64,000 nucleotides of DNA, taken from NCBI RefSeq assembly GCF_003315205.1, contig NZ_QNRR01000001.1, positions 1,116,001 through 1,180,000 of the forward strand, in the 5' to 3' direction. The notes below the pieces were generated by a model. That model did not search any database, had not been told where the DNA came from, and saw nothing but the letters and a program-made list of their open reading frames with translations. Shown in pieces: positions 1 to 64,000 of the stretch; the stretch's first letter is position 1, and every line of letters begins with the position of its first letter. Made by a program: the position numbers and the translations under genes. Source of the stretch: Roseimicrobium gellanilyticum. Lineage in GTDB: Bacteria; Verrucomicrobiota; Verrucomicrobiia; Verrucomicrobiales; Verrucomicrobiaceae.

Positions 1-617
1 TCGCGGTACTTGGTGGTGAGCGAGGAGACGATGATGCCGAATCCGAGGCCCAGACTGCCCATCAGGAGAATGAGCAGGGGGGTCATGCCCACAATGGCGA
101 GCCAGTTCGGGTTCAGCGGAGTTCCCTGGAGCAGATACCAGCCGAGCATGCCAAGGAGCAGCGCGAACTGGATTCCAAATTGAATCAAAGTGGAGATGAC
201 GATGGAGAGCGGAGTGACCAGCCGGGGGAAGTAGACCTTGCCGAAGATGTTGGCGTTCGCCGTGAACGTCGTGGAGGTCTTCGTCACGCAGGTGGAGAAG
301 TAATTCCACGGAGTCGTGCCGGCGAGATAGAACAGGAGGGGGGGCAGTCCGTCCGTCGATAATTTTGCCACACCGCTGAAAATAACCGTGAAGGTGAGAG
401 TGGTGAGGAGCGGCTGGATGATGAACCACAGCGGGCCCAGGATGGTCTGCTTGTACTGGGCCACGAAATCGCGTCGCACAAACATCCGTACCAGGTCGCG
501 GTAGCGCCACAGGTCCTCCAGGTGCAGTTCAAACCAGCCCGAGCGCGGGCGGATGACGAGATCCCAATCTTCAGTGGATGTCTGGACGGAGGGAGGGGTG
601 TCGGACTGAGCGGACAT
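1..617 (-). CDS. wzm: ABC-2 type polysaccharide export permease (Wzm/TagG-like), 3' part missing
   Basis: The reading frame starts at an ATG at 615-617 and runs off the left window edge after about 205 codons, so the C-terminal part is missing. The visible protein has a hydrophilic N-terminus of about 40 residues, then the RRDFVAQYKQTILGPLWFI motif typical of ABC-2 permeases that export O-antigen or teichoic acid, followed by hydrophobic helices. Known role of the family: the inner-membrane channel that flips a completed, lipid-linked polysaccharide, powered by a Wzt-type ATPase. Such an ATPase lies two genes upstream in the same operon, which supports the assignment. The gene starts 44 bases after the pyruvyltransferase gene, so co-transcription is likely. 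Confidence 0.88.
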   Translation of the reverse strand, partial: MSAQSDTPPSVQTSTEDWDLVIRPRSGWFELHLEDLWRYRDLVRMFVRRDFVAQYKQTILGPLWFIIQPLLTTLTFTVIFSGVAKLSTDGLPPLLFYLAGTTPWNYFSTCVTKTSTTFTANANIFGKVYFPRLVTPLSIVISTLIQFGIQFALLLGMLGWYLLQGTPLNPNWLAIVGMTPLLILLMGSLGLGFGIIVSSLTTKYR

Positions 618-661
618 TCAGGGTCGGAGAAAAACAGAACGTGCCAGAGTCCGGCACGTGA

Positions 662-1813
662 TCAAGCAGCCACACGGGACGGAATGGCGCAGGGTGCGCT
701 GACGCGACCCAAATAAGGGGCGATCTTCGGCGCAAGAAAATCCCGGTAACGTACCCACGAGTCGGCCTTGTGGCGACGCAGTTTGGAGGCGCGTTCGAGG
801 AGAGAGACGGCGGTCGCAGTGATCTCATCGATGGCTTCGTTCACCATGATGAGGTCGTCCGAGGCACGGAGGACGTGCGCTTGGAATCCATGAGCGGTGT
901 CCGCCCGGCCATCGTGGGCAATCAGGATGCCGGGAACGCCGGCGCTGGCAGCCGCGCCGATTCCGTGCACACGGGGTCCGATGACGAGATCGTAGGAGCG
1001 ATAGAGGTCCAGGTAGCGCGCTGCGTCGTAGTCGTAGCGAATCGCGCAACCGGGGAACAAACGCTGAGCTTCCGGCAGTTCGTCAATGTAGTGGCACACG
1101 ACCTCGACTTCGCAACGTTGCCCGAATTCCTCAATGAGCCCCTTATACAGGTGGGTGATGAACTTGGAGGCACCGGGGGAGATGCGCTGCCACTTCAGAC
1201 CACTGTCCGAGGCATGAATGAGGCAGATGCGTTTCAGACCAGTGACCGTGCGTTCTTCTCCAGGCCTCACGGCAAACAGGGAGGGGCAGGGGAGCTGAAC
1301 AGAACCAAAGGGCGAAAACAACTGCTGGGTGAAGGAATCACGCGCCGTGATCGAAATGGCATGGCTGGCCACGCGGGCGAAGATCGGTTTCAATGAATCG
1401 ATGGTCCGGGCAGAGCCGCATCCAATGCCGACGTAGGCCGCAGGGATGGAGTGACGATCCAGCATGTCGTATATCTTTGTCAGGCGCCTTCCCGACCATT
1501 CTGGAGTCCCTGCGAACACAAACAGATCGCAGAGCTCCGGATCCATATCAAACTTCCAGGAGTTGTCGTGGTGCCCGAGGCGCAGCCATGGAGCCAGCAT
1601 GTCGCGAAACATTCCCGTGGTTTGCTTGATTTTGCGGAACGGGTTTTGCCATGCGTTCGGAGGTGTGATGTCCGGGTGCCGGTTGAAGATGATCGGATTG
1701 AAGTCCGCACCGATCGAGCGGAACAGATTCAGGATACCCAATAAGATGATCTCGTCGCCAGGGTTCCATTGGCGCGTGGTGCTGAAAACGACATTTTTGC
1801 GTGGTTGAACCAT
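662..1813 (-). CDS. Polysaccharide pyruvyl transferase family protein
   Basis: This 383-aa protein has the layout of the polysaccharide pyruvyltransferase family: an N-terminal NPGDEIILLGIL segment (the glycine-rich opening of the first Rossmann-like half) and a C-terminal VIGPRVHGIGAAASAGVP motif with the conserved R-x-H-G. Known enzymes of the family transfer pyruvate from PEP to a sugar as a ketal, or act as glycosyltransferase-like folds on cell-surface glycans. The frame stays open upstream to 1939, but that would overlap the ATPase gene by about 100 bases. The ATG at 1811-1813 gives a natural MVQPRKNVVFSTT start 25 bases after the ATPase stop and is preferred. It sits between the exporter ATPase and permease genes, suggesting it decorates the exported polymer. 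Confidence 0.8.
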   Translation of the reverse strand: MVQPRKNVVFSTTRQWNPGDEIILLGILNLFRSIGADFNPIIFNRHPDITPPNAWQNPFRKIKQTTGMFRDMLAPWLRLGHHDNSWKFDMDPELCDLFVFAGTPEWSGRRLTKIYDMLDRHSIPAAYVGIGCGSARTIDSLKPIFARVASHAISITARDSFTQQLFSPFGSVQLPCPSLFAVRPGEERTVTGLKRICLIHASDSGLKWQRISPGASKFITHLYKGLIEEFGQRCEVEVVCHYIDELPEAQRLFPGCAIRYDYDAARYLDLYRSYDLVIGPRVHGIGAAASAGVPGILIAHDGRADTAHGFQAHVLRASDDLIMVNEAIDEITATAVSLLERASKLRRHKADSWVRYRDFLAPKIAPYLGRVSAPCAIPSRVAA

Positions 1814-1838
1814 GAGCCAATGGATGAACAGGGGGTGT

Positions 1839-3161
1839 TCAACTGGGGTTTGGGGGGAGTGTGTACTGAGATTGGCTATGCCACTGAAACACGGGGGCCA
1901 GCACTCCTGGCCTGCGTCCCCGCCAGCGAGGGGAGTCACTCAGTCCGCCTTGTATCTCCAGGTTGACGGACGGATTACCGAAGCCCGGCTTGTGGATCCA
2001 CTCTAGCGATGTGCCTGAAGCAAGCTCGACAGTATAACGACCCGCATTTAAATAGCGAGGCGGCAGGCGCATTATAAGCCTAAATTCATTATGCAAACGC
2101 GGCCAGGTGTCCGGTGCTGTATCGCCAAAAAAGGATTGAAAGACTACCGTGCCATCTTCCGTGGATACTACCACGCCCAGATGAGAGATGTTCTCCGGAG
2201 CACAGCAGCTGGCGTCGATCTCAATATTGATCGCCTGTGTATTGGGCACAGGCAGGCGCAGTGTGGCACCGTCGTCACAAGTAAGCGCGAGACGGCGCGG
2301 TTGCAGCAAGGCCCGCTCGTTCCGCGGTTCCTGCGAGAGCCACTCCGTCTCTCCCGTGGAGGAAATGCTTTTGCGCAGATATTCCTGCACCACAGCTGTC
2401 GCATCCGTGGAATCTTGCAGAACGCGGCCTTTTTCAAACCAGATGGCCCGGTTGCACAGTCGCCTCACAGAATCCATGCCGTGCGTTACAAACAGGACAG
2501 TCCTTCCTGTTTCGGCAACGGATTGCATCTTGCCAAGGCACTTTTTCTGAAACTCTGCATCTCCCACTGCCAGCACTTCGTCGACGATCAGGATATCTGC
2601 GTCCAGGTGGGCGGCGACGGCGAAGGCAAGCTTCACATACATACCGCTTGAATAACGCTTTACCGGGGTGCGGAGAAAAGGCTCGATGCCGGAGAATGCA
2701 ACAATCTCGTCGAGTCTTCCCCGTGTCTGGCGGGTGGTCATGCCCATCATTGCGCCATTGAGGAAAATATTCTCCTCGCCAGTGAGCTCCGGGTGAAACC
2801 CAGTACCGACTTCAAGAAGGGACGCTATGCGGCCTTTGACACTGGCGTGCCCCGAACTGGGGGCGGTGACGCGGGAGAGAATCTTCAAGAGGGTGCTCTT
2901 TCCAGCTCCATTCCCACCGATAATGCCGACCACGTCACCACGCTCGACATCGAAAGACACGTCTTGCAGGGCTTGCACTTTGCCCGAGCGGCCATCTGCT
3001 CCCGATTGCGTATGTACGCCCACCTTCTCATAAGGGTCGGGCTGTCCCAGCATGCGGTGCATCCAACGATTGAGGTCATGCACCAGTGTCCCGGTGCTTA
3101 TTTGCCCAAGATTGTAACTCTTGCTGAGGTCGCGTACGGATAGCACGATGTCGTCGGCCAT
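1839..3161 (-). CDS. wzt: ABC transporter ATP-binding protein of polysaccharide export (Wzt-like)
   Basis: A 440-aa ATPase. Walker A GGNGAGKST is near residues 82-90, the signature YSSGM near 170 and Walker B ILIVDE near 190, followed by about 180 residues of beta-rich sequence. That extension matches Wzt proteins, whose C-terminal domain recognises the modified end of the O-polysaccharide before export. The frame is open to an ATG at 3194, which has a GAGG eight bases upstream; the ATG at 3159-3161 (MADDIVLSVRDLSKSY) is more typical of the family, so the true start is uncertain by 11 residues. It lies downstream of the double-domain glycosyltransferase (107-base gap) and upstream of the pyruvyltransferase. 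Together with the permease it forms an ABC-dependent (not Wzx/Wzy) export route. Confidence 0.93.
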   Translation of the reverse strand: MADDIVLSVRDLSKSYNLGQISTGTLVHDLNRWMHRMLGQPDPYEKVGVHTQSGADGRSGKVQALQDVSFDVERGDVVGIIGGNGAGKSTLLKILSRVTAPSSGHASVKGRIASLLEVGTGFHPELTGEENIFLNGAMMGMTTRQTRGRLDEIVAFSGIEPFLRTPVKRYSSGMYVKLAFAVAAHLDADILIVDEVLAVGDAEFQKKCLGKMQSVAETGRTVLFVTHGMDSVRRLCNRAIWFEKGRVLQDSTDATAVVQEYLRKSISSTGETEWLSQEPRNERALLQPRRLALTCDDGATLRLPVPNTQAINIEIDASCCAPENISHLGVVVSTEDGTVVFQSFFGDTAPDTWPRLHNEFRLIMRLPPRYLNAGRYTVELASGTSLEWIHKPGFGNPSVNLEIQGGLSDSPRWRGRRPGVLAPVFQWHSQSQYTLPPNPS

Positions 3162-3268
3162 GAAGTCTATTCCGTGATGGGGTGCGCGATACACTCAGCC
3201 TCAGCGATGCCACAATCGCTACAGCAATGCATACGTAAAAGCGTTATAAATGCTGCTAGGCATTTTGC

Positions 3269-5167
3269 TTAGATAGATGCGCAGTTGTGATAACTAGCGC
3301 GAGATATATGCTCGCGATTGCGCGCAAGGAGTTTGCGCAGCACGGCGCCAAGCTTGTGCCGACCGGTGCGCACGAGCATTTTTGCCGTCGTGATCACGCC
3401 GAGATGCTTGAGTGCGAGTTTCCAGCGGTCACGCTCGAATGCTGCATCTCCCAAGCTGCTTCTGCCGCCGCTCTCGTATTCTGCCACGGTGACGGGAATG
3501 TAAACTTTGGGGATATTTGATGTGCCGTAGCAACGCAGATTGAATTCCCAATCGGCACAGGCGGGATAGCGGAGGTCATAGTGCCCCAGTGATTCGAAGA
3601 GCTGGCGGCTATAAAAGATGGCCTGATGACAGATGTTATACCAACACAGCTTTGCGGCTGTGAAAGGTCCGTCATAGATTTTTCCACTCCACAGCACGCT
3701 GCCATAGCACAGCGCCCGCTTGTTCTGCGGCAGATGTCGCTGGATCTCCATGAGTGAGCCCGGTAGCAGGTGATCTCCGGCTCCCAAGAAGTACAGCCAA
3801 TCACCGCGGGATTGCCGGATGCCCTTGTTCATCGCGTCGTAGATGCCCGTGTCCGGCTCCGCGATGAGGCGCAGGGAGTTGGGGTGGGCCACTTGATAGG
3901 TGCCGGCGACGGCCGCTGTTTTGGGGCAGGAGCTTCCATCCACAATAATGATCTCCACTCCCGGAGCTTCGTGGAGCCGGATAGACTGGAGCGTGCCGGA
4001 GAGTTTCGCCGCCGCCTCAAAGACCGGAATGATGATGCTAAGCCAAGGACTGTCGCTGGTAGCAGGTGTCAGTGTTTCCTCGTTGTGCTGCAGTATGAGG
4101 TGAGGTGCGGACGCTCCCCGGTTCTTGCCACGCAGACGTAGCACGCGGGCGCTCTTTCGAAGGAAGGCGAGTGCCAGAAGCTGGAGGAGGTGATTTGTGA
4201 CGCCGACTTCACGGAATGCTCCACGAGCTTCCTCTAGGGCGGTCCTGGCGTTCGAGTCCCAGAGGCAATGGTAGGCAAGCTTGTAGCGGAGATCGCCTGT
4301 CTTATAGCTCCAGCGTCTGGCTGCTTGAGCCGGGAGATTGCTTTCGACCAGTTGCGCTATCGCCAGATGGTCCCTCAAGCACTTGCGTACGGTCGATTCG
4401 GAACTCAATGAGAAGCCGCCGTCATCTTCATGTTTGGTCCACAGGGGATGCCAAAGAAAGACGCATCTCGGACGCTTTTTTAAGAGGAGGCGTGCTAACA
4501 AGCGTAGATCATCGGCTACTTCCGTATCCGGATCCCATCCGCTGCCGAGTGCCTCCCGCCGATAGACGAGGGCGCTGTTGGACGCCGCCCCGTTGGAGAA
4601 AAGGAAGAACTCGACGGCCGTGCCATGATCCACAACTGTCGTGCCCTCATGGGCGCTGGAGCCGAGCAGCCTGGCAAGGTGCCTGTGCTTCCGGAGGTAG
4701 TTGCGGAAGGATGCCTTTCCCTTCTGACGGAAGTTCACCCAAGCCACGTCTGCCTGATGAGCCTTCAAAGCATCGACCGCAGCCTGGAGAAATCCTTCAT
4801 CCCATGCGTCATCATGGTCAAGCGAGGCGACGTAGTCGCTGGTGCAGGAGCGAAGACCAAGGTTGCGCGCGTTCGCTGCGCCCGCATTGGGCTGCTGCAG
4901 CACCGTGACGGTAGGGAAGCTGGCTGCCACCTCAGCTGAGTGGTCGCCCGAGCCATCGTCCACCACCAGAATCTGCGCGGGCTTCAGTGTCTGTCGCTGA
5001 GCGCTGGAGATGGCGCGGGGCAGCACGTCCGGGCGCCGGTAGGTGGGGATGATCACGGTGACGCTGGCGCGAGCGGTGTCGCCGCCTTTCGTCTCCATGC
5101 TGCCGCCACCGGTCGCCGAAGTGGCGTCGTTGACGGGTGAGTAGAGGATGTCAGCCTGCATCACCAT
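3269..5167 (-). CDS. Double-domain family 2 glycosyltransferase
   Basis: A 632-aa protein with two complete GT-A glycosyltransferase modules in tandem. The N-terminal module begins SVTVIIPTYRRPDVL and has VVDDGSGDHS plus an acidic LDHDDAW metal site. The C-terminal module begins WLSIIIPVFEAAAKL and has IIIVDGSS plus LGAGDHLLPGS. The second lacks a clean D-x-D and resembles WcaA-like GT2 enzymes. Two GT2 modules in one chain are known from polymerising or sequentially acting transferases that build polysaccharide repeats in the cytoplasm. There is no membrane span. The gene begins 22 bases after the GbsR-like regulator. An alternative start at METKGG would remove 23 residues. The acceptor and sugar cannot be read from the sequence. 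Confidence 0.88.
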   Translation of the reverse strand: MVMQADILYSPVNDATSATGGGSMETKGGDTARASVTVIIPTYRRPDVLPRAISSAQRQTLKPAQILVVDDGSGDHSAEVAASFPTVTVLQQPNAGAANARNLGLRSCTSDYVASLDHDDAWDEGFLQAAVDALKAHQADVAWVNFRQKGKASFRNYLRKHRHLARLLGSSAHEGTTVVDHGTAVEFFLFSNGAASNSALVYRREALGSGWDPDTEVADDLRLLARLLLKKRPRCVFLWHPLWTKHEDDGGFSLSSESTVRKCLRDHLAIAQLVESNLPAQAARRWSYKTGDLRYKLAYHCLWDSNARTALEEARGAFREVGVTNHLLQLLALAFLRKSARVLRLRGKNRGASAPHLILQHNEETLTPATSDSPWLSIIIPVFEAAAKLSGTLQSIRLHEAPGVEIIIVDGSSCPKTAAVAGTYQVAHPNSLRLIAEPDTGIYDAMNKGIRQSRGDWLYFLGAGDHLLPGSLMEIQRHLPQNKRALCYGSVLWSGKIYDGPFTAAKLCWYNICHQAIFYSRQLFESLGHYDLRYPACADWEFNLRCYGTSNIPKVYIPVTVAEYESGGRSSLGDAAFERDRWKLALKHLGVITTAKMLVRTGRHKLGAVLRKLLARNREHISRASYHNCASI

Positions 5168-5189
5168 GCGGTGAGGCGGGAGAGGGCAA

Positions 5190-5738
5190 TCAGAGGAAAC
5201 GGGACAGCAGTTTGCTGCCCAGAATGTTGTCCACGCGCTTGTGAAAGGACTGTGCGGCCTTGAGGCGGCGCCGGAGCTCGGTCATCTGTTCACGAGTGAG
5301 CTTGGAGCTTGCACCGCCGCCGTTGGAGGACGTGGCGCCCGCATCGGAAGTGGTGGTCACGAGCGTTCGCTCAATTTGCACTCCTGCGGAGCGGAGTTTC
5401 TTCCGCACGCCGGGCATGATGCCTTTGCGCAGGAGGATTGAGAAGTCGGTCTGGGCCACGTAGAAGTCGCGCCGATCCCCTTCTATATTAAGAGGGAGCA
5501 CGGCCTGCCAGGATTCCAGCTGGCGCAGGGTGATGCTGGCGCTCGCTTTGCTGACTTGCAATTGGTCCGCCACTTCTTCCAGGGACAGGGGCTCAGGGGT
5601 CAGGTAGAGCAGGGCATATACCCGGCCAATCATTCGGCCCAGTCCGAAGGCGTGCGTGCTGTTGCCGCCGGCCTCGATGAAGTGGCGCCGCTCAGACTCC
5701 CACGAGAGTGGAGGCGAGGCAGGAGAAGGGGACTTCAT
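5190..5738 (-). CDS. GbsR/MarR-like winged-helix transcriptional regulator
   Basis: A 182-aa protein with a winged helix-turn-helix at about residues 40-100 (LSLEEVADQLQVSKASASIT is the HTH) and a C-terminal helical part, as in GbsR/MarR-type repressors. The stretch FGLGRMIGRVYALLYLTPEP just before the HTH is characteristic of the GbsR group. It is the first gene of the leftward polysaccharide-export operon, and its ATG directly abuts two tandem palindromes at 5740-5776. No Shine-Dalgarno is visible between the palindromes and the ATG, and the next Met is residue 36, so this start seems fixed. Inference: an autoregulator that also controls the export operon and possibly the divergent glycosyltransferase operon. 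Effector unknown. Confidence 0.88.
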   Translation of the reverse strand: MKSPSPASPPLSWESERRHFIEAGGNSTHAFGLGRMIGRVYALLYLTPEPLSLEEVADQLQVSKASASITLRQLESWQAVLPLNIEGDRRDFYVAQTDFSILLRKGIMPGVRKKLRSAGVQIERTLVTTTSDAGATSSNGGGASSKLTREQMTELRRRLKAAQSFHKRVDNILGSKLLSRFL

Positions 5739-5739
5739 T

Positions 5740-5776
5740 GTTTAGCGATTTCTAAACGGTTTAGCAAAATCTAAAC
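5740..5776. promoter_or_regulatory. Tandem palindromic operator (two GTTTAG-N6-CTAAAC boxes)
   Basis: Two perfect inverted repeats, 5740-5757 (spacer CGATTT) and 5759-5776 (spacer CAAAAT), each GTTTAG-N6-CTAAAC, have centres 19 bp apart, so they lie on nearly the same DNA face. They sit immediately upstream of the GbsR-like ATG (5738) and about 140 bp from the divergent glycosyltransferase gene. Two dimers of a winged-helix repressor would fit; binding would cover the translation start region. Confidence 0.8.
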
Positions 5777-5918
5777 GATCCGACGGAAACGCAAGCGCGA
5801 TGAGAAACTTTTTTGTCTGTCCCTCGTGTAAACATGCCTCAAAATGCACGCCGTTTTTCGAAGCTGTTGCATCATTCGTCTTGCACGCTTGGTCCATTGG
5901 GCCAAAAGTTCCGGCTTC

Positions 5919-6929
5919 ATGCCAGTGGCTGACAGTCCATTGCCCGGGGTGACCGTGGTGATACCGGTCTACAACTACGCCAGATACCTGGCGGAGGCGA
6001 TTCAGTCAGCCCTGGCTCAGGACTATGCCGGGGCAGTGGAAGTGCTGGCAATTGATGACGGTTCCACCGATGAAAGTCCGGCAGTGCTCGCAGGATTCGG
6101 AGCGGCTATTTCCAGTCATCGGAAAGCGAATGCTGGTCTCTCCGCCGCACGCAATACCGGCATGGAACTCGCCAGGCACGACCTGGTCGTTTTCCTTGAT
6201 GCGGACGATCTTCTGGAGACCTCGTGCCTCCAGATGCTGGTGCAGGCCTGGCAAAAGGAGGAGGTGAAGCCCGCGGTGATCGGCTCTCGTGGCCGCATGA
6301 TCGATGCGGATGGTGCTTTCACTTCGGAGCTCGCTGCCGATCTCGATGGGCGTGTGGAGAAGCTCGACATCGCGGACTTCGTGTTGCGCAATCGTTTTGC
6401 TCCCATCGTGCTGGCGGATCGTCGCATTTTGCTAGGACTGGATGGCTTTGATCCAAAGCTCGCCGCATCCGAGGATCGGGATATGTGGATTCGTGCCGCG
6501 ACCTCTGCACCGGTGCTGTTGGTGCATGGTGCGCTGCATCGCAAGCGTGACCATGGATCCAATATGTCGCGTCACGCGGAACGGCAGACCTCCTGCATTT
6601 TGCGAGTTCTTGAGAAAGCCAGACAGCATCCTGACATCCACCTCACATCACAGATTTGGGCGGAAGCGGAGGCGGTGTGCCTCTTCCAGTCGGCACGCAT
6701 GTATCTTGCGGCAGGGGAGAGAAAAACGGCGATCTCGCAGTGCTTGCGGTCGATGGGCCGGGCCTGGTGGCTGGCCTCTGCCGGGAATGTAGGATATCCC
6801 ACTGGATTTCGTATTCGCTTTCTCCTCTTGGAACTGGGCCGGCTGATCGGCATTGGCAGGAGCCCTGCTGCGAACAGGCCTGAAGGAAGCGCGGGCAATT
6901 GGACGCCGATGAATTTGAAGACACGATGA
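5919..6929 (+). CDS. Family 2 glycosyltransferase
   Basis: A 336-aa cytoplasmic GT-A enzyme. PGVTVVIPVYNYARYLAEAI opens the nucleotide-binding fold, LAIDDGSTDES follows, and FLDADDLLE carries the D-x-D-type metal site; the rest is the helical acceptor half. The frame is open from an ATG at 5844, but the first 25 residues of that longer form (Cys/Arg/His-rich) do not look like family sequence, so the ATG at 5919 is preferred. Neither start has a good Shine-Dalgarno. It is the first gene of the rightward polysaccharide operon, divergent from the regulator, and its stop overlaps the next start as ATGA. Donor and acceptor sugars are unknown. Confidence 0.85.
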   Translation: MPVADSPLPGVTVVIPVYNYARYLAEAIQSALAQDYAGAVEVLAIDDGSTDESPAVLAGFGAAISSHRKANAGLSAARNTGMELARHDLVVFLDADDLLETSCLQMLVQAWQKEEVKPAVIGSRGRMIDADGAFTSELAADLDGRVEKLDIADFVLRNRFAPIVLADRRILLGLDGFDPKLAASEDRDMWIRAATSAPVLLVHGALHRKRDHGSNMSRHAERQTSCILRVLEKARQHPDIHLTSQIWAEAEAVCLFQSARMYLAAGERKTAISQCLRSMGRAWWLASAGNVGYPTGFRIRFLLLELGRLIGIGRSPAANRPEGSAGNWTPMNLKTR

Positions 6930-7747
6930 AGGACCTCGTACAGAACAGGCAGCGCATGACCCTGGGGCAAAAGCTCAAGCTGGCAACGCTTGCCGTGAAA
7001 GAGAATGGAGTGCAATGGACCTTGTTGCTCGGCGTATACGGAGCAGCGAGTGCGGTGGCGGACAGGGCCTTTGGTGGCATGCAACGCCTCCGCGCCGGCA
7101 AGCACATTCCCGGCATGAACAGCCGCGACATGAACCGTACCATCTGGGAGAGCTGGAACTGGGACGGAGGCGGCGATGAGTGGACCCCCAGCCCTGAATG
7201 GAAAGACAGCCTCATGCGCTGCGTGCTGGCCCCCGCCATCCCTAAAGGTTCCGCAGTGCTGGAGATAGGGCCCGGCGCCGGACGCTGGACGGGAGAGATT
7301 CTGAAGAGCTGCGCCACCTACACCGGCTACGATATCTCCCGCACGTGCGTGGAACTTTGCAGCAAGCAGTTCGCGGATCAAAAGCATGCCAGCTTTGTCG
7401 TGACGGATGGATGCTCTTTGCCAGGCGCCCAGGATGCCGCCACTGACGTGGTGTGGTCCTTCGACGTCTTCGTGCATATCAATGCAGAAGACGTGGCTGC
7501 CTATTTGAAGGAGATCCACCGCGTGCTGAAGCCGGGTGGACAGGCGGTGCTGCATCATGGCTCCAAGGGTGGCGAGCTCGGTGGCTGGAGAAGCAATCTG
7601 ACCACGACAAAAATGCGCGAGCTGGCAGCAGAAGCAGGACTTGAGGTCATTTCCCAGGTGGATGGCTGGCAGGATGGCGACGTGCGTCATGATGCCGGCC
7701 TTTACGAGGACATCATCACCACCTTGAGAAAACCGGCCCATGGCTAG
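6926..7747 (+). CDS. Class I SAM-dependent methyltransferase
   Basis: A 273-aa protein with the class I methyltransferase core: motif I VLEIGPGAGRW, acidic YDIS after strand 2, then VVWSFDVFVHINAEDVAAYL and HRVLKPGGQAVLHH in the position of motifs IV-VI. The ATG at 6926 overlaps the preceding stop (ATGA), which favours it over the TTG at 6899. Neighbours are glycosyltransferases, so the likely substrate is a sugar of the surface glycan, or the reducing or non-reducing end of the chain. Its stop overlaps the next gene by eight bases. The substrate is inference only. Confidence 0.85.
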   Translation: MKDLVQNRQRMTLGQKLKLATLAVKENGVQWTLLLGVYGAASAVADRAFGGMQRLRAGKHIPGMNSRDMNRTIWESWNWDGGGDEWTPSPEWKDSLMRCVLAPAIPKGSAVLEIGPGAGRWTGEILKSCATYTGYDISRTCVELCSKQFADQKHASFVVTDGCSLPGAQDAATDVVWSFDVFVHINAEDVAAYLKEIHRVLKPGGQAVLHHGSKGGELGGWRSNLTTTKMRELAAEAGLEVISQVDGWQDGDVRHDAGLYEDIITTLRKPAHG

Positions 7748-8882
7748 ACCTGTGCGACTGCTGGAGGTCGTGGATAGTTTGCAACCCGGCGGCATGGAGA
7801 ACGTGCTCGTCCAGGTGTTGTCGCGGTATGCCCCCGAGCAAGTCTCTGCGGATGTGGTGTGTCTCGTGCGGAGCGGTCCGTTTGAAGAGCGGCTGCCATC
7901 CCGTACGAAAGTGCATGTGATTGGGAAGAAGGATGGATTCGACTGGAAGACCGTGAGCAGCATGCGCGAGCTCATCCGTCGTGGGGGCTATGATGTCGTG
8001 CACACCCACCACCTCGGCGGGCTCATTTTCTTTTCACTCGCCTGCGGCATGAGAAAGAGGCCGGTGCTGATTCACTCCGAGCACACGATCTGGACCGGCT
8101 CGGATCTCTCGCGGAAGAAGCGCTGGCAGCGTCGTATGCTGTATCCCATCGCCTCGGCGGTCACCACGGTGTCGCAGCAGCAGGTGGACCAGATGCAGGC
8201 TCTGGGATTTCGCCACCGGCAGATGTTTCCCATCGTGAATGGAGTGGATTCTGCACGATTTTGCCCCGCGGTGGACAAGGTGGCTGTGAGACGCCAGTTA
8301 AACCTCAATCCGCAAGCGCGATGGCTGGGAATGGTGGCGAGGTTTGGTCCATGGAAGCGTCACCTGGATTTGATCGAGGCGTTTGAAGGCATGGCGCAAG
8401 ACCAATCCCACGTGAACTTGCTTCTCGTGGGGGATGGAGGGCCTGAAAAGGAGCGGGTGTTGGCACGGCTGGAGACGAGTCGCTTCCGTGACCGGATCCA
8501 TTGGGCAGGATTCCAACTGGACCCGGTGCCGTGGTACCAGGCCATGGACGCGCTGGTGGTATCCTCGTCGAACGAAGGTATGCCCAATGCTGTTCTGGAG
8601 GCGATGTCCTGCGGGCTGCCGATGATGGCCAATGATGTGTGCGGTGTGCGGGAAATTGCTGAGGATGAGAAGCACGGTTGGATCATGGATTTGGGCAGCG
8701 TTCCAAAGCTGGAAGCTGGACTGAGGCTGGCGGCAGTAGCAGCGGAGCAGGAACTGGCGAGCCGGGGTCGTGCGGCGCGGCTGCATGTGCAAAACCAATT
8801 CTCCATGGATGCAACGGTGGGCAAATATTTTGACTTGTTTTGTCAGTCCATTGGCAAAACAAATAAAACTTTACCTGGCTAA
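7740..8882 (+). CDS. Family 4 glycosyltransferase (GT-B fold)
   Basis: A 380-aa GT-B enzyme. The N-terminal half has LLEVVDSLQPGGMENVLVQV (the GGME loop typical of GT4) and the pair VHTHHLGGL; the C-terminal half has VARFGPWKRHLDLIEAF, LLLVGDGGPEKERV and the E-x7-E nucleotide-sugar site SSSNEGMPNAVLEAMSCGLP. It overlaps the methyltransferase gene by eight bases, which indicates translational coupling. It is probably retaining and cytoplasmic, adding a sugar to the lipid-linked glycan. About 180 bases without a gene separate it from the sugar-1-phosphate transferase; that stretch holds only a weak CTAACT/AGTTAG inverted repeat near 8893. Confidence 0.9.
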   Translation: MARPVRLLEVVDSLQPGGMENVLVQVLSRYAPEQVSADVVCLVRSGPFEERLPSRTKVHVIGKKDGFDWKTVSSMRELIRRGGYDVVHTHHLGGLIFFSLACGMRKRPVLIHSEHTIWTGSDLSRKKRWQRRMLYPIASAVTTVSQQQVDQMQALGFRHRQMFPIVNGVDSARFCPAVDKVAVRRQLNLNPQARWLGMVARFGPWKRHLDLIEAFEGMAQDQSHVNLLLVGDGGPEKERVLARLETSRFRDRIHWAGFQLDPVPWYQAMDALVVSSSNEGMPNAVLEAMSCGLPMMANDVCGVREIAEDEKHGWIMDLGSVPKLEAGLRLAAVAAEQELASRGRAARLHVQNQFSMDATVGKYFDLFCQSIGKTNKTLPG

Positions 8883-9064
8883 AAGATTGCTTCTAACTGT
8901 TATAGAGTTAGGTTTCGCCATACACAATTGCATGAGTCTACCGTGGATCAGCACCAGCATGGGAAAGGCCAAAAGTGGCTCCAGGGCTGGAAGTGGCTGC
9001 CACTGCCGTGATAGGCAAGATGAATTGCCGGTCGGTCAACTGAACTTCGCAAAGCAGCCCGGGC

Positions 9065-10552
9065 ATGATTCATAGCGTCAAAGGCAAAGAGCGGTGGAAT
9101 GCCACCCGCAATCATTTCATCCTGGACGCCGCGATCGTCTTTGCTGGGATGGTGGCTGCGTCTGCGGTGCGCTTCCAGGACTTCACACCTCCGGTGGTGT
9201 TGCGTTACCTGCCCATCCTGCTCATTGCCTCGATTGCAGTGCCCGCCATTCTATATGGTGCAGGATTGTACTCGGTGCGTGCCGTGCACCTGAAGAAGCG
9301 GCACCGCTATTTCCTGCTGGGACTCTGCTATCTCGCCGGTGTGGTGGTGATGCTGACGTTTGGTTCGCTTGATTTCAGTTCGCGGGTAGGACGCGGGGTG
9401 CTGGCCATCAGCTTCCCGATCACGTTTGCGTTGCTCATGGCCCACCACGCCTTCCTGGCGAGGTTGACGTTGGGCTATCGCGAGAGGGTGGCGGTGCTGG
9501 TCACTGGTAAGCAGGACTATGAAAGCTGGCAACAACTGCAGCTGCTTCGCGGCAGCGCAGCGCAACTGATCGGCATCATCGACGTCCGCAGCCCACAGGA
9601 ACGGCGTGACCATCCTCTGGAGAGCAACCTTCTGGGAGCCCGGGATGATCTCATGACGGTGGTGGAGGACAACAACATCGACACGGTCCTCTGTTCCGGC
9701 CGCCACCTGAAGGATGCGCATCTGGTTTCAAAACTCAGAGAGGTGTGTTTCGGCGGCGTGCGCCTGTGTCGCATCGTGGATTTCTTTGAGGAGAACTATC
9801 ACACGGTGCCCGTGTGGCTCATCGATCTGGATTGGTTGCTGAGTGCCAGTTCTCTGCCTCACCGCGGTTACGTGCGGAAGTGGAAGCGCCTCTTTGATAT
9901 CGCTGCCTCCGCGATCGTTGGCCTGTTTCTCTTTCCGTTTCTCCTTGTGGCGATGGCCTGGGTTCGCATTGTCTCGCCTGAGGGGCCGGTGTTCTTCAGG
10001 CAGATTCGCTGTGGCCGTTTGGGACGCAAGTTCGAGGTGTTGAAGCTGCGGACCATGAGAGTGGACGCGGAGTCCGATGGACCGAAGTGGGCCTCGAAGA
10101 ACGATCCGCGTGTGTTTCTGGGGGGTGGGTTTCTGCGCAAGTTCCGCATCGATGAAATTCCGCAGCTTTGGAACATCCTCCGCGGCGACATGAGCTTTGT
10201 CGGTCCTCGTCCGGAGCGTCCGGACTTCATTGAACAACTCTCGACTGAGATCCCCTATTTCAGGGAACGCCTTCTGGTGGCCCCCGGGCTCACGGGCTGG
10301 GCACAGGTGAACTACCCGTATGGAGCCACGACGCAGGATGCACGGCGCAAGCTGGAGTACGATCTCTACTACATGAAGCACATGACGCTGACGCTCGACA
10401 TGTTCGTGCTGTTGGACACGGTGCGGATTGTGCTCACTGGAGGAGTCTCCCAGCGTGCTCTGGACGATGCCGCTTCCCGTGAAGCGTTTGTGAGCCGTCC
10501 TGAAGCGGATAATGAGGAAGCGCAAGAGCAACTGGCTCCGAGTGTGGTATGA
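9065..10552 (+). CDS. Polyprenyl-phosphate sugar-1-phosphate transferase (WbaP/WcaJ type)
   Basis: A 495-aa membrane protein that starts glycan synthesis by moving a sugar-1-phosphate from a UDP-sugar to undecaprenyl phosphate. Four hydrophobic helices occupy about the first 130 residues, a Rossmann-like middle domain follows, then one helix (KRLFDIAASAIVGLFLFPFL) and the catalytic bacterial sugar transferase domain with KLRTMRVDAE, RKFRIDEIPQLWNIL, MSFVGPRPERP and APGLTGWAQVNYPYG. Length and layout match the long PNPT/PGT enzymes of exopolysaccharide clusters. It overlaps the next gene by four bases (ATGA). Its presence beside an ABC exporter shows that the lipid carrier for the locus is undecaprenyl-based. 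Confidence 0.95.
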   Translation: MIHSVKGKERWNATRNHFILDAAIVFAGMVAASAVRFQDFTPPVVLRYLPILLIASIAVPAILYGAGLYSVRAVHLKKRHRYFLLGLCYLAGVVVMLTFGSLDFSSRVGRGVLAISFPITFALLMAHHAFLARLTLGYRERVAVLVTGKQDYESWQQLQLLRGSAAQLIGIIDVRSPQERRDHPLESNLLGARDDLMTVVEDNNIDTVLCSGRHLKDAHLVSKLREVCFGGVRLCRIVDFFEENYHTVPVWLIDLDWLLSASSLPHRGYVRKWKRLFDIAASAIVGLFLFPFLLVAMAWVRIVSPEGPVFFRQIRCGRLGRKFEVLKLRTMRVDAESDGPKWASKNDPRVFLGGGFLRKFRIDEIPQLWNILRGDMSFVGPRPERPDFIEQLSTEIPYFRERLLVAPGLTGWAQVNYPYGATTQDARRKLEYDLYYMKHMTLTLDMFVLLDTVRIVLTGGVSQRALDDAASREAFVSRPEADNEEAQEQLAPSVV

Positions 10553-11370
10553 CTGCGGCCATGGATTCATCGGAGGCTCGCCGCCATCATTTTGAAGTTG
10601 AGAAGGAGCTCGCGACCCGGCTACGCAACAGCACCCGGGAGGAGCGGAAGGGTCTGGCTGCCGAGCTGTACTCCGAACTTTATCGCCGGGTTCCCAACCA
10701 TCCCCGTGTGGCGCGTTCCAAGGAAAAGGACGCTGAGGAGCGTTCCATTGCCGCGCAGTTGAGGCTGGTGCGTCACGCGCTTGCTCCAGAAGTTCGTTTT
10801 CTCGAATTTGGTGCCGGCACGGGCACGTTCTCCAAACATGTCGCGCCGAAGGTGAAGGAGGCGATTGCCCTCGAAGTCTGCGCGCAGGGGAGTGCCGCCG
10901 ACAAGGCCCCGGCAAACTACCGCATGCAGATGCATGACGGATTGGTGATCCCCCTTCCGGATGGCGGCATTGATGTGGCCTTCAGCTATCAGGTGCTGGA
11001 GCATCTCCACCCGGATGATGTTGAGTTACACTTCCAGGAGATTGCTCGCGTGTTGAAGCCCGGCGGGACTTACATTCTCAGTACCCCGCACGCGCTCTCC
11101 GGTCCCCATGATGTGTCGCGCTATTTCAGTGAGAAGCTTGAGACCTTTCATTTGAAGGAGTGGACCTACGGCGAGATGGCTCCGCTGATGCGCCGTTGCG
11201 GATTTACCCGTATCCAGCCATTCTTGAGGGGCAAGACAGGCCCGGCATACCGCCTGCTTCTTCCGGGATTCAGGGTCATTGAGCGAGCATTGTGCATGAT
11301 GCCAGCCTCCCTGCGGACCCGTGTTGCCAGAAAGTTCCTGAACAATGTAGTTGTATGTGCTTTCAAGTGA
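10549..11370 (+). CDS. Class I SAM-dependent methyltransferase
   Basis: A 273-aa protein with motif I FLEFGAGTGTFSKH, a post-II acidic segment ALEVC, then DVAFSYQVLEHLHPDD and ARVLKPGGTYILSTPH, a Methyltransf_11-like core. The start overlaps the sugar transferase stop (ATGA), so the two are translationally coupled. The family methylates small molecules, sugars or lipids; here the setting suggests a glycan or lipid-linked intermediate. It is not closely similar to the methyltransferase at 6926-7747 outside the motifs. About 60 bases follow before the ligase-like gene. Confidence 0.85.
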   Translation: MTAAMDSSEARRHHFEVEKELATRLRNSTREERKGLAAELYSELYRRVPNHPRVARSKEKDAEERSIAAQLRLVRHALAPEVRFLEFGAGTGTFSKHVAPKVKEAIALEVCAQGSAADKAPANYRMQMHDGLVIPLPDGGIDVAFSYQVLEHLHPDDVELHFQEIARVLKPGGTYILSTPHALSGPHDVSRYFSEKLETFHLKEWTYGEMAPLMRRCGFTRIQPFLRGKTGPAYRLLLPGFRVIERALCMMPASLRTRVARKFLNNVVVCAFK

Positions 11371-11429
11371 CGGATGGGACTGGCCGCAGTCGGCTCGCTG
11401 GGCGAGGCCGGCGTCTCCGTTGATTTCGC

Positions 11430-12914
11430 ATGGACTTTTTTGCCATAGTATTGGTTCTCCTGATTTACTTCATCAGGCCCCAAGACTGGATGCCTGGGAT
11501 TATAGGCATGGGCATCGTGACGCCGGTCATGATCCTGGCCATGGCAACCATGGTGGTTCGAGCCAGGAACTTGAACCGGCCCCTGAAGTTCATCGTGACT
11601 CCGCAGGACTGGGCCATGCTGGCCTACTACGCGTTTATCGTGTGGACCTCTCCGGATCCCACCGGAGCTCTCAAAGGTGCATTCCCCCTCTTTGCCTTCT
11701 ATTTCGTCACGGTGCAGGCTCTGGATACACCGGGGCGGTTGCACAAGTACATGAAATACTGGCTGGCGGCGCTGGTGGTCCTTGCAGCCTTTGGTGTGGG
11801 CAGCCTTTATGGATGGGACATTACCGGTGCTGCCGGCATGACGGCGGCAAACAAGGGCCGCCTCGCGATCGGCACCTGGATGCACAACAACCCCAATGCG
11901 CTTGGGCATTCTGTCATCCTGGTCTTGCCGATGTCCTATTTCCTGTTCTTCTGGCGAAGCTCCATGACGAACCGGCTGATTGCCTCTGGGCTTTCCTCAC
12001 TGGCATTTCACTGCGTCATGAAGACCGAGTCGAAGGGGGCGTTCCTGGCGGGATTCATCGTCTTCGTGCTGGCTTACGCTTTCGGGCGCTCCAAGATTTT
12101 TCAGATCCTTCTGGTGTCCGCCGCTGTGGCTGGCAGTGGTGCGGTGCTCAGCATCATGCCGCGCATGGCGGAAATGGGGAGCCTCAAGTCGGATGAAGGG
12201 GTCCAGGGCCGCTTGCTGGCTTGGGAAATTGCCCGTACCGCCAGCCGCCAGCATCTCTTCTCCGGACAAGGGTGGAAGACCTTCAAGGCGACCATTCGCT
12301 GGGAAAAGATGTCGATTCCGAAAGCGACCCACAGTTCCTATGTGCAGGTGGGCGCGGAGCTGGGGAGGGGGGGCATCTTTCTCTACATGGGACTGATCTG
12401 GCTTGGATTGAAGTCCTTGATCCGATGCAAAGCCCTCGATGAAGAAGGTGAACGATGTCGCAAGTGTCTCTTTGGCCTGGTGGTGGCGTACGCCATCTCC
12501 AACTGGATGATCGACCGTGCCTATCATACGGAGTTCTTCTTTTTCATGGCGGGGACGAGCGCCTTCCACCGTCTCTATCTGCTGCGGAAACCAGAGGAGG
12601 TTGAGGAAGTGAAGACGGTGGACCAAAGCCTGAGGCCGCCGGTACGTGCTTTGCAGCCGCCCATCCGGCTCATTCCTGAGTTTTTGCCTCCGGCAGTAGC
12701 CGTGTCAGGCCCGGCTTTTCCACGCATGGCTGTCAGTGGCTGGGCCATGGGGCACGATCCGACTGTCAAAAGGGGGGCGGAACCGGTCGAGAGTGGTCCT
12801 CGTCTGCCCAGATGGGTGCTCCGGCCCACCATCGTGGACGCGCTCGTCGCCGCCTCAGGCACCTGGGCCGTTTTTGCGTTCTGGGACTACATTCTCAAGA
12901 CCATGCTCTATTGA
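11430..12914 (+). CDS. O-antigen ligase / O-glycosylation ligase-like membrane protein
   Basis: A 494-aa polytopic protein with about ten hydrophobic helices and a large central soluble loop (about residues 240-300), the layout of the Wzy/WaaL/PglL ligase superfamily. The N-terminus LIYFIRPQDWMPGIIGMGI resembles the exosortase-associated O-glycosylation ligase branch, in which an F-x-R-P-x-x-W opening is common. Known function of the superfamily: transfer of a lipid-linked glycan to lipid A core, protein or a growing chain at the periplasmic face. The C-terminus has a Pro-rich cytoplasmic or periplasmic segment and one last helix (DALVAASGTWAVFAFWDYIL). It is the last gene of the rightward run and converges with the TPR gene after 64 bases. 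Which acceptor it uses is unknown. Confidence 0.8.
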   Translation: MDFFAIVLVLLIYFIRPQDWMPGIIGMGIVTPVMILAMATMVVRARNLNRPLKFIVTPQDWAMLAYYAFIVWTSPDPTGALKGAFPLFAFYFVTVQALDTPGRLHKYMKYWLAALVVLAAFGVGSLYGWDITGAAGMTAANKGRLAIGTWMHNNPNALGHSVILVLPMSYFLFFWRSSMTNRLIASGLSSLAFHCVMKTESKGAFLAGFIVFVLAYAFGRSKIFQILLVSAAVAGSGAVLSIMPRMAEMGSLKSDEGVQGRLLAWEIARTASRQHLFSGQGWKTFKATIRWEKMSIPKATHSSYVQVGAELGRGGIFLYMGLIWLGLKSLIRCKALDEEGERCRKCLFGLVVAYAISNWMIDRAYHTEFFFFMAGTSAFHRLYLLRKPEEVEEVKTVDQSLRPPVRALQPPIRLIPEFLPPAVAVSGPAFPRMAVSGWAMGHDPTVKRGAEPVESGPRLPRWVLRPTIVDALVAASGTWAVFAFWDYILKTMLY

Positions 12915-12978
12915 AAGAGCGGGTCGTGTGGCATTGGTGCAGAGGCTTGTGCTCAGGCGTGAACTGCTCCAGAATATG

Positions 12979-15777
12979 TCAGGGGGTTCGTGAGGTTGCT
13001 GCGAGATCGTCGACCGTTTCACCAGACTCGATCTGGCGCATGCGCATGGCGGTTTCTTCTTCGGAGATGCTCAGGCGTCGCAGGTTCGCGCTGTAGTTCT
13101 GTCTCGCCGTGTTGATGAGGGAAGGAGTTCCGGTTGCTTCCTTCGGCGCCTTCGCCACCAGTTTCAAGGCTCGCCTGTACAGTGGCTCCGCCTCAGCATG
13201 ACGTGATTCAAGGAACAACACACCCGCCAGGTCGCTGAGGTCATTCGCCAGGTCTACCCGGTCAGGTCCCCACAGCTTTTCCCGTACGGTCAGCAGATCG
13301 CGGAACATGTATTCCGCATCGTCGTAGTGCTTGGTGTCGCGCAGCATGCAGGCGAGGTTGTCCATCGCCACCAGTGTCTGGGGGTGTTCATGCCCGAGGA
13401 TTCTGCGGGCCATGGTGTAGGCGCGCCGGTAGGCCTCGAGCGCCTTCGGCTTGTCTCCGAGGTCCCGCAGCACAGCGGCCTGGTTCCGCACGTCATGGAA
13501 TACACTGATGTGGTCGGAGCCCAGGTGTGTCTCCGCGATGATCTGGGCATTGGCATAGAGGGTGGCAGCCTCTTCAAGCTTTCCGGAGACGGCCAGGCAG
13601 AAGGCGAGGTCACGGGAGCATTGCGCCACCTCCATGTGATCTGGGCCGTAGAGTTTGGTGGCGGATGCCAGGGCCCGGCGTGCAAAAGGTTCCGCCTCCG
13701 TGAAGCGTCGTGCCTCCGCCAGTTGAAGGGATAGCTGGCGCAGGCTGGTTACGGTCTCGGAATGCTCCTTGCCGAAATGCACTTCCGCGAGACCGAGCGC
13801 TTGCAGATAGTAGGCGATCGACTCATCGCGGCGGCCGGAGTTCCTCAGCAGCCCGGCGAGGTTCCGCAGGTCTCGCAGGAGATTGGGGTGGCTCCTGCCA
13901 AAGAGGGCCTCGTCCGTCTTCATGGCGGTCCGGAACATTAGCTCCGCTTCATCGCCTTGCGGTCCGTCCTGGAGCAATCCCGCGAGATTGTTGAGGGCGC
14001 TTGCAGTGTCCGCATGCGCCGGGCCGAACTGCTTCTCCATGATCGCAAGTGCCCTGCGCTGCAACTCCACGGCACGGGGATGGTCTTGCGATGCCAGGAG
14101 CAGGGCCAGGTTGGTCAGGTCGCGGGCCACTCTCGGGTGGTCAGGTCCGAATTTGCGCTCGTCTATGGAGAGGGCTTTTTCTCCCAGAAGGATGGCTTCG
14201 CTCTGTCGACCAGCACCTGCCACGAGGCGTGCAAGGCTCCCGAGGATCCGGGCGATTTCGGGAGCGTCTTTTCCCTGGAGCTTTTCATGCATGGCGATGG
14301 CCCGGCACAGGGTCGTCTCAGCTTCCGGAGCCCTGCCAGACAACCTGAGGACTTCGCCCAGGTTTGCCACGGCGATGGCCACCTCCGGGTGCTCGGGGCC
14401 CAAGCGCTTCTCAAGAATCTGGCACGACTGCGCCAGCAGGGATTCCGCCTCCTCCGCCTTGTCCATCGCCGCGTGGAGCGGGGCGAGGGCGGTCATGGCC
14501 CATGCCAGCTCAGGAGCATCCGGTGGGAGGTGGGAGTTTCTGAGTTTGAGCGCCGTGTTGAAGGAGGGGAGGGCTTCGTTCCATCGACCGAGCTGCATCA
14601 GAGCCAGCCCCTCAGCGAGCACCAGGTCACTCCATATCAGAGGCTGGCCTTCCACGCTGGTATGGGCAAAGGCGTGGCGGTAAGAATCGAGCGCTCCATG
14701 AAACTTGAGCTGCTGCAGGCGGCAGTGTCCCTGTAGGAACCAGCCGCTCAATGCCAGAGCGTGATTGGGAGATGAGGAACTCTCCGCCGCTGCCGCGACC
14801 CGGCCTGCCTCCTCCGCGGCAGTCTCATAGTCCGCCAGGAAGTAGACAGCGAGAGCTTTGTCAAGAGGCGTGGCGGTGGTGGAGGTCCGGGTGGAGCGTG
14901 CCCATCCTTCGATGCTGGCCTGCAAAGCGCCGGGCTCCTTTCCGTAGCGTGCTGCTACAGACGCGATGGCCAGTTCCTGCTTGGTTCGTGAATCATACTG
15001 TTCTCGCGCTGTTCCTTGCTGGGGAGTGATTTGAGCCACCTCTCTCGCCAGGCGCGTGGTCTCGAGAGCGCCCAAAACCACCCGCTCCTGTTCTGCGGCG
15101 ATCTCATCCGGGGAGAGACCAGCCAACAGGGCTCCAGGCGGATGGATGAGCACCTGTGGGGAGCCGTCGCGCCAGGTGTTCCAGAAATACATGCCCGAGG
15201 AAGCGACCAAGGCCAGCAGCGGCAGCCTCATGAACCACACCGCACTTCGGGAGCGGCGTGGTGATGGTGCTTTTGAAGAGGTGGCCTGCCCTTTCTGAAG
15301 TAGATCGTGGGCCAGAGTGTAGAGGCGCTGGTCCAGTTGGGCCGCGGTTTCCACGTGGTCGCTGGCCCGCATCTGATTGATCAGAAATTGCCGGTGTTCC
15401 TCCTGAAGGAGCTGTTCCTCGACAGGCTCGGGAGAGTGGGCGTCAAAAGGGAAAACACCCGGGAGCACAAACGGGTACGTGGGTATCCGGAGATCGCGGG
15501 CCAGATGGTACTCCATCTGGGCGTGGGAACGCCGGGGAGCTCCCGGGGGCCTTCCTGAAGGTTCAGAGCCGTGGCAAAGACCGGCAAAGTGGACCACGGC
15601 CGAGCAGTTGCGCAGTTCCTGGCGGAGGCTTTTGCGAATCTGGCTCCAATCTTTGGAGCGGACGGCCTCCAGCGTGATCACCTGCAATCCCGAGCTGGTC
15701 AGGATCTTTTCCGCCCGGGCACGGTGGGTGCGCAAATCCGTAGGCGCTGCGCTGAGATAAATGACAGGGACTCCCAT
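12979..15777 (-). CDS. TIR/DUF4062-like domain, membrane helix and long TPR array
   Basis: A 932-aa protein. Residues 1-110 form an alpha/beta domain (VIYLSAAPTDLRTHRARAEK, then an HAQMEYHLARDLRIPTYPFV segment) resembling DUF4062/TIR-type domains that often start NLR-like or signalling proteins. Residues 179-200 are a single hydrophobic helix. From about 315 to 915 there are many kinesin-light-chain-like TPRs of about 42 residues, recognisable by repeated GPDHPxVA, ALNNLAGLL and YLQALGLAE-type motifs. Topology is probably an N-terminal cytoplasmic sensor and an extracytoplasmic TPR scaffold, or the reverse. No NTPase module is present, unlike STAND proteins. Monocistronic, convergent with the ligase gene. 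Function not known. Confidence 0.8.
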   Translation of the reverse strand: MGVPVIYLSAAPTDLRTHRARAEKILTSSGLQVITLEAVRSKDWSQIRKSLRQELRNCSAVVHFAGLCHGSEPSGRPPGAPRRSHAQMEYHLARDLRIPTYPFVLPGVFPFDAHSPEPVEEQLLQEEHRQFLINQMRASDHVETAAQLDQRLYTLAHDLLQKGQATSSKAPSPRRSRSAVWFMRLPLLALVASSGMYFWNTWRDGSPQVLIHPPGALLAGLSPDEIAAEQERVVLGALETTRLAREVAQITPQQGTAREQYDSRTKQELAIASVAARYGKEPGALQASIEGWARSTRTSTTATPLDKALAVYFLADYETAAEEAGRVAAAAESSSSPNHALALSGWFLQGHCRLQQLKFHGALDSYRHAFAHTSVEGQPLIWSDLVLAEGLALMQLGRWNEALPSFNTALKLRNSHLPPDAPELAWAMTALAPLHAAMDKAEEAESLLAQSCQILEKRLGPEHPEVAIAVANLGEVLRLSGRAPEAETTLCRAIAMHEKLQGKDAPEIARILGSLARLVAGAGRQSEAILLGEKALSIDERKFGPDHPRVARDLTNLALLLASQDHPRAVELQRRALAIMEKQFGPAHADTASALNNLAGLLQDGPQGDEAELMFRTAMKTDEALFGRSHPNLLRDLRNLAGLLRNSGRRDESIAYYLQALGLAEVHFGKEHSETVTSLRQLSLQLAEARRFTEAEPFARRALASATKLYGPDHMEVAQCSRDLAFCLAVSGKLEEAATLYANAQIIAETHLGSDHISVFHDVRNQAAVLRDLGDKPKALEAYRRAYTMARRILGHEHPQTLVAMDNLACMLRDTKHYDDAEYMFRDLLTVREKLWGPDRVDLANDLSDLAGVLFLESRHAEAEPLYRRALKLVAKAPKEATGTPSLINTARQNYSANLRRLSISEEETAMRMRQIESGETVDDLAATSRTP

Positions 15778-15902
15778 TTGATGGACGCTTCACGGTCCAA
15801 TCGCACACCCTTTGCCGACCAGGCCATAGGTAGATGCGGAGGGCATGATGGAAGTTTTTTGTGACATGCGCAAGGGTTCTTCGACCCGTTGTAAGCAAGC
15901 TT

Positions 15903-16370
15903 TTACCAATTCTTGATATCGTCCTCGGTATCCTCAATGCCATCAGCGCCCAAGGAGTAGAGATCGTAGCTATCCTTCTTGTGCACGCCGGGGAAACGGT
16001 AACGGAAGCGGCGCCCCCAGGGGTCCTTGAGCTTCTCCGTCACCTCTTCGGGCTCGCCTATCTCCTCTTTGTCCTCATCCTTATGTCTTCGTAGGACCAC
16101 GGAGCCCAGACCGCCATCTTTTTCAGAGGGGTACTTGCCATTCGAACGTCTGGCGAGCCAGAGGCTGAACTTCAGTTCCTCCAACTGGGCTTTTGCCTGC
16201 CAGTCCTTCTGGTAGCTCTCCTTGCCGCCGGTGTGCTGGGCTGCCTGCCTGTTCATGAAAACCCAGGCGATGGCGGTCATCACCAAGACTGGGACAGACA
16301 GCCATCCCAGCAACCGGACCCACCAGGGCCATCTCTTCTTTTTGGCTCCGGGCTGGACGGGATGGCTCAT
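15903..16370 (-). CDS. GspG-like (type II secretion pseudopilin C-domain) membrane protein
   Basis: A 155-aa protein with one hydrophobic helix at about residues 20-40, then a soluble domain ending in DPWGRRFRYRFPG and YDLYSLGADGIEDTEDDI. That end closely follows the C-terminus of GspG major pseudopilins, where it carries a calcium site. Unlike true pseudopilins, the N-terminus (SHPVQPGAKKKRWPWWVRLL) lacks the G-F-T-L-I-E prepilin peptidase motif, so it is probably a membrane-anchored relative and not an assembled pilin. Such stand-alone proteins are common in PVC bacteria. It is divergent from the T4SS locus (224-base gap) and about 125 bases downstream of the TPR gene. Role unknown. Confidence 0.7.
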   Translation of the reverse strand: MSHPVQPGAKKKRWPWWVRLLGWLSVPVLVMTAIAWVFMNRQAAQHTGGKESYQKDWQAKAQLEELKFSLWLARRSNGKYPSEKDGGLGSVVLRRHKDEDKEEIGEPEEVTEKLKDPWGRRFRYRFPGVHKKDSYDLYSLGADGIEDTEDDIKNW

Positions 16371-16390
16371 GTGAACGGCTTTTCAGTAAT

Positions 16391-16420
16391 GGGGAGAGGG
16401 GGGGGCTGGGCGTGCCGGGG
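16391..16420 (+). other. G-quadruplex-type motif in divergent intergenic region
   Basis: Four G-runs (4, 8, 3 and 4 G) separated by AGA, CT and CGTGCC lie 20-50 bases in front of the GspG-like start and about 175 bases upstream of the first T4SS gene. The eight-G run is confirmed by consistency with the overlapping reverse translation. The rest of 16421-16594 shows no convincing -35/-10 pair, although the T4SS promoter must lie here or further upstream. Confidence 0.4.
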
Positions 16421-16594
16421 TGGATAAAACGAAGATTAGGTACAGGAAGCTATGAATCCAAAAAAATTCTCGTGTATTTTCGTAACTCAACGTGCTCCAT
16501 TCCGAAATCTTCGTTGCGGGCGAGAATTTGCAATCCGCCCCTCCCCAACGAAAAGTCGCAATCGAGAAAACGAACAACCTGAAATCCCATATCC

Positions 16595-16924
16595 ATGTCA
16601 ACCACCCTTGCAGCCACCCTTGCAGTCCAGGCAACCAACCTTTCCCAGATCGGCGTCAAGCTGATGGCCGTCACGGCTCCCTTCCTTGCGCAGGGTGACC
16701 TGAAGGACCAGATGTCTGGTGCCCTCGGCATTCTGAACCTCGTCGGCCTGGTACTGGCCTTCGGCGGTCTTCTCTTTGCCGCGGTGATGTTCATGATGGG
16801 ACAGACCGAGCGCATGATTTACGGACTGGTCGGTGCCCTGATCGGCGGCCTCGCGTTCCTCATCGTGAAAGCCATGTTCGGCAGTTCCGATGCCAACGTG
16901 AACGACCTCGAACTCGGGTCCTAA
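16595..16924 (+). CDS. VirB2-like T4SS pilin candidate
   Basis: A 109-aa protein with two hydrophobic helices (about 46-66, ILNLVGLVLAFGGLLFAAVM, and 75-95, IYGLVGALIGGLAFLIVKAM) joined by a short polar loop MGQTER. This is the hairpin layout of VirB2/TrbC pilins. The N-terminal 35 residues, ending TAPFLAQG, could be a long signal removed near AQG. It is the first gene of the T4SS run, as virB2 usually is when virB1 is absent, and is followed by a strong hairpin at 16944-16984. Assignment rests on topology and gene order; sequence identity to known pilins is not obvious. Confidence 0.7.
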   Translation: MSTTLAATLAVQATNLSQIGVKLMAVTAPFLAQGDLKDQMSGALGILNLVGLVLAFGGLLFAAVMFMMGQTERMIYGLVGALIGGLAFLIVKAMFGSSDANVNDLELGS

Positions 16925-16943
16925 TCGGTTCCAGGGTGGTTCG

Positions 16944-16984
16944 CCAGCCAGAGTCCGCGTCATTCATGGCGTGGACTCTGCTGG
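16944..16984 (+). promoter_or_regulatory. Intercistronic hairpin after the pilin gene
   Basis: CCAGCCAGAGTCCGCG pairs with CGTGGACTCTGCTGG across a ten-base loop, with a single bulge and one mismatch. It starts 20 bases after the pilin stop and ends 38 bases before the VirB3-like start. There is no T-run, so an RNA-stabilising or processing hairpin, or a leaky attenuator, is more likely than a full terminator. Confidence 0.6.
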
Positions 16985-17022
16985 AAGGTGTCCGCTAGTC
17001 ACTGCAGTTTGTCCTGAGTCGC

Positions 17023-17418
17023 ATGGAAGAAGAGGCCAAGGTCCGCTATTACGAAACGAACGAGGGCCGGGAGGTCAGTCAGGGTTTCGCCGGCTTTCAG
17101 GGGAACAATGTTCTCCTGCTGCTCGGTGCTGTCGGGCTCTCGCTGATTCTTTCCCAAGGCGTGGACAACCTCGGTTACCCCATGGTGGTGAATATCATCA
17201 TCATGAGTCTCCCTGTGGTGGTCGTCTCCGCCTACGTTTTTGGCTTGAAGCAGGGCAAGCCCGTCTCCTATGATATTGAACTGGCCGAGTGGCTCATCAT
17301 CAAGCTCACCGGTCTGAATTACTTTTCTCCCAAACAGGTGGAGCAAATGAAGCTCCCCTGGCTGGAAAACATCAAAGCGCCGACCAGGAAGACCAGCAGC
17401 GATGGCAAAGATAGTTGA
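17023..17418 (+). CDS. VirB3-like small T4SS membrane protein
   Basis: A 131-aa protein with two adjacent hydrophobic helices (NNVLLLLGAVGLSLILSQG and YPMVVNIIIMSLPVVVVSAY, about residues 28-70) and a polar C-terminal tail ending in Lys/Arg/Ser. VirB3 proteins have this form and are encoded directly before virB4, as here; the two genes overlap by 17 bases. Known role of VirB3: an inner-membrane partner of the VirB4 ATPase. No detailed sequence match is claimed. In some systems VirB3 and VirB4 are fused; here they are separate but tightly coupled. Confidence 0.65.
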   Translation: MEEEAKVRYYETNEGREVSQGFAGFQGNNVLLLLGAVGLSLILSQGVDNLGYPMVVNIIIMSLPVVVVSAYVFGLKQGKPVSYDIELAEWLIIKLTGLNYFSPKQVEQMKLPWLENIKAPTRKTSSDGKDS

Positions 17419-20095
17419 CGCGTATTTGGACCGCAACCTCGTCATCTACCGGGGGCTGCAGAAGGGCGGCGCCATCGGTCGTGGATACTCCGTGGAATTG
17501 CCGGACACGGAAAACACCGATCCGGAGTGGTTGATGTCCCTGGAGGACAATCTCCGTGTGTTGCTGCGTCTGGTGCACCCGGACCTCCGTCTTCAGGTAA
17601 CCTGGAGCGTGGATAGCGACTACCGCCACGAGATTGAGCGATACAAGGAGGAGACCGAACGCCTGGGTGGGGACAACTGGTCCATCAAAGCCCGTGAAGA
17701 GCGCTACAACCGGTACGACAAAAAGATCAAGACCCGCCAGCTCCGTCGCGAGCACCTGAATTTTTACTTCACCTCGAAGATCGCCGGCAAGGTGGGGGGG
17801 GCGGGCAGGGCTTATTATGATGAAGTGCTGCAGGCGGCGACACGCGAGCAGTCTGAGCTGGAGGCCGCTTTGCGCGGTCAGCTTACGCCTCTGGGTGGAG
17901 TGGTGACGCCCATGACAAACATGGATCACTTCCAGGAGTTCTACCGCTTCTTCAATCCGAGTGCATTTGAGAACGAGGCCGTGGTGCTGGATGATCTGTA
18001 TGATCCCTCGCAGTCGGTCTGTGACATGTGCTTCAACGGCGATGCCGCTCCGCTGAGCATGAAGTCTTCCATGTTCAAGCTGGACGGCTTTTATCAGGGC
18101 GTCTGCGTGCTGAAGACTCTGCCGAAATTCACCTACATCGGCATGATGCGGCTGCTGACGCAGCTCGACATCATGGACTACCAGATCTCCGTGAACATCG
18201 AGGCGGGCGACGTGGAGAAGGATCGTGTGGAGACCGAATCCCGACTCGCCAAGTATGAGCGTGGGAAGATCACTGCCTCCATTGAGGCCACGATTGCCAA
18301 GCTCCGCACGCGCGTCCGCCGACTGGCGACCAATGAGGTGGTGCCCTACCGCGTGCATCTGCTGGTGCGGGTGTGGGACCGCACGGAGGACGGCTGCAAT
18401 GGCAAGCTCGCGGCGGTGAAGAGTTCCATCCTGAAGCTCGGTGGCGCCCAGGCGTATGAGCCCACGCTGCCCACTTCGGTGAAGAACTACTGGCAGCTCA
18501 CCATGCCCGGCTGGGCGTGGTCACCGTACAATGACTTCAAGCTGTACGTCGAGGATGTGAACCTTGCGGATTTGCTGCCGATTTCCAGCACACCCACGGG
18601 TGACCTGGAGGAAGCGGAAGCAATCTATGACGGTCCGCGCGGTGCTCTCATGGGCTGCGTGACCTTCGTAGGCAAAAAAGGCGCTCAGCGCCCTGAGCAC
18701 GGTATCATGTTTGGTGCATCCGGTGCGGGCAAGAGCGTATTCACCATCGACCTGCTCACGCAGACGGCGCCTTATTATGACTTCACCGCCATCGTGGAGG
18801 AGGGCCTGTCGTACAATCTGTTCACGAGGCTCTACGGTTGTGAACCGATCATCGTGCAGCCGAACGGCAACCTCACGTTCAACTATCTGGACACGCGAGG
18901 GCTGCCCCTGAGTCCAGACCAGCTTGGGGGGGCCACGGCGGTGGCGCACCTCATGGCGGGACCGCCCAAGGATCTCGACAAGGACAGAATCAGACAGGCC
19001 CTTTTGGCGAAGCAGGTGGAGCGCCTGTATCAGGATCAGTTTGAATCGTGGGCCATGCGTCATCCCAATGAACGCTACGAAGCGGCGCGCCGGTGCATGG
19101 TCGCCCAGGAGTGGGGGCTCAAGCATCTTCCTCGTGGCACGACGCTCGCGGATTGCTGGCTGGATTACACGAATGCCTGCATTGAAGGTGACAGCGAAGC
19201 CGCCGGGCTGAAGGAGTTCAATTTCGATCCTGCCAAGGTGGAGGATCTCATGAATGATCCGGGCCAGCGCACGGAGTTGATGTCGCTGGCGTACACCATG
19301 ATGTCTGCGGAGGACATGCCGACGCACGGTCAGTTTGTGGAAATGCTCAATCTGGAGAGCCGCCAACGTCGCGCTCATGAGGATCTGGCATTGCTGCGCA
19401 CGCTGCTGGAACCGTGGGGGAGAAACGGACGTTACGGAGCCATCCTGGATGGCGTCAACAATGTGGACCTCACCAAGAAGGTCGTGCATTTCGAACTCTC
19501 GTTCATTCCCGAATCCGCGAAGGAACTGCGGGATGTCGCGGCCTTCATGATCACCAACGACGTGCGCAAGGAGATCATGCGCCGTCCGCGTAACATCCGG
19601 AAGCGCGTGATTCTGGAGGAACTTTCTGCCTTCCTGGCCATGCCGGATGGCGAGCGCATCACGCGTGAGTACTACGAACGTATGCGTAAGTACTCCACCT
19701 GGGTGTTCTCCATCATCCAGCAGTTCCAGCGCATCAAGGACCACCCCGTTCGTTCTTCGGTGATCGGCAACTCGCGCATCATGTTCATGCTGAAGCAGCC
19801 GGATCAGCGCGACGTGGAGGCGATGTCCCAGGGATTCCGCGTGCCGTCGATCACGAAGCGGCAGGTTGCGGCTTTCCCCGATCCCTCGGAAATGAAGTCG
19901 GACCCGTTTGGCTCCTTCGTGTACTACCACGAATCCACTGGCCGGCCCCGCATTGCCATCGGTAAGCACTATGCTTCCAAGGAGATGATTCTGGCCAGTG
20001 CCACCTCGGGCGAGGCCTTCGAACGCCAGAACCAGCAGCTCAAGCAGTACGACGGCAACGCTTTCAAGATGATCACCGCCCAAGCCCGCCTGTAA
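17402..20095 (+). CDS. virB4: VirB4-like T4SS assembly ATPase
   Basis: An 897-aa ATPase of the VirB4/TrbE/TraC family, the energy source for pilus assembly and substrate transfer at the inner membrane. Walker A FGASGAGKSVF is at about 437-446, Walker B RVILEELSAFLA at about 732-743, and near the C-terminus is a motif like the VirB4 R-x-x-x-K-x-x-Q-x segment (VFSIIQQFQRIKDHP, then NSRIMFMLKQPDQRDVEAMS). The N-terminal 430 residues form the VirB4 N-domain and contain charged, helical sequence (ERYKEETERLGGDNW to RRLATNEVVP). Length is slightly above the typical 800-850. It starts inside the VirB3-like gene. This is the best-supported T4SS component in the window together with VirD4. Confidence 0.95.
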   Translation: MAKIVDAYLDRNLVIYRGLQKGGAIGRGYSVELPDTENTDPEWLMSLEDNLRVLLRLVHPDLRLQVTWSVDSDYRHEIERYKEETERLGGDNWSIKAREERYNRYDKKIKTRQLRREHLNFYFTSKIAGKVGGAGRAYYDEVLQAATREQSELEAALRGQLTPLGGVVTPMTNMDHFQEFYRFFNPSAFENEAVVLDDLYDPSQSVCDMCFNGDAAPLSMKSSMFKLDGFYQGVCVLKTLPKFTYIGMMRLLTQLDIMDYQISVNIEAGDVEKDRVETESRLAKYERGKITASIEATIAKLRTRVRRLATNEVVPYRVHLLVRVWDRTEDGCNGKLAAVKSSILKLGGAQAYEPTLPTSVKNYWQLTMPGWAWSPYNDFKLYVEDVNLADLLPISSTPTGDLEEAEAIYDGPRGALMGCVTFVGKKGAQRPEHGIMFGASGAGKSVFTIDLLTQTAPYYDFTAIVEEGLSYNLFTRLYGCEPIIVQPNGNLTFNYLDTRGLPLSPDQLGGATAVAHLMAGPPKDLDKDRIRQALLAKQVERLYQDQFESWAMRHPNERYEAARRCMVAQEWGLKHLPRGTTLADCWLDYTNACIEGDSEAAGLKEFNFDPAKVEDLMNDPGQRTELMSLAYTMMSAEDMPTHGQFVEMLNLESRQRRAHEDLALLRTLLEPWGRNGRYGAILDGVNNVDLTKKVVHFELSFIPESAKELRDVAAFMITNDVRKEIMRRPRNIRKRVILEELSAFLAMPDGERITREYYERMRKYSTWVFSIIQQFQRIKDHPVRSSVIGNSRIMFMLKQPDQRDVEAMSQGFRVPSITKRQVAAFPDPSEMKSDPFGSFVYYHESTGRPRIAIGKHYASKEMILASATSGEAFERQNQQLKQYDGNAFKMITAQARL

Positions 20096-20166
20096 AAGAG
20101 GCCGATTCGCTCCCAAATCGTAACCAAAACTCCCTGTTTCCGAATTCAACATCAACCACTCCACAC

Positions 20167-20832
20167 ATGAAAGGCACCGCCCGAGTCCTGCTTCTCATAA
20201 TGCCCTTTTATTTCATCTCCTGCTCTGCTGATGGGGGGCCTTCCGGCGCTCTGGTAGGCCTGCTGACGGGCGGTGTGCTCGGAGCCGTGGGCGATGAACT
20301 GCGCAATGACGACGATGAGAACGGCAACTCCAGCGGCTTCTTCGGCGACAACAACAATAACAACAGCAGCAATAACGGGAACAACAACAACAACGGTTCC
20401 GGCAATGGTTCGGTGACGACGGTCACGGGCAGCAAGACCGATACGAATGGTGACGGTGTCATCGATGAAAACGATGCGTCCACCACGACGACGCTGGTCA
20501 ACAACAACGGGAACGGCAACAACAACGACGATGACCTCTTTGACAAGCATGGCGGCCTGATCACCGGCGCCATCGCAGGTGCGGCCGCGGGAGCCATCAC
20601 CGATTCCTTCCGCAAAAAGGAAATCCAGAAAAAGTATGACGAGGGCTATGCGAAGGCCAAGAGTGACTCCATCAAGGAGTTCTACTGGCTGAAGCGCGAC
20701 CTGCAGAAGACCATGAAGGATCAGGAGCCGCCCGTCCAATATCGCTACTACGAAGTTGAAGTTCCGGCCCATACCACGAGCGATGGTGTCTTGATCGACA
20801 AACATCGTCGCGTCATCGAGGTGGTTGAGTAG
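20167..20832 (+). CDS. Asn-rich glycine-zipper lipoprotein with a TSP3-like calcium loop
   Basis: A 221-aa lipoprotein: signal peptide with lipobox FISC, mature N-terminus at Cys19. Two glycine-zipper helices (GALVGLLTGGVLGAVGDEL and GLITGAIAGAAAGAITDSF) flank a low-complexity linker of Asn, Gly and Asp. Inside the linker at residues 92-103 is DTNGDGVIDEND, which fits the D-x-N-x-D-G-x-x-D-x-x-D calcium loop of thrombospondin type 3/dockerin-like repeats. The C-terminus is charged and ends in a beta-rich segment (QYRYYEVEVPAHT). It lies between the VirB4- and VirB5-like genes, where TrbK/VirB7-type lipoproteins can occur. Likely outer-membrane or periplasmic; the role in the machine is inference. 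Confidence 0.75.
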   Translation: MKGTARVLLLIMPFYFISCSADGGPSGALVGLLTGGVLGAVGDELRNDDDENGNSSGFFGDNNNNNSSNNGNNNNNGSGNGSVTTVTGSKTDTNGDGVIDENDASTTTTLVNNNGNGNNNDDDLFDKHGGLITGAIAGAAAGAITDSFRKKEIQKKYDEGYAKAKSDSIKEFYWLKRDLQKTMKDQEPPVQYRYYEVEVPAHTTSDGVLIDKHRRVIEVVE

Positions 20833-20878
20833 GGCAGGACAGTGCGTGCTGTTCAGTCAACTGTTCAAAAACCAAGCC

Positions 20879-21799
20879 ATGAAAACGTCCATTCTTACAT
20901 TGAGCGCCATGCTGGCTCTGCCCGGTCTCGGGTTTGCCGAGGCTGTCTATGACGCTGCCGTGGAACGGCAATTGATCGATGCCAATAAGAGTTTGACGAA
21001 CATCGATACACTCCTGGATTCCATCAACACGGCCATCGGCCAGCAGAAGGACGAGACCAAGGGGCTTCTGGAGGACATCAAAGAGGAAGCCAAGAAAACC
21101 ACGGAACGCCTGGACGATCTCCTGGAGCGCATCGGCAATCCCGCGGATGTGGACATCGGAGACAGGACGGACGAGCTCATTGAGCACGTGAACAACGCCA
21201 GGGACAAAGGTCTCGAGTTTCCCCGCCCGCCTGTGGAAGATCCCGATGATGAATTCTTCAATGACGACGGAGACGGGATGATCAAGTCCATTGGCACCGA
21301 GTATGAATATCAGCCGCCCGGTGGTGGCGATAAGCGGACCGAGCAGCGTGATCGCACAAGGTACATCGGGGAGGCGGAGCAGCTCAAGGCGATCAGGCAG
21401 TACTATGAAGTCCGTGATGCTGCCGTGGAGCGCCGTGCCGCGCTTCTGGACATCCTGGCTGACGTTCTTGATGACATGAAGGACAATACCGATGACTTTG
21501 CCAATCTCGCAAAAAAGACGGCTCTAGTAGAGGTCATTCAGGGGCAGCTTCAAGTTTGCAGCGATGACATCAACAACGCCTTCAACGACACGGCGGTGAA
21601 AGGACTTCAGGTGTATGCCTACAGCCAGGTCAGGTCGAAGGGGGATGCTGAACCCGCCCTTCTGGAAGCGGAAGAGCAGAAGGACAAGCTAGATGAAATT
21701 ATGACCGGCATCTCAGGTGGCGGACCGGCAATTCCTGCCCAGCCCTCGGGCGCTGCACCTGCGTTGGAAGGTTTCCTGCCCTGGCCTGTGCGCAGGTAA
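20879..21799 (+). CDS. VirB5/TrbJ-like secreted coiled-coil protein
   Basis: A 306-aa protein starting MKTSILTLSAMLALPGLGFA with a signal peptide cleaved around FAEA. The mature part is almost wholly helical: VERQLIDANKSLTNIDTLLD to LLEDIKEEAKKTTERLDDLL near the N-terminus and YYEVRDAAVERRAALLDILA further on, with a negatively charged non-helical insert between (PPVEDPDDEFFNDDGDGM). Helical, secreted and encoded just before the VirB6-like protein is the pattern of VirB5/TrbJ minor pilus-tip proteins. The frame is open 18 codons upstream to 20825, overlapping the lipoprotein stop, but the signal peptide fixes the start at 20879. Assignment by layout, not by sequence match. Confidence 0.65.
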   Translation: MKTSILTLSAMLALPGLGFAEAVYDAAVERQLIDANKSLTNIDTLLDSINTAIGQQKDETKGLLEDIKEEAKKTTERLDDLLERIGNPADVDIGDRTDELIEHVNNARDKGLEFPRPPVEDPDDEFFNDDGDGMIKSIGTEYEYQPPGGGDKRTEQRDRTRYIGEAEQLKAIRQYYEVRDAAVERRAALLDILADVLDDMKDNTDDFANLAKKTALVEVIQGQLQVCSDDINNAFNDTAVKGLQVYAYSQVRSKGDAEPALLEAEEQKDKLDEIMTGISGGGPAIPAQPSGAAPALEGFLPWPVRR

Positions 21800-21832
21800 G
21801 CCACTTCTGTTCACAAAACTCCCCCAACTGAC

Positions 21833-22867
21833 ATGAACCTGTTTGTACTTGCCGTCGACATCATCCCTTATGGGATGTCGAACGACGACGTGAAGAACAA
21901 CTTCGCCGCCGCGCTCGCGACGCCATGCGAGCAGATTTATTATGTGCTGCGTCTGTTCACCGTGGCGCTTGCCTTCGCAGGGTTGCTCCAGGCTGCATAC
22001 AAAGTGCAGATGGGCGGCGACCTGTCCGGCTTGGGCACCCAGTTGATCATGACGGTGGTGGTGGCGGCGACCCTGGCGCTCGTGCCTCGTTGGATTCTGG
22101 ACGGCTACATTTTGCTTGGGCCCACTCTGGCGCAAGAGATCGGGGTAGATGTCGAGGGGGTGATGAATGATTTCCTCCGGATGATTGGGGAGAGCCTGGC
22201 GGTTTCCATCGGGTCCCAGGTGGCGAAGATGATGTTAGGTTTCCTATTCCTGGGGCTGATGTTCATCGGCTTCATTGCCATCATCATCATCATCATTGCC
22301 TTCGTCATTGCCATCATCATCTACGTGCTGGTGATTGTTGCCTACCTGTGCCAGATCGCGGCTGTCTATCTTGGCTTGACCATCATGCCGATTTTCCTGG
22401 GCATGCTGCTCTTCGACAAGACGCGGGAGACGGGCTTCAAGTATATCATGGGCATGGTTGGCGTTCTTTTCTGGCAGTTGGGTTGGGGTTTGGGTTTCTT
22501 CGTGATCAATGAAACGATTGGCTCGCTGAACGACTCTGTTACCAGTGTATCCACGCTGGGGGCCATCAACTTCGTGTTCGGCGGCATCGTGAGTGCAGCG
22601 CTTTGCCTGACCCAGGCGCTTCTGATGTGGGCGGTGCTCACCAAGGCGCCCAAGATCATCTCGGCAGCCATTGTCTCCGGCTCACAGATTGGCTCGGCCA
22701 TGGTGTCCGCGGGTGGCTCGACGATGATGGGTTTCACCTCAGGGGCTGCTTCAGGCGCTGCGCAAGTTGGCATGATGGTGGCGACAAGTGGGGCTTCTGC
22801 ACCGGCATCTGCCGGATCCGCAGCCAAGGGTGGAGCTTCGATCGGTAGTGGCGGTGGCGCCAAATGA
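21833..22867 (+). CDS. VirB6/TrbL-like polytopic T4SS membrane protein
   Basis: A 344-aa protein with about six hydrophobic helices. A periplasmic N-terminus with EQIYYVLRLFTVALAFAGLL is followed by a very hydrophobic Ile-rich stretch (IAIIIIIIAFVIAIIIY, encoded by ATC repeats near 22280), and the central W-Q-L-G-W-G-L-G-F segment is reminiscent of VirB6/TrbL. The tail is Gly/Ala/Ser-rich (about 290-344), common in TrbL proteins. Known role: an inner-membrane translocation-channel component contacting substrate. Position between the VirB5-like and VirB8-like genes agrees with the canonical order. Confidence 0.8.
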   Translation: MNLFVLAVDIIPYGMSNDDVKNNFAAALATPCEQIYYVLRLFTVALAFAGLLQAAYKVQMGGDLSGLGTQLIMTVVVAATLALVPRWILDGYILLGPTLAQEIGVDVEGVMNDFLRMIGESLAVSIGSQVAKMMLGFLFLGLMFIGFIAIIIIIIAFVIAIIIYVLVIVAYLCQIAAVYLGLTIMPIFLGMLLFDKTRETGFKYIMGMVGVLFWQLGWGLGFFVINETIGSLNDSVTSVSTLGAINFVFGGIVSAALCLTQALLMWAVLTKAPKIISAAIVSGSQIGSAMVSAGGSTMMGFTSGAASGAAQVGMMVATSGASAPASAGSAAKGGASIGSGGGAK

Positions 22868-22884
22868 TGATGGAAATATTCTGA

Positions 22885-23574
22885 ATGAAATCCTCCTCCG
22901 CACTTTTCATCAGCAAAGATGGTCTCGCGACCTTCTGGTTCCTGCTTGCCGCAGGTGCTGTGGTGGGGGCTGCCTTCTATGTGTACCGTCTTATCAACAA
23001 GACGGCGCTGCGCCCGCAGTACATCATCATGACCAACCCGGATGTGAAGCCGCTGAGCTTTGAGCTCGATCCGGCGAAGCTGGAGGTCCGGGACCGGGAC
23101 CAGACACGGCTGCTGCTGGACTCCGTATTCAACAAGTCTCCTTCCGGGCTGGATGCTGCTGATCGTTGCCGGCGCATGATGTCTGGCACGGCGTGGAAAT
23201 GGGTGCAGACCGAGTTGCTGGACAAGCAGAATGACGCTTTCCGGGACGGACAGATGCACCAGAAGATTGAGGTGGAGAGGATTGATCTTCGCAGGCTGCC
23301 GGAGCAGGGCGCCACCCTGGCCATGGTGAGCGGACAGTTGCTCCGCACCGGTATTCACGAGGGGAGACTCTTCAATGAAGTCTGGGCGGTGAAGGCGGAC
23401 ATCCTCTGGCTGCCCAATACGTCACTGTTGGAGCATGGACGCATTCCGATTATCTGCCACCGGTTCACCTGTCGGGAAACTCCCGTCGCATCCACGCTAC
23501 GGCGGACTCAGGAGGGCGCACCTCCGCTGCCACCTTCAACCAGCACTCCAGCTCCAGACGCCGCGCCCAACTGA
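22885..23574 (+). CDS. VirB8-like protein, first of three tandem paralogues
   Basis: A 229-aa bitopic protein: short cytoplasmic N-terminus, one helix (ATFWFLLAAGAVVGAAFYVY, about 14-34) and a periplasmic domain starting RPQYIIMTNPD. It shares with the next two genes the motif order F-W-F-helix, PQY, QTRL, H-Q-K-I and a final P-x-x-C. This copy is the most divergent: the Y-Y-L-x-P-S segment is replaced by SFELDPAK, and the C-terminal tail after ICHRF is different and Pro/Thr-rich. VirB8 proteins form the inner-membrane/periplasmic scaffold of T4SSs. It ends three bases before the second copy. Confidence 0.78.
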   Translation: MKSSSALFISKDGLATFWFLLAAGAVVGAAFYVYRLINKTALRPQYIIMTNPDVKPLSFELDPAKLEVRDRDQTRLLLDSVFNKSPSGLDAADRCRRMMSGTAWKWVQTELLDKQNDAFRDGQMHQKIEVERIDLRRLPEQGATLAMVSGQLLRTGIHEGRLFNEVWAVKADILWLPNTSLLEHGRIPIICHRFTCRETPVASTLRRTQEGAPPLPPSTSTPAPDAAPN

Positions 23575-23577
23575 TCC

Positions 23578-24270
23578 ATGAAGTCCGTTGTCGATCTCTT
23601 CGTAGTCAAAGACCGCACCGCCATTTTTTGGTTTACTGTGGCGTGTGTCAGCATCGTCTGCAGCGCCATCTTCGTGCAGAGGGTGATCACCGCCGTGCAG
23701 GTGAAGCCGCAGTACGTCATCATGGACTCCACCGGCAGCTACTACCTGGCGCCGAGTGTGGAGTTTGAGAAGGCGCTTGAGCTCCACGCCGCGCAGACGC
23801 GCCTGGCCATGGAGACGCTGTACACCCGCGGCCCGGAAATGCTCACGTTCGAGTCCCGGTTGAAAAAACTCTTCACGCAGGAGGCCAACACCCAGATTCG
23901 CAAGGACCTCCTGAACCCGGATGAGAAGCCCTTCCGTGAACAGCAGATCCACCAGAGCATCCAAATCGAGCAGGCGGGCGTGTACAAGAATCTCATCGAT
24001 CCCCGTGGTCAGGCGGTCACGTTTGCCAAGGGAAAGCTGACGCGTGAAATCACGTTCAAGGGGCAGTCCAAGACGGAGGTGCTGGACGTGGAGGTGTATT
24101 TCTGGTGGCGCATCAACACCCGCATGGCGGACAACGGCTTGTTTCCCACGGTATGCACCAAGTTCAAGGCGTCTGATCCGAAGCGGCCTGGCGAGGTTGA
24201 CGCGGCGGCCGCGACCGCCTCTTCCTCGTCTGCCAAAAACTCATCCTCATCCGCGAAGTCCACCCCATGA
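23578..24270 (+). CDS. VirB8-like protein, second tandem paralogue
   Basis: A 230-aa protein with the same plan: helix IFWFTVACVSIVCSAIFVQ, then VKPQYVIMDSTGSYYLAPS, QTRLAMETLYTRGPEMLTFE, LFTQEANTQIRKDLL, QQIHQSIQIEQ and VYFWWRINTRMADNGLFPTV, then cysteine. It is clearly closer to the third copy than to the first. The last 30 residues are a low-complexity Ala/Ser tail absent from the others. The stop overlaps the start of the third copy (ATGA). Three different VirB8-like chains probably assemble together, since all are translated from one coupled message. Confidence 0.8.
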   Translation: MKSVVDLFVVKDRTAIFWFTVACVSIVCSAIFVQRVITAVQVKPQYVIMDSTGSYYLAPSVEFEKALELHAAQTRLAMETLYTRGPEMLTFESRLKKLFTQEANTQIRKDLLNPDEKPFREQQIHQSIQIEQAGVYKNLIDPRGQAVTFAKGKLTREITFKGQSKTEVLDVEVYFWWRINTRMADNGLFPTVCTKFKASDPKRPGEVDAAAATASSSSAKNSSSSAKSTP

Positions 24271-24884
24271 GAGCCGTCTCCCATCTGTTTCTGGCACGAA
24301 GCAGGGCCGCGGTATTTTGGTTCCTGGTGACTTGCGCCACGATTGGTGGCAGCGGGTACTATCTGCAGTCGCGCATCGCGGATGTGCGCACCCTGCCCCA
24401 GTACGTGTACACGGGTTCGCCGGACATGTATTACCTCACGCCGAGCCTGGACATCGAGACGCCGACGAAGATGCACCAGGCGCAGACCCGATTGGCCATG
24501 GAGACCATGTTCAACCGGGCTCCCTCACGGCTGGATCACCAGGAGAGGCTGCCCAAACTTTTCAGCTACGAGGCCACGCAGGACATCATCAAGGGCCTGA
24601 TTGTTCCGCAGGCCAAAAACTTCCATGAGAACAAGCTCCACCAAAAAGTGGAGATCGGAGAGATCATCGTGAACATCCAGGAGGGCCAGGGTGAGGCCAC
24701 GACGGTGGCGACTGCGCAGCTCGTGCGAGCCGGAGTGACGCCGGAGCAGACGATGATCAATGAAACCTGGTCGGTGAAAATTTTCTTTGAATGGCGCATC
24801 AACCCCGACATCGAAGAGCGCCCCCTGTACCCCACGCTTTGCAACAAGGTTAATTTATTCAGTATGGAAAGGACATTCCCCTGA
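24267..24884 (+). CDS. VirB8-like protein, third tandem paralogue
   Basis: A 205-aa protein: helix VFWFLVTCATIGGSGYYLQ, then LPQYVYTGSPDMYYLTPS, QTRLAMETMFNRAPSRLDHQ, LFSYEATQDIIKGLI, KLHQKVEIGEIIVNI and IFFEWRINPDIEERPLYPTL, then cysteine. It shares QTRLAMET, the Y-Y-L-x-P-S segment and the W-R-I-N segment with copy two. It lacks the low-complexity tail and is the shortest. The next gene starts on its stop codon (TGATG). The domain is about the size of the VirB8 periplasmic NTF2-like fold, but the fold itself is inferred. Confidence 0.8.
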   Translation: MRAVSHLFLARSRAAVFWFLVTCATIGGSGYYLQSRIADVRTLPQYVYTGSPDMYYLTPSLDIETPTKMHQAQTRLAMETMFNRAPSRLDHQERLPKLFSYEATQDIIKGLIVPQAKNFHENKLHQKVEIGEIIVNIQEGQGEATTVATAQLVRAGVTPEQTMINETWSVKIFFEWRINPDIEERPLYPTLCNKVNLFSMERTFP

Positions 24885-25975
24885 TGGATCTCCGACGCGC
24901 TGCATTCATCTTTTCCAGCCTCGTGCTGGGCGCCGTTCTCCCGCCGGCGTCTTTGCAAGGGCAGATTGCCCAAGGGCAGGAACTGATCACGTTGCCGGGA
25001 CGGGATACCATCCATGACCTCACGCTGAACACGCAGGTGGCCACCTCGGTGACCTTTCCTGCGGACATCACCCTGGTCATCGGTTATGGCCTGGTGCTTG
25101 ATGCCGCGGCGGCCCAGGGACTGATGGATGCGGAGGCGGTGGCTGCGGCCACGCTGAAGGATCTCGCGCCCCAACCGGTCACGATTGTGCACTACGCACT
25201 GGCGGCACGCGATACCCTGGTGATGCGCGCCATCCGGCGGGGCACGCCCTGCTACCTCACCGTGCGGTGCGGAGAGCAGATCTATCTCTTCAAGGTGAGT
25301 GCGGGAGACCGTGCCAATGTGGCTGTGCTCGTGACGGATGCCATCGGCTCCGGTACTGCCGTGGAAGTGGCCAAGGAAGACATCGTCAAATCACGCACCA
25401 ACTACAATTCCACGGAGTTGATTGGGATTCTCTCGCGGGCCAAGCAGCGTGACTTCCTGGAGTCGGTGAATCCCGCCCTCTATGAGGGATGGCATGAGCG
25501 GCGGGGCATTTCGCTGAGTTCGGAAAACGGCGGGCTGGTTTCCACCATCACGGAAATCCAGCAGTGGCCGCAGAAGGATGCGCTCGTCTTCCGCACCAAG
25601 ATTGAGAACAAGGGGGCGCACCGCCTGCGCTTCAATCCTTCCGATGTGAAGGTGAGGGCAGGGGATGCCAGCTACACGGCGCAGCTCGCGGACAGCAGTG
25701 GCGTGGTCGAGCCTGGACGCGTGACCTTGCTGGATCTCGTGGTGCAGGGGAATTCCTCCGGGGGGAAGGAACACCTGTCCATCAGCAATGACTTCCGTCT
25801 TGAAGTGGCCGTTGCGACCCAACCTCCGCCCCCGCCCAACGATTTGCTTCCGCCGCCCAATCCGCTTCTCCCCGCCTTGGAGAAGGGTGGCATGGCGCTC
25901 CCGCTTCCTGAAGTTTCCGCGCCCTCCAAGGACGAAATCCGGCTGCCTCTCCCAAATTTCTACGGCGGCAAGTAA
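24884..25975 (+). CDS. VirB9/TrbG-like periplasmic T4SS core protein
   Basis: A 363-aa secreted protein: signal peptide of about 27 residues, then beta-rich sequence. The segment IHDLTLNTQVATSVTFPADI resembles the start of VirB9/TraK/TrbG domains (leading to the TxxxFP strand), and a second domain has LVFRTKIENKGAHRLRFNPSDV, like the C-terminal beta sandwich that docks with VirB7/VirB10. The C-terminus is Pro-rich (QPPPPPNDLLPPPNPLLPAL). At 363 residues it is longer than typical VirB9 (about 270-300). Position between VirB8- and VirB10-like genes supports the call. One-base overlap with the preceding stop. Confidence 0.72.
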   Translation: MDLRRAAFIFSSLVLGAVLPPASLQGQIAQGQELITLPGRDTIHDLTLNTQVATSVTFPADITLVIGYGLVLDAAAAQGLMDAEAVAAATLKDLAPQPVTIVHYALAARDTLVMRAIRRGTPCYLTVRCGEQIYLFKVSAGDRANVAVLVTDAIGSGTAVEVAKEDIVKSRTNYNSTELIGILSRAKQRDFLESVNPALYEGWHERRGISLSSENGGLVSTITEIQQWPQKDALVFRTKIENKGAHRLRFNPSDVKVRAGDASYTAQLADSSGVVEPGRVTLLDLVVQGNSSGGKEHLSISNDFRLEVAVATQPPPPPNDLLPPPNPLLPALEKGGMALPLPEVSAPSKDEIRLPLPNFYGGK

Positions 25976-26002
25976 CCTCGAGCTCAACACACACGCAGAC
26001 CC

Positions 26003-27274
26003 ATGCTGTCTTACTTACAGAAACCGGGGGTTCAGATTGCCCTGTTCATCGTCGCTGTGGCGGTGGGCGGCGGCTTTTTCTGGTACCAGAGCCAGCAGCG
26101 CACGGCTCCGAAGGCCGCGCCGAAGCCTCCGCCGGCAGGCATGGGGCAGGCCTCCTCGGAGCAGGTGGATGTGGGACGTCGTGACCTGACTGGCAGTGAA
26201 GTTGCCGAAAACAACCGTCTGGACAAACTGGTGCTGCCCCCGTTGAAGCCGGAGCAGCCTGTGGTGGTGGTGCAGAAAGAGGAACCCAAAAGGCAGGAGC
26301 AGCCGAAAAAGCCGGCCTTCCCTGAGCTTGTACAGGTGCAGAGCCATCCCAGCATGAGACCCTTTTCGGCGGCGCCTCCCAAGGTCTTCGCGCCTCGCGG
26401 CACGCTGATCAAGGCGGCACTGGTCATCACCCTGGAGAGCAACAACAACGGGACCCCGGTGCTGGGCATGGTGACGGAGGACGTGTATTTCCAGGGCAAT
26501 CTCATCGTGCCCGCCGGCACGCAGGTACTGGCCGCCTCTGCGCAGGACAGCAAGATCCGTGATCGCGTGGATATTCGCGGTGCCTTCACCTTCGTCTGGG
26601 CGGATGGCTCTGAGTATGTGATCAACGGCATTGCCCTCGATCATCAGCCGCTTTCTGACGGCACCTTTGGTCTGCTCGATGGATCGCCCGGCATCCGCGG
26701 TCGCATCCTGAAGTCGGATGAGTACATCGAGTTGAAGATTCTCGTCAGCGAAGCTCTGCAGGGCATCATGAGGTCCCAGCAGGACCAGTTCCAGTCGATC
26801 TATGGCCTGGTGCCCACCAACAGCTCCAAGAACGCGGCTTTGGGCGCGGGTACGGGCGGCGCGTCCGCCTACTCGAACCTGATGGTGCAGAAGATGGAGA
26901 AGGATACGAACTATGTGCAGGTGCCTGCGGGTACCTCCTTCTACATCTACACGTTGGATGTCTTCGAACCAGAGCTGCGCAGCATCGGTGGTTATCGACA
27001 GGGGAACACAGCCGTATCCGGCGTGCAGTTGCAGCAGAACGCATACGAGCAGATGGCCGCCGCCGCTGCGGCAAAGGCTGCGGAATTCCAGGCGGGCCTG
27101 GCCGGCAAGAAGGCGGCCACGGAGGAGCAGGCGGCTGCGGCGCGACATGAATCTCTCGTCGAGCGCACCAAGGCGCTGATGGTTCCCACCAATAACTCTC
27201 CCCCTGTGGGCTCAGGAGGGGCGGCCCCTCTGCAGTCCCGCCTCCCGTTCGGCACGCCTCCCGCCACCCGGTAA
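26003..27274 (+). CDS. virB10: VirB10/TrbI-like T4SS core-complex protein
   Basis: A 423-aa protein: one N-terminal helix (VQIALFIVAVAVGGGFFWY), a Pro/Lys/Glu-rich periplasmic linker (about 35-110), then the VirB10 beta-barrel domain with GTLIKAALVITLESNNNGTP, MVTEDVYFQGNLIVPAGTQV, FTFVWADGSEYVINGIALD and SPGIRGRI. These match the known order of VirB10/TrbI motifs, including the TP(x)G-type strand before the antenna. The antenna region and a helical Ala-rich C-terminus follow (AAAAKAAEFQAGLAGKKA). VirB10 spans from inner to outer membrane and relays ATPase energy. Its stop overlaps the downstream frame at 27274. Confidence 0.9.
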   Translation: MLSYLQKPGVQIALFIVAVAVGGGFFWYQSQQRTAPKAAPKPPPAGMGQASSEQVDVGRRDLTGSEVAENNRLDKLVLPPLKPEQPVVVVQKEEPKRQEQPKKPAFPELVQVQSHPSMRPFSAAPPKVFAPRGTLIKAALVITLESNNNGTPVLGMVTEDVYFQGNLIVPAGTQVLAASAQDSKIRDRVDIRGAFTFVWADGSEYVINGIALDHQPLSDGTFGLLDGSPGIRGRILKSDEYIELKILVSEALQGIMRSQQDQFQSIYGLVPTNSSKNAALGAGTGGASAYSNLMVQKMEKDTNYVQVPAGTSFYIYTLDVFEPELRSIGGYRQGNTAVSGVQLQQNAYEQMAAAAAAKAAEFQAGLAGKKAATEEQAAAARHESLVERTKALMVPTNNSPPVGSGGAAPLQSRLPFGTPPATR

Positions 27275-27294
27275 TGACCCATTTTGCATCATCC

Positions 27295-27984
27295 ATGAAA
27301 ACAACCTTTGCTCCCCTGGCTCTGCTACTCCTGGCGGCCTTGTCTTCGTGCGCCACAAAACCGGAGAAGCCCGAGGACGTGGCCTACGACGAAGATCTGG
27401 AGAACACCTTGCAGATTCCGAGCTACACCCGCACTGCGCTGGATGGCTGGCCGAAGGGGCGCCAGATTGATCCCTATGATGTCTCCCGCGTGCGCCATCC
27501 TGAGGAGGTGCACACCTATCACATCGGGCGCCTTCCCAGCCGTGATCGTCGTGAAATGCACGAGGCGCACACGGTTTATCGGGTGGAGCAGGACGCACGG
27601 TGGGATCAGCGCCTGCCTGCCACGCCCATGGCCTCCCGTGGCGTGGTGCTGGGCATTCGTGAGCCCGAGCATGATCCTGTGCCCAAGGATACCGTGGTGA
27701 ATGCGGAGCGCGTGCGCCAGATCGAGCTGAGCGCCCAGCTGGAGAAGCGCGTGGCCCTGCTCAGGGACAAGCAGGAACAGATTGAGGCCTTCCTGGCTAC
27801 TGCGCCGGACAAGAACAAGACCATCGCCGAACTCCAGCAGCAGAATGCCAAGGCCCAGTCGGATCTCAGTGCCCTGAAGGAAGAACATCGCAAAGCGCAG
27901 GATGAACTGCGTGAAATCAAAGAACGCCAGGCTATGGAAGAAGCTCTGAACAGGAGCATCAAAGACGCGACAAAGAAACCATGA
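27295..27984 (+). CDS. T4SS-locus lipoprotein with C-terminal coiled coil
   Basis: A 229-aa lipoprotein (MKTTFAPLALLLLAALSSC gives a clean signal and lipobox; an alternative start seven codons upstream overlaps the VirB10 stop). The mature N-terminal half is acidic or neutral and unmatched; residues about 145-229 are a long charged coiled coil (QIELSAQLEKRVALLRDKQE to KEEHRKAQDELREIKERQAM). It is translationally coupled to the AAA+ gene (ATGA overlap at 27981). A lipoprotein after VirB10 could play a VirB7-like stabilising role, but it is far larger than VirB7 and the coiled coil suggests a scaffold or periplasm-spanning part. Function unknown. Confidence 0.72.
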   Translation: MKTTFAPLALLLLAALSSCATKPEKPEDVAYDEDLENTLQIPSYTRTALDGWPKGRQIDPYDVSRVRHPEEVHTYHIGRLPSRDRREMHEAHTVYRVEQDARWDQRLPATPMASRGVVLGIREPEHDPVPKDTVVNAERVRQIELSAQLEKRVALLRDKQEQIEAFLATAPDKNKTIAELQQQNAKAQSDLSALKEEHRKAQDELREIKERQAMEEALNRSIKDATKKP

Positions 27985-28910
27985 AGTGGCACATCACATT
28001 GCCCCCCACCACAGATCACAAGAGCCGTCTTCGTGATCTGCCTGCCTATTTGGAAGGCAGGATCATTGGCCAGGACCACGTCATTCCCAAGGTCGTCCCC
28101 ACCCTGCAAAATGGGGAGCTGGGCCTTTCGGATCCCGGTCGTCCCAAGGGTACCTTCCTTTTCCTGGGACCCACCGGTGTGGGCAAGACGGAAATCACCC
28201 TCTTGATGTGCCAGTATCTTTTCGGCGATGTGGAGAAGCACTGCATCCGCCTGGACATGTCCGAGTATCAGAACCAGGAGTCCCTGCAGCTTCTGCTCGG
28301 ACAAGGTGAGAACAGCCGTGGCAACATGGGCCGGTTCTTTGATCGTGCGGAGGGCAGGGGATTCATCCTGTTCGACGAAATTGAAAAGGCGCACCCCCGG
28401 GTGCTGGACATCTTCCTGCAAGTGCTGGATGCCGCCCGCATCACCGTGGCCAATGGTGAAACGCTGAACCTTTCCGAGTTCTACATCGTGGCGACCACGA
28501 ACATCGGCGCCGACGTGCTGATGGACGTGAAGAGCAGCAGCATCACGACGATTGAGCGATTCATCGAAGATCTCGCTGCGGCAGAGCTCCGTCCTGAAGT
28601 GCTGGCGCGATTCAATGTGCGTTGTGTTTTCCAACGCCTCAGTTACAACGCGCAGAAGCAGATTGCCGGGATCATGCTGAACAAGGAATTGAAGCTGCTC
28701 GCCTCCAAGGGCCACAACCTCACCTTCGGAAAAGGGGTGCTGGAATTGCTGGTGGCGGAGGGCGTGGAGCCCCGGCTGGGCGCCCGACGCATGCGCACCA
28801 CGGTTGAAAGTCACTGCCGCCACGCAGTACGCGAGGCGATGCTCCAAGGCAACGCCACCTCAGGCGAACTCACTGTAGTCAATGGGAAACTGGTCATACA
28901 GAGCACGTGA
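27981..28910 (+). CDS. Single-module ClpB/ClpA-D2-like AAA+ ATPase in the T4SS operon
   Basis: A 309-aa AAA+ protein equal to the second ATPase module plus C-terminal lid of ClpA/ClpB: Walker A GPTGVGKTE at about 63-71, Walker B FILFDEIEKAHPRV at about 127-140, sensor 1 IVATTNIG at about 169-176, arginine-finger segment RPEVLARFN near 204, sensor 2 GARRM near 267. There is no N-domain, first ATPase module or middle coiled coil. Where ClpB-D2 has the substrate-threading G-Y-V-G loop, this protein has LGQGENSRGNMGRFF, so the pore tyrosine is missing. The gene overlaps both neighbours. Inference: a dedicated secretion ATPase, perhaps acting where VirB11 would. Confidence 0.88.
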   Translation: MKWHITLPPTTDHKSRLRDLPAYLEGRIIGQDHVIPKVVPTLQNGELGLSDPGRPKGTFLFLGPTGVGKTEITLLMCQYLFGDVEKHCIRLDMSEYQNQESLQLLLGQGENSRGNMGRFFDRAEGRGFILFDEIEKAHPRVLDIFLQVLDAARITVANGETLNLSEFYIVATTNIGADVLMDVKSSSITTIERFIEDLAAAELRPEVLARFNVRCVFQRLSYNAQKQIAGIMLNKELKLLASKGHNLTFGKGVLELLVAEGVEPRLGARRMRTTVESHCRHAVREAMLQGNATSGELTVVNGKLVIQST

Positions 28911-29118
28911 GCTATGGGAACTCCACAAGCGCGAGATCAAGCGATATGGCATCTGTGCCTGGGTTTTGATCATCGGCGTGGTTCGCGAGAAATGGTTTCT
29001 CGCGTGGGGAGCTCTCGGCGCCGCGGCGGTGATGTACTGCTACGACCGCTGGTGGAAGCCGTGGGCCGACCGGGTTCTTGCAGCGGCTGGAAAAAAGACT
29101 GACAACGACGCCTCATGA
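28882..29118 (+). CDS. Small T4SS-locus membrane protein
   Basis: A 78-aa protein overlapping the end of the AAA+ gene by 29 bases and the next lipoprotein by four. It has an amphipathic, charged N-terminus (NWSYRARELWELHKREIKRY), one or two short hydrophobic segments (ICAWVLIIGVV and FLAWGALGAAAVMYCY) and a Lys/Asp tail. No family recognised. The tight overlaps on both sides and the hydrophobic profile argue that it is real. It may anchor the AAA+ ATPase to the membrane, which is inference from adjacency. Confidence 0.65.
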   Translation: MGNWSYRARELWELHKREIKRYGICAWVLIIGVVREKWFLAWGALGAAAVMYCYDRWWKPWADRVLAAAGKKTDNDAS

Positions 29119-29447
29119 CTCCCAGAACTTTTCTTACCCTCACTGCCTGCCTGTTGCTGGCCTCCTGTGGCACCTCCAAGACGAACCGCACGTCCATCAT
29201 CACAGACGTCATTCCGGCTGGTTCCCGAATTGAGTATTACGGCCAGATTCATGGAGATACGTGGCTGCCCACGATGGTGCAGACCAGCATCCCAAGTCCC
29301 ATGCCGGTGAAGGAAGCGCAGCAGTGGGCCCTCAGCGCCGCCCAGCAGCGCCTTGGAGATAAATGGAAAGATTACCTCTTTCGCGTAACTGCCCCTGGCG
29401 AAAAGCCGATCATATTGTGGCAGAGACGCAATCACGTGCAGCTCTAG
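29115..29447 (+). CDS. Small T4SS-locus lipoprotein
   Basis: A 110-aa lipoprotein with lipobox LASC at residues 15-18 (MTPRTFLTLTACLLLASC). The mature part is about 90 residues with alternating beta-type sequence (SIITDVIPAGSRIEYYGQI, YLFRVTAPGEKPIILWQ). The size is near that of VirB7-like lipoproteins of some T4SSs, though no N0-like match can be claimed. The ATGA overlap with the preceding gene shows coupling. About 35 bases separate it from the coiled-coil gene. Confidence 0.7.
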   Translation: MTPRTFLTLTACLLLASCGTSKTNRTSIITDVIPAGSRIEYYGQIHGDTWLPTMVQTSIPSPMPVKEAQQWALSAAQQRLGDKWKDYLFRVTAPGEKPIILWQRRNHVQL

Positions 29448-29483
29448 CACCCCCCCAAGTAAAACTTTAGATTTTCCAGCACT

Positions 29484-31091
29484 ATGGCAGCAGAAGACGC
29501 CGGCGAAGAATTCACGGAAATGCTCTCCACAATTGGGCAGAACGTGCTTGCCCTGGTCAGGACGATCAGAGAGGAAAACAAGAGGAGAGAGGCGCAGAAG
29601 GCCGCCATGGAGAAAGACCGGCGCTCGGAGGAAATGGCGGAGCAACGCCGCATGGAGGACCGTGAGTTCTTGAAGTCCGAGAATGAGAAGATGCGCTCCG
29701 AATTGCGCGACATTCTCAAGGCCAATGGGATGGAGACTTCTGACAAGAATGTCGATCTCGCCCAGGGAGTGGCGGAGAAGATGAAGGACAACCAGTCCCA
29801 GATCGACTCCAACTTGTCTCAGATCGATGCCAACCAGTCCCAGATCGACGCCAATCTCTCCAAGATTGATGCCAACAACAAGGCCATCGGAAGGCTGGAC
29901 GATCAGATTAAAGGCATCGGTACGGGACCCAAGGATCAAGGGTCGATCGACCAGTTCACGAAGATGCGGACTGAGTTGACTTCGATGAACTCGGAGCTGA
30001 TGCAGCAGAACACGGATCTCGCGAAGAAGAACACCGATCTGGGGCAGAAAAACCGGGAGCTGGAGGCGAGCAACATCATGCTCAAGAACGGCAAGGGATT
30101 GGAAGGGCTTGAGACTGACCAATCCGTCCGGCAGAACCTTGCGAAGCAGCTTGATCAGGTCAATGCAGGTATCGCGCTCGACAACAAGAACCTCAACAGG
30201 GTCAACGGACGTCTCTCGGAAATCGAGGATGCGCAGAAGAAGGCGTTGAATCCTTCCGACGGTTCTCTGCCCAAAATGGATGCGTGGGAGAAGCTGCAGG
30301 CTGAAAAGCTGGATTTGCAGAAGGAGAAGGAGGGACTTCAGAAGGGACTTGCCCAAAAGCAGGATCAGCTCAAGGGACTGAAGGAGGGCAAGAGCCTGGA
30401 ACAGCTTGAGAAGGCCGCCAAGTTGGAAGGCCAGATCCGCCAGGCCCAGGAGAAGGTGCAAGGCATCGACAACGTGCTCCAGGGGTACAAGAAGAACGAA
30501 GCGGCAATTCTCGACAAGCACAAGGAGATCCTCAAGACGCCAGGCAAGAACTTGGAGCAGTCGGACTACGACGAGCTGTCGAAAATCCGCGCCAAGATGA
30601 AGCCATTTGAAGACGAGAAGGCGGCTGCCCAAAAGGATGTCGTCAAACTCCAGGAGGAGCTCGACGGGGTCAAGAATGGTCCCAAGGTGGAAGGAGCGAA
30701 GGTGGATGCTCCGAAGACGGAGGGTCCCAAAATGGAAGGCACGGGCAAGATGGTCCAGGGACCCGGTGGTGGAATCACTTCCCCGGGTGTGCCCATGGAG
30801 CTTGAGTCTGCGCCCAAGCAGGTGTTGACGAGCCCGTCCATTTCGCAGACTCCGGATCTCACCCTTGATGGCGTCGGCGTGGGCGGATCTTCTGTTGGCA
30901 AAGAAGCTCCCAAGGTGGGAGAAGGGCGGCAGCGTGCCAAATCAGTGGGCGACAAGCCCGACAATGGCAAGCCGCTGTCCGTGAGAGAAGAGCTGGCCAG
31001 ACGAGGAGAAACCACCGGTTATGAACTGGAAAAGATGGGCCTGAAACAAGGCCAGCCCAAGCAACAGGTCATGAGAATGAAGGGCGGCTGA
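29484..31091 (+). CDS. Large coiled-coil protein of the T4SS locus
   Basis: A 535-aa hydrophilic protein without signal peptide or membrane helix. Residues about 20-410 are almost continuous coiled coil, including four perfect heptads of the type S-Q-I-D-x-N-x (residues 105-132), then KKNTDLGQKNRELEASN and long Lys/Glu/Gln blocks. Residues about 410-535 are Pro/Gly/Lys-rich and unstructured, ending QVMRMKGG. No family recognised. Lying between machine components and the coupling protein, it could be a cytoplasmic adaptor, a filament or a T4SS substrate; a basic, flexible C-terminus is what VirD4-dependent substrates often have. The function is not established. Confidence 0.78.
   Translation: MAAEDAGEEFTEMLSTIGQNVLALVRTIREENKRREAQKAAMEKDRRSEEMAEQRRMEDREFLKSENEKMRSELRDILKANGMETSDKNVDLAQGVAEKMKDNQSQIDSNLSQIDANQSQIDANLSKIDANNKAIGRLDDQIKGIGTGPKDQGSIDQFTKMRTELTSMNSELMQQNTDLAKKNTDLGQKNRELEASNIMLKNGKGLEGLETDQSVRQNLAKQLDQVNAGIALDNKNLNRVNGRLSEIEDAQKKALNPSDGSLPKMDAWEKLQAEKLDLQKEKEGLQKGLAQKQDQLKGLKEGKSLEQLEKAAKLEGQIRQAQEKVQGIDNVLQGYKKNEAAILDKHKEILKTPGKNLEQSDYDELSKIRAKMKPFEDEKAAAQKDVVKLQEELDGVKNGPKVEGAKVDAPKTEGPKMEGTGKMVQGPGGGITSPGVPMELESAPKQVLTSPSISQTPDLTLDGVGVGGSSVGKEAPKVGEGRQRAKSVGDKPDNGKPLSVREELARRGETTGYELEKMGLKQGQPKQQVMRMKGG
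29796..29879 (+). repeat. Four 21-bp in-frame tandem repeats (coiled-coil heptads)
   Basis: Four consecutive 21-bp units encode SQIDSNL, SQIDANQ, SQIDANL and SKIDANN inside the large coiled-coil gene. The third base varies between units, so the repeat is under protein-level constraint and is not a very recent slippage product. One unit equals one heptad, so gain or loss of units would keep the coil in register. Confidence 0.85.
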
Positions 31092-31155
31092 GTGCGCACG
31101 TGCTGTGGCGACTTCTGGTCTTTTTCGGAACTGGTGATGTTGGGAGGTATGGATC

Positions 31156-31704
31156 ATGCCTAGCGTACGGGATACCCTGAAGAGCATGCTCGCTGGCCGG
31201 AAGGGCCAGCAGGAGCAGCAGCAGGGTGTGCAGCAAGGCGAGGGCGGGCCCGACCCTCTGGCGACCAAGACCGATGAATCTCTGGCTGCCGAGCAAGGCC
31301 AGGGACAGGGGCAGGACCTGCTGGCGGCACGCATGAAAATGGTCGCGGAGCAGCGTGTGGCGCTCGCCCAGGCGGAGATGAAAAAACAGGAACAACACCT
31401 GGAGCAATTGCAGGACCAGTTGAAGGAACTGACCAAGCAAGGTCTGCCTCCGGGACGTCTCACGGATGACATTGATCAGGCCACCCAGCGCCTGAACGAA
31501 GCGAAGGCGGAGTTCTCCCGCGCGAATGAAGCCAAACAAAACACAGACCTTACCAGCAGCCTGCGTCAGGATTCCAAGGATGGCAGCATGGACCTTGGTG
31601 GGCAAAGTGTCCGTGACAAGCTGGGCGGCCCCACGGGTGGTCCCAAGCTGGGCGGGGATGAAGGCATGGAGGCACGGGCGCGCATCTCACCACGGCACAG
31701 ATAA
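31156..31704 (+). CDS. Small coiled-coil protein of the T4SS locus with Arg-rich tail
   Basis: A 182-aa soluble protein. The N-terminal 60 residues are Gln/Gly-rich (GQQEQQQGVQQGEGG); a coiled coil spans about 55-135 (MKMVAEQRVALAQAEMKKQE, then ATQRLNEAKAEFSRANEAKQ); a Gly-rich C-terminal part ends MEARARISPRHR. The terminal cluster of arginines resembles the positively charged C-terminal signals of VirD4-dependent substrates. It begins 64 bases after the larger coiled-coil gene and is likely co-transcribed. No family recognised; like its neighbour it may be a substrate, adaptor or structural coil. Confidence 0.7.
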   Translation: MPSVRDTLKSMLAGRKGQQEQQQGVQQGEGGPDPLATKTDESLAAEQGQGQGQDLLAARMKMVAEQRVALAQAEMKKQEQHLEQLQDQLKELTKQGLPPGRLTDDIDQATQRLNEAKAEFSRANEAKQNTDLTSSLRQDSKDGSMDLGGQSVRDKLGGPTGGPKLGGDEGMEARARISPRHR

Positions 31705-31788
31705 ACCACGAAGCCTCTGATGTTGAATTCCGGGTCACCCCTTTGATTGACGGTTTCGTCCGCGCATCGCGTGGCAGTCCTTCTGAAT

Positions 31789-33537
31789 ATGATTTCCCTC
31801 CTGAAGAAAAGCATCCAACACGAGCGGCCGTGTCTTCCCGGCCTCGTGATGACGGTGCTTTTTCTGTCGCTGCCGAATCTGGTGGCCGTGTTCTGGCCGC
31901 GGGTGGACCAGCATCATGTGGAGAACTTCTGGCTGGGCGTGGGCATCCTGCTTGCGCCGTGTCTTTTTTCCGTGAGTGTGCGGACGGCCTTGCGGCTGTG
32001 GCTGCCGCTGGCGGCCTTCCTGCCTGCATTGATGGCGTATCATTTCGTGACGGGCGAGCCGGTGCGGGAGTGGGCCTTCGTGGTGCTGGGCGAGACAGAT
32101 GCGAGTGAGCTGGAGAGGTTCTGGGCACCGGCGGTGCTGGCCGTGCTGGCAGCTCCCTGTGCGATGGCGTTTCTCTGGTGGTTCACCGGGCGGCACGTTC
32201 CGGCAGGGCACCGCCTGGGGTGGCTTGCACGTGGTGTGGTGATGGTTTGCCTCGTGGTCATGCCGCTTGGCCAGATGGTGTTTGGCGGATGGGGGTTGGG
32301 CGGACAGGTGGCCGTGAAGCGACTGGCTACGACCTTCCCTGCCAATCTTCCGGTTTCTGCCTGGCGTGCCTGGGAGATTCACGATGACTTCGCGGGAAGG
32401 ACTGCTGTGGCTGAGCGCATGGAGGTGAAGTCCGCGCCGCTGGGTGACCGTGAGATCTATGTCCTGGTGCTGGGCGAATCCGCGCGGTTCGACAGCTTTC
32501 AAATCCACGGGTATGCGCGGGAGACGACACCCCTTCTGGCGAAGATGTCGGGGCTGTTGAGCTTTCAAGATGTCGTGGCGCCTGCGCCGGTCACCTCGAT
32601 GAGCGTCCCTTTGCTGCTGACGCCGGCGAACCCAGAGCATCTGCGTGCAGCTGCGTCCCTGCCAAGTGTGGTGAGCATCTTCCGGCGGGCGGGATTCCAC
32701 ACCGCATGGTATTCCACGCAGAGAAAGCATGGCATGTATGACACAGCCTCGTCCGTGTTTGCCCGCGACGCTGAAGAATCAAGATTCCTCAGCGGTACCT
32801 TCGCTCCCGGGAATGCGCGCTATGCCTCTGCGTATGATGGCAACTTGCTGCAGCCGCTCAAGGAGCTGCTCGCGACGGGACACCGCCGTCTTTTCATCGT
32901 GCTGCACACCATGGGCAGCCACCAGAACTACGCGGATCGCTATCCGGCTGAGTTCAACCATTTCCCGGCCGAGCGTCAGGACATCGCTTCGCGTCCCTTT
33001 GTGCGGGCCCTGACTGGGGAGCAGCGAGAGCATCTTTCCAATGCGTATGACAACTCCATCCGCTACACGGACTGGTTTCTGGCCCAGGTCATCGAAACGC
33101 TGAAGCAGGCAAACGCGGTCTCCATGATGCTGTATGTGTCCGACCACGGGCAGAACAAGGGGGATGCGGAGACGCTTCCCTTTGCCCACGGAAACCTCAC
33201 GCCGGAGGTGATGCACATTCCCATGCTGGTGTGGCTGTCGCCCGAGTACCGCGCGCAGCGGCAGGAGCAGACGATGCAGATGGAGTCCCATGTGGGCACG
33301 CCCTTCACTGGTTCGGCGGTATTCCATACCATGGTGGATGCCGCGGCGTTGCAATGTGATGCGCTGGACCTGCGATTGAGCGCGGCGAGCCCGCAGTTCC
33401 GTCCGGGTCCGAGGTTGCTAAGGAACCTGAAAGGTGAGCTGGTGGACTATGACACGCTTCCCGTCGTGCTGAATGCAGGCAAGTCGGCCACGCTGGGAAT
33501 CTCTGCAGGAACCAACATCCATTCCGTACCGCGATGA
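31789..33537 (+). CDS. EptA-like phosphoethanolamine transferase (sulfatase fold)
   Basis: A 582-aa membrane enzyme: about five N-terminal helices (to about residue 180), then a periplasmic alkaline-phosphatase/sulfatase-fold domain. VLGESARFDSFQIHGYARET with E230 gives the metal site; the likely nucleophile is Thr269 in APVTSMSVP; YVSDHGQNKGD supplies further metal ligands. Layout and motifs match EptA/OpgE/CptA-type enzymes that transfer phosphoethanolamine from PE to lipid A or glycans. The frame is open from a TTG at 31747, but ATG 31789 fits better. Its position between the T4SS coiled-coil gene and virD4, same strand, is unusual; it may modify an envelope component there or be an unrelated insertion. 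Confidence 0.85.
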   Translation: MISLLKKSIQHERPCLPGLVMTVLFLSLPNLVAVFWPRVDQHHVENFWLGVGILLAPCLFSVSVRTALRLWLPLAAFLPALMAYHFVTGEPVREWAFVVLGETDASELERFWAPAVLAVLAAPCAMAFLWWFTGRHVPAGHRLGWLARGVVMVCLVVMPLGQMVFGGWGLGGQVAVKRLATTFPANLPVSAWRAWEIHDDFAGRTAVAERMEVKSAPLGDREIYVLVLGESARFDSFQIHGYARETTPLLAKMSGLLSFQDVVAPAPVTSMSVPLLLTPANPEHLRAAASLPSVVSIFRRAGFHTAWYSTQRKHGMYDTASSVFARDAEESRFLSGTFAPGNARYASAYDGNLLQPLKELLATGHRRLFIVLHTMGSHQNYADRYPAEFNHFPAERQDIASRPFVRALTGEQREHLSNAYDNSIRYTDWFLAQVIETLKQANAVSMMLYVSDHGQNKGDAETLPFAHGNLTPEVMHIPMLVWLSPEYRAQRQEQTMQMESHVGTPFTGSAVFHTMVDAAALQCDALDLRLSAASPQFRPGPRLLRNLKGELVDYDTLPVVLNAGKSATLGISAGTNIHSVPR

Positions 33538-33801
33538 CACCATTCGTCACTTATTTTTCACCGTGTCCGGCTGGAGAAAAGCGGGCTGGGCACGCCTGCC
33601 TGTCTGCCGATTTTTCCAGCAGGATCTTGCCGGATTTCGCCGATACATCCATGATGGATGCCTCTCCCCATGCCGGACGGACTCACACGTCCCACGGCAT
33701 TGAAAGCCCAATGAGCACAGCGCGATTTCGGTGCCCCGTGGAATAAGAATGGCTAGTCACCTCATTTCACTTCAGCAACTTGCGTCTTCCCTGAACATCC
33801 C

Positions 33802-35361
33802 ATGTTAGCACTATTCCGTCTCCTCATCGCCGCCGCAATCGCCCTCGCCGGCTTTTGGTACGCCCTGCAGTTCGAAGGTTATCAAGGCGTCGTGGATGGC
33901 AAATCGATGTACGTGAGAGAAGTGGCCACTGCGAAGGTGGTGTCCGTGGCGCAGCCGGTGGGTGCGGCTGCGGGGGCTCTTCTTCTTGCGTTGGTGGTTT
34001 TGCGGTGGAACCCCGGATTCTTCAAAAAGGAGGAGTACATTGTGAGGTACAAGCACCTCAAGTGGAAGCCGGGCGAGTTTACACGTCACTGGCTCATTAC
34101 GGGGGACACGGGGGTGGGTAAGACGACCTCCGGATTCAATCCACTGCTGCACCAAATCAGCGTGGCCCGGCCCAACTGGGGTGGCCTGGTGCTGGGTGCA
34201 AAGGGTGACGAACATTTCACCGCCATCGAGCACGCGAAGGGTCACGGCAGACCGGAGGCCATCTGCGTGCTGGAAGTGCGACCTGAGCGTGGGATGACGG
34301 ACTGGAAACCCAAGCAGCGCTACAACCTCATCTCAGACAAGCGACTGCCCTACAACACGCATGCCAAGAACCTGGTGGACACGGGTGCCTCGGTAACGGG
34401 TGGTGAGCAGAGCTCCTTCTTCAAACCCGCGGCGCAACAGGCCATCACCTCCGCGTGTGAATTGCTTGAGACGCTTGGCAAGCCTGTAAACCTCAAGCGT
34501 GTGTACCTGTGCTTGTGCGACAAGGGGACCATGGAGAGCTTGTTCGAAGAATTGCTGGATGCTGACAGCAATGAAGACCGCATCCGTCTTGCGAAGTACT
34601 TTGACCAGACCTTCCTCTCCGCTGCCGCGGCTGAGCAGAAGGAAGGTATCATCGGTACCATCAAGGTGTATCTCGGATTCTTCATGGACGCGGACGTGGC
34701 TGAGGTCTTCTGTTCCGATGAACCGAATACGATTGAGATTTCGGACGTGGACAAGGGGCGGGTGCTCTGCACTGCCATGCCGCAGACCTTCCAGACGGAG
34801 CGTCGTTACATCAATACCTACATCAAGCTGCTCTTCTACACGCATGCGATGATGCGCTTCGACAAGCCGAAGGCGCAGCGCAAGGGCGAGAACCTGTTGC
34901 TGGCGGTGCTGGACGAATTCCAGGCGCTGGCCACGGCGAACGAAGATGGTATCTCTGACCACAACGTGATTGACCGTCTGCGTGCCGCGAACTGCTGCCT
35001 CATCCTGGGCATGCAGTCGGATGCCTCGCTCTTCCCTGTGCTGACCAAGGAGAAGGCGCAGGTGCTCACGCTGAACTGCCGTTCGCGTATTGCCTTCCGT
35101 CAACCCGACCCTGAGGGCGCCCTGGCCGTGGCAGAGTTCATCGCCAAGGTGGAGCAGAAGAAGGTGTCGAAGAGTTCAGGCTTGTTTGGCAGCAACGCCA
35201 GCAAGACCGTGAACAAGGAATGGGACTATGAAGTGCAGCCCGGCGAACTCATGAAGATGGGGGATGCGACTGCGTGGATTGTGCATCCGTCCAAGGACAA
35301 GGTGAAAATGCGCATTCCCCCGATGGACGGTGCGGGCAAGATTCCGGATTGGTGGAAGTAA
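33802..35361 (+). CDS. virD4: VirD4/TraG-like type IV coupling protein
   Basis: A 519-aa ATPase: two N-terminal helices (LFRLLIAAAIALAGFWYAL and PVGAAAGALLLALVVLRW), then the TraD/TraG core with Walker A ITGDTGVGKTTS at about 97-108 and Walker B LLLAVLDEFQALA at about 363-375, followed by NCRSRIAFRQPDPEGA and a C-terminal tail ending KIPDWWK. It recruits substrates and feeds them to the T4SS channel. It is shorter than most TraG proteins, and the all-alpha domain between Walker A and B is present (VTGGEQSSFFKPAAQQAITS). A 264-base gap with no other gene separates it from the EptA-like gene. Confidence 0.93.
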   Translation: MLALFRLLIAAAIALAGFWYALQFEGYQGVVDGKSMYVREVATAKVVSVAQPVGAAAGALLLALVVLRWNPGFFKKEEYIVRYKHLKWKPGEFTRHWLITGDTGVGKTTSGFNPLLHQISVARPNWGGLVLGAKGDEHFTAIEHAKGHGRPEAICVLEVRPERGMTDWKPKQRYNLISDKRLPYNTHAKNLVDTGASVTGGEQSSFFKPAAQQAITSACELLETLGKPVNLKRVYLCLCDKGTMESLFEELLDADSNEDRIRLAKYFDQTFLSAAAAEQKEGIIGTIKVYLGFFMDADVAEVFCSDEPNTIEISDVDKGRVLCTAMPQTFQTERRYINTYIKLLFYTHAMMRFDKPKAQRKGENLLLAVLDEFQALATANEDGISDHNVIDRLRAANCCLILGMQSDASLFPVLTKEKAQVLTLNCRSRIAFRQPDPEGALAVAEFIAKVEQKKVSKSSGLFGSNASKTVNKEWDYEVQPGELMKMGDATAWIVHPSKDKVKMRIPPMDGAGKIPDWWK

Positions 35362-35662
35362 GAGGCCGGTGCACGTGGAGCGAGGTAAAGATTTCCTGCT
35401 TCATGCCCGGCAGCGTAACCTGCCCGCAGTATTTGCCGAATCAGTGTGCAGACAGCACTCTGTGCGTCCCAGTTTCAGACGTTCGTGTGAAACTGGCGCG
35501 GACAGGTGTATTCCCGAAACCTGCTTTTTGTGGCATGAATTGACTGACCGGCGCATGGCTTCCAACGATGCTGCCAGTTGACGAAAAGAATCCCAAGGCA
35601 AGTATCCAGTGGAATCGATTCATTGAACCCGGAGATTCTGCTCTCTACAACTCATTCCCATC
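35362..35662. other. Non-coding gap after virD4 with one hairpin
   Basis: No credible gene. A perfect 9-bp inverted repeat, CCAGTTTCA (35469-35477) with TGAAACTGG (35488-35496), forms a stem with a ten-base loop about 110 bases after the virD4 stop. It is not followed by a T-run, so if it is a terminator it is not a standard intrinsic one. Nothing else stands out. Confidence 0.5.
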
Positions 35663-36091
35663 ATGGCCTCCCTCTCTCCACTGCTCAGCAATTTCCCTCC
35701 GGAAGACGTCGCCCAGCTTTCCATCTTTGGAGAGGCCCGGCACTACGTGGCGGGTGAGGTCATCATCGAGGAAAACGAGGCGAACAAATACCTGTACCTG
35801 GTTCTGAAGGGTTCAGTGGAGGTGACCAAGAAGGGTGACCACGGTCCGCGTCTCATTGCGGAAATTCCCCAGACCGGTTCCATCGGTGAGATGAGCATCT
35901 TTGATCCGGGTCCTTCCAGCGCCACAGTGAAGGCGCTGACGGATGTGGAGGTGTGGCGCGCGACGCAGGAGAATCTGGAGCGCATGCACGAAGTGCGGCC
36001 CAAGGTGGCCTATCGTCTCGTCACGCGCATCTGTGAGGTGCTGGCCAAGCGCCTGCGTCAACTGAACCAGAAGTACGTGGACATGGTGTAG
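35663..36091 (+). CDS. Cyclic-nucleotide-binding-fold protein
   Basis: A 142-aa stand-alone cNMP-binding domain: beta strands HYVAGEVIIEENEANKYLYL and LVLKGSVEVTKKG, the phosphate-binding-cassette position GEMSIFDPGPSSATVKA, and a C-terminal helix (VAYRLVTRICEVLAKRLRQL). There is no DNA-binding domain. The cassette keeps G-E and the A-T-V strand, but the usual Arg before A-T-V that grips the cyclic phosphate is replaced by Ser, so it may bind another ligand or none. It lies alone after virD4. Such single-domain CRP-like sensors are common in PVC bacteria; its partner is unknown. Confidence 0.85.
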   Translation: MASLSPLLSNFPPEDVAQLSIFGEARHYVAGEVIIEENEANKYLYLVLKGSVEVTKKGDHGPRLIAEIPQTGSIGEMSIFDPGPSSATVKALTDVEVWRATQENLERMHEVRPKVAYRLVTRICEVLAKRLRQLNQKYVDMV

Positions 36092-36103
36092 GGGCGGGGA
36101 GGA

Positions 36104-36215
36104 AGACACGGAGACACGGAGACACGGAGACACGGAGACACGGAGATTCGGAGATTCGGAGATTCGGAGATTCGGAGATTCGGAGATTCGGAGATTCGGA
36201 GATTCGGAGATTCGG
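36104..36215. repeat. 8-bp tandem repeat with a unit switch (5 x AGACACGG, 9 x AGATTCGG)
   Basis: Fourteen perfect 8-bp units: five AGACACGG (36104-36143) followed directly by nine AGATTCGG (36144-36215), then a decayed unit. It starts 12 bases after the cNMP-domain stop and lies downstream of the convergent kinase gene. An 8-bp period cannot be coding in one frame and the array has no spacers, so it is a simple-sequence array, probably length-variable by slippage. Confidence 0.9.
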
Positions 36216-36337
36216 AGACTGCGCCTGAGAGGCACTTGAGGATGTGGGTGTAGGTGTGAAACTATTGCCATAGCCGCATGGAGCATGGCTCGCTCCTGTG
36301 CTCCTAGGCCTGTGACATCCCTTCGATGCCTTTGGGT

Positions 36338-38746
36338 TCACGGCAGCGGCTGCGAGAATTCGTAGACAAAGACGGCGCCCGTGGCGGTGTCCATGTCTGC
36401 GGGGTCCATGGATTCTGCCATGCCTGAGTTGGGCGCGCCCACGGCAACCCATTGTGGTGTGAGGGCGAGACTGTAGCCAAAGGCAGCAGCCCCACTGCGT
36501 GAAGCGGCGGGGATGTAGAAATGCCTGTCCCAGCCACTCCCAGCACCTTCGCCTTTCTTGAAGATGCTCACGGCCCCCCGGTGCGCGTCCGCCACCACGC
36601 AATGGTCAGCCCCCACGGCGAGCCATTGGCCGGTTGCCGCCACGGATTTGCCAAACTCTCCCGACCCCTGCGAGGCCTCTGGGCGGATGTAGGCCTCGTG
36701 GGTGAATCCGCCTGTGGCATCCCTGCGCAGCACCCAGACAAGGCCGGTGAGATGATTCCACTTGGGGCTGCCGGCAACGACCAGCGAATCCGTGGCGGCC
36801 ACGCTCTGGAAGTTCCCCGGAGGTGGGGCCCCGGATTCAGGCATGGGACCCATCAAGGGCTGGGACTGCCAGGCGCCGTCTTTCTGCATGACATGCAGCA
36901 GGGTGGGGGAGCCGGAGTTGTGCTCTGAGGGCATCTGGCTGGTGATGAATTCCCTCTCGTTGATCAGCGCTGCGTCGGTGGACGCGGAGAGGTCACTCAG
37001 GCCGGTGATTTCCGTGTGACCGGCGGTGAGAGCTCCTGGAGCAGGGGAGTAGAGATGGACCTTGGTGGCGGGGGAGTCGGCATGGAATCCGCCTTGGGAT
37101 TCCATGGCGAGGTAGCGGCCCTTGCACGCCAGGACCTCCACACCCAGTGCAGGGGATTCGAGCAGGGGGATTTCATTGCCCGCCGGGCGCCAGCGTCCCG
37201 AAGGTACATGGTACTCATACATGTCGACCGTGCCCATGCCTTTGGAAGCCTTGGGGTGGCGGGGGGAGGCCACCACGAGACGGCCGCTGCAAAGCGCGAC
37301 CTCATGACCGAAGCGGCAGCCAAGTCCGGGATGGGGATTGGGCAGGCACTGCTTCAGGGACCATTCGCCCTGCTCATCCCGCTTGTAGAGATAGACGGCG
37401 CCATAGTCGCGGCCGCTTTGGGAGACATCATTCGGAGCACCCACGGCGAGCCAGTCCTCCTTCACACTCACGCTGCGTCCGAAGAGGCTGCCCTTGGACA
37501 AGGAGGGCGGCTGGATGCGCACTTCACGCGTGATAGCGGGGCCGGTGCTTCCGTTTTCAGGCGTGAAGCGCATGGTGGTCACGCCGCCATCTGGCAGTGG
37601 TGCGCCAGTCGTATCAGCTTTCTTCTGCCCCGGCGATTCCATCCAGTCCCTGACGAACCAGGCGCCCATGGTACCCAGCACGAGGGAGAGGGAGATGGCG
37701 AGGGCCATTTCCAGGCGCTGCTTCCACCGCGTGGCGTAGCGTGCCTCCTTGCGCTCCTCCAACAACACGGGGTCCACGTCCTCGCGAATGGTCTGCACTT
37801 CGGCGCTGAATTCCTCGATGTCCTGATAGCGCTTCTCCGGCTCCTCTTGCAGTGCACGCAGCACCACCTTGTCGAGCCGCCTGTCGATTTTCTCCTTGAG
37901 GGATGGGGGACGAAAGATGCCGATGGGCAACTCGCCCGTGAGCATCTGGTAAAGCATCACGCCAAGGCTGTAGATGTCGGCACGATGGTCTTCATCGCCG
38001 CGTCCATTGGCCTGCTCAGGTGCGGTGTAGTGGGGTGTGCCCACCGCCCAACCCTGCTTCGTGATGGCGAGAGTGTCCTTGTTTTCCAGACGTGTGAGCC
38101 TGGCGAGACCGAAGTCCGCGACCTTGACGCGGCCATGCATGTCAATGAGCACGTTGCCGGGCTTGATGTCACGATGCACGAAGCCAGCCTCATGCGCATG
38201 GCCCAGTGCTCCGCAGATGTCGTGGACAATCGTGAGTGCTGTGGGGACATCCAGGCGGTGGTGGGACATCAGGTCCGCGAGGTCCGCGCCATCCACCATC
38301 TCCATGACGAGGTAGCAGTGATTCGAGCGGGTGCGGCCGAAGCTGTAAAGCGTGACAATGTTCGGATGATTGAGCTGCGCCATGACGCAGGCCTCGCGGG
38401 TGAAGCGCTCCACGAAGGCTGCGTCGTTCTTCACATTGTGCAGCAGCTTGATGGCCACGTGGCGGTTCAGCACACGTTCCCGCGCCTTCCACACCACGCC
38501 CATGCCGCCCTTTCCCAGGCGCTCCACGAGTTCGAAGTTGGGCAGCTCGGCGGCCAGTTCGTCATCTTCCAGGGACTTGGCGGGTCCTTTGCCCTGCTGA
38601 GGGGGCGGGATGTCCTCGTCCTCATCGAGGTCCGGGGGAGACTCGAAGCGCGAATCGTGCATGCCCAACAGCAGACACCGGGGGCACAGTCCTCCAGGGA
38701 CTGTAGCCGGGTCATAGTTGAAGTCGCACTTGCTGCAGCTTGCCAT
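36338..38746 (-). CDS. Zinc-ribbon Ser/Thr protein kinase with extracytoplasmic propeller-like domain
   Basis: An 802-aa protein. Residues 4-24 carry two C-x2-C pairs (zinc ribbon). A Hanks-type kinase spans about 71-330: glycine loop GKGGMGVVWK, Lys100, HRDIKPGN with catalytic Asp193, DFG 211-213 and the APE-type TAPEQ, so all catalytic residues are present. One membrane helix lies at about 346-366. Residues 400-802 hold several repeats of the type LFGRSVSVKEDWLAVGAPND and FGYSLALTPQWVAVGAPNSG, an FG-GAP/integrin-alpha-like beta propeller outside the membrane. It begins 48 bases after the sigma factor gene and is probably co-transcribed with it. Likely role: sensing an envelope signal and phosphorylating a cytoplasmic partner, perhaps the sigma factor. 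Confidence 0.93.
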   Translation of the reverse strand: MASCSKCDFNYDPATVPGGLCPRCLLLGMHDSRFESPPDLDEDEDIPPPQQGKGPAKSLEDDELAAELPNFELVERLGKGGMGVVWKARERVLNRHVAIKLLHNVKNDAAFVERFTREACVMAQLNHPNIVTLYSFGRTRSNHCYLVMEMVDGADLADLMSHHRLDVPTALTIVHDICGALGHAHEAGFVHRDIKPGNVLIDMHGRVKVADFGLARLTRLENKDTLAITKQGWAVGTPHYTAPEQANGRGDEDHRADIYSLGVMLYQMLTGELPIGIFRPPSLKEKIDRRLDKVVLRALQEEPEKRYQDIEEFSAEVQTIREDVDPVLLEERKEARYATRWKQRLEMALAISLSLVLGTMGAWFVRDWMESPGQKKADTTGAPLPDGGVTTMRFTPENGSTGPAITREVRIQPPSLSKGSLFGRSVSVKEDWLAVGAPNDVSQSGRDYGAVYLYKRDEQGEWSLKQCLPNPHPGLGCRFGHEVALCSGRLVVASPRHPKASKGMGTVDMYEYHVPSGRWRPAGNEIPLLESPALGVEVLACKGRYLAMESQGGFHADSPATKVHLYSPAPGALTAGHTEITGLSDLSASTDAALINEREFITSQMPSEHNSGSPTLLHVMQKDGAWQSQPLMGPMPESGAPPPGNFQSVAATDSLVVAGSPKWNHLTGLVWVLRRDATGGFTHEAYIRPEASQGSGEFGKSVAATGQWLAVGADHCVVADAHRGAVSIFKKGEGAGSGWDRHFYIPAASRSGAAAFGYSLALTPQWVAVGAPNSGMAESMDPADMDTATGAVFVYEFSQPLP

Positions 38747-38794
38747 TACCGGCTCGGGAGGGAGAAAGGGGAGGTGTGTCGAGGGTGCCCCGGG

Positions 38795-39568
38795 TCAGTT
38801 GCCCAAGGCATTGAGAAGTTCACGCAGTTCCGCATCCACATCGGCAGGGTCGCTCACCGTCTCGGCCACCTCCCACCGCAGCAGTTCTCCGAATTTCTTG
38901 CGCATGCGAAAGACGGCCTGCTTCACCGCATTCTCGTTCATGCCGATTTTCCCACCGGCCTCGGCATAGCTGAAGTCGGTGCTCTGCCATTCGAGTGCGC
39001 CCTTGAGAGCCTCGTAGATGTCCTCCTTGCCACGGCTGGCATAGTTTGCCCGCAGGGCCTCCATCACGCGCGCGAGAAGGGTGAGCACCCACCGGCGCTC
39101 GAAGATGCGCTCCGGCGTCATGTCGTGGGAGAGCTCCTTGATCTGGTGGTGCTCTTCCTCCTCCTGTTCCAGGGAGAGGTGATGGCGTCCACCGCCGCGC
39201 TTCGCTGCAGAACGCTTGTCCCACTGGTCAATGAGATAGCGCTCGAACGAGGCCCGCAGGAACGAACGGAGGCGGCCGCGGTCTTGATTCACCGTCAGCA
39301 TGGAGCCACGGGTGATGAGCATCTCGTAGAAGCCCTGCACCGCATCATCCACATCGGAGAGGGATTCACCCCGGCCCAAGGCAAAGGCGCGAAGGGGGTC
39401 CCAGTAGATTTTCATGAGTTCACCCAGTGCGACCTTGGCCTTCTGGTCATCCTGCTCCTTCACCTTTTGCACCAGGCTCCAGCGGGTTTCGGGCATGCTT
39501 TTGCCCCCTTGCGCCGCTGGCTTTTCGGTGACCTGGGAGAGAGCGATTTCGGCTTCTGACTTCGTCAT
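38795..39568 (-). CDS. ECF-type RNA polymerase sigma factor (PVC kinase-linked group)
   Basis: A 257-aa sigma-70 family protein. Region 2 is at about 27-110 (TRWSLVQKVKEQDDQKAKVA, DVDDAVQGFYEMLI) and region 4 at about 195-240 (FSYAEAGGKIGMNENAVKQA, VFRMRKKFGELL). At 257 residues it is longer than the usual 170-200 because of charged insertions between regions 2 and 4 (EQEEEEHHQIKEL). In Planctomycetes and Verrucomicrobia such sigma factors are typically encoded next to Hanks-type kinases in place of an anti-sigma factor, as here. The ATG at 39568 lies about 23 bases below a predicted promoter that sits between the arms of an inverted repeat. Confidence 0.9.
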   Translation of the reverse strand: MTKSEAEIALSQVTEKPAAQGGKSMPETRWSLVQKVKEQDDQKAKVALGELMKIYWDPLRAFALGRGESLSDVDDAVQGFYEMLITRGSMLTVNQDRGRLRSFLRASFERYLIDQWDKRSAAKRGGGRHHLSLEQEEEEHHQIKELSHDMTPERIFERRWVLTLLARVMEALRANYASRGKEDIYEALKGALEWQSTDFSYAEAGGKIGMNENAVKQAVFRMRKKFGELLRWEVAETVSDPADVDAELRELLNALGN

Positions 39569-39597
39569 ACGGAGACCGTGGGGTGGCTGAGAAGCCA

Positions 39598-39642
39598 GTT
39601 ATAAGAGAAATTTGGCCACGGTGCAATCCCTGCGCCAAATTT
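39598..39642 (-). promoter_or_regulatory. Promoter and flanking inverted-repeat operator of the sigma/kinase operon
   Basis: Reading leftward, TTGCAC (39626-39621), a 17-bp spacer and TATAAC (39603-39598) form a sigma70-like promoter 30 bases from the sigma factor ATG. A perfect 9-bp inverted repeat, AAATTTGGC (39608-39616) and GCCAAATTT (39634-39642), brackets the -35 element: one arm lies in the spacer, the other just upstream. This is a typical repressor geometry. The identity of the regulator is not visible. Confidence 0.6.
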
Positions 39643-40021
39643 GGAGGAAATGCACGGATGAGTTGGGATTAATTCTTTGCAGGATGTGACAAATCAAACG
39701 CTTGCATGCCGCCCCGGAGTCCTTTGCAAGGCCAGTGGGATGCCGACTCCTTAGTGGGGACGGGCGGAGGATGGCTGACTCGGGGATGGAGAAGTGTGGA
39801 AAAATGCAGAACGATGTCCCCGTATCGAAATTGCACGCATCGGGATATCGATGGTGAAAAACAGGTCCTTATCGAGAAACCATGGTTTATGGCTCCCGAT
39901 GCTTCGGATGCACTGAAAGTGCAAAATGCACGTCGGTTTTTGTCGGTGAAAGTGACGTGACCGGATGCACGCAAGATGGACCGGAACAGCGACTCAGTAT
40001 CTGGCCTGACACGCATTCCGT
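39643..40021. other. Gap between sigma factor and NarL-type regulator
   Basis: Apart from the promoter/operator next to the sigma factor gene, this stretch has no gene I would support. An 84-codon open frame at 39706-39960 has no family resemblance, no ribosome site and an irregular composition. The promoter of the downstream response regulator should lie here, but no good -35/-10 pair is visible. Confidence 0.5.
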
Positions 40022-40717
40022 ATGACCTTTGAGACGATTTCTCCTCCTGTGACGAACCCCGTCAGCGTTCGGAAGGTGCTGATTGTCGACGATCACCCTG
40101 CTTTCCGCTACGGCATGGTCCGGCTGCTGAAGCAGCTGGGAGGGTTCGAAGTCAGCGGAGAGGCAGGAGACGGCATGACGGCACTGGAGATTTTCCGACG
40201 CACCAAACCGGACATTGTGCTCATGGATATCTCCCTGCCGGGATGCGATGGGGTGGAACTCACCAAGATGATGTTGAGTGAGGAACCGGGGCTGACGGTG
40301 CTGGTGGTGTCCATGTACGATGAGTCCAACTACGCCCTTCGCGCACTGCGTGCCGGGGCCAAGGGATACCTCCGCAAGGATGAGAGCATCACCGAGCTGG
40401 GGACTGCCTTGCAGCGCATCTCCAGCCACGGCCTGTATGTCAGCCAGCGCTTCAGCGACCGGCTTGTGTTCAAGGCGATTCACTCCGGCGAAGACCTGGG
40501 AGATTCCTATCTGCGTATGCTGTCAGACCGCGAGCTGGAAGTGTTCCGTGCCATTGGCCAGGGATTGGGCACGCGGGAAATCGCCGAACGGCTTTGTCTC
40601 AGTATCAAAACCATTGAGACCCATCGTGCTCACATCAAGCGGAAGCTGAGGGCGGAGGACAGCAACGAAGTGGTGAAGCTGGCGCGAGACCTGCAGAATC
40701 TCAAAGAATCCGCCTGA
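40022..40717 (+). CDS. NarL/FixJ-type response regulator
   Basis: A 231-aa response regulator. The receiver domain (about 17-135) has acidic IVDDH, phospho-acceptor Asp69 in VLMDI, and Lys119 in GYLRKD; all key residues are intact. The LuxR/GerE helix-turn-helix follows at about 165-225 (LSDRELEVFRAIGQGLGTRE, then LSIKTIETHRAHIKRKL). No cognate histidine kinase is adjacent, so it is an orphan; the nearest kinases are the Hanks-type kinase (divergent) and the EnvZ-type kinase at 43.4 kb. It is followed 16 bases later by a hairpin repeat element. Confidence 0.94.
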   Translation: MTFETISPPVTNPVSVRKVLIVDDHPAFRYGMVRLLKQLGGFEVSGEAGDGMTALEIFRRTKPDIVLMDISLPGCDGVELTKMMLSEEPGLTVLVVSMYDESNYALRALRAGAKGYLRKDESITELGTALQRISSHGLYVSQRFSDRLVFKAIHSGEDLGDSYLRMLSDRELEVFRAIGQGLGTREIAERLCLSIKTIETHRAHIKRKLRAEDSNEVVKLARDLQNLKESA

Positions 40718-40732
40718 GCATGGCGATGCATC

Positions 40733-40853
40733 TATTGAGGCTTGCTCAGTAGACTGACGTGGGGTGGAATGTTCTGCCTTCCTGAAGACCTTCGGCCTGG
40801 AACTGCCTCGCGGATGTGCATTCGAAGTCAGTCTATTGCACAAGGGCTCAATA
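40733..40853. repeat. Hairpin repeat element, short copy (121 bp)
   Basis: The ends are imperfect inverted repeats (TATTGAGGCTTG and CTCAGTAGACTGAC at the left; their complement, including GTCAGTCTATTG and CTCAATA, at the right). The element matches both ends of the 297-bp element at 49374-49670, but lacks the middle, breaking after CCTGAAGACC. It encodes nothing. The 41-to-85-base region after it holds a small GCGTCC/GGACGC hairpin (40878-40895). Confidence 0.88.
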
Positions 40854-40916
40854 GGAGTATCCTGTATGAAAGGATAAGCGTCCGAGGATGGACGCGCGGC
40901 AGGAACACTAACCATT

Positions 40917-40944
40917 TTGTCATGTTCTTGTCAGGAGCTTGTCA
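40917..40944. repeat. Three TTGTCA direct repeats with 11-bp period
   Basis: TTGTCA occurs at 40917, 40928 and 40939, exactly one helical turn apart, in the convergent gap between the NarL-type regulator and the PAP2-GT39 gene. The spacing is what OmpR-class regulators use, but no start of transcription is expected here, so it may be chance. The remainder of the 40854-41046 gap shows no gene. Confidence 0.4.
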
Positions 40945-41046
40945 GTGCACAAATTCGCTCGTTGTCCCACCAGTGAGAGTGTGGAACCGAGGGAGTCTCT
41001 GGCGGTCACCGGTGTGGTCTTGGTGATATGATAGCGGCGGGCTATC

Positions 41047-43242
41047 TCAGCTGTGGTCGGCACCCGACGCTTTCCCCGCGAGATGTGCTGCGTGGTCTTC
41101 GATGGCTCGCTTCTTATGGCATGCGAAGAGCTGCACGTGGTCGCAGACTTCCTTGCCCCAATGGACCTTGAACACGCCAAGGCTCTCGACGGATTCAAAC
41201 TCTGCGCGCAATCGCTTCGGAGCCCTGCGCTCGTTCGATGAGTGCATGACAAAGAGCGCATTCTCTCCCGTGAGATGTTCGTAGGACGGCCAGAACCAGT
41301 ACTGGTTCTGCGGGCGCTCTGAGCTCTGCACATAGACCAACTGCCCATCCGGCAGCATATGGCGGGCTTCAGGCAGGTAGAAGTTCAGCAGGCTGGCGCG
41401 GCCGTAGTGGTCGGCAATGATGAAGACTGGAGCGCCATCCTTCTCCAGCCTGGCCCGCTGGTCCTCCACGAGGTGAGCGAGATCCGAGCCGCCTCGTACA
41501 CGCACGAGTGGGTCATTTTTGGCATTGAGCGTCACTCCAAAGGCCTTGTGCAGAAGGTGCGTCTCATGAAGGATGGCCACCACGGGCAGGCCGAGGACAA
41601 CGCCTGCTGCCAGCCAGCGTTGCGCCACCTTTGGATTGCCCAGCGAACGGTGATGCCACCACAGGATGGCCAGCAGGAACAGCGCAGGCGCGGCGGGTGC
41701 AATCCAGTTTGGCTGGGCCTTGGCCCGGCATGCCAGGAAAAGGTAGAAGACGAAGACAGGGACGCTGGCGCAGAAGAGGAACTTCCACAGCGCAGGCTTG
41801 TCCTTGAGCCGGATGAATCCCCACAAGGCGGCGAGGACGGAGAGGAAGAACACGGGATTGAGCAACACGGTCACTGCGCCTGCAAACTCCGTGAGGCTTG
41901 CCGGGTTGAACGACGCGGGACGGTCAAGCCCACCGCGCTCCTGCAGATGCGTCAGGGTGATCCACCCGTGCGCCGAGTTCCAGATGAGGACAGGCACGAC
42001 TCCCAGCGCCATGAGGCACAGGGCGAGCCAGGGACCGGGCCGCTTGAGTTGTGTGCGATACGATGGTGTCCACACGAGGAAGAGGCAGAAACCCACCCAC
42101 AGAAAGGGTGAGAAGAACTTGCTCAGGAACCCCAGTGCCATGCCGCTTCCGGCCATGACCCACCATGCAGTGCTGTCCTCCTCCATCGCCATCCACATGG
42201 CGAGGATGGACGTGGTGTAGAAGAAGACTGTGGGTGCATCGACGGTGAGCAGCGTGGCGCCCACTGCGAACAGGGGAGTGGCAGCGAATACCATCGTGGC
42301 CCAGAAGGCCGTGCGTTCGTCCGTCCGCTTGCGCAGGAAGAGCCACACCACCACGCCGAAGATGAACGCGAACACCGGAGAGAAGAAGCGCACGCCAAAG
42401 GCCGTGCTGCCCCAGAGATGGGTGCCCAGCCACTGCACCCATGCGATCAAGGGTGGCTTGCTGTAGTAGGCCCAGTCCAGGCGCTGGCTCCACATCCACT
42501 GGTAGGCTTCATCTTCGCTCAGTTCGATGATGCCGCTGGCGATGTAGGCAAGCCGTCCGGCGAGCAGTGACAGGAGCAACAGGAAGGTCGCATTCCGCCA
42601 CGTGATGGCGGAGGCGCGTCTGGGTTCCGCGAGTACGATGGGCTCTTTGTGCTTCAACAGTGAAGGAGAGTGTGCCCACCATGCAGGGAATGCAATGGGT
42701 CCCAGCGCTCTCCACATGCCCAGAGCCATCCCCGTGACTACGGCTCCGATTGCGCCACCCGTGAGCCAGCCCACCACGACATCCGAGGGATAGTGCACGC
42801 CGAGGTACACTCGGGATACGCCTACAAGGAAGGCCAGCGGCACCATGAACATCCACGAGCGCCTCCAGAAGAGCCATGCCACCATCGCCAGCGCGCCCCA
42901 GTTCATGGAGTGGCAGGAAGGCATCGAGTGCATGCCGCTGCCATTGCCATGAACGATGCGCACATCGGCAAGGACCATCGCCGGTCGCGGCCTGGCGAAG
43001 TACTCCTTCATGGGTTCGCACACCAGACTGCTCGCGGCGAGGACGGCTGCCGCCGCGACCAGAACGAGGGCGAGCCCCCGCGCTCCTCCCTGGCGCACGA
43101 TGCAGACGCTGAGCACGAGCAGCAGTGGGAAGAATGCGGCATTGCCACTCATGAAGGTCATCACCGCATCCAGGAAGCCATTGGCCGCTGTGTGATTGAT
43201 GAGGTGGAAAATAACCGCGTCGAGATTCGTCAGGGCAGACAT
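41047..43242 (-). CDS. PAP2 phosphatase - GT39 glycosyltransferase fusion
   Basis: A 731-aa polytopic protein that fuses two lipid-carrier enzymes. Residues 1-180 form a PAP2 phosphatase with all three motifs: KEYFARPRP (79-87), PSCH (108-111) and SRVYLGVHYPSD (153-163), as in undecaprenyl-diphosphate phosphatases such as PgpB/BacA-like PAP2 enzymes. From about 220 on it is a GT39/ArnT-like glycosyltransferase: SEDEAYQWMW (242-251), then YYSKPPLIAWVQWLG and about ten helices. GT39 enzymes use polyprenyl-phosphate sugars at the periplasmic face, for example to modify lipid A. The fusion would regenerate carrier phosphate next to the transferase. A possible regulator box lies 74-90 bases upstream, and an OmpR-type two-component system is encoded just upstream. 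Confidence 0.9.
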   Translation of the reverse strand: MSALTNLDAVIFHLINHTAANGFLDAVMTFMSGNAAFFPLLLVLSVCIVRQGGARGLALVLVAAAAVLAASSLVCEPMKEYFARPRPAMVLADVRIVHGNGSGMHSMPSCHSMNWGALAMVAWLFWRRSWMFMVPLAFLVGVSRVYLGVHYPSDVVVGWLTGGAIGAVVTGMALGMWRALGPIAFPAWWAHSPSLLKHKEPIVLAEPRRASAITWRNATFLLLLSLLAGRLAYIASGIIELSEDEAYQWMWSQRLDWAYYSKPPLIAWVQWLGTHLWGSTAFGVRFFSPVFAFIFGVVVWLFLRKRTDERTAFWATMVFAATPLFAVGATLLTVDAPTVFFYTTSILAMWMAMEEDSTAWWVMAGSGMALGFLSKFFSPFLWVGFCLFLVWTPSYRTQLKRPGPWLALCLMALGVVPVLIWNSAHGWITLTHLQERGGLDRPASFNPASLTEFAGAVTVLLNPVFFLSVLAALWGFIRLKDKPALWKFLFCASVPVFVFYLFLACRAKAQPNWIAPAAPALFLLAILWWHHRSLGNPKVAQRWLAAGVVLGLPVVAILHETHLLHKAFGVTLNAKNDPLVRVRGGSDLAHLVEDQRARLEKDGAPVFIIADHYGRASLLNFYLPEARHMLPDGQLVYVQSSERPQNQYWFWPSYEHLTGENALFVMHSSNERRAPKRLRAEFESVESLGVFKVHWGKEVCDHVQLFACHKKRAIEDHAAHLAGKASGADHS

Positions 43243-43315
43243 GGCTCAGGGCTGGGGATGCGGACGGATACATCTCGCAATCGCCAGTCACGCTACCGGG
43301 GTCATTTAACTGAAA

Positions 43316-43332
43316 GGTGACCTCAGGGTAAC
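43316..43332 (-). promoter_or_regulatory. Candidate response-regulator box upstream of the PAP2-GT39 gene
   Basis: Reading leftward: GTTACC-CTGAG-GTCACC, two near-identical hexamers with 11-bp period, centred about 82 bases before the PAP2-GT39 ATG and 80 bases after the histidine kinase stop. This is the half-site spacing of OmpR/PmrA-class regulators, and the adjacent two-component system is the obvious candidate. Similar repeats are not seen in front of the regulator gene itself. Confidence 0.45.
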
Positions 43333-43412
43333 AAAGCTGTCATGGGCGGGGACGGATTTTTGGAGAACGAGCAGCCTGCATGCAAGCTCGCCCACCAGCG
43401 AAGCGAATGCTT

Positions 43413-44867
43413 CTACGCCTCCACCCGCAGCGCCCTCGGCACAGTGAGGCGCATCGTGGTGCCCTTGCCTGGCGTGCTGCTGGCGGTCACGAGGCCGCCG
43501 TGCAACTGTGCGATGGTCTTCACGAGAGGGAGGCCGAGGCCCACGCCTTTCTCCCCATCGTCTGCCGTGCGCGCGGCATCCACCCGGTAGAACCGGTCAA
43601 ACAAGCGCGGCAGATGCTCCGGCGCGATGCCTACTCCGGTGTCGGAGACTTCGATGCTGCAAGTGTCAGCAGACTCCTCCACGGTGATGCTTACCCGGCC
43701 ACCCGCTGCGGTGTGGCGCAACGCATTGGAGACCAGATTGGAAATGGCCAGCCTCAGCAGCGTGGCATCGCCGTAAGCGGTACCGTTGCCAATGACCTCG
43801 GTCGTGATGCCGCGATCTTCCGCCAGTGCGGAGAAGAAATCCAGCACCTCAGTGCCGAGGGTGACCATGTTGATGTCCGACTTGGTGAGTACGGTCTCGG
43901 CATTGTCCGCACGGGCGATGAAGAGCAGGCTGTCCACCATGCTCTTGAGCCGCTCATACTGTTCAAGGTTTGCCGTGAGCGCCTGGCGGTATTCCTCGCT
44001 GTCCCGGTCGTGGGACAGCATGAGGCTGGTGGAAATCATGAGGCTGTTCAGCGGGGTGCGGAACTCGTGAGCGGCATCGGCGGAGAAGCGGGAGAGCCGC
44101 ATGAAGGAGTCACGCAGGCGCTCCAGCATGAGGTCAAATTCGTCTGCGGTCGCTGCCAGTTCCTTGGGCCAGGGATTGTGCCCGAGACGCCCATCCAGAC
44201 CGCTCGCTCCCACGCGCCTCATGGCCGCCGTGATATCCTGCAGCGGACGCAGGCCCTGCCTGGTCAGCACCCATGCCAGCAGACCGGAGAGTGTGGTCCC
44301 AGCCAGCACCACGCCGATGAGCTGATTGCGGAATTCGGCCATCCATCCCTCGATGTGACTCACGTCCAGGGCCACCCTGTAAATGAAAAGCGCATCCGTC
44401 TGCTCACGTCTCACCATGGCAGAGGTGAGCATCATCAGGGGAGAGGTGGGCGACTTCCGGTAGTATCTGGCTTCCTTGATGTCCTCATGCTCCGAAACAG
44501 GCGGTGGGAAGGCGGTGACATCCGGTACGATGTCCGTGAAGCCGGGTGACTGCATCATGACCTGCCCTCTCCGCGTGGATATCTGACCGTACTGTGCCTC
44601 CATGTTGCGATGGCTGTACGAGTTGACGATCATGTCCTTCGTCATCGGAGGTGTGGGACGCTTGGCCAGTTCCTCGCGCAGGCTCTTGATATGCGTATTG
44701 AGAAACTCGGTGTCCTCTTCCGCATAGCTTTCATGCAAGCCGTGATACAGGAAGATGGCGCCTGCGGTGGTGGTGATGAGTGCCACCAGCATGTAGCCTG
44801 CGACAAGGCGCGTGGTCAGGCCAATGGCACGCTTGGGCCGCGATGATGGCGCTGGCGGGTCAGGCAT
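43413..44867 (-). CDS. Sensor histidine kinase (EnvZ/CusS-like)
   Basis: A 484-aa kinase: helix VAGYMLVALITTTAGAIFLY near the N-terminus, a periplasmic domain of about 150 residues, a second helix (LIGVVLAGTTLSGLLAWVL), HAMP, HisKA with FSADAAHEFRTPLNSL (phospho-His), and HATPase with AISNLVSNALRHT, DTGVGIAPEHLPRLFDRFYR and GVGLGLPLVKTIAQLHGG. The frame is open 77 codons upstream, but that part is a shadow of the response-regulator gene. The ATG at 44865-44867 gives an 8-base overlap with the regulator stop. Partner of the regulator at 44860-45540. Neighbouring PAP2-GT39 suggests an envelope or lipid A stress circuit similar in logic to PmrAB. Confidence 0.93.
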   Translation of the reverse strand: MPDPPAPSSRPKRAIGLTTRLVAGYMLVALITTTAGAIFLYHGLHESYAEEDTEFLNTHIKSLREELAKRPTPPMTKDMIVNSYSHRNMEAQYGQISTRRGQVMMQSPGFTDIVPDVTAFPPPVSEHEDIKEARYYRKSPTSPLMMLTSAMVRREQTDALFIYRVALDVSHIEGWMAEFRNQLIGVVLAGTTLSGLLAWVLTRQGLRPLQDITAAMRRVGASGLDGRLGHNPWPKELAATADEFDLMLERLRDSFMRLSRFSADAAHEFRTPLNSLMISTSLMLSHDRDSEEYRQALTANLEQYERLKSMVDSLLFIARADNAETVLTKSDINMVTLGTEVLDFFSALAEDRGITTEVIGNGTAYGDATLLRLAISNLVSNALRHTAAGGRVSITVEESADTCSIEVSDTGVGIAPEHLPRLFDRFYRVDAARTADDGEKGVGLGLPLVKTIAQLHGGLVTASSTPGKGTTMRLTVPRALRVEA

Positions 44868-45540
44868 CTCCACGGTCCTCCAGACTGTATCCCAAGCCGC
44901 GATGCGTGTGGATGAGGCGATTCTTGAAGGGTTCATCCACCTTGCGCCGGAGACGTCCCATGGCCACGTCCACCGCATTGGAGTCGGTGGTGAAATTGAT
45001 GTCCCACACCAGCTCTGCGATGGTGGTGCGGGAGAGGACCTCCCCCATGCGCCTCGCGAGGAGGCTGAGGAGCTGGAACTCCTTTGCCGTGAGATCAATC
45101 AGGTGCCCCTCACGCTTGGCCTTCATGCGTGGCAGGTCCAGTTCCAGGTCGGCCACCTTGATGATTTCCGAGCGGGTGACAGGCGAGCGGCGCAGGAGCG
45201 TTCGGACGCGTGCCAGGAACTCGACCCATGCGAAGGGTTTCACCATGTAGTCATCCGCACCCAGCTCCAGTCCACGCACGCGGTCAGGCACGGCATCCCG
45301 CGCCGTGAGGAAGAGGACGGGGACATTGATTCCCCTGGAGCGCACTCTTTCCAGCACCTGCCAGCCATCCATCTGGGGCAGCATGACATCCAGCACGATT
45401 AGATCGTGCGCGCCGTCCAGGGCCGCATGCAGACCGGCATCCCCATTGTCAGCGGTGTTCACCACGTAGCCGGACTCCCGCAGGCCCTTCGCGAGGGCAT
45501 CGCGACTGCGTCGGTCATCTTCCACAATCAGTATCTTCAT
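44860..45540 (-). CDS. OmpR-family response regulator
   Basis: A 226-aa regulator: receiver with E7-D8-D9, phospho-acceptor Asp51 (VLDVMLPQMDGW) and the Lys of VKPFAW; a winged-helix DNA-binding domain follows (LTAKEFQLLSLLARRMGEVL, then SNAVDVAMGRLRRKVD). All core residues are intact. It is the first gene of the two-gene unit with the kinase (8-base overlap). About 150 bases separate it from the divergent HTH gene at 45694, so the two may share a promoter region. Confidence 0.95.
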   Translation of the reverse strand: MKILIVEDDRRSRDALAKGLRESGYVVNTADNGDAGLHAALDGAHDLIVLDVMLPQMDGWQVLERVRSRGINVPVLFLTARDAVPDRVRGLELGADDYMVKPFAWVEFLARVRTLLRRSPVTRSEIIKVADLELDLPRMKAKREGHLIDLTAKEFQLLSLLARRMGEVLSRTTIAELVWDINFTTDSNAVDVAMGRLRRKVDEPFKNRLIHTHRGLGYSLEDRGDA

Positions 45541-45639
45541 GCGTTCACCGGCAACGCGTCGCGAGCCGGTGGAGGTATCTTGTACGGCATCGAGGCCGTT
45601 GTACCAATGTTTTTATTGGGAGCAGGGTTTCGACGGGAG

Positions 45640-45671
45640 TGTGTTTTTTCGCGTCTGGAGAGTAAAACACT
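45640..45671. promoter_or_regulatory. AGTGTTTT-N16-AAAACACT inverted repeat
   Basis: A perfect 8-bp inverted repeat with a 16-base spacer (arms 45640-45647 and 45664-45671) lies just upstream of the Shine-Dalgarno of the HTH gene at 45694 and in the divergent region with the OmpR-type regulator. It could be an operator, for instance for the HTH protein itself, or an mRNA hairpin. Confidence 0.45.
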
Positions 45672-45693
45672 GGACGCGGGGAGGCTTTGGGTT

Positions 45694-45981
45694 ATGGTGT
45701 ATAGTCACCAAATCAAGGCTGACGATTCCACGATGGCGATGAAGACGATGAAGCACGGTGTGCAGGAAACGCGGGACCTGCTGGATACGACGCAGGCGAT
45801 GTCCCGGCTGGGCATGAGTGAGAATCAGCTCGCCCGCCTGAGGACCTCGCGGCGCATCAGCTATTTCAAGCGTGGAGGCCGCATCCTCTATGCGCCAGAG
45901 GAGGTGGAGCGGGTGCTGCGCGAGTCTGAAGTGCCTGCGCTGAGGCCCGTGGTGGAGGTGAGGGGAAGTGAAAAGGGATAA
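45694..45981 (+). CDS. Small helix-turn-helix protein (excisionase/MerR-like)
   Basis: A 95-aa protein with an HTH_17/excisionase-type domain: LLDTTQAMSRLGMSENQLAR followed by RRISYFKRGGRILYAPEEVE, the typical helix-turn-helix plus wing with the R-I-x-Y/F strand. The start is set by a strong GGGGAGG Shine-Dalgarno at 45678-45684, nine bases before the ATG, which is rare in this window. The frame remains open far upstream, but that overlaps the response-regulator gene. It precedes two replication genes in the same direction, as Xis/AlpA-like proteins do in phage-satellite or plasmid modules. Confidence 0.82.
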   Translation: MVYSHQIKADDSTMAMKTMKHGVQETRDLLDTTQAMSRLGMSENQLARLRTSRRISYFKRGGRILYAPEEVERVLRESEVPALRPVVEVRGSEKG

Positions 45982-46064
45982 GTGAAAAGGGCCGGGAGCT
46001 CATCGGGGCGGAGCTATGTCTGCATGGGTATATCCAGAACTGATAGAACATCCTATTTCATCTT

Positions 46065-47231
46065 ATGGAACCGAAGTGGAAAGTGAAGGAACGGGCGCGG
46101 ATGTACATCGACCGGATGCCGGACTCGGTGCAGGGGGAGGGAGGGAGTGCAGCCCTGTTCAAGGTGGCGGTGGTCCTCATGCGTGGATTCTCGCTGGGCG
46201 AGGCGGATGGCATGGAGCTGCTGGCAGAGTGGAACGAAAAGCATGCCCGCCCCCGCTGGTCGCAGCAGGAGATGCGGCACAAGATTCTGGATGGCGCGAA
46301 GGCGGACCGGCCGGAGGGGTACTTGCTGAACCGGGACCGGGACCGCGAGCAATATCACACCCCATCACACCAAACGGCCGACAGTCCAAGGAGCGGCACT
46401 GGCCCAGTGCCGGTGGCGGGAGCCAAAGGGGCGGAGCCTCAGTCGTATGGCCGTACGCCAGCAGCCAGCCACGCTTCCGAGGGCACCAAGCTGGTGCCGC
46501 TCCCGAGAAAGGAGCGCCCCACGCCCCCATGGCCCGCCATCTCTCCGCTCATGGATGAAGACCGCGACCGCATCGCCATCCTTCGCAAGGTGCCGTGTGC
46601 CGCCGTGGAGCTCGTGAGACGTGCCGGGATGCTGGGGAAGGCGCACTATGAGGGGCACGACTGCTTCATCATGGGTGAGGGGAGATTCGCCCAGGCGCGA
46701 CGCTTCGATGGTGGTCTGCTCCCCGTGCAGGGCGGCAGGCAGCAGAGCAAGGCAAAGAATCTTCCCGGTTCCGAAGGCGCCTTCATCGGCAGGAAATGGG
46801 CCATCGGAAGCACGTGCCCCGTGCTGCTCGTGGAGGGTGTGATTGGGTTGGTGGAAGGCATCGCCTCCATCATGATGGCGCGGGATGCGCTGGACTGGAC
46901 GTGCCTCGCAGCGGTGAGTGCGAGCTCACGCTTTGCGCGGGATGCAGAGCTCTTGCATGCGCTGCAGGGAAGACGCGTGCACATCATCCCAGATGCCGGG
47001 AGCACCGGGTGGGAGTCTGCGGGAGCCTGGCTGCTGGAGCTGGAGCGGGCCGGAGCGCAGGTGCAACTGGAGCCCATACCCCTGCCCGTCGCCTGCAAGG
47101 ACCTCGGAGACGTGGTTTCCATGGTATATCAGCATGCATCACCTGATGATGACATCCATTTCCAGGGCTGCGTGCGTCGTGCACCGGATGATTTGCGCGA
47201 GTATCTCGATGCGATTTTCCTGCTCTCATGA
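46065..47231 (+). CDS. Toprim primase-like protein of a mobile replication module
   Basis: A 388-aa protein. The N-terminal 90 residues (MELLAEWNEKHARPRWSQQE) look like the helical PriCT/primase-associated segment that senses repeat replication origins (AEWNxKxxPPWSxxE is typical of primase C-terminal modules). A Pro/Ser-rich linker follows, then a Toprim-like domain at about 195-370 with VLLVEGVIGLVEGIAS (Glu257) and RRVHIIPDAG (Asp310). The second Toprim acidic position is D-A-G, not D-x-D. Zinc finger and catalytic primase folds are not evident. Between the HTH protein and the P4/D5-type helicase it is most likely the primase part of a plasmid or satellite replication module. Confidence 0.75.
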   Translation: MEPKWKVKERARMYIDRMPDSVQGEGGSAALFKVAVVLMRGFSLGEADGMELLAEWNEKHARPRWSQQEMRHKILDGAKADRPEGYLLNRDRDREQYHTPSHQTADSPRSGTGPVPVAGAKGAEPQSYGRTPAASHASEGTKLVPLPRKERPTPPWPAISPLMDEDRDRIAILRKVPCAAVELVRRAGMLGKAHYEGHDCFIMGEGRFAQARRFDGGLLPVQGGRQQSKAKNLPGSEGAFIGRKWAIGSTCPVLLVEGVIGLVEGIASIMMARDALDWTCLAAVSASSRFARDAELLHALQGRRVHIIPDAGSTGWESAGAWLLELERAGAQVQLEPIPLPVACKDLGDVVSMVYQHASPDDDIHFQGCVRRAPDDLREYLDAIFLLS

Positions 47232-47299
47232 TGTCGTGCTCATCATTAAGAGGCGGAATTTACGCGAATGATCCAGGCGCTGTGACGCGCAGCGTCCCT

Positions 47300-47464
47300 G
47301 GACTGCGTGCAGCCTGCTGCCGCTTTTCTGAAGTGCAGCCTGCTGCACAATCCATCGCGACGAAGTCGCCAAGCTCTCCTGGTGATGCCATGCCACGAGC
47401 GTATGTCACCATCGCCACAGCAGGCTGTGGACTCTGGAAAGCGGCAGCAGGCTGCGCGCAGTCC
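47300..47464. repeat. Hairpin element with 29-bp inverted repeats
   Basis: The arms GGACTGCGTGCAGCCTGCTG... (47300-47328) and their near-perfect complement (47436-47464) differ at about two of 29 positions. Inside are two further palindromes, GTGCAGCCTGCTGCAC (about 47333-47348) and CCACAGCAGGCTGTGG (about 47415-47430), both echoing the arm core CAGCCTGCTG. The element fills most of the 313-base gap between the primase-like and helicase genes. Probably a REP/MITE-like element, or the replication origin of the module. Confidence 0.85.
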
Positions 47465-47544
47465 AAGGCCTTCGGCACGGCTTCCCTATCTTTCTCCTGA
47501 CGTTCACGTGCTACTCCCCACACCCCTTTTCCCATCGCATTCCC

Positions 47545-49122
47545 ATGACGACACCTCCGACACCAGACCCTCTCCCACCGCCCGACCCCAACAATCCCCG
47601 CGACCTGCGCAACACACGCGCCTATCGACGGGGGAAGGAAATGGAGCGCCGCGAACGTGAGCAACAGAAGCTCACCATCACCGAGCCCGTGCCGGTGCCA
47701 GTGCCAGTCACGGAGGAAAACGATGGAGCCGTAAGTGTGGTCGTCGTCAACGCTGCGGATGGCGTGTATAATGACCATCGCAATGCGCTGGAGTTTCTGA
47801 GCCTGCATCATGAAAACGTGCGCTTCTGCTGGTGCAGGAGGCAGTGGGTTGAGTGGGATGGCACCCGCTGGGAGCCGGACATGGGCGCAGGCATGCAGGA
47901 GCGGGCGCGGCATTTCTCCGAGACAATCCTTCAGCAGGCGGCCGAGTGCAGCTACCCCACGGGCAAGGAGCTCATGAAGCGCGGCCGGGAGCTGGGAGAG
48001 CTTGCGGGATTCACCGCTCTGCTGAAGACAGCCCGCTCAGACCCGCGTGTGTCCCTGGACGACATGAGCGTGTGGGATGCGGACCTTTTCCTGCTCGGTG
48101 TGAAGAATGGCGTGGTGAATCTGCGCGACTGCTCCTTCCATCCTGCCGAGCGCGACATGATGATCACGAAGTCTGCCGGCGTTTCCTACGATGCTGCGGC
48201 GACGTGCCCGAAGTGGGAGGCGTTTGTGGAGAGGGTATTGCCCGACCCGGAGGTACGCCACTTCATGCAGGTGAGCGCGGGCTACTGGCTCACCGGCAGT
48301 ACCAAGGCGCAGTGCTTCTGGTTTCTCTACGGTTCCGGCGCGAATGGCAAGACCACCTTCCTGGAGACGCTCTACGCACTCAGCAGCAGCTACAGCCAGA
48401 AGGCGAATGGCATGCTCGCGGAAAAACCCACGGACAACAACACCCTGGGTGAACTCGCGAAACTGCCCGGTGTGCGCCTGTTGGTGGGGCAGGAAGTCAG
48501 CGACAGCATGCGGCTCAATGAATCTCTCGTGAAGGACATCACAGGTGGGGAAACCATCGGTGCCCGGCATCTCTACAAGCCCTTCTTTGAGTTCCGTCCT
48601 TCGTGCAAGCTGGTCATGTTCGGCAATCACCGCCCCACCATCTCCGGGACGGACGGCGGCATCTGGCGTCGCGTGCGCCTGGTGCCCTTCACCACCATCA
48701 TCCCCAAAGAGCAGCAGAACGACAATCTCCCGGAGGAGCTGCTCACGGAGCTCCCCGGCATCCTGAACTGGTGCCTGCGTGGACTGGCCCACTACCACGC
48801 CCATGGCCTGCCCATGCCACCCGCCGTGCAGGAGGCCACGGAGACCTATCGTGAGGATTCGGACGTGCTCGGTGAGTTCCTCCAGGAGGCGACGGTGCGT
48901 GTGCAGGACCTCGACGAGAAGGTGCTGCTGAGTGGGCTGTATGAGAAGTACCAGACGTGGGCTGACGACAGTGGCAGGCGCACCCAGCTCAACAAACAAT
49001 CTCTCCGCAAACGGATGGAGGACCGTGGGTATGTCGTGAAGCACACGAACAAGGGCAAGGCCATTTGCGGACTCCGTTTACGCAGTGAACTGGACCCCTT
49101 CACCCAAGACCCTTTTGAGTGA
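47545..49122 (+). CDS. P4/D5-type phage or plasmid primase-helicase
   Basis: A 525-aa superfamily 3 helicase. A D5_N-like domain (HHENVRFCWCRRQWVEWDGT, about 90-250) is followed by Walker A GSGANGKT at 263-270, Walker B/B' region VRLLVGQEVSDSMRLNESLV, and ELLTELPGILNWCLRGLAHY, the hallmark of P4-alpha/D5 family helicases; sensor segment FMFGNHRPTISGTDGGIWRR is present. A DUF/poxvirus D5-like winged C-domain follows. These enzymes load at origins of phage satellites, plasmids and integrated elements. With the HTH and Toprim-like genes it forms a compact replication module. No integrase, portal or capsid gene is nearby, so the element appears reduced. Confidence 0.9.
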   Translation: MTTPPTPDPLPPPDPNNPRDLRNTRAYRRGKEMERREREQQKLTITEPVPVPVPVTEENDGAVSVVVVNAADGVYNDHRNALEFLSLHHENVRFCWCRRQWVEWDGTRWEPDMGAGMQERARHFSETILQQAAECSYPTGKELMKRGRELGELAGFTALLKTARSDPRVSLDDMSVWDADLFLLGVKNGVVNLRDCSFHPAERDMMITKSAGVSYDAAATCPKWEAFVERVLPDPEVRHFMQVSAGYWLTGSTKAQCFWFLYGSGANGKTTFLETLYALSSSYSQKANGMLAEKPTDNNTLGELAKLPGVRLLVGQEVSDSMRLNESLVKDITGGETIGARHLYKPFFEFRPSCKLVMFGNHRPTISGTDGGIWRRVRLVPFTTIIPKEQQNDNLPEELLTELPGILNWCLRGLAHYHAHGLPMPPAVQEATETYREDSDVLGEFLQEATVRVQDLDEKVLLSGLYEKYQTWADDSGRRTQLNKQSLRKRMEDRGYVVKHTNKGKAICGLRLRSELDPFTQDPFE

Positions 49123-49373
49123 GTGACGGGAGTGATAAATGTGACCGTGGTATAAAAACTTCTCCCGGAGAAATGCTGTAGAAAAAGTTTTTGGAACGGC
49201 GTCAGATTCATCACCGTCGTCACGGGAGAGGTTCCCAACCAGTCCCTGCCCAGTACTTCCGGCCAGAGCATTATCTAAGACTGTAGCCAACGATGCGTTT
49301 AGGAATGGTGCATTTGTCCCGGAGGGACAAACAACAAGCGCCTTTTGCTTGGGTGAGCGGCCATCGTTCAACT
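49123..49373. other. Gap with TTTGTCCC/GGGACAAA hairpin
   Basis: No gene supported. TTTGTCCC-GGA-GGGACAAA (49313-49331) forms an 8-bp stem with a three-base loop, inside a wider weak pairing of CAACGATG (about 49290) with CATCGTT (about 49362). Probably part of a repeat family or a terminator of the helicase gene; no T-run follows. Confidence 0.5.
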
Positions 49374-49670
49374 TATTGAGGCTTGCTCAATAGACTGACG
49401 TTGGGTGGGATGTTCTGCCTTCCTGAAGACCGAAGGTCTGCGATATGCCAGCCCAAGGCAACGCCCTGGGATAAGTGGCAAATGAACAGAGCCCTGAAAG
49501 GGCGAAATATGGGCGCACCTCAGGCGGACGCTCTGTCACGCCCTTTCAGGGCTTGGATGTCTGGGCCGTTTTCCCAGGGCGTTGCCCTGGGCTGGCATAT
49601 CTCAGGCCTTCGGCCTGGAACTGCCTCGCGGATGTGCATTCGAAGTCAGTCTATTGCACAAGGCTCAATA
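49374..49670. repeat. Hairpin repeat element, long copy (297 bp)
   Basis: A nested palindrome. The outer arms TATTGAGGCTTG.. and ..CTCAATA match the 121-bp element at 40733-40853. Inside lie paired segments GATATGCCAGCCCAAGGC and its complement, GGCAACGCCCTGGG with CCCAGGGCGTTGCC, and AGCCCTGAAAGGGCG with CGCCCTTTCAGGGCT. Nearly the whole element could fold into one long stem. It encodes nothing and flanks the replication module on its right, as the short copy does at a distance on the left. The 49671-49806 remainder shows no gene. Confidence 0.9.
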
Positions 49671-49806
49671 AAGCACGCCGCTCCTTGGGGTGGCATCTTC
49701 ATGGGTGGTGGCAAGGCGATGGAGGCCCCGGCCACCGCAACCCACGAACCCATGCGACCTGGTGTGTTGAGTCGGTGAGCGGTGTCCCATGTTCTTGTTC
49801 ATCCTA

Positions 49807-51282
49807 TCACAGCTCCTTGTTCCCATCCCGCGACCCCGTCTTGGCCGCGCGCATCTTCAGCTCAAAGGTCGCACCTTTCCCGTGCTCACTCGTGGCGGTG
49901 ATTTTTGCCTGGTGGTTGTCTGCAATCGCCTTCGCAATGGCGAGGCCGAGGCCGCTGCGACCGAGTTCGCGGGAGCGGGCTTTGTCCACGCGGTAGAAAC
50001 GTTCGAAGAGGTGTGGCAGGTCTTCCGCGGGGATGCCGGGGCCATCGTCGCGCACGGTCACGCAGGCATGGCCGTCGCGCTCGCCCGTGGTCACCCAGAC
50101 ATGGCCGCCGCCGGCGTGATGGTGGTGGAGGGCGTTGTTCACGAGATTGGAGATCAAGATGGAAAGCTCGGTGCTGATGCCTTCGCAACAGGCCGGGTCG
50201 AGGGTGCAGGAGAGTTCCACGCCCAGCTCCTTTGCCAGGGGCATCTGCCTCCGCACGATATCGCCTGTGATGTCCGCCAGATTGCAAAGCTCGCGGTAGG
50301 TGGAGGTTTCGCTGGAGTCCTGCCGTGCCAGCACCAGCAGCGCTTCCACCAGGGCAGACATGCGCTGGGAGGTGTCCAGACACGTGTGTATCACCTCGCG
50401 ATACTCTTCCGGGGTTCGCTCGCGCTTCAGGATGCGCTGGGACTCCGTGATCAAGATGGTGATGGGCGTGCGCAGCTCATGCGAGGCATCCGCAGTGAAT
50501 TGCTTCTGCCGCTCGAAGGCCTCATGCAGCCGCTCGAAGGTTCCATTGAGCACCTCGCTCAGTTTGCCCAGTTCGCTCGCGGTATCGGCGATGTTGATGC
50601 GCTCTTCCAGATTGCCCTCGGCAATGCGCGTCGCGGTGTGGCTGATGTCCTTGATGGGGCGGATGGCTCTGCCGACGAGCCACGAGCCTCCCACCAAAGC
50701 CAGAAGGCTCACACCACCCACGGCTGTGAGCACGGAGAGACCGAGTCGTCGCATTTCCTCAAGGTCAGGCGTGATGTCCCTCCCCACCACCACGCGAAAG
50801 CCGATGGCGCTGCTGCGGTGCAGCTCCCTCCTGCTGCCCACGGTCACCGAGCGCTCCACCATCTCCTCCCGAGTCACAGGTAGAAACTCAAGGTCGCCCG
50901 GGACGTTGTCACTTTGCAACAGGACCCTGCCTTCCTTGTCCCGGATGCTGAAGTAGGCATGGCCGGGCTCGGTGCCGTGGAAAAGTGCGGCCACATTCGG
51001 CGGCAGGGTGATGGGACCTGTACGGAGTTTTTCCACGAATTCCGAAAATGAAAGCAGCCGCTTGTCGTTCGCATTCTCTCCCGGTGCAGCGGGACGCAGG
51101 ATGTCCATCAGCGAGCGTATAAGCGTGCGCTCCCGCATCGTCAGGTCTTTGTCGATGCGCTGGAGCTGGTTGTCATGAGCCAGTTGGTACGCCGGCATGC
51201 AGAAGCCCAGCACCACGAGCAGCAGAATCAGCCCATGCCATATCTGCAAGCGCCAGCGGATGGATCTCAGCGGGAATCTCAT
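49807..51282 (-). CDS. Sensor histidine kinase of the efflux operon
   Basis: A 491-aa kinase: helix WHGLILLLVVLGFCMPAYQL, a periplasmic domain of about 140 residues, second helix (VLTAVGGVSLLALVGGSWLV), HAMP, HisKA FTADASHELRTPITILI, and HATPase (LSILISNLVNNALHHHHAGG, DDGPGIPAEDLPHLFERFYR, SGLGLAIAKAIADNHQAK). All catalytic boxes are present. It overlaps the response regulator by four bases and is the last gene of the efflux operon. An input from the periplasm, such as a toxic compound or envelope damage, is likely. Confidence 0.94.
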   Translation of the reverse strand: MRFPLRSIRWRLQIWHGLILLLVVLGFCMPAYQLAHDNQLQRIDKDLTMRERTLIRSLMDILRPAAPGENANDKRLLSFSEFVEKLRTGPITLPPNVAALFHGTEPGHAYFSIRDKEGRVLLQSDNVPGDLEFLPVTREEMVERSVTVGSRRELHRSSAIGFRVVVGRDITPDLEEMRRLGLSVLTAVGGVSLLALVGGSWLVGRAIRPIKDISHTATRIAEGNLEERINIADTASELGKLSEVLNGTFERLHEAFERQKQFTADASHELRTPITILITESQRILKRERTPEEYREVIHTCLDTSQRMSALVEALLVLARQDSSETSTYRELCNLADITGDIVRRQMPLAKELGVELSCTLDPACCEGISTELSILISNLVNNALHHHHAGGGHVWVTTGERDGHACVTVRDDGPGIPAEDLPHLFERFYRVDKARSRELGRSGLGLAIAKAIADNHQAKITATSEHGKGATFELKMRAAKTGSRDGNKEL

Positions 51283-51929
51283 GGGATGCAGTAGCCGTGA
51301 CCCCGGCGCGTGGTGATGACCTCGTGGCCCAGCTTCCTCCGGAGATTCGAAACGTGGACATCAAGCAGGTTCGAAAGGGTGCTGTCTTCCTCGTCAAACA
51401 AGTGCTCGTAGAGGGAGGTGCGCGAGACCACCACACCTCGATGCAGGGCCAGATACTCCAGCAGTGTGTACTCCCGCGCGGTGAGGCCAATCTTCTTCCC
51501 GGAGATTTCGACCTCACGCGAAGTGGTATCAATCGTCAGCGGGCCAATCTCCAGCACGGCATTGGAGTGGCCTGCGGCGCGGCGTATCAGCGAACGGAGC
51601 CGGGCCAGCAGCTCCTCGATTTCGAAGGGCTTGGTCAGGTAGTCATCCGCACCGCTATCGAGTCCCTTCACGCGATCACGCACGGCATCGCGGGCTGTCA
51701 GCATGAGCACGGGAGTATTCCTGCGTGCGCGGAGCCGCTCCAGCACGGCCCAGCCATCGAGCTTTGGAATCATGACATCGAGCAACACGGCATCATACAC
51801 CCCATCCTCTGCCTTGGAGAGCCCTTCCACACCGTCAGAGGCCACATCGACAGCGTAGTCTTCCTCACGCAGGGTGGCGGCAAGACTACGCTGCAGGACC
51901 GGGTCATCCTCGATGATGAGCACACGCAT
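51279..51929 (-). CDS. OmpR-family response regulator of the efflux operon
   Basis: A 216-aa regulator: receiver with E7-D8-D9, Asp51 in LLDVMIPKLDGW, T-A at 79-80 and Lys in LTKPFE, then a winged-helix domain (LTAREYTLLEYLALHRGVVV, LLDVHVSNLRRKLG). It is encoded 42 bases after the permease gene and overlaps the kinase gene (ATGA). Its sequence style (QseB/PmrA/CusR group) suits the CTTAAT-N5-CTTAAG box found upstream of the operon's first gene, which makes positive autoregulation likely. Confidence 0.95.
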   Translation of the reverse strand: MRVLIIEDDPVLQRSLAATLREEDYAVDVASDGVEGLSKAEDGVYDAVLLDVMIPKLDGWAVLERLRARRNTPVLMLTARDAVRDRVKGLDSGADDYLTKPFEIEELLARLRSLIRRAAGHSNAVLEIGPLTIDTTSREVEISGKKIGLTAREYTLLEYLALHRGVVVSRTSLYEHLFDEEDSTLSNLLDVHVSNLRRKLGHEVITTRRGHGYCIP

Positions 51930-51971
51930 GAGAGGGGGAGGGCGGATGGCTTTTGTCCAGAGTTCAGAAAA

Positions 51972-53192
51972 TCACTCGTGCCGCAGGGCGTCGATGGGAT
52001 TGAGCTTCGCCGCCCTGCGAGCCGGAGTAAACCCAAAGAGGATGCCCACCGCAGCGGAGAAGAGGAAGGCGATGAAGTTGATTTTCGTGTTGAACATGAA
52101 AGGCACCTGGATGAGCTGCGCCAGCCCGTAGCAAAGGCCCAGCGCCAGCAGAATCCCCACGACACCGCCGATGGAAGACAGCGTGATGGCTTCCACAAGG
52201 AACTGCAGCAGCACCTCGCGTGCCCGTGCGCCGATGGCCATGCGAATGCCAATCTCCCGCGTGCGCTCCGTCACCGACACGAGCATGATGTTCATGATGC
52301 CAATACCACCCACCAGCAGGCTCACTCCGGCCACGGCCGCGAGCAGCGTGGTCATCATGGCGGTGGAGGAGCTCAGCGTCTCCGCAATCTGGCGCGTGTC
52401 CATGACGAAGAAATTGTCATTCTCATTCGGCTGGAGATTGCGCCGCTCACGCATGAGCGAGGTGATGGCCGCAATGATGACATTGCTGTCCGTGTCGTCC
52501 TCCGCGGAGATGACAATCTGCGTGATGTCCCGGGCCGAGGTGCGTCCGAGCAGACGTCTCTGGAGGCTGGAGAGGGGAATGATGATGGTGTCATCCTGGT
52601 CGCCCATGCCCATCTGCCCTTTCGCAGCGAGCAGTCCGATGACCTCCACGGAAGTTTTTCCAATGCGAATCTTCTGGCCGATGGGATTGGCATTGCCGAA
52701 GAGTTCTCGCCGCACCGTGGCGCCGATGACCGCCACCGCCTTGGCAGAGCGGTAGTCCACATCCCCGAAGAGGCGGCCCTCCGCAAGGGTCCACTTGTTG
52801 ATGGAGAAATAATCCGACGTGCTTCCGGTGATGGAAGTGCTGCGTGCATTCTCAAAATAGATGGTGCTCAGTGTCATGGTGCGCACGGGCGCCACGGCGG
52901 CGATGCCGGGCACCTGGTCACCCACGGCGGTGGCGTCCTTGATGGTGAAGTTCGGCACGCCTGCGGAGGACGACCTCGGTCCGAAGCCGGAGCCCGGGCG
53001 CAGCATGATGAGATTGCTCCCGAGATTGGATATCTGGCTCTTCACCATCTGCGTGGTGCCCTGACCGAGCGTGACCATGGTGATCACGGCGGCCACGCCG
53101 ATGATGATGCCCAGCACCGTGAGGAAGGACCGCGTGAGATTGCGGCGGATTTCCCGGAGCGCGATGGCCAAGGTATTCCACAGCATCGTCAT
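51972..53192 (-). CDS. MacB/FtsX-type ABC transporter permease
   Basis: A 406-aa permease: one N-terminal helix (SFLTVLGIIIGVAAVITMVT), a periplasmic MacB_PCD domain of about 220 residues, then three C-terminal helices (TLLAAVAGVSLLVGGIGIMN, SSIGGVVGILLALGLCYG, FLFSAAVGILFGFTPARRAA). Layout matches the permease half of MacB; in canonical MacB the ATPase is fused, here it is a separate upstream gene with a four-base overlap. Known role: mechanotransmission that drives export of periplasmic substrates (peptides, macrolides, siderophores) through TolC. The GEGTTQ-like motif GQGTTQMV is present. Confidence 0.93.
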   Translation of the reverse strand: MTMLWNTLAIALREIRRNLTRSFLTVLGIIIGVAAVITMVTLGQGTTQMVKSQISNLGSNLIMLRPGSGFGPRSSSAGVPNFTIKDATAVGDQVPGIAAVAPVRTMTLSTIYFENARSTSITGSTSDYFSINKWTLAEGRLFGDVDYRSAKAVAVIGATVRRELFGNANPIGQKIRIGKTSVEVIGLLAAKGQMGMGDQDDTIIIPLSSLQRRLLGRTSARDITQIVISAEDDTDSNVIIAAITSLMRERRNLQPNENDNFFVMDTRQIAETLSSSTAMMTTLLAAVAGVSLLVGGIGIMNIMLVSVTERTREIGIRMAIGARAREVLLQFLVEAITLSSIGGVVGILLALGLCYGLAQLIQVPFMFNTKINFIAFLFSAAVGILFGFTPARRAAKLNPIDALRHE

Positions 53193-53905
53193 GGCGTTCT
53201 CTTCGGGTTGATGATGTCTGACTCAATGAGCCCGTCCTTCACCCGCACCACGCGCTGGGCATAGGCCGCCACATCATCCTCGTGCGTCACGAGCAGGATG
53301 GTGATGCCGCGCTCTGCATTCAGGCGCGTGAGCAGGTGCATGACGTCCTCCGTGGTATGGGAGTCCAGGTTCCCCGTGGGTTCATCCGCGAAGAGCGTGC
53401 TGGGATTCGTGACGATGGCCCGGGCAATGGCGACGCGTTGTTGCTGGCCACCGGAGAGCTCCGCCGGGGTATTGCGCTCCTTGGTGGGCAGGCCCACGGC
53501 GGCGAGTGCTTCTCTCGCGAGAGCATGCCGCTCACGCGTCGAGATGCCGCGATACAGCAGCGGCAGCTCCACATTCTCCAGTGCACTGGTGCGTGCGAGC
53601 AGATTGAACCCCTGGAAGATGAAACCCAGGGCATGACGGCGCAGGAGCGAGCGCTGGTCAGGGCTCAACTCCTCAACACCGATGCCTTGGTACAGGTAAT
53701 TTCCCGTCGTGGGTGTATCCAGGCAGCCGAGTACATTCATGAGTGTGGACTTGCCGGAGCCGCTGGGTCCCATGATGGCCACGAACTCACCCTTGTTGAT
53801 GGCAAGGTCCACCCCACGCAGCGCCTGGAAGGCGGCATCACCACGACCATAGGTCTTGGTGAGCTTTTTGAGCTGGATGAGTGAACTGGGCGGAGCAACG
53901 CTCAT
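53189..53905 (-). CDS. MacB/LolD-type ABC transporter ATPase
   Basis: A 238-aa ATPase: Walker A GPSGSGKST at about 41-49, signature LSGGQQQR, Walker B TLFADEPTGNLD, and switch His in LLVTHEDD. The linker GDAAFQALRGVDLAINKGEF is typical of the MacB/LolD/FtsE group. It overlaps both the adaptor gene (four bases) and the permease gene (four bases). It powers the MacB-like permease from the cytoplasmic side. Confidence 0.95.
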   Translation of the reverse strand: MSVAPPSSLIQLKKLTKTYGRGDAAFQALRGVDLAINKGEFVAIMGPSGSGKSTLMNVLGCLDTPTTGNYLYQGIGVEELSPDQRSLLRRHALGFIFQGFNLLARTSALENVELPLLYRGISTRERHALAREALAAVGLPTKERNTPAELSGGQQQRVAIARAIVTNPSTLFADEPTGNLDSHTTEDVMHLLTRLNAERGITILLVTHEDDVAAYAQRVVRVKDGLIESDIINPKRTP

Positions 53906-55239
53906 GGACGTGGAGTCGTGTTCGCACGTGTGATGACATTCATGCCTTCGCTGAGTCCATCGCCCGAGACTTCGGTGCGGCGTCCATCCGTGAGGCCGAC
54001 CTTCACGGTGATGGGCACGGCTTCTCCATTCTGCAAAACCCAGATGCGGGACTCGCCACTCTTTTTCACGCGGTGGGGCTTCTTGGAGTCCTCACTGGAG
54101 GATGAGCGTCGGCCACCCATGCCGCGAGGGGGTCCGGGCATCAGGCTTTGGACGAAGGTCTTTTGCTGTCCCGGTGCCGCATTCGCCTGGGCCTGCGCGG
54201 CCTCAGGGTCAAACCGCAGGGCGGTGTTGGGCACGAGGAACACATTCGAGCCCTTCGCCACGTGGATGTCTGCCACCGCCGTCATGCCGGGCCGCAGGCT
54301 CAGGTCCTTGTTGGTGACTTCGAGCTGGGTTTCGTAAGTCACCACGTTGTCCACGACCGCAGAGCCGTAGGCCACCTTCTTCACCGTGGCCACGAAGGAG
54401 CGCTCAGGCCATGCATCCACGGTGAAATCTGCCGTCAGTCCCGGCTCCACGCGGGCGATGTCCATTTCCGCGACGGACACTTTGAGTTCCATCTGCTCCA
54501 GGCTCTCCGCGAGGATGAACAACTCCGGAGCCGTGAAGCTCGCGGCCACCGTCTGCCCCGGCTCCACCGTGCGTGTGAGGACGATGCCATCGATGGGCGA
54601 TTTGATGATGGCCTTCTCCAGGTCGGTCTCATTGGATTTGAGCTGCGCTTCTGCCTGCAGCACCGAGGCCTTCGCACTCTCCAGGTCTGCCCCGGCGCGG
54701 TCTGCGGTAGCCTTGGCGGTATCCATTTCTGACTTCGAAGGCAGCTTCCCACCGCTGATGCGCTGGAGCTCCTGCTGCCGCTGAAGTGATGCCTCACCTT
54801 CACGAAGGGTGGCCTCCGCCTGCAGCACTTTGGCCTTCGCCGCCGTCACGGAGGCACGCGAGCTCTGCGTGGTCTGGGTGAGTTTGCTGGTGTCCAGCCG
54901 GGCGAGCGGCTGGCCTTTCTTCACACGGTCATTGATGTCCACATACACTTCCTGCACCGTGCCGGAGAGTTCACTGCCGATGGTGACTTCATTGGTGGGT
55001 TCCAGGTTGCCCGTGGCCGTGACGGAGATGCTGATGTCCCCACGCTGGAGCGGCTCCGTGACATACGGATTGATGTGATTCGCCGCCGCTTCACGCTGCG
55101 ACCACCAGTTCCAGGCGAAGACCGCGCCTGCCGCGAGGGCCAGCAGGAGCACGTAACGAATCCAGCGGGCACGGCGAGCGCCCTTGGGCCGGATTGCCTC
55201 TTCCAAGTCCGCAGGTGCGGTGATGGTTTTCGTGGACAT
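53902..55239 (-). CDS. Periplasmic adaptor protein (MacA/HlyD family)
   Basis: A 445-aa adaptor: an N-terminal helix (WIRYVLLLALAAGAVFAWNW), lipoyl half LQRGDISISVTATGNLEPTN, a long helical hairpin (about 130-220: SKLTQTTQSSRASVTAAKAK, RADGAGADLESAKASVLQAE-type sequence), the second lipoyl half SPIDGIVLTRTVEPGQTV, a beta barrel and a membrane-proximal domain. An insert rich in Gln/Ala/Pro and Gly-Arg-Ser (GQQKTFVQSLMPGPPRGMGG, about 370-400) is unusual. The frame is open 31 codons upstream over the outer-membrane factor gene; ATG 55239 gives the natural start. Joins the MacB-like transporter to the TolC-like channel. Confidence 0.92.
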   Translation of the reverse strand: MSTKTITAPADLEEAIRPKGARRARWIRYVLLLALAAGAVFAWNWWSQREAAANHINPYVTEPLQRGDISISVTATGNLEPTNEVTIGSELSGTVQEVYVDINDRVKKGQPLARLDTSKLTQTTQSSRASVTAAKAKVLQAEATLREGEASLQRQQELQRISGGKLPSKSEMDTAKATADRAGADLESAKASVLQAEAQLKSNETDLEKAIIKSPIDGIVLTRTVEPGQTVAASFTAPELFILAESLEQMELKVSVAEMDIARVEPGLTADFTVDAWPERSFVATVKKVAYGSAVVDNVVTYETQLEVTNKDLSLRPGMTAVADIHVAKGSNVFLVPNTALRFDPEAAQAQANAAPGQQKTFVQSLMPGPPRGMGGRRSSSSEDSKKPHRVKKSGESRIWVLQNGEAVPITVKVGLTDGRRTEVSGDGLSEGMNVITRANTTPRP

Positions 55240-55258
55240 AGAGAAAATGACTTGAGGT

Positions 55259-56686
55259 TCAGAAGCCCGGACCCCAGCCGCCGCCGAGAGCGCGGTAGAG
55301 CTGGATGTGGGCGGAGGCGCGGTTGCCCGCATTGTTCACTTGCTGCTCTTCCAGGCTTAAGAGGGTGCGTTGGGCATCGAGCACATTGAGAAGATCAACA
55401 TCGCCCGCCTCATAACGTTGCGAGGCCAGCTTCGCCGCCTCACGCGCCGCGACCACCGCGCGATTCACCACCTCCAGCGTCTCAGACGTGCGCTGGATGG
55501 CGATGAGGGAATTCTCCACCTCAGACAGGGCAGTCAGCACGGTCGACTCATAGGTGATGAGCGCCTGCTTCTGGCGCTCGTTTTGGATATTGATGTTCTG
55601 CTTGATACGTCCCGCATCGAAGATGGGAGCGGCCAGACTGCCGAGGATGGAAGCGGCCGTACTCTCGGGGGAGAAAATGCGCCCTGCCTTCAACGCCTCC
55701 ACACCGATGGAGCCGGAGAGATTCAGCGAAGGGTAACGCTCCGCCTGAGCAGCCTTCGTCCGGAAGAAGGCTGCATTCACCGCATGCTCCGCCGCCCGCA
55801 CATCCGGTCGCTGACGCAGAGTCTCCGCGGGAATGCCCAGCGCGATGCGGGAAGGAGGAGCAGGCACAGGACGCGTCCTTGCCAGCAGTTTGTCCAGCGC
55901 GCCTGGGGGTTTACTGGCTAAGAGAGCCAGCTGGTTCTTGGTCTGCGCGATGGTCTGCTTCAAGGACGGTACAGCCGTCCGTGCCTGCTCCAGACTGGTG
56001 ATGGCCTGCTGCGTTTCCAGTGCGTTGCCCTGGCCTGCCTGCTCCCTCCACTGGGTGAGTTGCACTGTCTGCTCACGGGTGGCGATGCTGCTCTCCAGCA
56101 CGGCGAGTTGTGCCTCCGCCGTGCGCAGGTCGATGTACGCCGTCGCCGTCTCTGCCGCGAGCGAGACCTGGACGGCATGGAAGTTCTCATGGGACTGCGC
56201 GAGGTCCGCCGTCGCCGCGCGCACATTCTGCCGCTGCTTTCCGAAGAGGTCCACCTCCCAGCTCGCATCGAGAGAGGCACCGTAGTTCTCACTGGTGGTG
56301 GCAGGACTGCCGCGCCTGTCTTCTCGCGAAGCCTGCGCGCTGAGGCCCGCATCGAGCTGAGGGAAGAGCGCCGCACGCTCCACACCGCGCGTCGCCCGCG
56401 CCTCCCTTATCTTCGAGAGCGCCGTACGAATGTCCGGACTCGCACGGAGCGCCTCCGCGATGACCTGGCTCATGGCGGGGTCAGGAAAGCGCTCCCACCA
56501 TTTCGGCAGCGCCGCCGTGTCCAGGGCCATTCCCTTCATGCCTCCTGCATTCCATTTCGCTGGGACCGGGGCTCCGCTTTCATCGTTCGCCCCAGGCGTC
56601 ATTCCGGCACAGGAACTCAGGAAAAGCGCAGCCATCGTTGGCCATGCCAGATTGACCAAGGGGGAGGATGGCGTTGGCTTTTTCAT
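55259..56686 (-). CDS. TolC-like outer-membrane efflux lipoprotein (NodT family)
   Basis: A 475-aa outer-membrane factor. The signal peptide ends in lipobox LSSC (about residue 26), so it is lipid-anchored, like OprM/NodT. Two OEP repeats are visible: ALPKWWERFPDPAMSQVIAE to AATADLAQSHENFHAVQVSL, and LGIPAETLRQRPDVRAAEHA to LASQRYEAGDVDLLNVLDAQ, both with the family's R-P-D-V and R-Y-x-x-G-x-x motifs. The frame is open 190 codons upstream over the promoter and the divergent kinase gene, but the signal peptide at 56686 fixes the start. It is the first gene of the six-gene efflux operon. Confidence 0.94.
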   Translation of the reverse strand: MKKPTPSSPLVNLAWPTMAALFLSSCAGMTPGANDESGAPVPAKWNAGGMKGMALDTAALPKWWERFPDPAMSQVIAEALRASPDIRTALSKIREARATRGVERAALFPQLDAGLSAQASREDRRGSPATTSENYGASLDASWEVDLFGKQRQNVRAATADLAQSHENFHAVQVSLAAETATAYIDLRTAEAQLAVLESSIATREQTVQLTQWREQAGQGNALETQQAITSLEQARTAVPSLKQTIAQTKNQLALLASKPPGALDKLLARTRPVPAPPSRIALGIPAETLRQRPDVRAAEHAVNAAFFRTKAAQAERYPSLNLSGSIGVEALKAGRIFSPESTAASILGSLAAPIFDAGRIKQNINIQNERQKQALITYESTVLTALSEVENSLIAIQRTSETLEVVNRAVVAAREAAKLASQRYEAGDVDLLNVLDAQRTLLSLEEQQVNNAGNRASAHIQLYRALGGGWGPGF

Positions 56687-56732
56687 CAAAAAGGGTTCTC
56701 CGCGAGCGTGTGAAGAGGTTGCCACCGGGAAC

Positions 56733-56749
56733 CTTAAGTCAGCATTAAG
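56733..56749 (-). promoter_or_regulatory. PmrA/QseB-like box upstream of the efflux operon
   Basis: Reading leftward, CTTAAT-GCTGA-CTTAAG, two hexamers with a five-base spacer (11-bp period), lies 47-63 bases before the outer-membrane factor ATG. It equals the known PmrA/BasR consensus of enteric bacteria (YTTAAK-N5-YTTAAK). The rest of the 216-base divergent region shows no clear promoter for either gene. Confidence 0.65.
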
Positions 56750-56902
56750 AATCCATCGAATTCGAAGGGCTGGCCCAGGTGGGAGTGTTTCCCGAATGAT
56801 GCAACTGCCTGCTGGGTTGGCGCGGAAGTAGCGGGCGGAACTGTGCCGGAAGCCCTTGAATAGAAGGCATTGACGTTTGCCACTGCACAGGAAAATTAGA
56901 GC

Positions 56903-59533
56903 ATGCCCATCAGCATCCATTGCGGCCGCAGTATCGTGGTGGGGCTTGCTTGCCTCGGGCTCATGTTGCCGGTGGCTTCGGCGGCGGCAGCCACGCCCAA
57001 GCGGGTTCTTGTCGTCCATTCTTTTGTCAATGCGGCGCCGCCTTTCACCACGCATTCCATTGCCTTCGAGCAGGAGCTTGCCGAAAAAATGGGGGAGCCG
57101 GTGGATCTCGACGAAGTGTCGCTCGACGTGGCTCGCTATGCCTCGCTCGATATGGAGGAAGCGCTGGTCGATCTCATGCGCAAGCGCCAGACCAAGTGGC
57201 AGCCGGACCTCGTAGTTCCAATCGGTTCGCCCGCAGGCATGTTTGTGGCCCGGCATCGCGACCGCATCTTTCCTGCCTCGACGCCGGTTATCTATGCGGG
57301 CATGGACAGGCGGCGGCTGCCTGAGGGAGCGCTCAAGCAGAATGCCACCTTTGTGGGAGAGGCATTCGATGTGCGAGGCATGGTGGATGACATCCTGGAG
57401 ATTGCTCCGGAGACGGAGAATATCGTCGTCGTCATCGGCGCGTCACCACTGGAGCAGTACTGGGCCGACGCTTTCCGCAAGGAATTCCAGCCGTATGAGA
57501 ATCGTCTGCGCTTCACGTGGGTGAATGACCTTTCGTTGGGCGGAATCGTGGAGAAAACGAAAAACCTGCCTCCCCGTTCCTTCATCTTTCTCATCCTGAT
57601 GATGCGGGATGCCTCAGGGGTGACGCACAATGCGGATGAGGTGCTGCAGCAAATCCACGCCAGCGCCAACGCACCCATCAACAGCATTTTCCAACACCAA
57701 CTGGGGCTCGGCATCGTGGGTGGAAGACTCTACCAGGCGGAGGCGGAAGGGGTGGCGGCCGCCCGCATCGCCATTCGCATCCTGCGTGGAGAACCCGCGT
57801 CCAGTTTTCCTCCCACCATCATCGGGCCGCTTCCGCCCCGGTATGACGCCCGGGAACTGGAGAAATGGAACATCGATGAAACGACCCTGCCCAAGGGGAG
57901 CACTATCCTCTTCCGCACGCCCACCTTCTGGCAGCAGCATCGGGCGCTCATCCTTGGAGTGGTGTCAGTGTGTGCCGCGCAGCTGCTGCTCATCGCTGCC
58001 CTCATTGCGAATCTCATGCGCCGCCGTCGCGCAGAGCGGTCACTGGGCCAGAGTGAGCAGCGGGTGACCCTCGCCACGGAAGCGGCCCGCCTGGGGGTGT
58101 GGGAACTCGACCCCGCCACAGATGAATTGTGGGCCTCTGACAAGACTCGCGAATTGTTTGAGATTGGCGAAAAGGTTGCCCTCCATCGCGCGACGATTTG
58201 TGACCATGTGCACCCCGAGGATCGCGATGTGCGGGAGACTGCCATCGACCAAGCCATCAAGACCAGGGGGGAATACGAGGTCGAGTATCGCATTGTGCTC
58301 AAAAGTGGAGCCATTCGCTGGGTCAGCGGACGTGGTCGTTGGATGGCGGATGAGGGAGACCGGTCGGGCCGTCTCATCGGCATCTCGATGGATGTGACGG
58401 AGCGGAAGGAGGCGCAGGAGCTCTTCCGGCTGGCGACGGAAGCCTCGCCGAGTGGCACGCTGCTGGTGGACGATCGCGGTCTTATCGCGCTCGTGAATGC
58501 ACATATCGTGGAGCTCTTCGGCTATGAGCGTGACGAAGTGCTGGGAAGACCGATTGAAACTCTGCTGGGCGGGAAGGTCGCGGAAGAAATAACAGCGGAT
58601 CGAGCAAACTTCCTTGCCATTCTGCGCGATAGGGTCCTCGAAGGCACGGACCGCGAACTGTGCGCCCGTCGCAAGGATGGAAGCGAGTTTCCCATCGAAG
58701 TGGGGCTGAATCCGGTCCGGATGCCTCGTGGCGTGCTGGTTCTGATGACGATTGTGGACATCTCGCCACGCAAGCGCGCCGAGGAGGAGGCGCGGCGGCA
58801 GCGCGAACAAATCGAAGCTCTTGGACGCGCGAGTCTCCTGGGCGAAATGACGGCCTCTCTCGCGCATGAACTGGGTCAGCCACTCACGGCCATCCTTGCC
58901 TCCGCAAGTGCCGGTGTGCGCTTCATTGACAGAGGCGATGCTGAGCCTGAAACCCTGCGCGAAATCTTTGACGCCGTGGGCTCGGACGGACGGCGGGCCC
59001 GGGACATCATTCAAAATGTGCGGAGCACCATCAAGACAGGCAGCAGCATCCATGGCCGGGTAGATCTCAATCAGGTGGTGGAGACCGTGGCACTCATGCT
59101 CCGGCCGGACGCTGCTGCTTATGCATGCGAGGTACACACTTCCCTGGAGGAGGGGCTCCCTCTCATCCAGGCAGACCCGCTCCAGATGCAGCAGGTGCTC
59201 ATCAATCTTGTGACCAACGCGTTTCATGCATCGTCCGGGATGCCGCCCGCCAGGCGCAAGGTGGAGATTGCGACCATACGCAACGGCGATGCGTCCATTC
59301 GCGTCACCGTCCGCGACTACGGCGTCGGTATTTCCAAAGAACTGCAGGAGCGCTTGTTCGAACAATTCTACACCACCAAGAAGGACGGCTTGGGAATGGG
59401 ACTACCCATTGTGCGCTCCATTGTGGAAGCCCATGGCGGCGTGATCACCGCCCGAAACGCCGGGGTGGGCGCTTGTTTCCAGTTTGAATTGCCCATTGGC
59501 GAGGCCTCTGATGTTGAACTTCGGACGGCGTAG
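56903..59533 (+). CDS. PAS sensor histidine kinase with periplasmic ABC-substrate-like domain
   Basis: An 876-aa kinase. Signal-like helix (IVVGLACLGLMLPVASA), periplasmic domain about 33-340 of the ABC sugar/amino-acid binding type (KRVLVVHSFVNAAPPFTTHS, VVIGASPLEQYWADAF), helix about 346-370, PAS 1 about 385-500 (TLATEAARLGVWELDPATDE, with PAC), PAS 2 about 505-625 (RLATEASPSGTLLVDDRGLI), HisKA SLAHELGQPLTAILASA and HATPase (QVLINLVTNAFHASSG, RDYGVGISKELQERLFEQFY, GLGMGLPIVRSIVEAHGG). The H-box H-E-L-G-Q-P-L belongs to the FixL/DctB-type HPK4 group. No response regulator is adjacent. Likely senses a small periplasmic molecule. Confidence 0.93.
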   Translation: MPISIHCGRSIVVGLACLGLMLPVASAAAATPKRVLVVHSFVNAAPPFTTHSIAFEQELAEKMGEPVDLDEVSLDVARYASLDMEEALVDLMRKRQTKWQPDLVVPIGSPAGMFVARHRDRIFPASTPVIYAGMDRRRLPEGALKQNATFVGEAFDVRGMVDDILEIAPETENIVVVIGASPLEQYWADAFRKEFQPYENRLRFTWVNDLSLGGIVEKTKNLPPRSFIFLILMMRDASGVTHNADEVLQQIHASANAPINSIFQHQLGLGIVGGRLYQAEAEGVAAARIAIRILRGEPASSFPPTIIGPLPPRYDARELEKWNIDETTLPKGSTILFRTPTFWQQHRALILGVVSVCAAQLLLIAALIANLMRRRRAERSLGQSEQRVTLATEAARLGVWELDPATDELWASDKTRELFEIGEKVALHRATICDHVHPEDRDVRETAIDQAIKTRGEYEVEYRIVLKSGAIRWVSGRGRWMADEGDRSGRLIGISMDVTERKEAQELFRLATEASPSGTLLVDDRGLIALVNAHIVELFGYERDEVLGRPIETLLGGKVAEEITADRANFLAILRDRVLEGTDRELCARRKDGSEFPIEVGLNPVRMPRGVLVLMTIVDISPRKRAEEEARRQREQIEALGRASLLGEMTASLAHELGQPLTAILASASAGVRFIDRGDAEPETLREIFDAVGSDGRRARDIIQNVRSTIKTGSSIHGRVDLNQVVETVALMLRPDAAAYACEVHTSLEEGLPLIQADPLQMQQVLINLVTNAFHASSGMPPARRKVEIATIRNGDASIRVTVRDYGVGISKELQERLFEQFYTTKKDGLGMGLPIVRSIVEAHGGVITARNAGVGACFQFELPIGEASDVELRTA

Positions 59534-59846
59534 TGCTGGCTCTGAGTTCAGGTCTCGGCGCACGCAGCTCTTCCCGTGCAGGAGCCTGCTGTATCAAAGG
59601 TGATGGGGGCCGGGCAGGGACGGCTGCGTTGCCCTTAAGTCCTATTTCCCAACACGGCAGGAACGTCGAGGCTGGTGGAAAGACCAACAGCAGCACCGCA
59701 ATCACACATGACATCCATCGTTCCGATGGAACTGCTGGGCATCGCATCCGCTGGTACTTGGCGTGTGCCTTGCTGCGGTTCCCATGCCTGCTTGTTTCTC
59801 CGGCAGGCATTGCGTGCTTGAATCCAAGTGAAAGGCATCTGCATCC
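59534..59846. other. Gap with 51-bp dispersed repeat
   Basis: No gene supported. The only marked feature is the 51-bp sequence at 59628-59678 that recurs exactly at 63339-63389. The rest shows nothing clear; the promoter of the AsmA-like gene should be here. Confidence 0.6.
59628..59678. repeat. 51-bp dispersed repeat, copy 1
   Basis: Begins GTTGCCCTTAAGTCC and ends CGAGGCTGGTGG; identical over 51 bases to 63339-63389 and then diverges on both sides. It lies 168 bases upstream of the AsmA-like gene. No strong internal hairpin. Confidence 0.9.
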
Positions 59847-62822
59847 ATGAGCCAAGGTCCACCTCCGTCGGAGGCAGCCCCGCGCAGTCGCTGGCGGAGC
59901 GTTCTTCGCTATGGAGGCATCGTCACGGTGCTCCTGGTGGGCGGCATCTTCATCATGCGGCGCGAGCTGGGAGATGTCCTGGCAGGCAAGCTGCGGGAAC
60001 GGTTGTCCTCAGAGGGGATTTACGTGGATTGGAAATCTGCCGGCTGGAATCCTGGTTCCGGAGTCAAGGTACGGGACCTGGCCCTGTATCGTGATGTGGA
60101 GAAGCGCGAACGCCTTGCTCTTCTCAGTGAGGTGACTCTGGTCAAGGGAGAGCCAGAGTGGACCCGTTGGGACACAGTCGCCGCGCATGCTGCTGACGCG
60201 AGCCTCACGCTGGGGAATGGGGAGAGCGAAATCATCTTGGAACACCTCACGGTGATGCTCCAGATTCAACCGGGAAGCGTGACGCTCCAGGAGTGCCGCA
60301 CGGAGCTCTACAACCTGGGAATCGAGGCCGCGGGCAACTATGTGCGACCAGCTGCCTCCACTTCCGAATCGGCACCGGGAGACAAAGCTCCCAAGCCCAC
60401 AACCCGGACGCGAGGTGTGTTAAGTGAAGTCGATCTCGCCCCGCTCAGAGTGGTGAAGGAATGGATGAAACTGAAACCCGAAAAGGGAAAGCCGGTGCTG
60501 AAGCTGGAGTTTCATCCAGCGGTCAGTGGAGGTGGTGTGGAGCTCGTGGCGACGTTGGAGGGGCGGGATTTTGTGTGGCGTGGGCAGAAGTGGGACTTCC
60601 TGGAAGCAGCGATGAAGACCGTGCTTGGGACAGGGAAACCTCCGGTCGAGAGTGGCAGGCTGCGCGTGGGACTGGAAGGTCGCACTGCCGAGTTCGATGG
60701 GCAGTTCGATCATGCGAGCAGGACCATCCGCATTGGCAGGCTGGAGTCCGGCGTGGGCCTGCTGACCCTGGCGCGAGCCATGGTGCCGAAGGGCAGCACC
60801 GTCCTCACCAACGTGGCCTCAACCGGGGCGTGGCAGGTGAGTGGAGAGGGGGAAATCCCCCTGGAGCAGCCGGACAAGCTTCGCTGGAATGCCACCCTGG
60901 CTCTGGAGGGAGAGCTCGACTTTGCGAGTCATCCATTTCATGTGAAGATGCAAAAACCTGCATGCACGTTCCGGGTGCAGGAGGGTGAGTGGTCTGTTTC
61001 CAATTTCACGGCGGGGGTGTGGGGCGGCCAGTTCCGTGTGCCGATGATGCAGGTGCACCCGTCCCAGGGAAAGGCGAAGCCGCGCGTCGATATCCAGGTG
61101 GTGCTGCAACAGGCGCAGTTGGAATCGTTTCTCGGCAGTTTCGGCGCGTTGTACACGCAGCCTGGCACCTTCCATCTCGACTGGAAAGGCGGAGGAGAAA
61201 TCGATCTCGCTTCCGTTGCCGGCACCGGCACGCTGAGCATCGAGCAGGCGGGGCTCTTCAGTGTACCGAAACAAGACCGCGTGGCACTCACCGGCCACAT
61301 GACGCTGACGAAGGGCAAGGCGGATGACGGCGACCGCAAGTCCCCGGATGACGACGATGGACTTCACGTGAGCCTGGCAGACGCCCAGCTCTCGCTCGGC
61401 AGCGGGGATGAGGAGACCACCATGGACGACATGACGTTGCGCCTTTTCATCAAGTCGGGAGTCACTGAGCTGCAGGAGTTCCAGGCGAGAGCGCATGGTT
61501 TCCAAATCGAAGCGAAGGGCATCCATGGGAAAGCGGTGGATGCCGATGCCACATCAACGAAGGGGACCACCAGTGCCAAAGCCAATGCCCCTGCAACACC
61601 TGCTGCCAAAGAGGGGAGTCGGTTTGTCGATTGGAATCTGGATGGCCTGAAGTCTCTGAAGGCATGGACAACCTTCAAGCCGGAGGGGAGCGCACCCGTG
61701 CTGAAGCTTCAGTTCCAGTCGCTCGCGGACAGGCGCGGCCTGGGCTTCGATGCCTTGCTGGAAGCAAAGAAGTTCCAGTGGCGTGGTCAGAAGTGGGATA
61801 CCCTCCGGGCAACCATGAAGACGGCTGCGGGGAAAAGGAAAGCACCAGTGCAGACCTGTGAGCTTCGCCTGGTCCAGGCAGGAGACGCGGTGGAAATGAG
61901 CGGAGAGCTCGATTCCACCAAGGGGGTGATGCGCATCGACAAGCTGGAGAGCGGCCTGGATTACCTGGTGCTCGTGCGCACCCTGGCGCCGAAGGCCATG
62001 CCGTCCCTGCAGGGGCTCACCACCACCGGGGCCTGCCGTATCCTCGGCAAAGGTGCGATCCCGCTGGAGCGACCCGGAGACATGCGCTGGGATGCGGATG
62101 TGACGATTGGTGGGGCGCTTATCTATACGAACGGGAAATTTCGCGCAGTGATGGAAAAACCAACCGCCGCACTCCGCGTGCAGGGGGACGACTGGTACTT
62201 CACCGGATTGAAGGGGCAGCTCTGGGGAGGGGAGCTTGATGTGCCCGACCTTCAATTCCATTTCCCGTCAGGGAAAAAGAAGTCACGCTTCGCGACCCAG
62301 CTTGTGCTCAAGGATGCTCGACTGGAATCCGTCCTCGTTGGCTTCGGGCAGCCGTTGCAAAAGCAGCCGGGGACCGTCCAGTTTGACTGGAGAGGTGGCG
62401 GGGAGTTCGACCTCGACGCCTTTGCCGGTGCCGGTCAGTTGACCGTTGAGGATGCCGAGTTCGGTCGTCTTCCTGTGTTTGGCACCATGGGCCGCTTGTT
62501 GGACAAGTTGACGCCTGGATTTGGCAGGGACATCTCCACGCGTGTGAAGGTGGAGCATCGCATTGGCAAGGGCGTGGTGGGCCTGGACGACGTGGAGCTT
62601 GAGACGCAGCAGATGCGCATTGAAGGAGATGGGACCATCGATCTCAAACGAAGGTATGCAGATTTCACCGGAGACTTGAACCTGAAAGGACTGGTGGGAC
62701 TGGCCACCCGGCCCCTCAAGTCCATGACTGAAATCACGGGCACGGGGCCGCTGACTGCGGTGAAATGGGAGGACCACAGGAAGGGCATCCTCCGCGGAAG
62801 AGATGATGACGATGCTGAGTAG
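59847..62822 (+). CDS. Giant AsmA-like envelope protein with internal duplication
   Basis: A 991-aa protein with one N-terminal helix (YGGIVTVLLVGGIFIMR, about 24-41) and a long beta-rich periplasmic part. Two homologous halves of about 285 residues can be aligned: A (about 192-475) and B (about 592-875), each with K-P/A-P-V-L-K-L, F-x-W-R-G-Q-K-W-D, R-I-x-x-L-E-S-G, E/A-I-P-L-E-x-P and Q-P-G-T-x-x-x-D-W-(R/K)-G-G-G-E. The C-terminus (LNLKGLVGLATRPLKSMTEI, GPLTAVKWEDHRKGIL) matches AsmA/TamB-type ends. AsmA-like proteins are thought to bridge membranes for lipid transport. Ends in an Asp-rich tail. Single gene, no evident operon. Confidence 0.85.
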   Translation: MSQGPPPSEAAPRSRWRSVLRYGGIVTVLLVGGIFIMRRELGDVLAGKLRERLSSEGIYVDWKSAGWNPGSGVKVRDLALYRDVEKRERLALLSEVTLVKGEPEWTRWDTVAAHAADASLTLGNGESEIILEHLTVMLQIQPGSVTLQECRTELYNLGIEAAGNYVRPAASTSESAPGDKAPKPTTRTRGVLSEVDLAPLRVVKEWMKLKPEKGKPVLKLEFHPAVSGGGVELVATLEGRDFVWRGQKWDFLEAAMKTVLGTGKPPVESGRLRVGLEGRTAEFDGQFDHASRTIRIGRLESGVGLLTLARAMVPKGSTVLTNVASTGAWQVSGEGEIPLEQPDKLRWNATLALEGELDFASHPFHVKMQKPACTFRVQEGEWSVSNFTAGVWGGQFRVPMMQVHPSQGKAKPRVDIQVVLQQAQLESFLGSFGALYTQPGTFHLDWKGGGEIDLASVAGTGTLSIEQAGLFSVPKQDRVALTGHMTLTKGKADDGDRKSPDDDDGLHVSLADAQLSLGSGDEETTMDDMTLRLFIKSGVTELQEFQARAHGFQIEAKGIHGKAVDADATSTKGTTSAKANAPATPAAKEGSRFVDWNLDGLKSLKAWTTFKPEGSAPVLKLQFQSLADRRGLGFDALLEAKKFQWRGQKWDTLRATMKTAAGKRKAPVQTCELRLVQAGDAVEMSGELDSTKGVMRIDKLESGLDYLVLVRTLAPKAMPSLQGLTTTGACRILGKGAIPLERPGDMRWDADVTIGGALIYTNGKFRAVMEKPTAALRVQGDDWYFTGLKGQLWGGELDVPDLQFHFPSGKKKSRFATQLVLKDARLESVLVGFGQPLQKQPGTVQFDWRGGGEFDLDAFAGAGQLTVEDAEFGRLPVFGTMGRLLDKLTPGFGRDISTRVKVEHRIGKGVVGLDDVELETQQMRIEGDGTIDLKRRYADFTGDLNLKGLVGLATRPLKSMTEITGTGPLTAVKWEDHRKGILRGRDDDDAE

Positions 62823-62825
62823 CAT

Positions 62826-62867
62826 GCCTATCCAGGCGAGTGGCCTCAGTGGTATGGATAGGCCACT
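62826..62867 (+). terminator. Overlapping alternative hairpins after the AsmA-like gene
   Basis: GCCTATCCA (62826-62834) pairs perfectly with TGGATAGGC (62855-62863), and AGTGGCC (62839-62845) pairs with GGCCACT (62861-62867). The right arms overlap, so the stems are mutually exclusive. They start four bases after the stop codon in a convergent gap. No T-run follows, so the terminator role is tentative. Confidence 0.45.
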
Positions 62868-63013
62868 GCTGTGGTATGCGTTGGAACCAGGGCACTGCTC
62901 TGTATCAGGCTCACCCCTGCCTTGCTGATGAGCACGTGCATCTCCCCTCCTCACGGCACCTCATGCGAGCCCGTGAGCGGCTGCATCACTTCACTATCAA
63001 ATGCTCTATCTGA

Positions 63014-63187
63014 TTAATATCCTCTGCGATCCCATCGGTCGTCGCGGCGATCATATCGGATGTCACGGCGGTCGTCCCGACGGTCCACCCTGCGTGTGGT
63101 TCCGTAGCAAGAAGCAAGAAGCGTCGTCAGGAGCACAAGGGCGGTGATGCGGACTGCTTTGGATAGTATGGGCAGTTTCGATTTCAT
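63014..63187 (-). CDS. Tiny Arg/Asp-repeat lipoprotein
   Basis: A 57-aa lipoprotein: signal peptide of 26 residues (SKAVRITALVLLTTLLAS) with lipobox LASC, Cys27. The mature part is only 31 residues and almost entirely Arg, Asp and Tyr in a repeating R-R-D-D pattern (RRVDRRDDRRDIRYDRRDDR). The frame is open 23 codons further upstream without resemblance to a signal. Such small charged lipoproteins occur in many Gram-negatives without known role; the repeat may bind LPS phosphate or peptidoglycan, which is speculative. Confidence 0.6.
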   Translation of the reverse strand: MKSKLPILSKAVRITALVLLTTLLASCYGTTRRVDRRDDRRDIRYDRRDDRWDRRGY

Positions 63188-63338
63188 GACAGGCAAGTGC
63201 GGTGTGGTATGAACGCAGTTGCACTGGGGGCTGCGCGTGTCCAAGCGCGCGTGCACTGTGGCACGCTACTACCGGGCGAAGTTCTGCGTAAGTAGCCCTT
63301 TGGTCCTATGCCGCGGTACCCATCGGGCTGCGGAAGGT

Positions 63339-63389
63339 GTTGCCCTTAAGTCCTATTTCCCAACACGGCAGGAACGTCGAGGCTGGTGG
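63339..63389. repeat. 51-bp dispersed repeat, copy 2
   Basis: Identical to 59628-59678 and in the same orientation. It ends 21 bases before the ATG of the SnoaL-like gene, so here it would lie in the 5' untranslated region or promoter of that gene. Confidence 0.9.
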
Positions 63390-63410
63390 GCAAACCAGAA
63401 TCATCCACGC

Positions 63411-64000
63411 ATGAAACCCGTCATTTCGATTGTCCTGCCGGTCATTGCACTCGCCGGTGCTTGTTTCACCCAAACTCCGGCGGCTCCAGAAGGCACCACT
63501 CCGGAGATGGCCGCTGTCATCGCCAATGACCGGGCTTACGAGGCAGCTTACGCAAAGGGGGATGCCAAGGCCCTTGCGGACTTCTTCACCGATGATGCGG
63601 AATACAACTCGGAGGATGGCAGCACTCTCAGTGGCCGCGCTGAGATCGAGGAGAGCCTCCGCGCGCAGTTCCTCACCGACAAGGGCTCCAAGCTCGCCAT
63701 CAGCGTGGATTCCGTGAAGGTGCTGAGTCCGGATGTCGTCGTGGAAAAGGGCTCGACCACCGTCACGGAGAAGAATGGTGACACCAGCGGTGCGCTCTAC
63801 ACGGCAATTCATGTGAAGAAGGATGGCAAATGGCGCATCACCAACCTGGTGGAGAGCCCGCTGCCTGACGACGATGCAGTAGAGCATCAACTGGAGGAAC
63901 TCTCCTGGCTGATTGGCGTGTGGGAGGATACGGACAAGGGAGATGACGTGACTGTCCGCAGCCAGTATTCCTGGTCTCGTGGTAACAAGTTCATCACACG
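63411..64000 (+). CDS. Secreted SnoaL/DUF4440-type protein, 3' part missing
   Basis: At least 196 residues, cut by the right window edge. A signal peptide (MKPVISIVLPVIALAGACFT) is followed by an NTF2-like DUF4440 domain: RAYEAAYAKGDAKALADFFT (helix 1 with the conserved aromatic), DAEYNSEDGSTLSGRAEIEE, and YTAIHVKKDGKWRITNLVES. A second part starts LEELSWLIGVWEDTDKGDDV, the opening of a second domain often found in this family in PVC bacteria. Known relatives are annotated SgcJ/EcaC-like, mostly without proven activity. The ATG at 63411 lies 21 bases after the dispersed repeat. Confidence 0.82.
   Translation, partial: MKPVISIVLPVIALAGACFTQTPAAPEGTTPEMAAVIANDRAYEAAYAKGDAKALADFFTDDAEYNSEDGSTLSGRAEIEESLRAQFLTDKGSKLAISVDSVKVLSPDVVVEKGSTTVTEKNGDTSGALYTAIHVKKDGKWRITNLVESPLPDDDAVEHQLEELSWLIGVWEDTDKGDDVTVRSQYSWSRGNKFIT

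What the first reader, a model, noticed from the sequence alone, without database searches (positions are those of the whole stretch)
16595..35361. Lineage-specific T4SS without VirB11, VirB1 or relaxase
In order: VirB2-, B3-, B4-like, lipoprotein, B5-, B6-like, three B8-like, B9-, B10-like, lipoprotein, AAA+, small membrane protein, lipoprotein, two coiled-coil proteins, EptA-like enzyme, VirD4. VirB4, VirB10 and VirD4 are certain from motifs; the others fit by topology and order. A complete channel with coupling protein but no relaxase in the window suggests a protein-secretion machine, or an integrated element whose relaxase lies elsewhere. Several parts have no counterpart in the classical VirB/D4, Tra or Dot/Icm sets.
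Basis: partly seen in the sequence, partly recalled or inferred. Interest (0 to 1): 0.85.

Follow-up and report, generated by a model that had tools for sequence, protein, structure and literature searches.

The report
Relaxase-free type IV secretion system
A group of free-living Verrucomicrobia has turned a DNA-transfer machine into what looks like a protein-delivery machine, whose probable cargo (lipid-kinase-like proteins sharing a short tail signal) suggests that these supposedly harmless water and soil bacteria inject proteins into other cells, probably protists.

Summary
The locus is real and bigger than described. It holds VirB2-B6, three VirB8 paralogues, VirB9, VirB10, VirD4 and a ClpB-type AAA+ ATPase, with no VirB11, VirB1 or relaxase. 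It is single-copy and chromosomal, in 25 of 68 genomes of the family (Verrucomicrobiaceae; Prosthecobacter/Brevifollis clade). Its relatives elsewhere in the class are conjugation systems: every such genome tested carries a MOBF relaxase near VirB4. The window's genome and a complete sister genome have no MOBF, MOBP, MOBQ or MOBH relaxase anywhere. VirD4 sits far from the channel operon in some genomes yet is co-inherited, so this is not an ICE. A family of PI3/PI4-kinase-like proteins lies within about 5 kb of VirD4 in 13 genomes and elsewhere in others. It occurs in 20 genomes of the family, all with the T4SS (0 of 43 without); the window's genome has three unlinked copies. A C-terminal motif, SV(R/G)(E/D)xL, is shared by these kinases and unrelated accessory proteins of the locus (33/69 against 5/1773 background proteins). 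Best reading: a conjugation system converted to protein export, delivering eukaryote-like effectors. Translocation itself is inferred, not shown.

The parts
16595..16924 (+). VirB2-like pilin
   Evidence: two-TM small protein; family members in relatives hit TrbC/VirB2
17023..17418 (+). VirB3-like
   Evidence: conserved between B2 and B4 in about 41 loci; relatives hit DUF4133 and PrgI weakly
17402..20095 (+). VirB4 ATPase, 897 aa
   Evidence: TraG P-loop 3.6e-13; homologues in 54/286 genomes of the class
20167..20832 (+). lipoprotein LP1 with glycine zipper, conserved in the family
20846..21799 (+). VirB5-like (start uncertain)
   Evidence: relatives hit TIGR02791 VirB5 2.6e-9 and PF07996
21833..22867 (+). 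VirB6-like polytopic membrane protein
   Evidence: TrbL 0.0075; relatives 6.4e-7
22885..23574 (+). VirB8 paralogue a
   Evidence: same family as B8b
23578..24270 (+). VirB8 paralogue b
   Evidence: AF2 model matches VirB8 folds
24267..24884 (+). VirB8 paralogue c
   Evidence: same family as B8b
24884..25975 (+). VirB9-like
   Evidence: fold match to VirB9-class proteins; relatives hit CagX
26003..27274 (+). VirB10
   Evidence: TrbI 6.5e-11
27274..27984 (+). lipoprotein LP2 with coiled coil, candidate VirB7 or pilotin
   Evidence: conserved after VirB10 in about 33 loci
27981..28910 (+). ClpB-D2-type AAA+ ATPase, 309 aa; aromatic pore loop 1 missing
   Evidence: AAA_2 1e-29; profile vs ClpB 2e-70; alignment
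28882..29118 (+). small membrane protein SMP
   Evidence: conserved after AAA+ in clade A
29115..29447 (+). lipoprotein LP3
   Evidence: conserved in clade A
29484..31091 (+). CC1 coiled-coil protein with C-terminal SVREEL motif; candidate substrate
31156..31704 (+). CC2 coiled-coil protein with C-terminal SVRDKL motif; candidate substrate
31789..33537 (+). EptA-like membrane sulfatase-fold enzyme; genus-specific insertion, not core
   Evidence: Sulfatase 6.5e-47; absent from this place outside the genus
33802..35361 (+). VirD4 coupling protein
   Evidence: TrwB_AAD_bind 3.2e-13; co-occurs with clade A VirB4
35663..36091 (+). cNMP-binding protein, linked to VirD4 in clade A
   Evidence: PF00027 6.1e-20; synteny
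36338..38746 (-). Ser/Thr protein kinase, putative regulator
   Evidence: Pkinase 1.5e-50; next to the ECF-like gene and VirB2 in Prosthecobacter loci
38795..39568 (-). ECF-like sigma factor, putative regulator
   Evidence: Sigma70_ECF 4.6e-4; directly upstream of VirB2 in most relatives

Best explanation
This is a chromosomal, relaxase-less T4SS of one clade of Verrucomicrobiaceae, derived from a class-wide verrucomicrobial MOBF conjugation machine and now dedicated to exporting proteins. VirB2-B10 build the envelope channel, and VirB4 and VirD4 are its motors. A ClpB-type AAA+ ATPase, already present in the conjugative relatives, takes the place of VirB11 or acts as a substrate-preparing chaperone (inferred). 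VirD4 would recognise substrates through a C-terminal SV(R/G)(E/D)xL element with a basic, Gly/Pro-rich tail (inferred). Substrates would be coiled-coil and other proteins encoded beside VirD4 and behind the operon, plus PI3/PI4-kinase-like enzymes encoded there or at unlinked loci, delivered into other cells, most likely eukaryotic microbes. Shown here: the gene set, absence of the four relaxase families tested, descent from MOBF systems, co-inheritance of VirB4, VirD4 and kinases, and the shared tail motif. Inferred: translocation, recognition by VirD4, kinase activity and target cells.
For: Complete channel plus VirD4 without relaxase. G000 and complete G340 have no MOBF, MOBP (PF03432), MOBQ or MOBH relaxase; ten conjugative-sort genomes each have a MOBF relaxase on the VirB4 contig, about 4-42 kb away. 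VirB4 tree: clade A is one group (SH-aLRT 100), nested among relaxase-bearing systems when rooted on the TAV5 plasmid. VirD4 is found with clade A VirB4 although unlinked in some genomes. Kinase family: 20 of 25 T4SS-positive and 0 of 43 T4SS-negative genomes (hypergeometric 6e-13 before allowing for shared ancestry); within about 5 kb of VirD4 in 13 genomes. The three kinases of G000 pass Pfam's cut-off for PI3_PI4_kinase. Tail motif: 33/69 candidates against 5/1773 background; 6/6 kinases of G000 and G340, found by a core-only profile, carry it. A protein between VirD4 and cNMP in G290 has an RGS domain, 1.7e-14.
Against: No translocation data exist. The motif was first seen in part of the set scored; half the candidates lack the strict form, and a motif profile finds only CC1 genome-wide. 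One near-complete T4SS-positive genome (G139) has no kinase hit. Members of this family also have an NF-T3SS, and two divergent kinases lie beside CesT chaperones. Other relaxase families (MOBV, MOBC, MOBT and so on) were not tested. No species tree could be built, so the co-occurrence P value is inflated.
Confidence: 0.78

Rival explanations
1. A conjugative or mobilising T4SS that lost its linked relaxase and serves elements in trans: MOBF elements elsewhere in some clade A genomes use this channel.
For: G119, G124, G268 and G307 carry an unlinked MOBF relaxase of about 1,100 aa with a VirD4-like gene nearby, in two cases also a ParA-like gene.
Against: G000, complete G340, G139 and G299 have the T4SS and none of the four relaxase families tested. 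Those MOBF elements carry their own coupling protein. It does not explain co-inheritance of kinases or the shared C-terminal motif.
Confidence: 0.1
2. The locus is a T4SS, but the kinases are type III secretion effectors and their link to the T4SS is incidental.
For: P. vanneervenii has NF-T3SS genes (PMC9380563). Two divergent DRHxGN proteins sit beside CesT chaperone genes, one also near SctT/SctU-type genes.
Against: Those two proteins lack the C-terminal motif, fall below Pfam's PI3_PI4_kinase threshold and match the profile only weakly (6e-11, 3e-13 against 1e-75 or better for the rest). The main kinase group lies beside VirD4 in 13 genomes and shares its tail motif with non-kinase proteins of the T4SS locus. 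Type III signals are N-terminal (established knowledge).
Confidence: 0.12
3. An antibacterial T4SS like that of Xanthomonas: the effectors are toxins for competing bacteria.
For: Protein-exporting T4SSs with bacterial targets exist (X. citri, established), and the targets were not tested here.
Against: No immunity-like partners were noticed beside the kinases (not tested systematically). PI3/PI4-kinase-like and RGS domains point to eukaryotic signalling, with the Rickettsia Risk1 precedent (PMC7298712).
Confidence: 0.15
4. A decaying or cryptic remnant of an ICE.
For: Patchy presence: absent from 43 of 68 genomes of the family.
Against: Open VirB4 frames without internal stops in 24 genomes, 75-96% VirB4 identity, matching gene order, co-inherited unlinked VirD4, expanded VirB8.
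Confidence: 0.03

Closest known systems
Verrucomicrobial MOBF conjugation systems (TAV5 plasmid CP007054, T. mucosus plasmid NZ_CP109797, chromosomal copies across the class)
   Same: Homologous VirB2-B10 set, ClpB-like AAA+, VirD4; no VirB11 noticed
   Different: They carry a MOBF relaxase, usually a ParA-like gene beside VirD4, and one VirB8; the window system has no relaxase, two or three VirB8s, an ECF/kinase pair, a cNMP protein and motif-bearing accessory proteins
VirB/VirD4 (MPF_T) protein-exporting systems: X. citri, Bartonella, Rickettsia rvh
   Same: VirB2-B6, B8-B10 and VirD4; no dedicated relaxase; Rickettsia Risk1 is a PI3-kinase effector identified through VirD4 (PMC7298712)
   Different: No VirB11 or VirB1; ClpB-like AAA+; three VirB8s; most subunits below Pfam cut-offs of the MPF_T-type families; different tail motif
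F-type (MPF_F) T4SS
   Same: No VirB11 (PMC12857230); the VirB9 model's best match is an F-plasmid outer-membrane core subunit
   Different: F-specific genes (TraF, TraH, TraU, TraW, TrbC_Ftype) were not found by Pfam in the locus; extra AAA+; no relaxase
Dot/Icm (MPF_I)
   Same: Large effector set with eukaryote-like domains, including the PI4-kinase LepB; more than one VirB8-class protein
   Different: VirB/Trb-like core rather than Dot/Icm gene set; no DotB-type ATPase
ClpB/ClpC D2 AAA+ modules; ClpV of T6SS
   Same: Walker A, Walker B, sensor 1 and sensor 2 motifs and the D2-small domain
   Different: One AAA module, no N-domain, and the GYVG-type pore loop is replaced

Membership tests
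Type IV secretion system | VirB4-class ATPase with VirB6, B8, B9, B10 channel subunits | tested here: met
Type IV secretion system | VirD4-class coupling protein | tested here: met
   3.2e-13
Protein-exporting (MOBless) T4SS as defined in PMC3158045 and PMC4793230 | VirB4 cluster without a relaxase nearby | tested here: met
   other relaxase families not tested
Protein-exporting (MOBless) T4SS as defined in PMC3158045 and PMC4793230 | demonstrated export of proteins | not testable with these tools
   needs secretion assays
MPF_T (VirB/VirD4, type IVA) | VirB11 ATPase | tested here: not met
   no T2SSE-family protein among the locus proteins
MPF_T (VirB/VirD4, type IVA) | VirB8 recognised by Pfam VirB8 | tested here: not met
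   B8 proteins match no Pfam VirB8 model although the fold matches
MPF_F | F-specific genes TraF, TraH, TraU, TraW, TraN | tested here: not met
   no such Pfam hits for the locus proteins
Integrative conjugative element | relaxase | tested here: not met
Integrative conjugative element | one linked block moving as a unit | tested here: not met
   VirD4 unlinked to the channel operon in G139 and about 100 kb away in G299
Integrative conjugative element | integrase and att sites | tested here: inconclusive
   no tRNA in the window; gene calls of 40 kb flanks read by eye only, shared with G340 on the upstream side
PI3/PI4-kinase-like effectors (candidate cargo) | DxHxxN catalytic loop and activation-loop Asp of PF00454 | tested here: met
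   DRHxGN and GIDND-AFP invariant in 11 aligned members; the three G000 copies pass Pfam's cut-off
PI3/PI4-kinase-like effectors (candidate cargo) | kinase activity and delivery into host cells | not testable with these tools
   needs biochemistry

The most novel reading that the evidence does not exclude
A protein-delivering T4SS that arose independently of the MPF_T and MPF_I exporters, in free-living Verrucomicrobia. It is energised by VirB4, VirD4 and a ClpB-type AAA+ instead of VirB11, has VirB8 arches built from three paralogues, and has a C-terminal SV(R/G)(E/D)xL secretion signal that brings PI-kinase-like and RGS-domain effectors into protist hosts or grazers.
Probability: 0.5. Interest if true: 0.92.

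Novelty: new variant of a known kind. Interest (0 to 1): 0.82.

Why it matters
In a survey of diderm secretion systems, protein-exporting T4SSs were known only for MPF_T and MPF_I (PMC4793230), and a 2025 review of T4SS diversity does not mention Verrucomicrobia (PMC12857230). This would be a further, independent conversion of conjugation into protein delivery, with its conjugative relatives still present in the same class, so the conversion can be studied step by step: relaxase lost, VirB8 duplicated, regulators gained. It gives a testable secretion signal and a candidate effector family, and suggests that Prosthecobacter-like bacteria interact with eukaryotic cells. The ClpB-like AAA+ tied to these T4SSs raises a direct question about what replaces VirB11.

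Tried and rejected
Rejected: an ICE with its relaxase outside the window (relaxase searches; unlinked VirD4). Rejected: chance ORFs (homologues of every operon gene tested in about 33-47 loci). Rejected: EptA-like gene as a core part.

Full report
Observation. The window is bases 1,116,001-1,180,000 of contig 1 of a 7.93-Mb genome of 32 contigs. The named relatives of its VirB4 are Prosthecobacter, Brevifollis and other Verrucomicrobiaceae. Pfam confirms VirB4, VirB10, VirD4 and a ClpB-type AAA+ (AAA_2 1e-29, D2-small 8e-11), and finds no VirB11, VirB1 or relaxase among 20 scanned proteins.

Subunit identities. The remaining subunits are too divergent for Pfam alone, so I built families from 40-odd related loci. 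Members of those families hit VirB2, VirB5, VirB6 and VirB9 models. No VirB8 model hits, but the AlphaFold model of B8b (22 sequences, pLDDT 82) has VirB8 structures as its leading PDB matches: CagV, IcmL/DotI, TraM, R388 VirB8 (E about 1e-3, probability 1.00). The B9 model (pLDDT 69) matches VirB9-class proteins of F, X. citri, Dot/Icm and R388. VirB8 is single in the conjugative relatives examined, double in Prosthecobacter, and triple in the window's genus and some neighbouring genera.

Relatives. Homologues of this VirB4 occur in 54 of 286 sampled genomes of the class and on two Opitutaceae plasmids. They fall into two sorts. The first, here called clade A, is 75% identical or more to the window protein and is found only in this family: 24 genomes by VirB4 and 25 counting G316, where only VirD4 was found in a 1,230-contig assembly. 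The second, about 25-40% identical, is conjugative: all ten such genomes searched have a TrwC/MOBF relaxase on the VirB4 contig, roughly 4-42 kb away, often with a ParA-like gene beside VirD4. In the VirB4 tree clade A is one group (support 100) inside the conjugative systems when rooted on the TAV5 plasmid; its placement next to G180/G253 involves long branches and is unsure, and the root rests on one long-branched row.

No relaxase, not an element. PF08751, PF03432, PF03389 and PF07514 have no match in the window's genome or in the complete, single-contig genome G340 of the same genus. VirD4, with its neighbours, is on another contig from the channel operon in G139 (at least about 240 kb away by contig ends) and about 100 kb away in G299. 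Both parts are nevertheless present together. An ICE cannot stay functional in two distant pieces, so selection for a chromosomal function is the simpler account. Around 30 upstream genes are shared with G340 in the same order. A Ser/Thr kinase and an ECF-like sigma gene lie directly upstream of VirB2 in most Prosthecobacter loci, and next to the cNMP gene in the window's genus and G288, which suggests dedicated regulation (inference).

The AAA+ ATPase. It is among the best conserved proteins of the locus (74-81% to Prosthecobacter, 45-49% to conjugative relatives) and is present in both sorts, including the TAV5 and T. mucosus plasmids. Its profile matches the ClpB D2 module at 2e-70. Walker A, Walker B, sensor 1 and sensor 2 are intact, but the segment that carries the aromatic GYVG pore loop in ClpB D2 (established knowledge) lacks that loop here. 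I infer a non-canonical motor or chaperone that may stand in for VirB11. VirB11 is also absent from the F plasmid and Gram-positive systems (PMC12857230), so its absence alone is not new.

Candidate cargo. Proteins beside VirD4 and behind the operon are variable, often coiled-coil, and otherwise unrelated, yet many end with a similar element, SV(R/G)(E/D)xL, usually 25-60 residues before the C-terminus. Several large ones share a domain with invariant DRHxGN and GIDND-AFP signatures that weakly matches PI3_PI4_kinase. A profile of that core alone, without tails, finds 20 of 68 genomes in the family, all of them T4SS-positive, and none of the 43 T4SS-negative ones. In 13 genomes a copy lies within about 5 kb of VirD4. 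The window's genome has three copies, all on other contigs, all above Pfam's cut-off for PF00454 (27.7, 27.8 and 35.0 against 27.1 bits). All six kinases of G000 and G340 carry the tail motif, which the core profile could not have selected for. Overall 33 of 69 candidates against 5 of 1,773 other proteins carry the strict motif in the last 90 residues; shuffled tails give 0.2 on average. The motif was defined on part of this set, so the six unlinked kinases are the cleaner test. In G290 the gene between the VirD4-linked kinase and the cNMP gene encodes an RGS domain (1.7e-14; weak matches to RGS4, RGS7 and RGS8), a domain of eukaryotic G-protein signalling. Outside the family only weak, distant kinase relatives appear.

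A built-in control. Two divergent DRHxGN proteins (G299:C20, G319:C631) sit beside CesT-type chaperone genes, and the first is also near SctT/SctU-type genes. They lack the tail motif and score far lower. P. vanneervenii is known to carry NF-T3SS genes (PMC9380563). So kinases of this fold may serve two injection systems, and the type III reading must be kept as a rival for any single kinase.

Mechanism and comparison. The most likely working is VirD4-dependent export of motif-bearing proteins through a VirB channel. The closest functional parallel is Rickettsia, where the PI3-kinase Risk1 (pfam00454) was found through VirD4 and shown to be delivered to the host (PMC7298712), and Legionella LepB, a Dot/Icm PI4-kinase (cited there). 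By the definition of PMC3158045 the locus is a MOBless, putatively protein-exporting T4SS. By sequence it is not a member of MPF_T or MPF_F as tested, and nothing in it points to MPF_I; PMC4793230 reports protein export only for MPF_T and MPF_I. I therefore call it a new variant of a known kind.

Limits. Translocation, recognition of the tail, enzyme activity and target cells are not shown. The 6e-13 co-occurrence value ignores shared ancestry; no species tree could be made, though presence and absence both occur within genera g3, g140 and g141. Absence calls in fragmented MAGs are uncertain. Only four relaxase families were tested.

Noticed in passing
L251:6-1463 and 8706-11082; L255:9760-12150: Divergent DRHxGN kinase-like proteins encoded beside CesT chaperone genes, in L251 also near SctT/SctU-type export genes: possible type III effectors of the same kinase superfamily.
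   Followed up: partly
L199:1923-3776: Protein with an RGS domain (Pfam 1.7e-14) encoded between the VirD4-linked kinase and the cNMP gene in a pond MAG (JAIYDW010000218.1).
   Followed up: partly
L257, L258, L259, L260: Separate MOBF relaxase of about 1,100 aa with a VirD4-like gene of its own (and a ParA-like gene in L259 and L260), far from the T4SS in several Prosthecobacter-clade genomes; probably a mobilisable element.
   Followed up: partly
L044, L045, L046: Opitutaceae plasmids (TAV5, T. mucosus) carry divergent members of the T4SS family with MOBF relaxase and AAA+; the T. mucosus record has many split genes, as if from frameshift errors.
   Followed up: partly
L052:10798-11121, L057:3836-4171, L061:9662-10027, L150:7188-7466: Small Asp-rich proteins with repeated LDxDxDID-type, calcium-binding-like motifs and the SVGxAL-type tail, encoded behind the T4SS operon or near VirD4 in most Prosthecobacter genomes.
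   Followed up: no
window:15903-16370 (-): Type II secretion pseudopilin-G-like protein just upstream of VirB2 on the other strand; conserved next to the locus in the window's genus.
   Followed up: no
G330: One genome of the family, with no clade A system, carries at least four conjugative-sort VirD4 genes.
   Followed up: no
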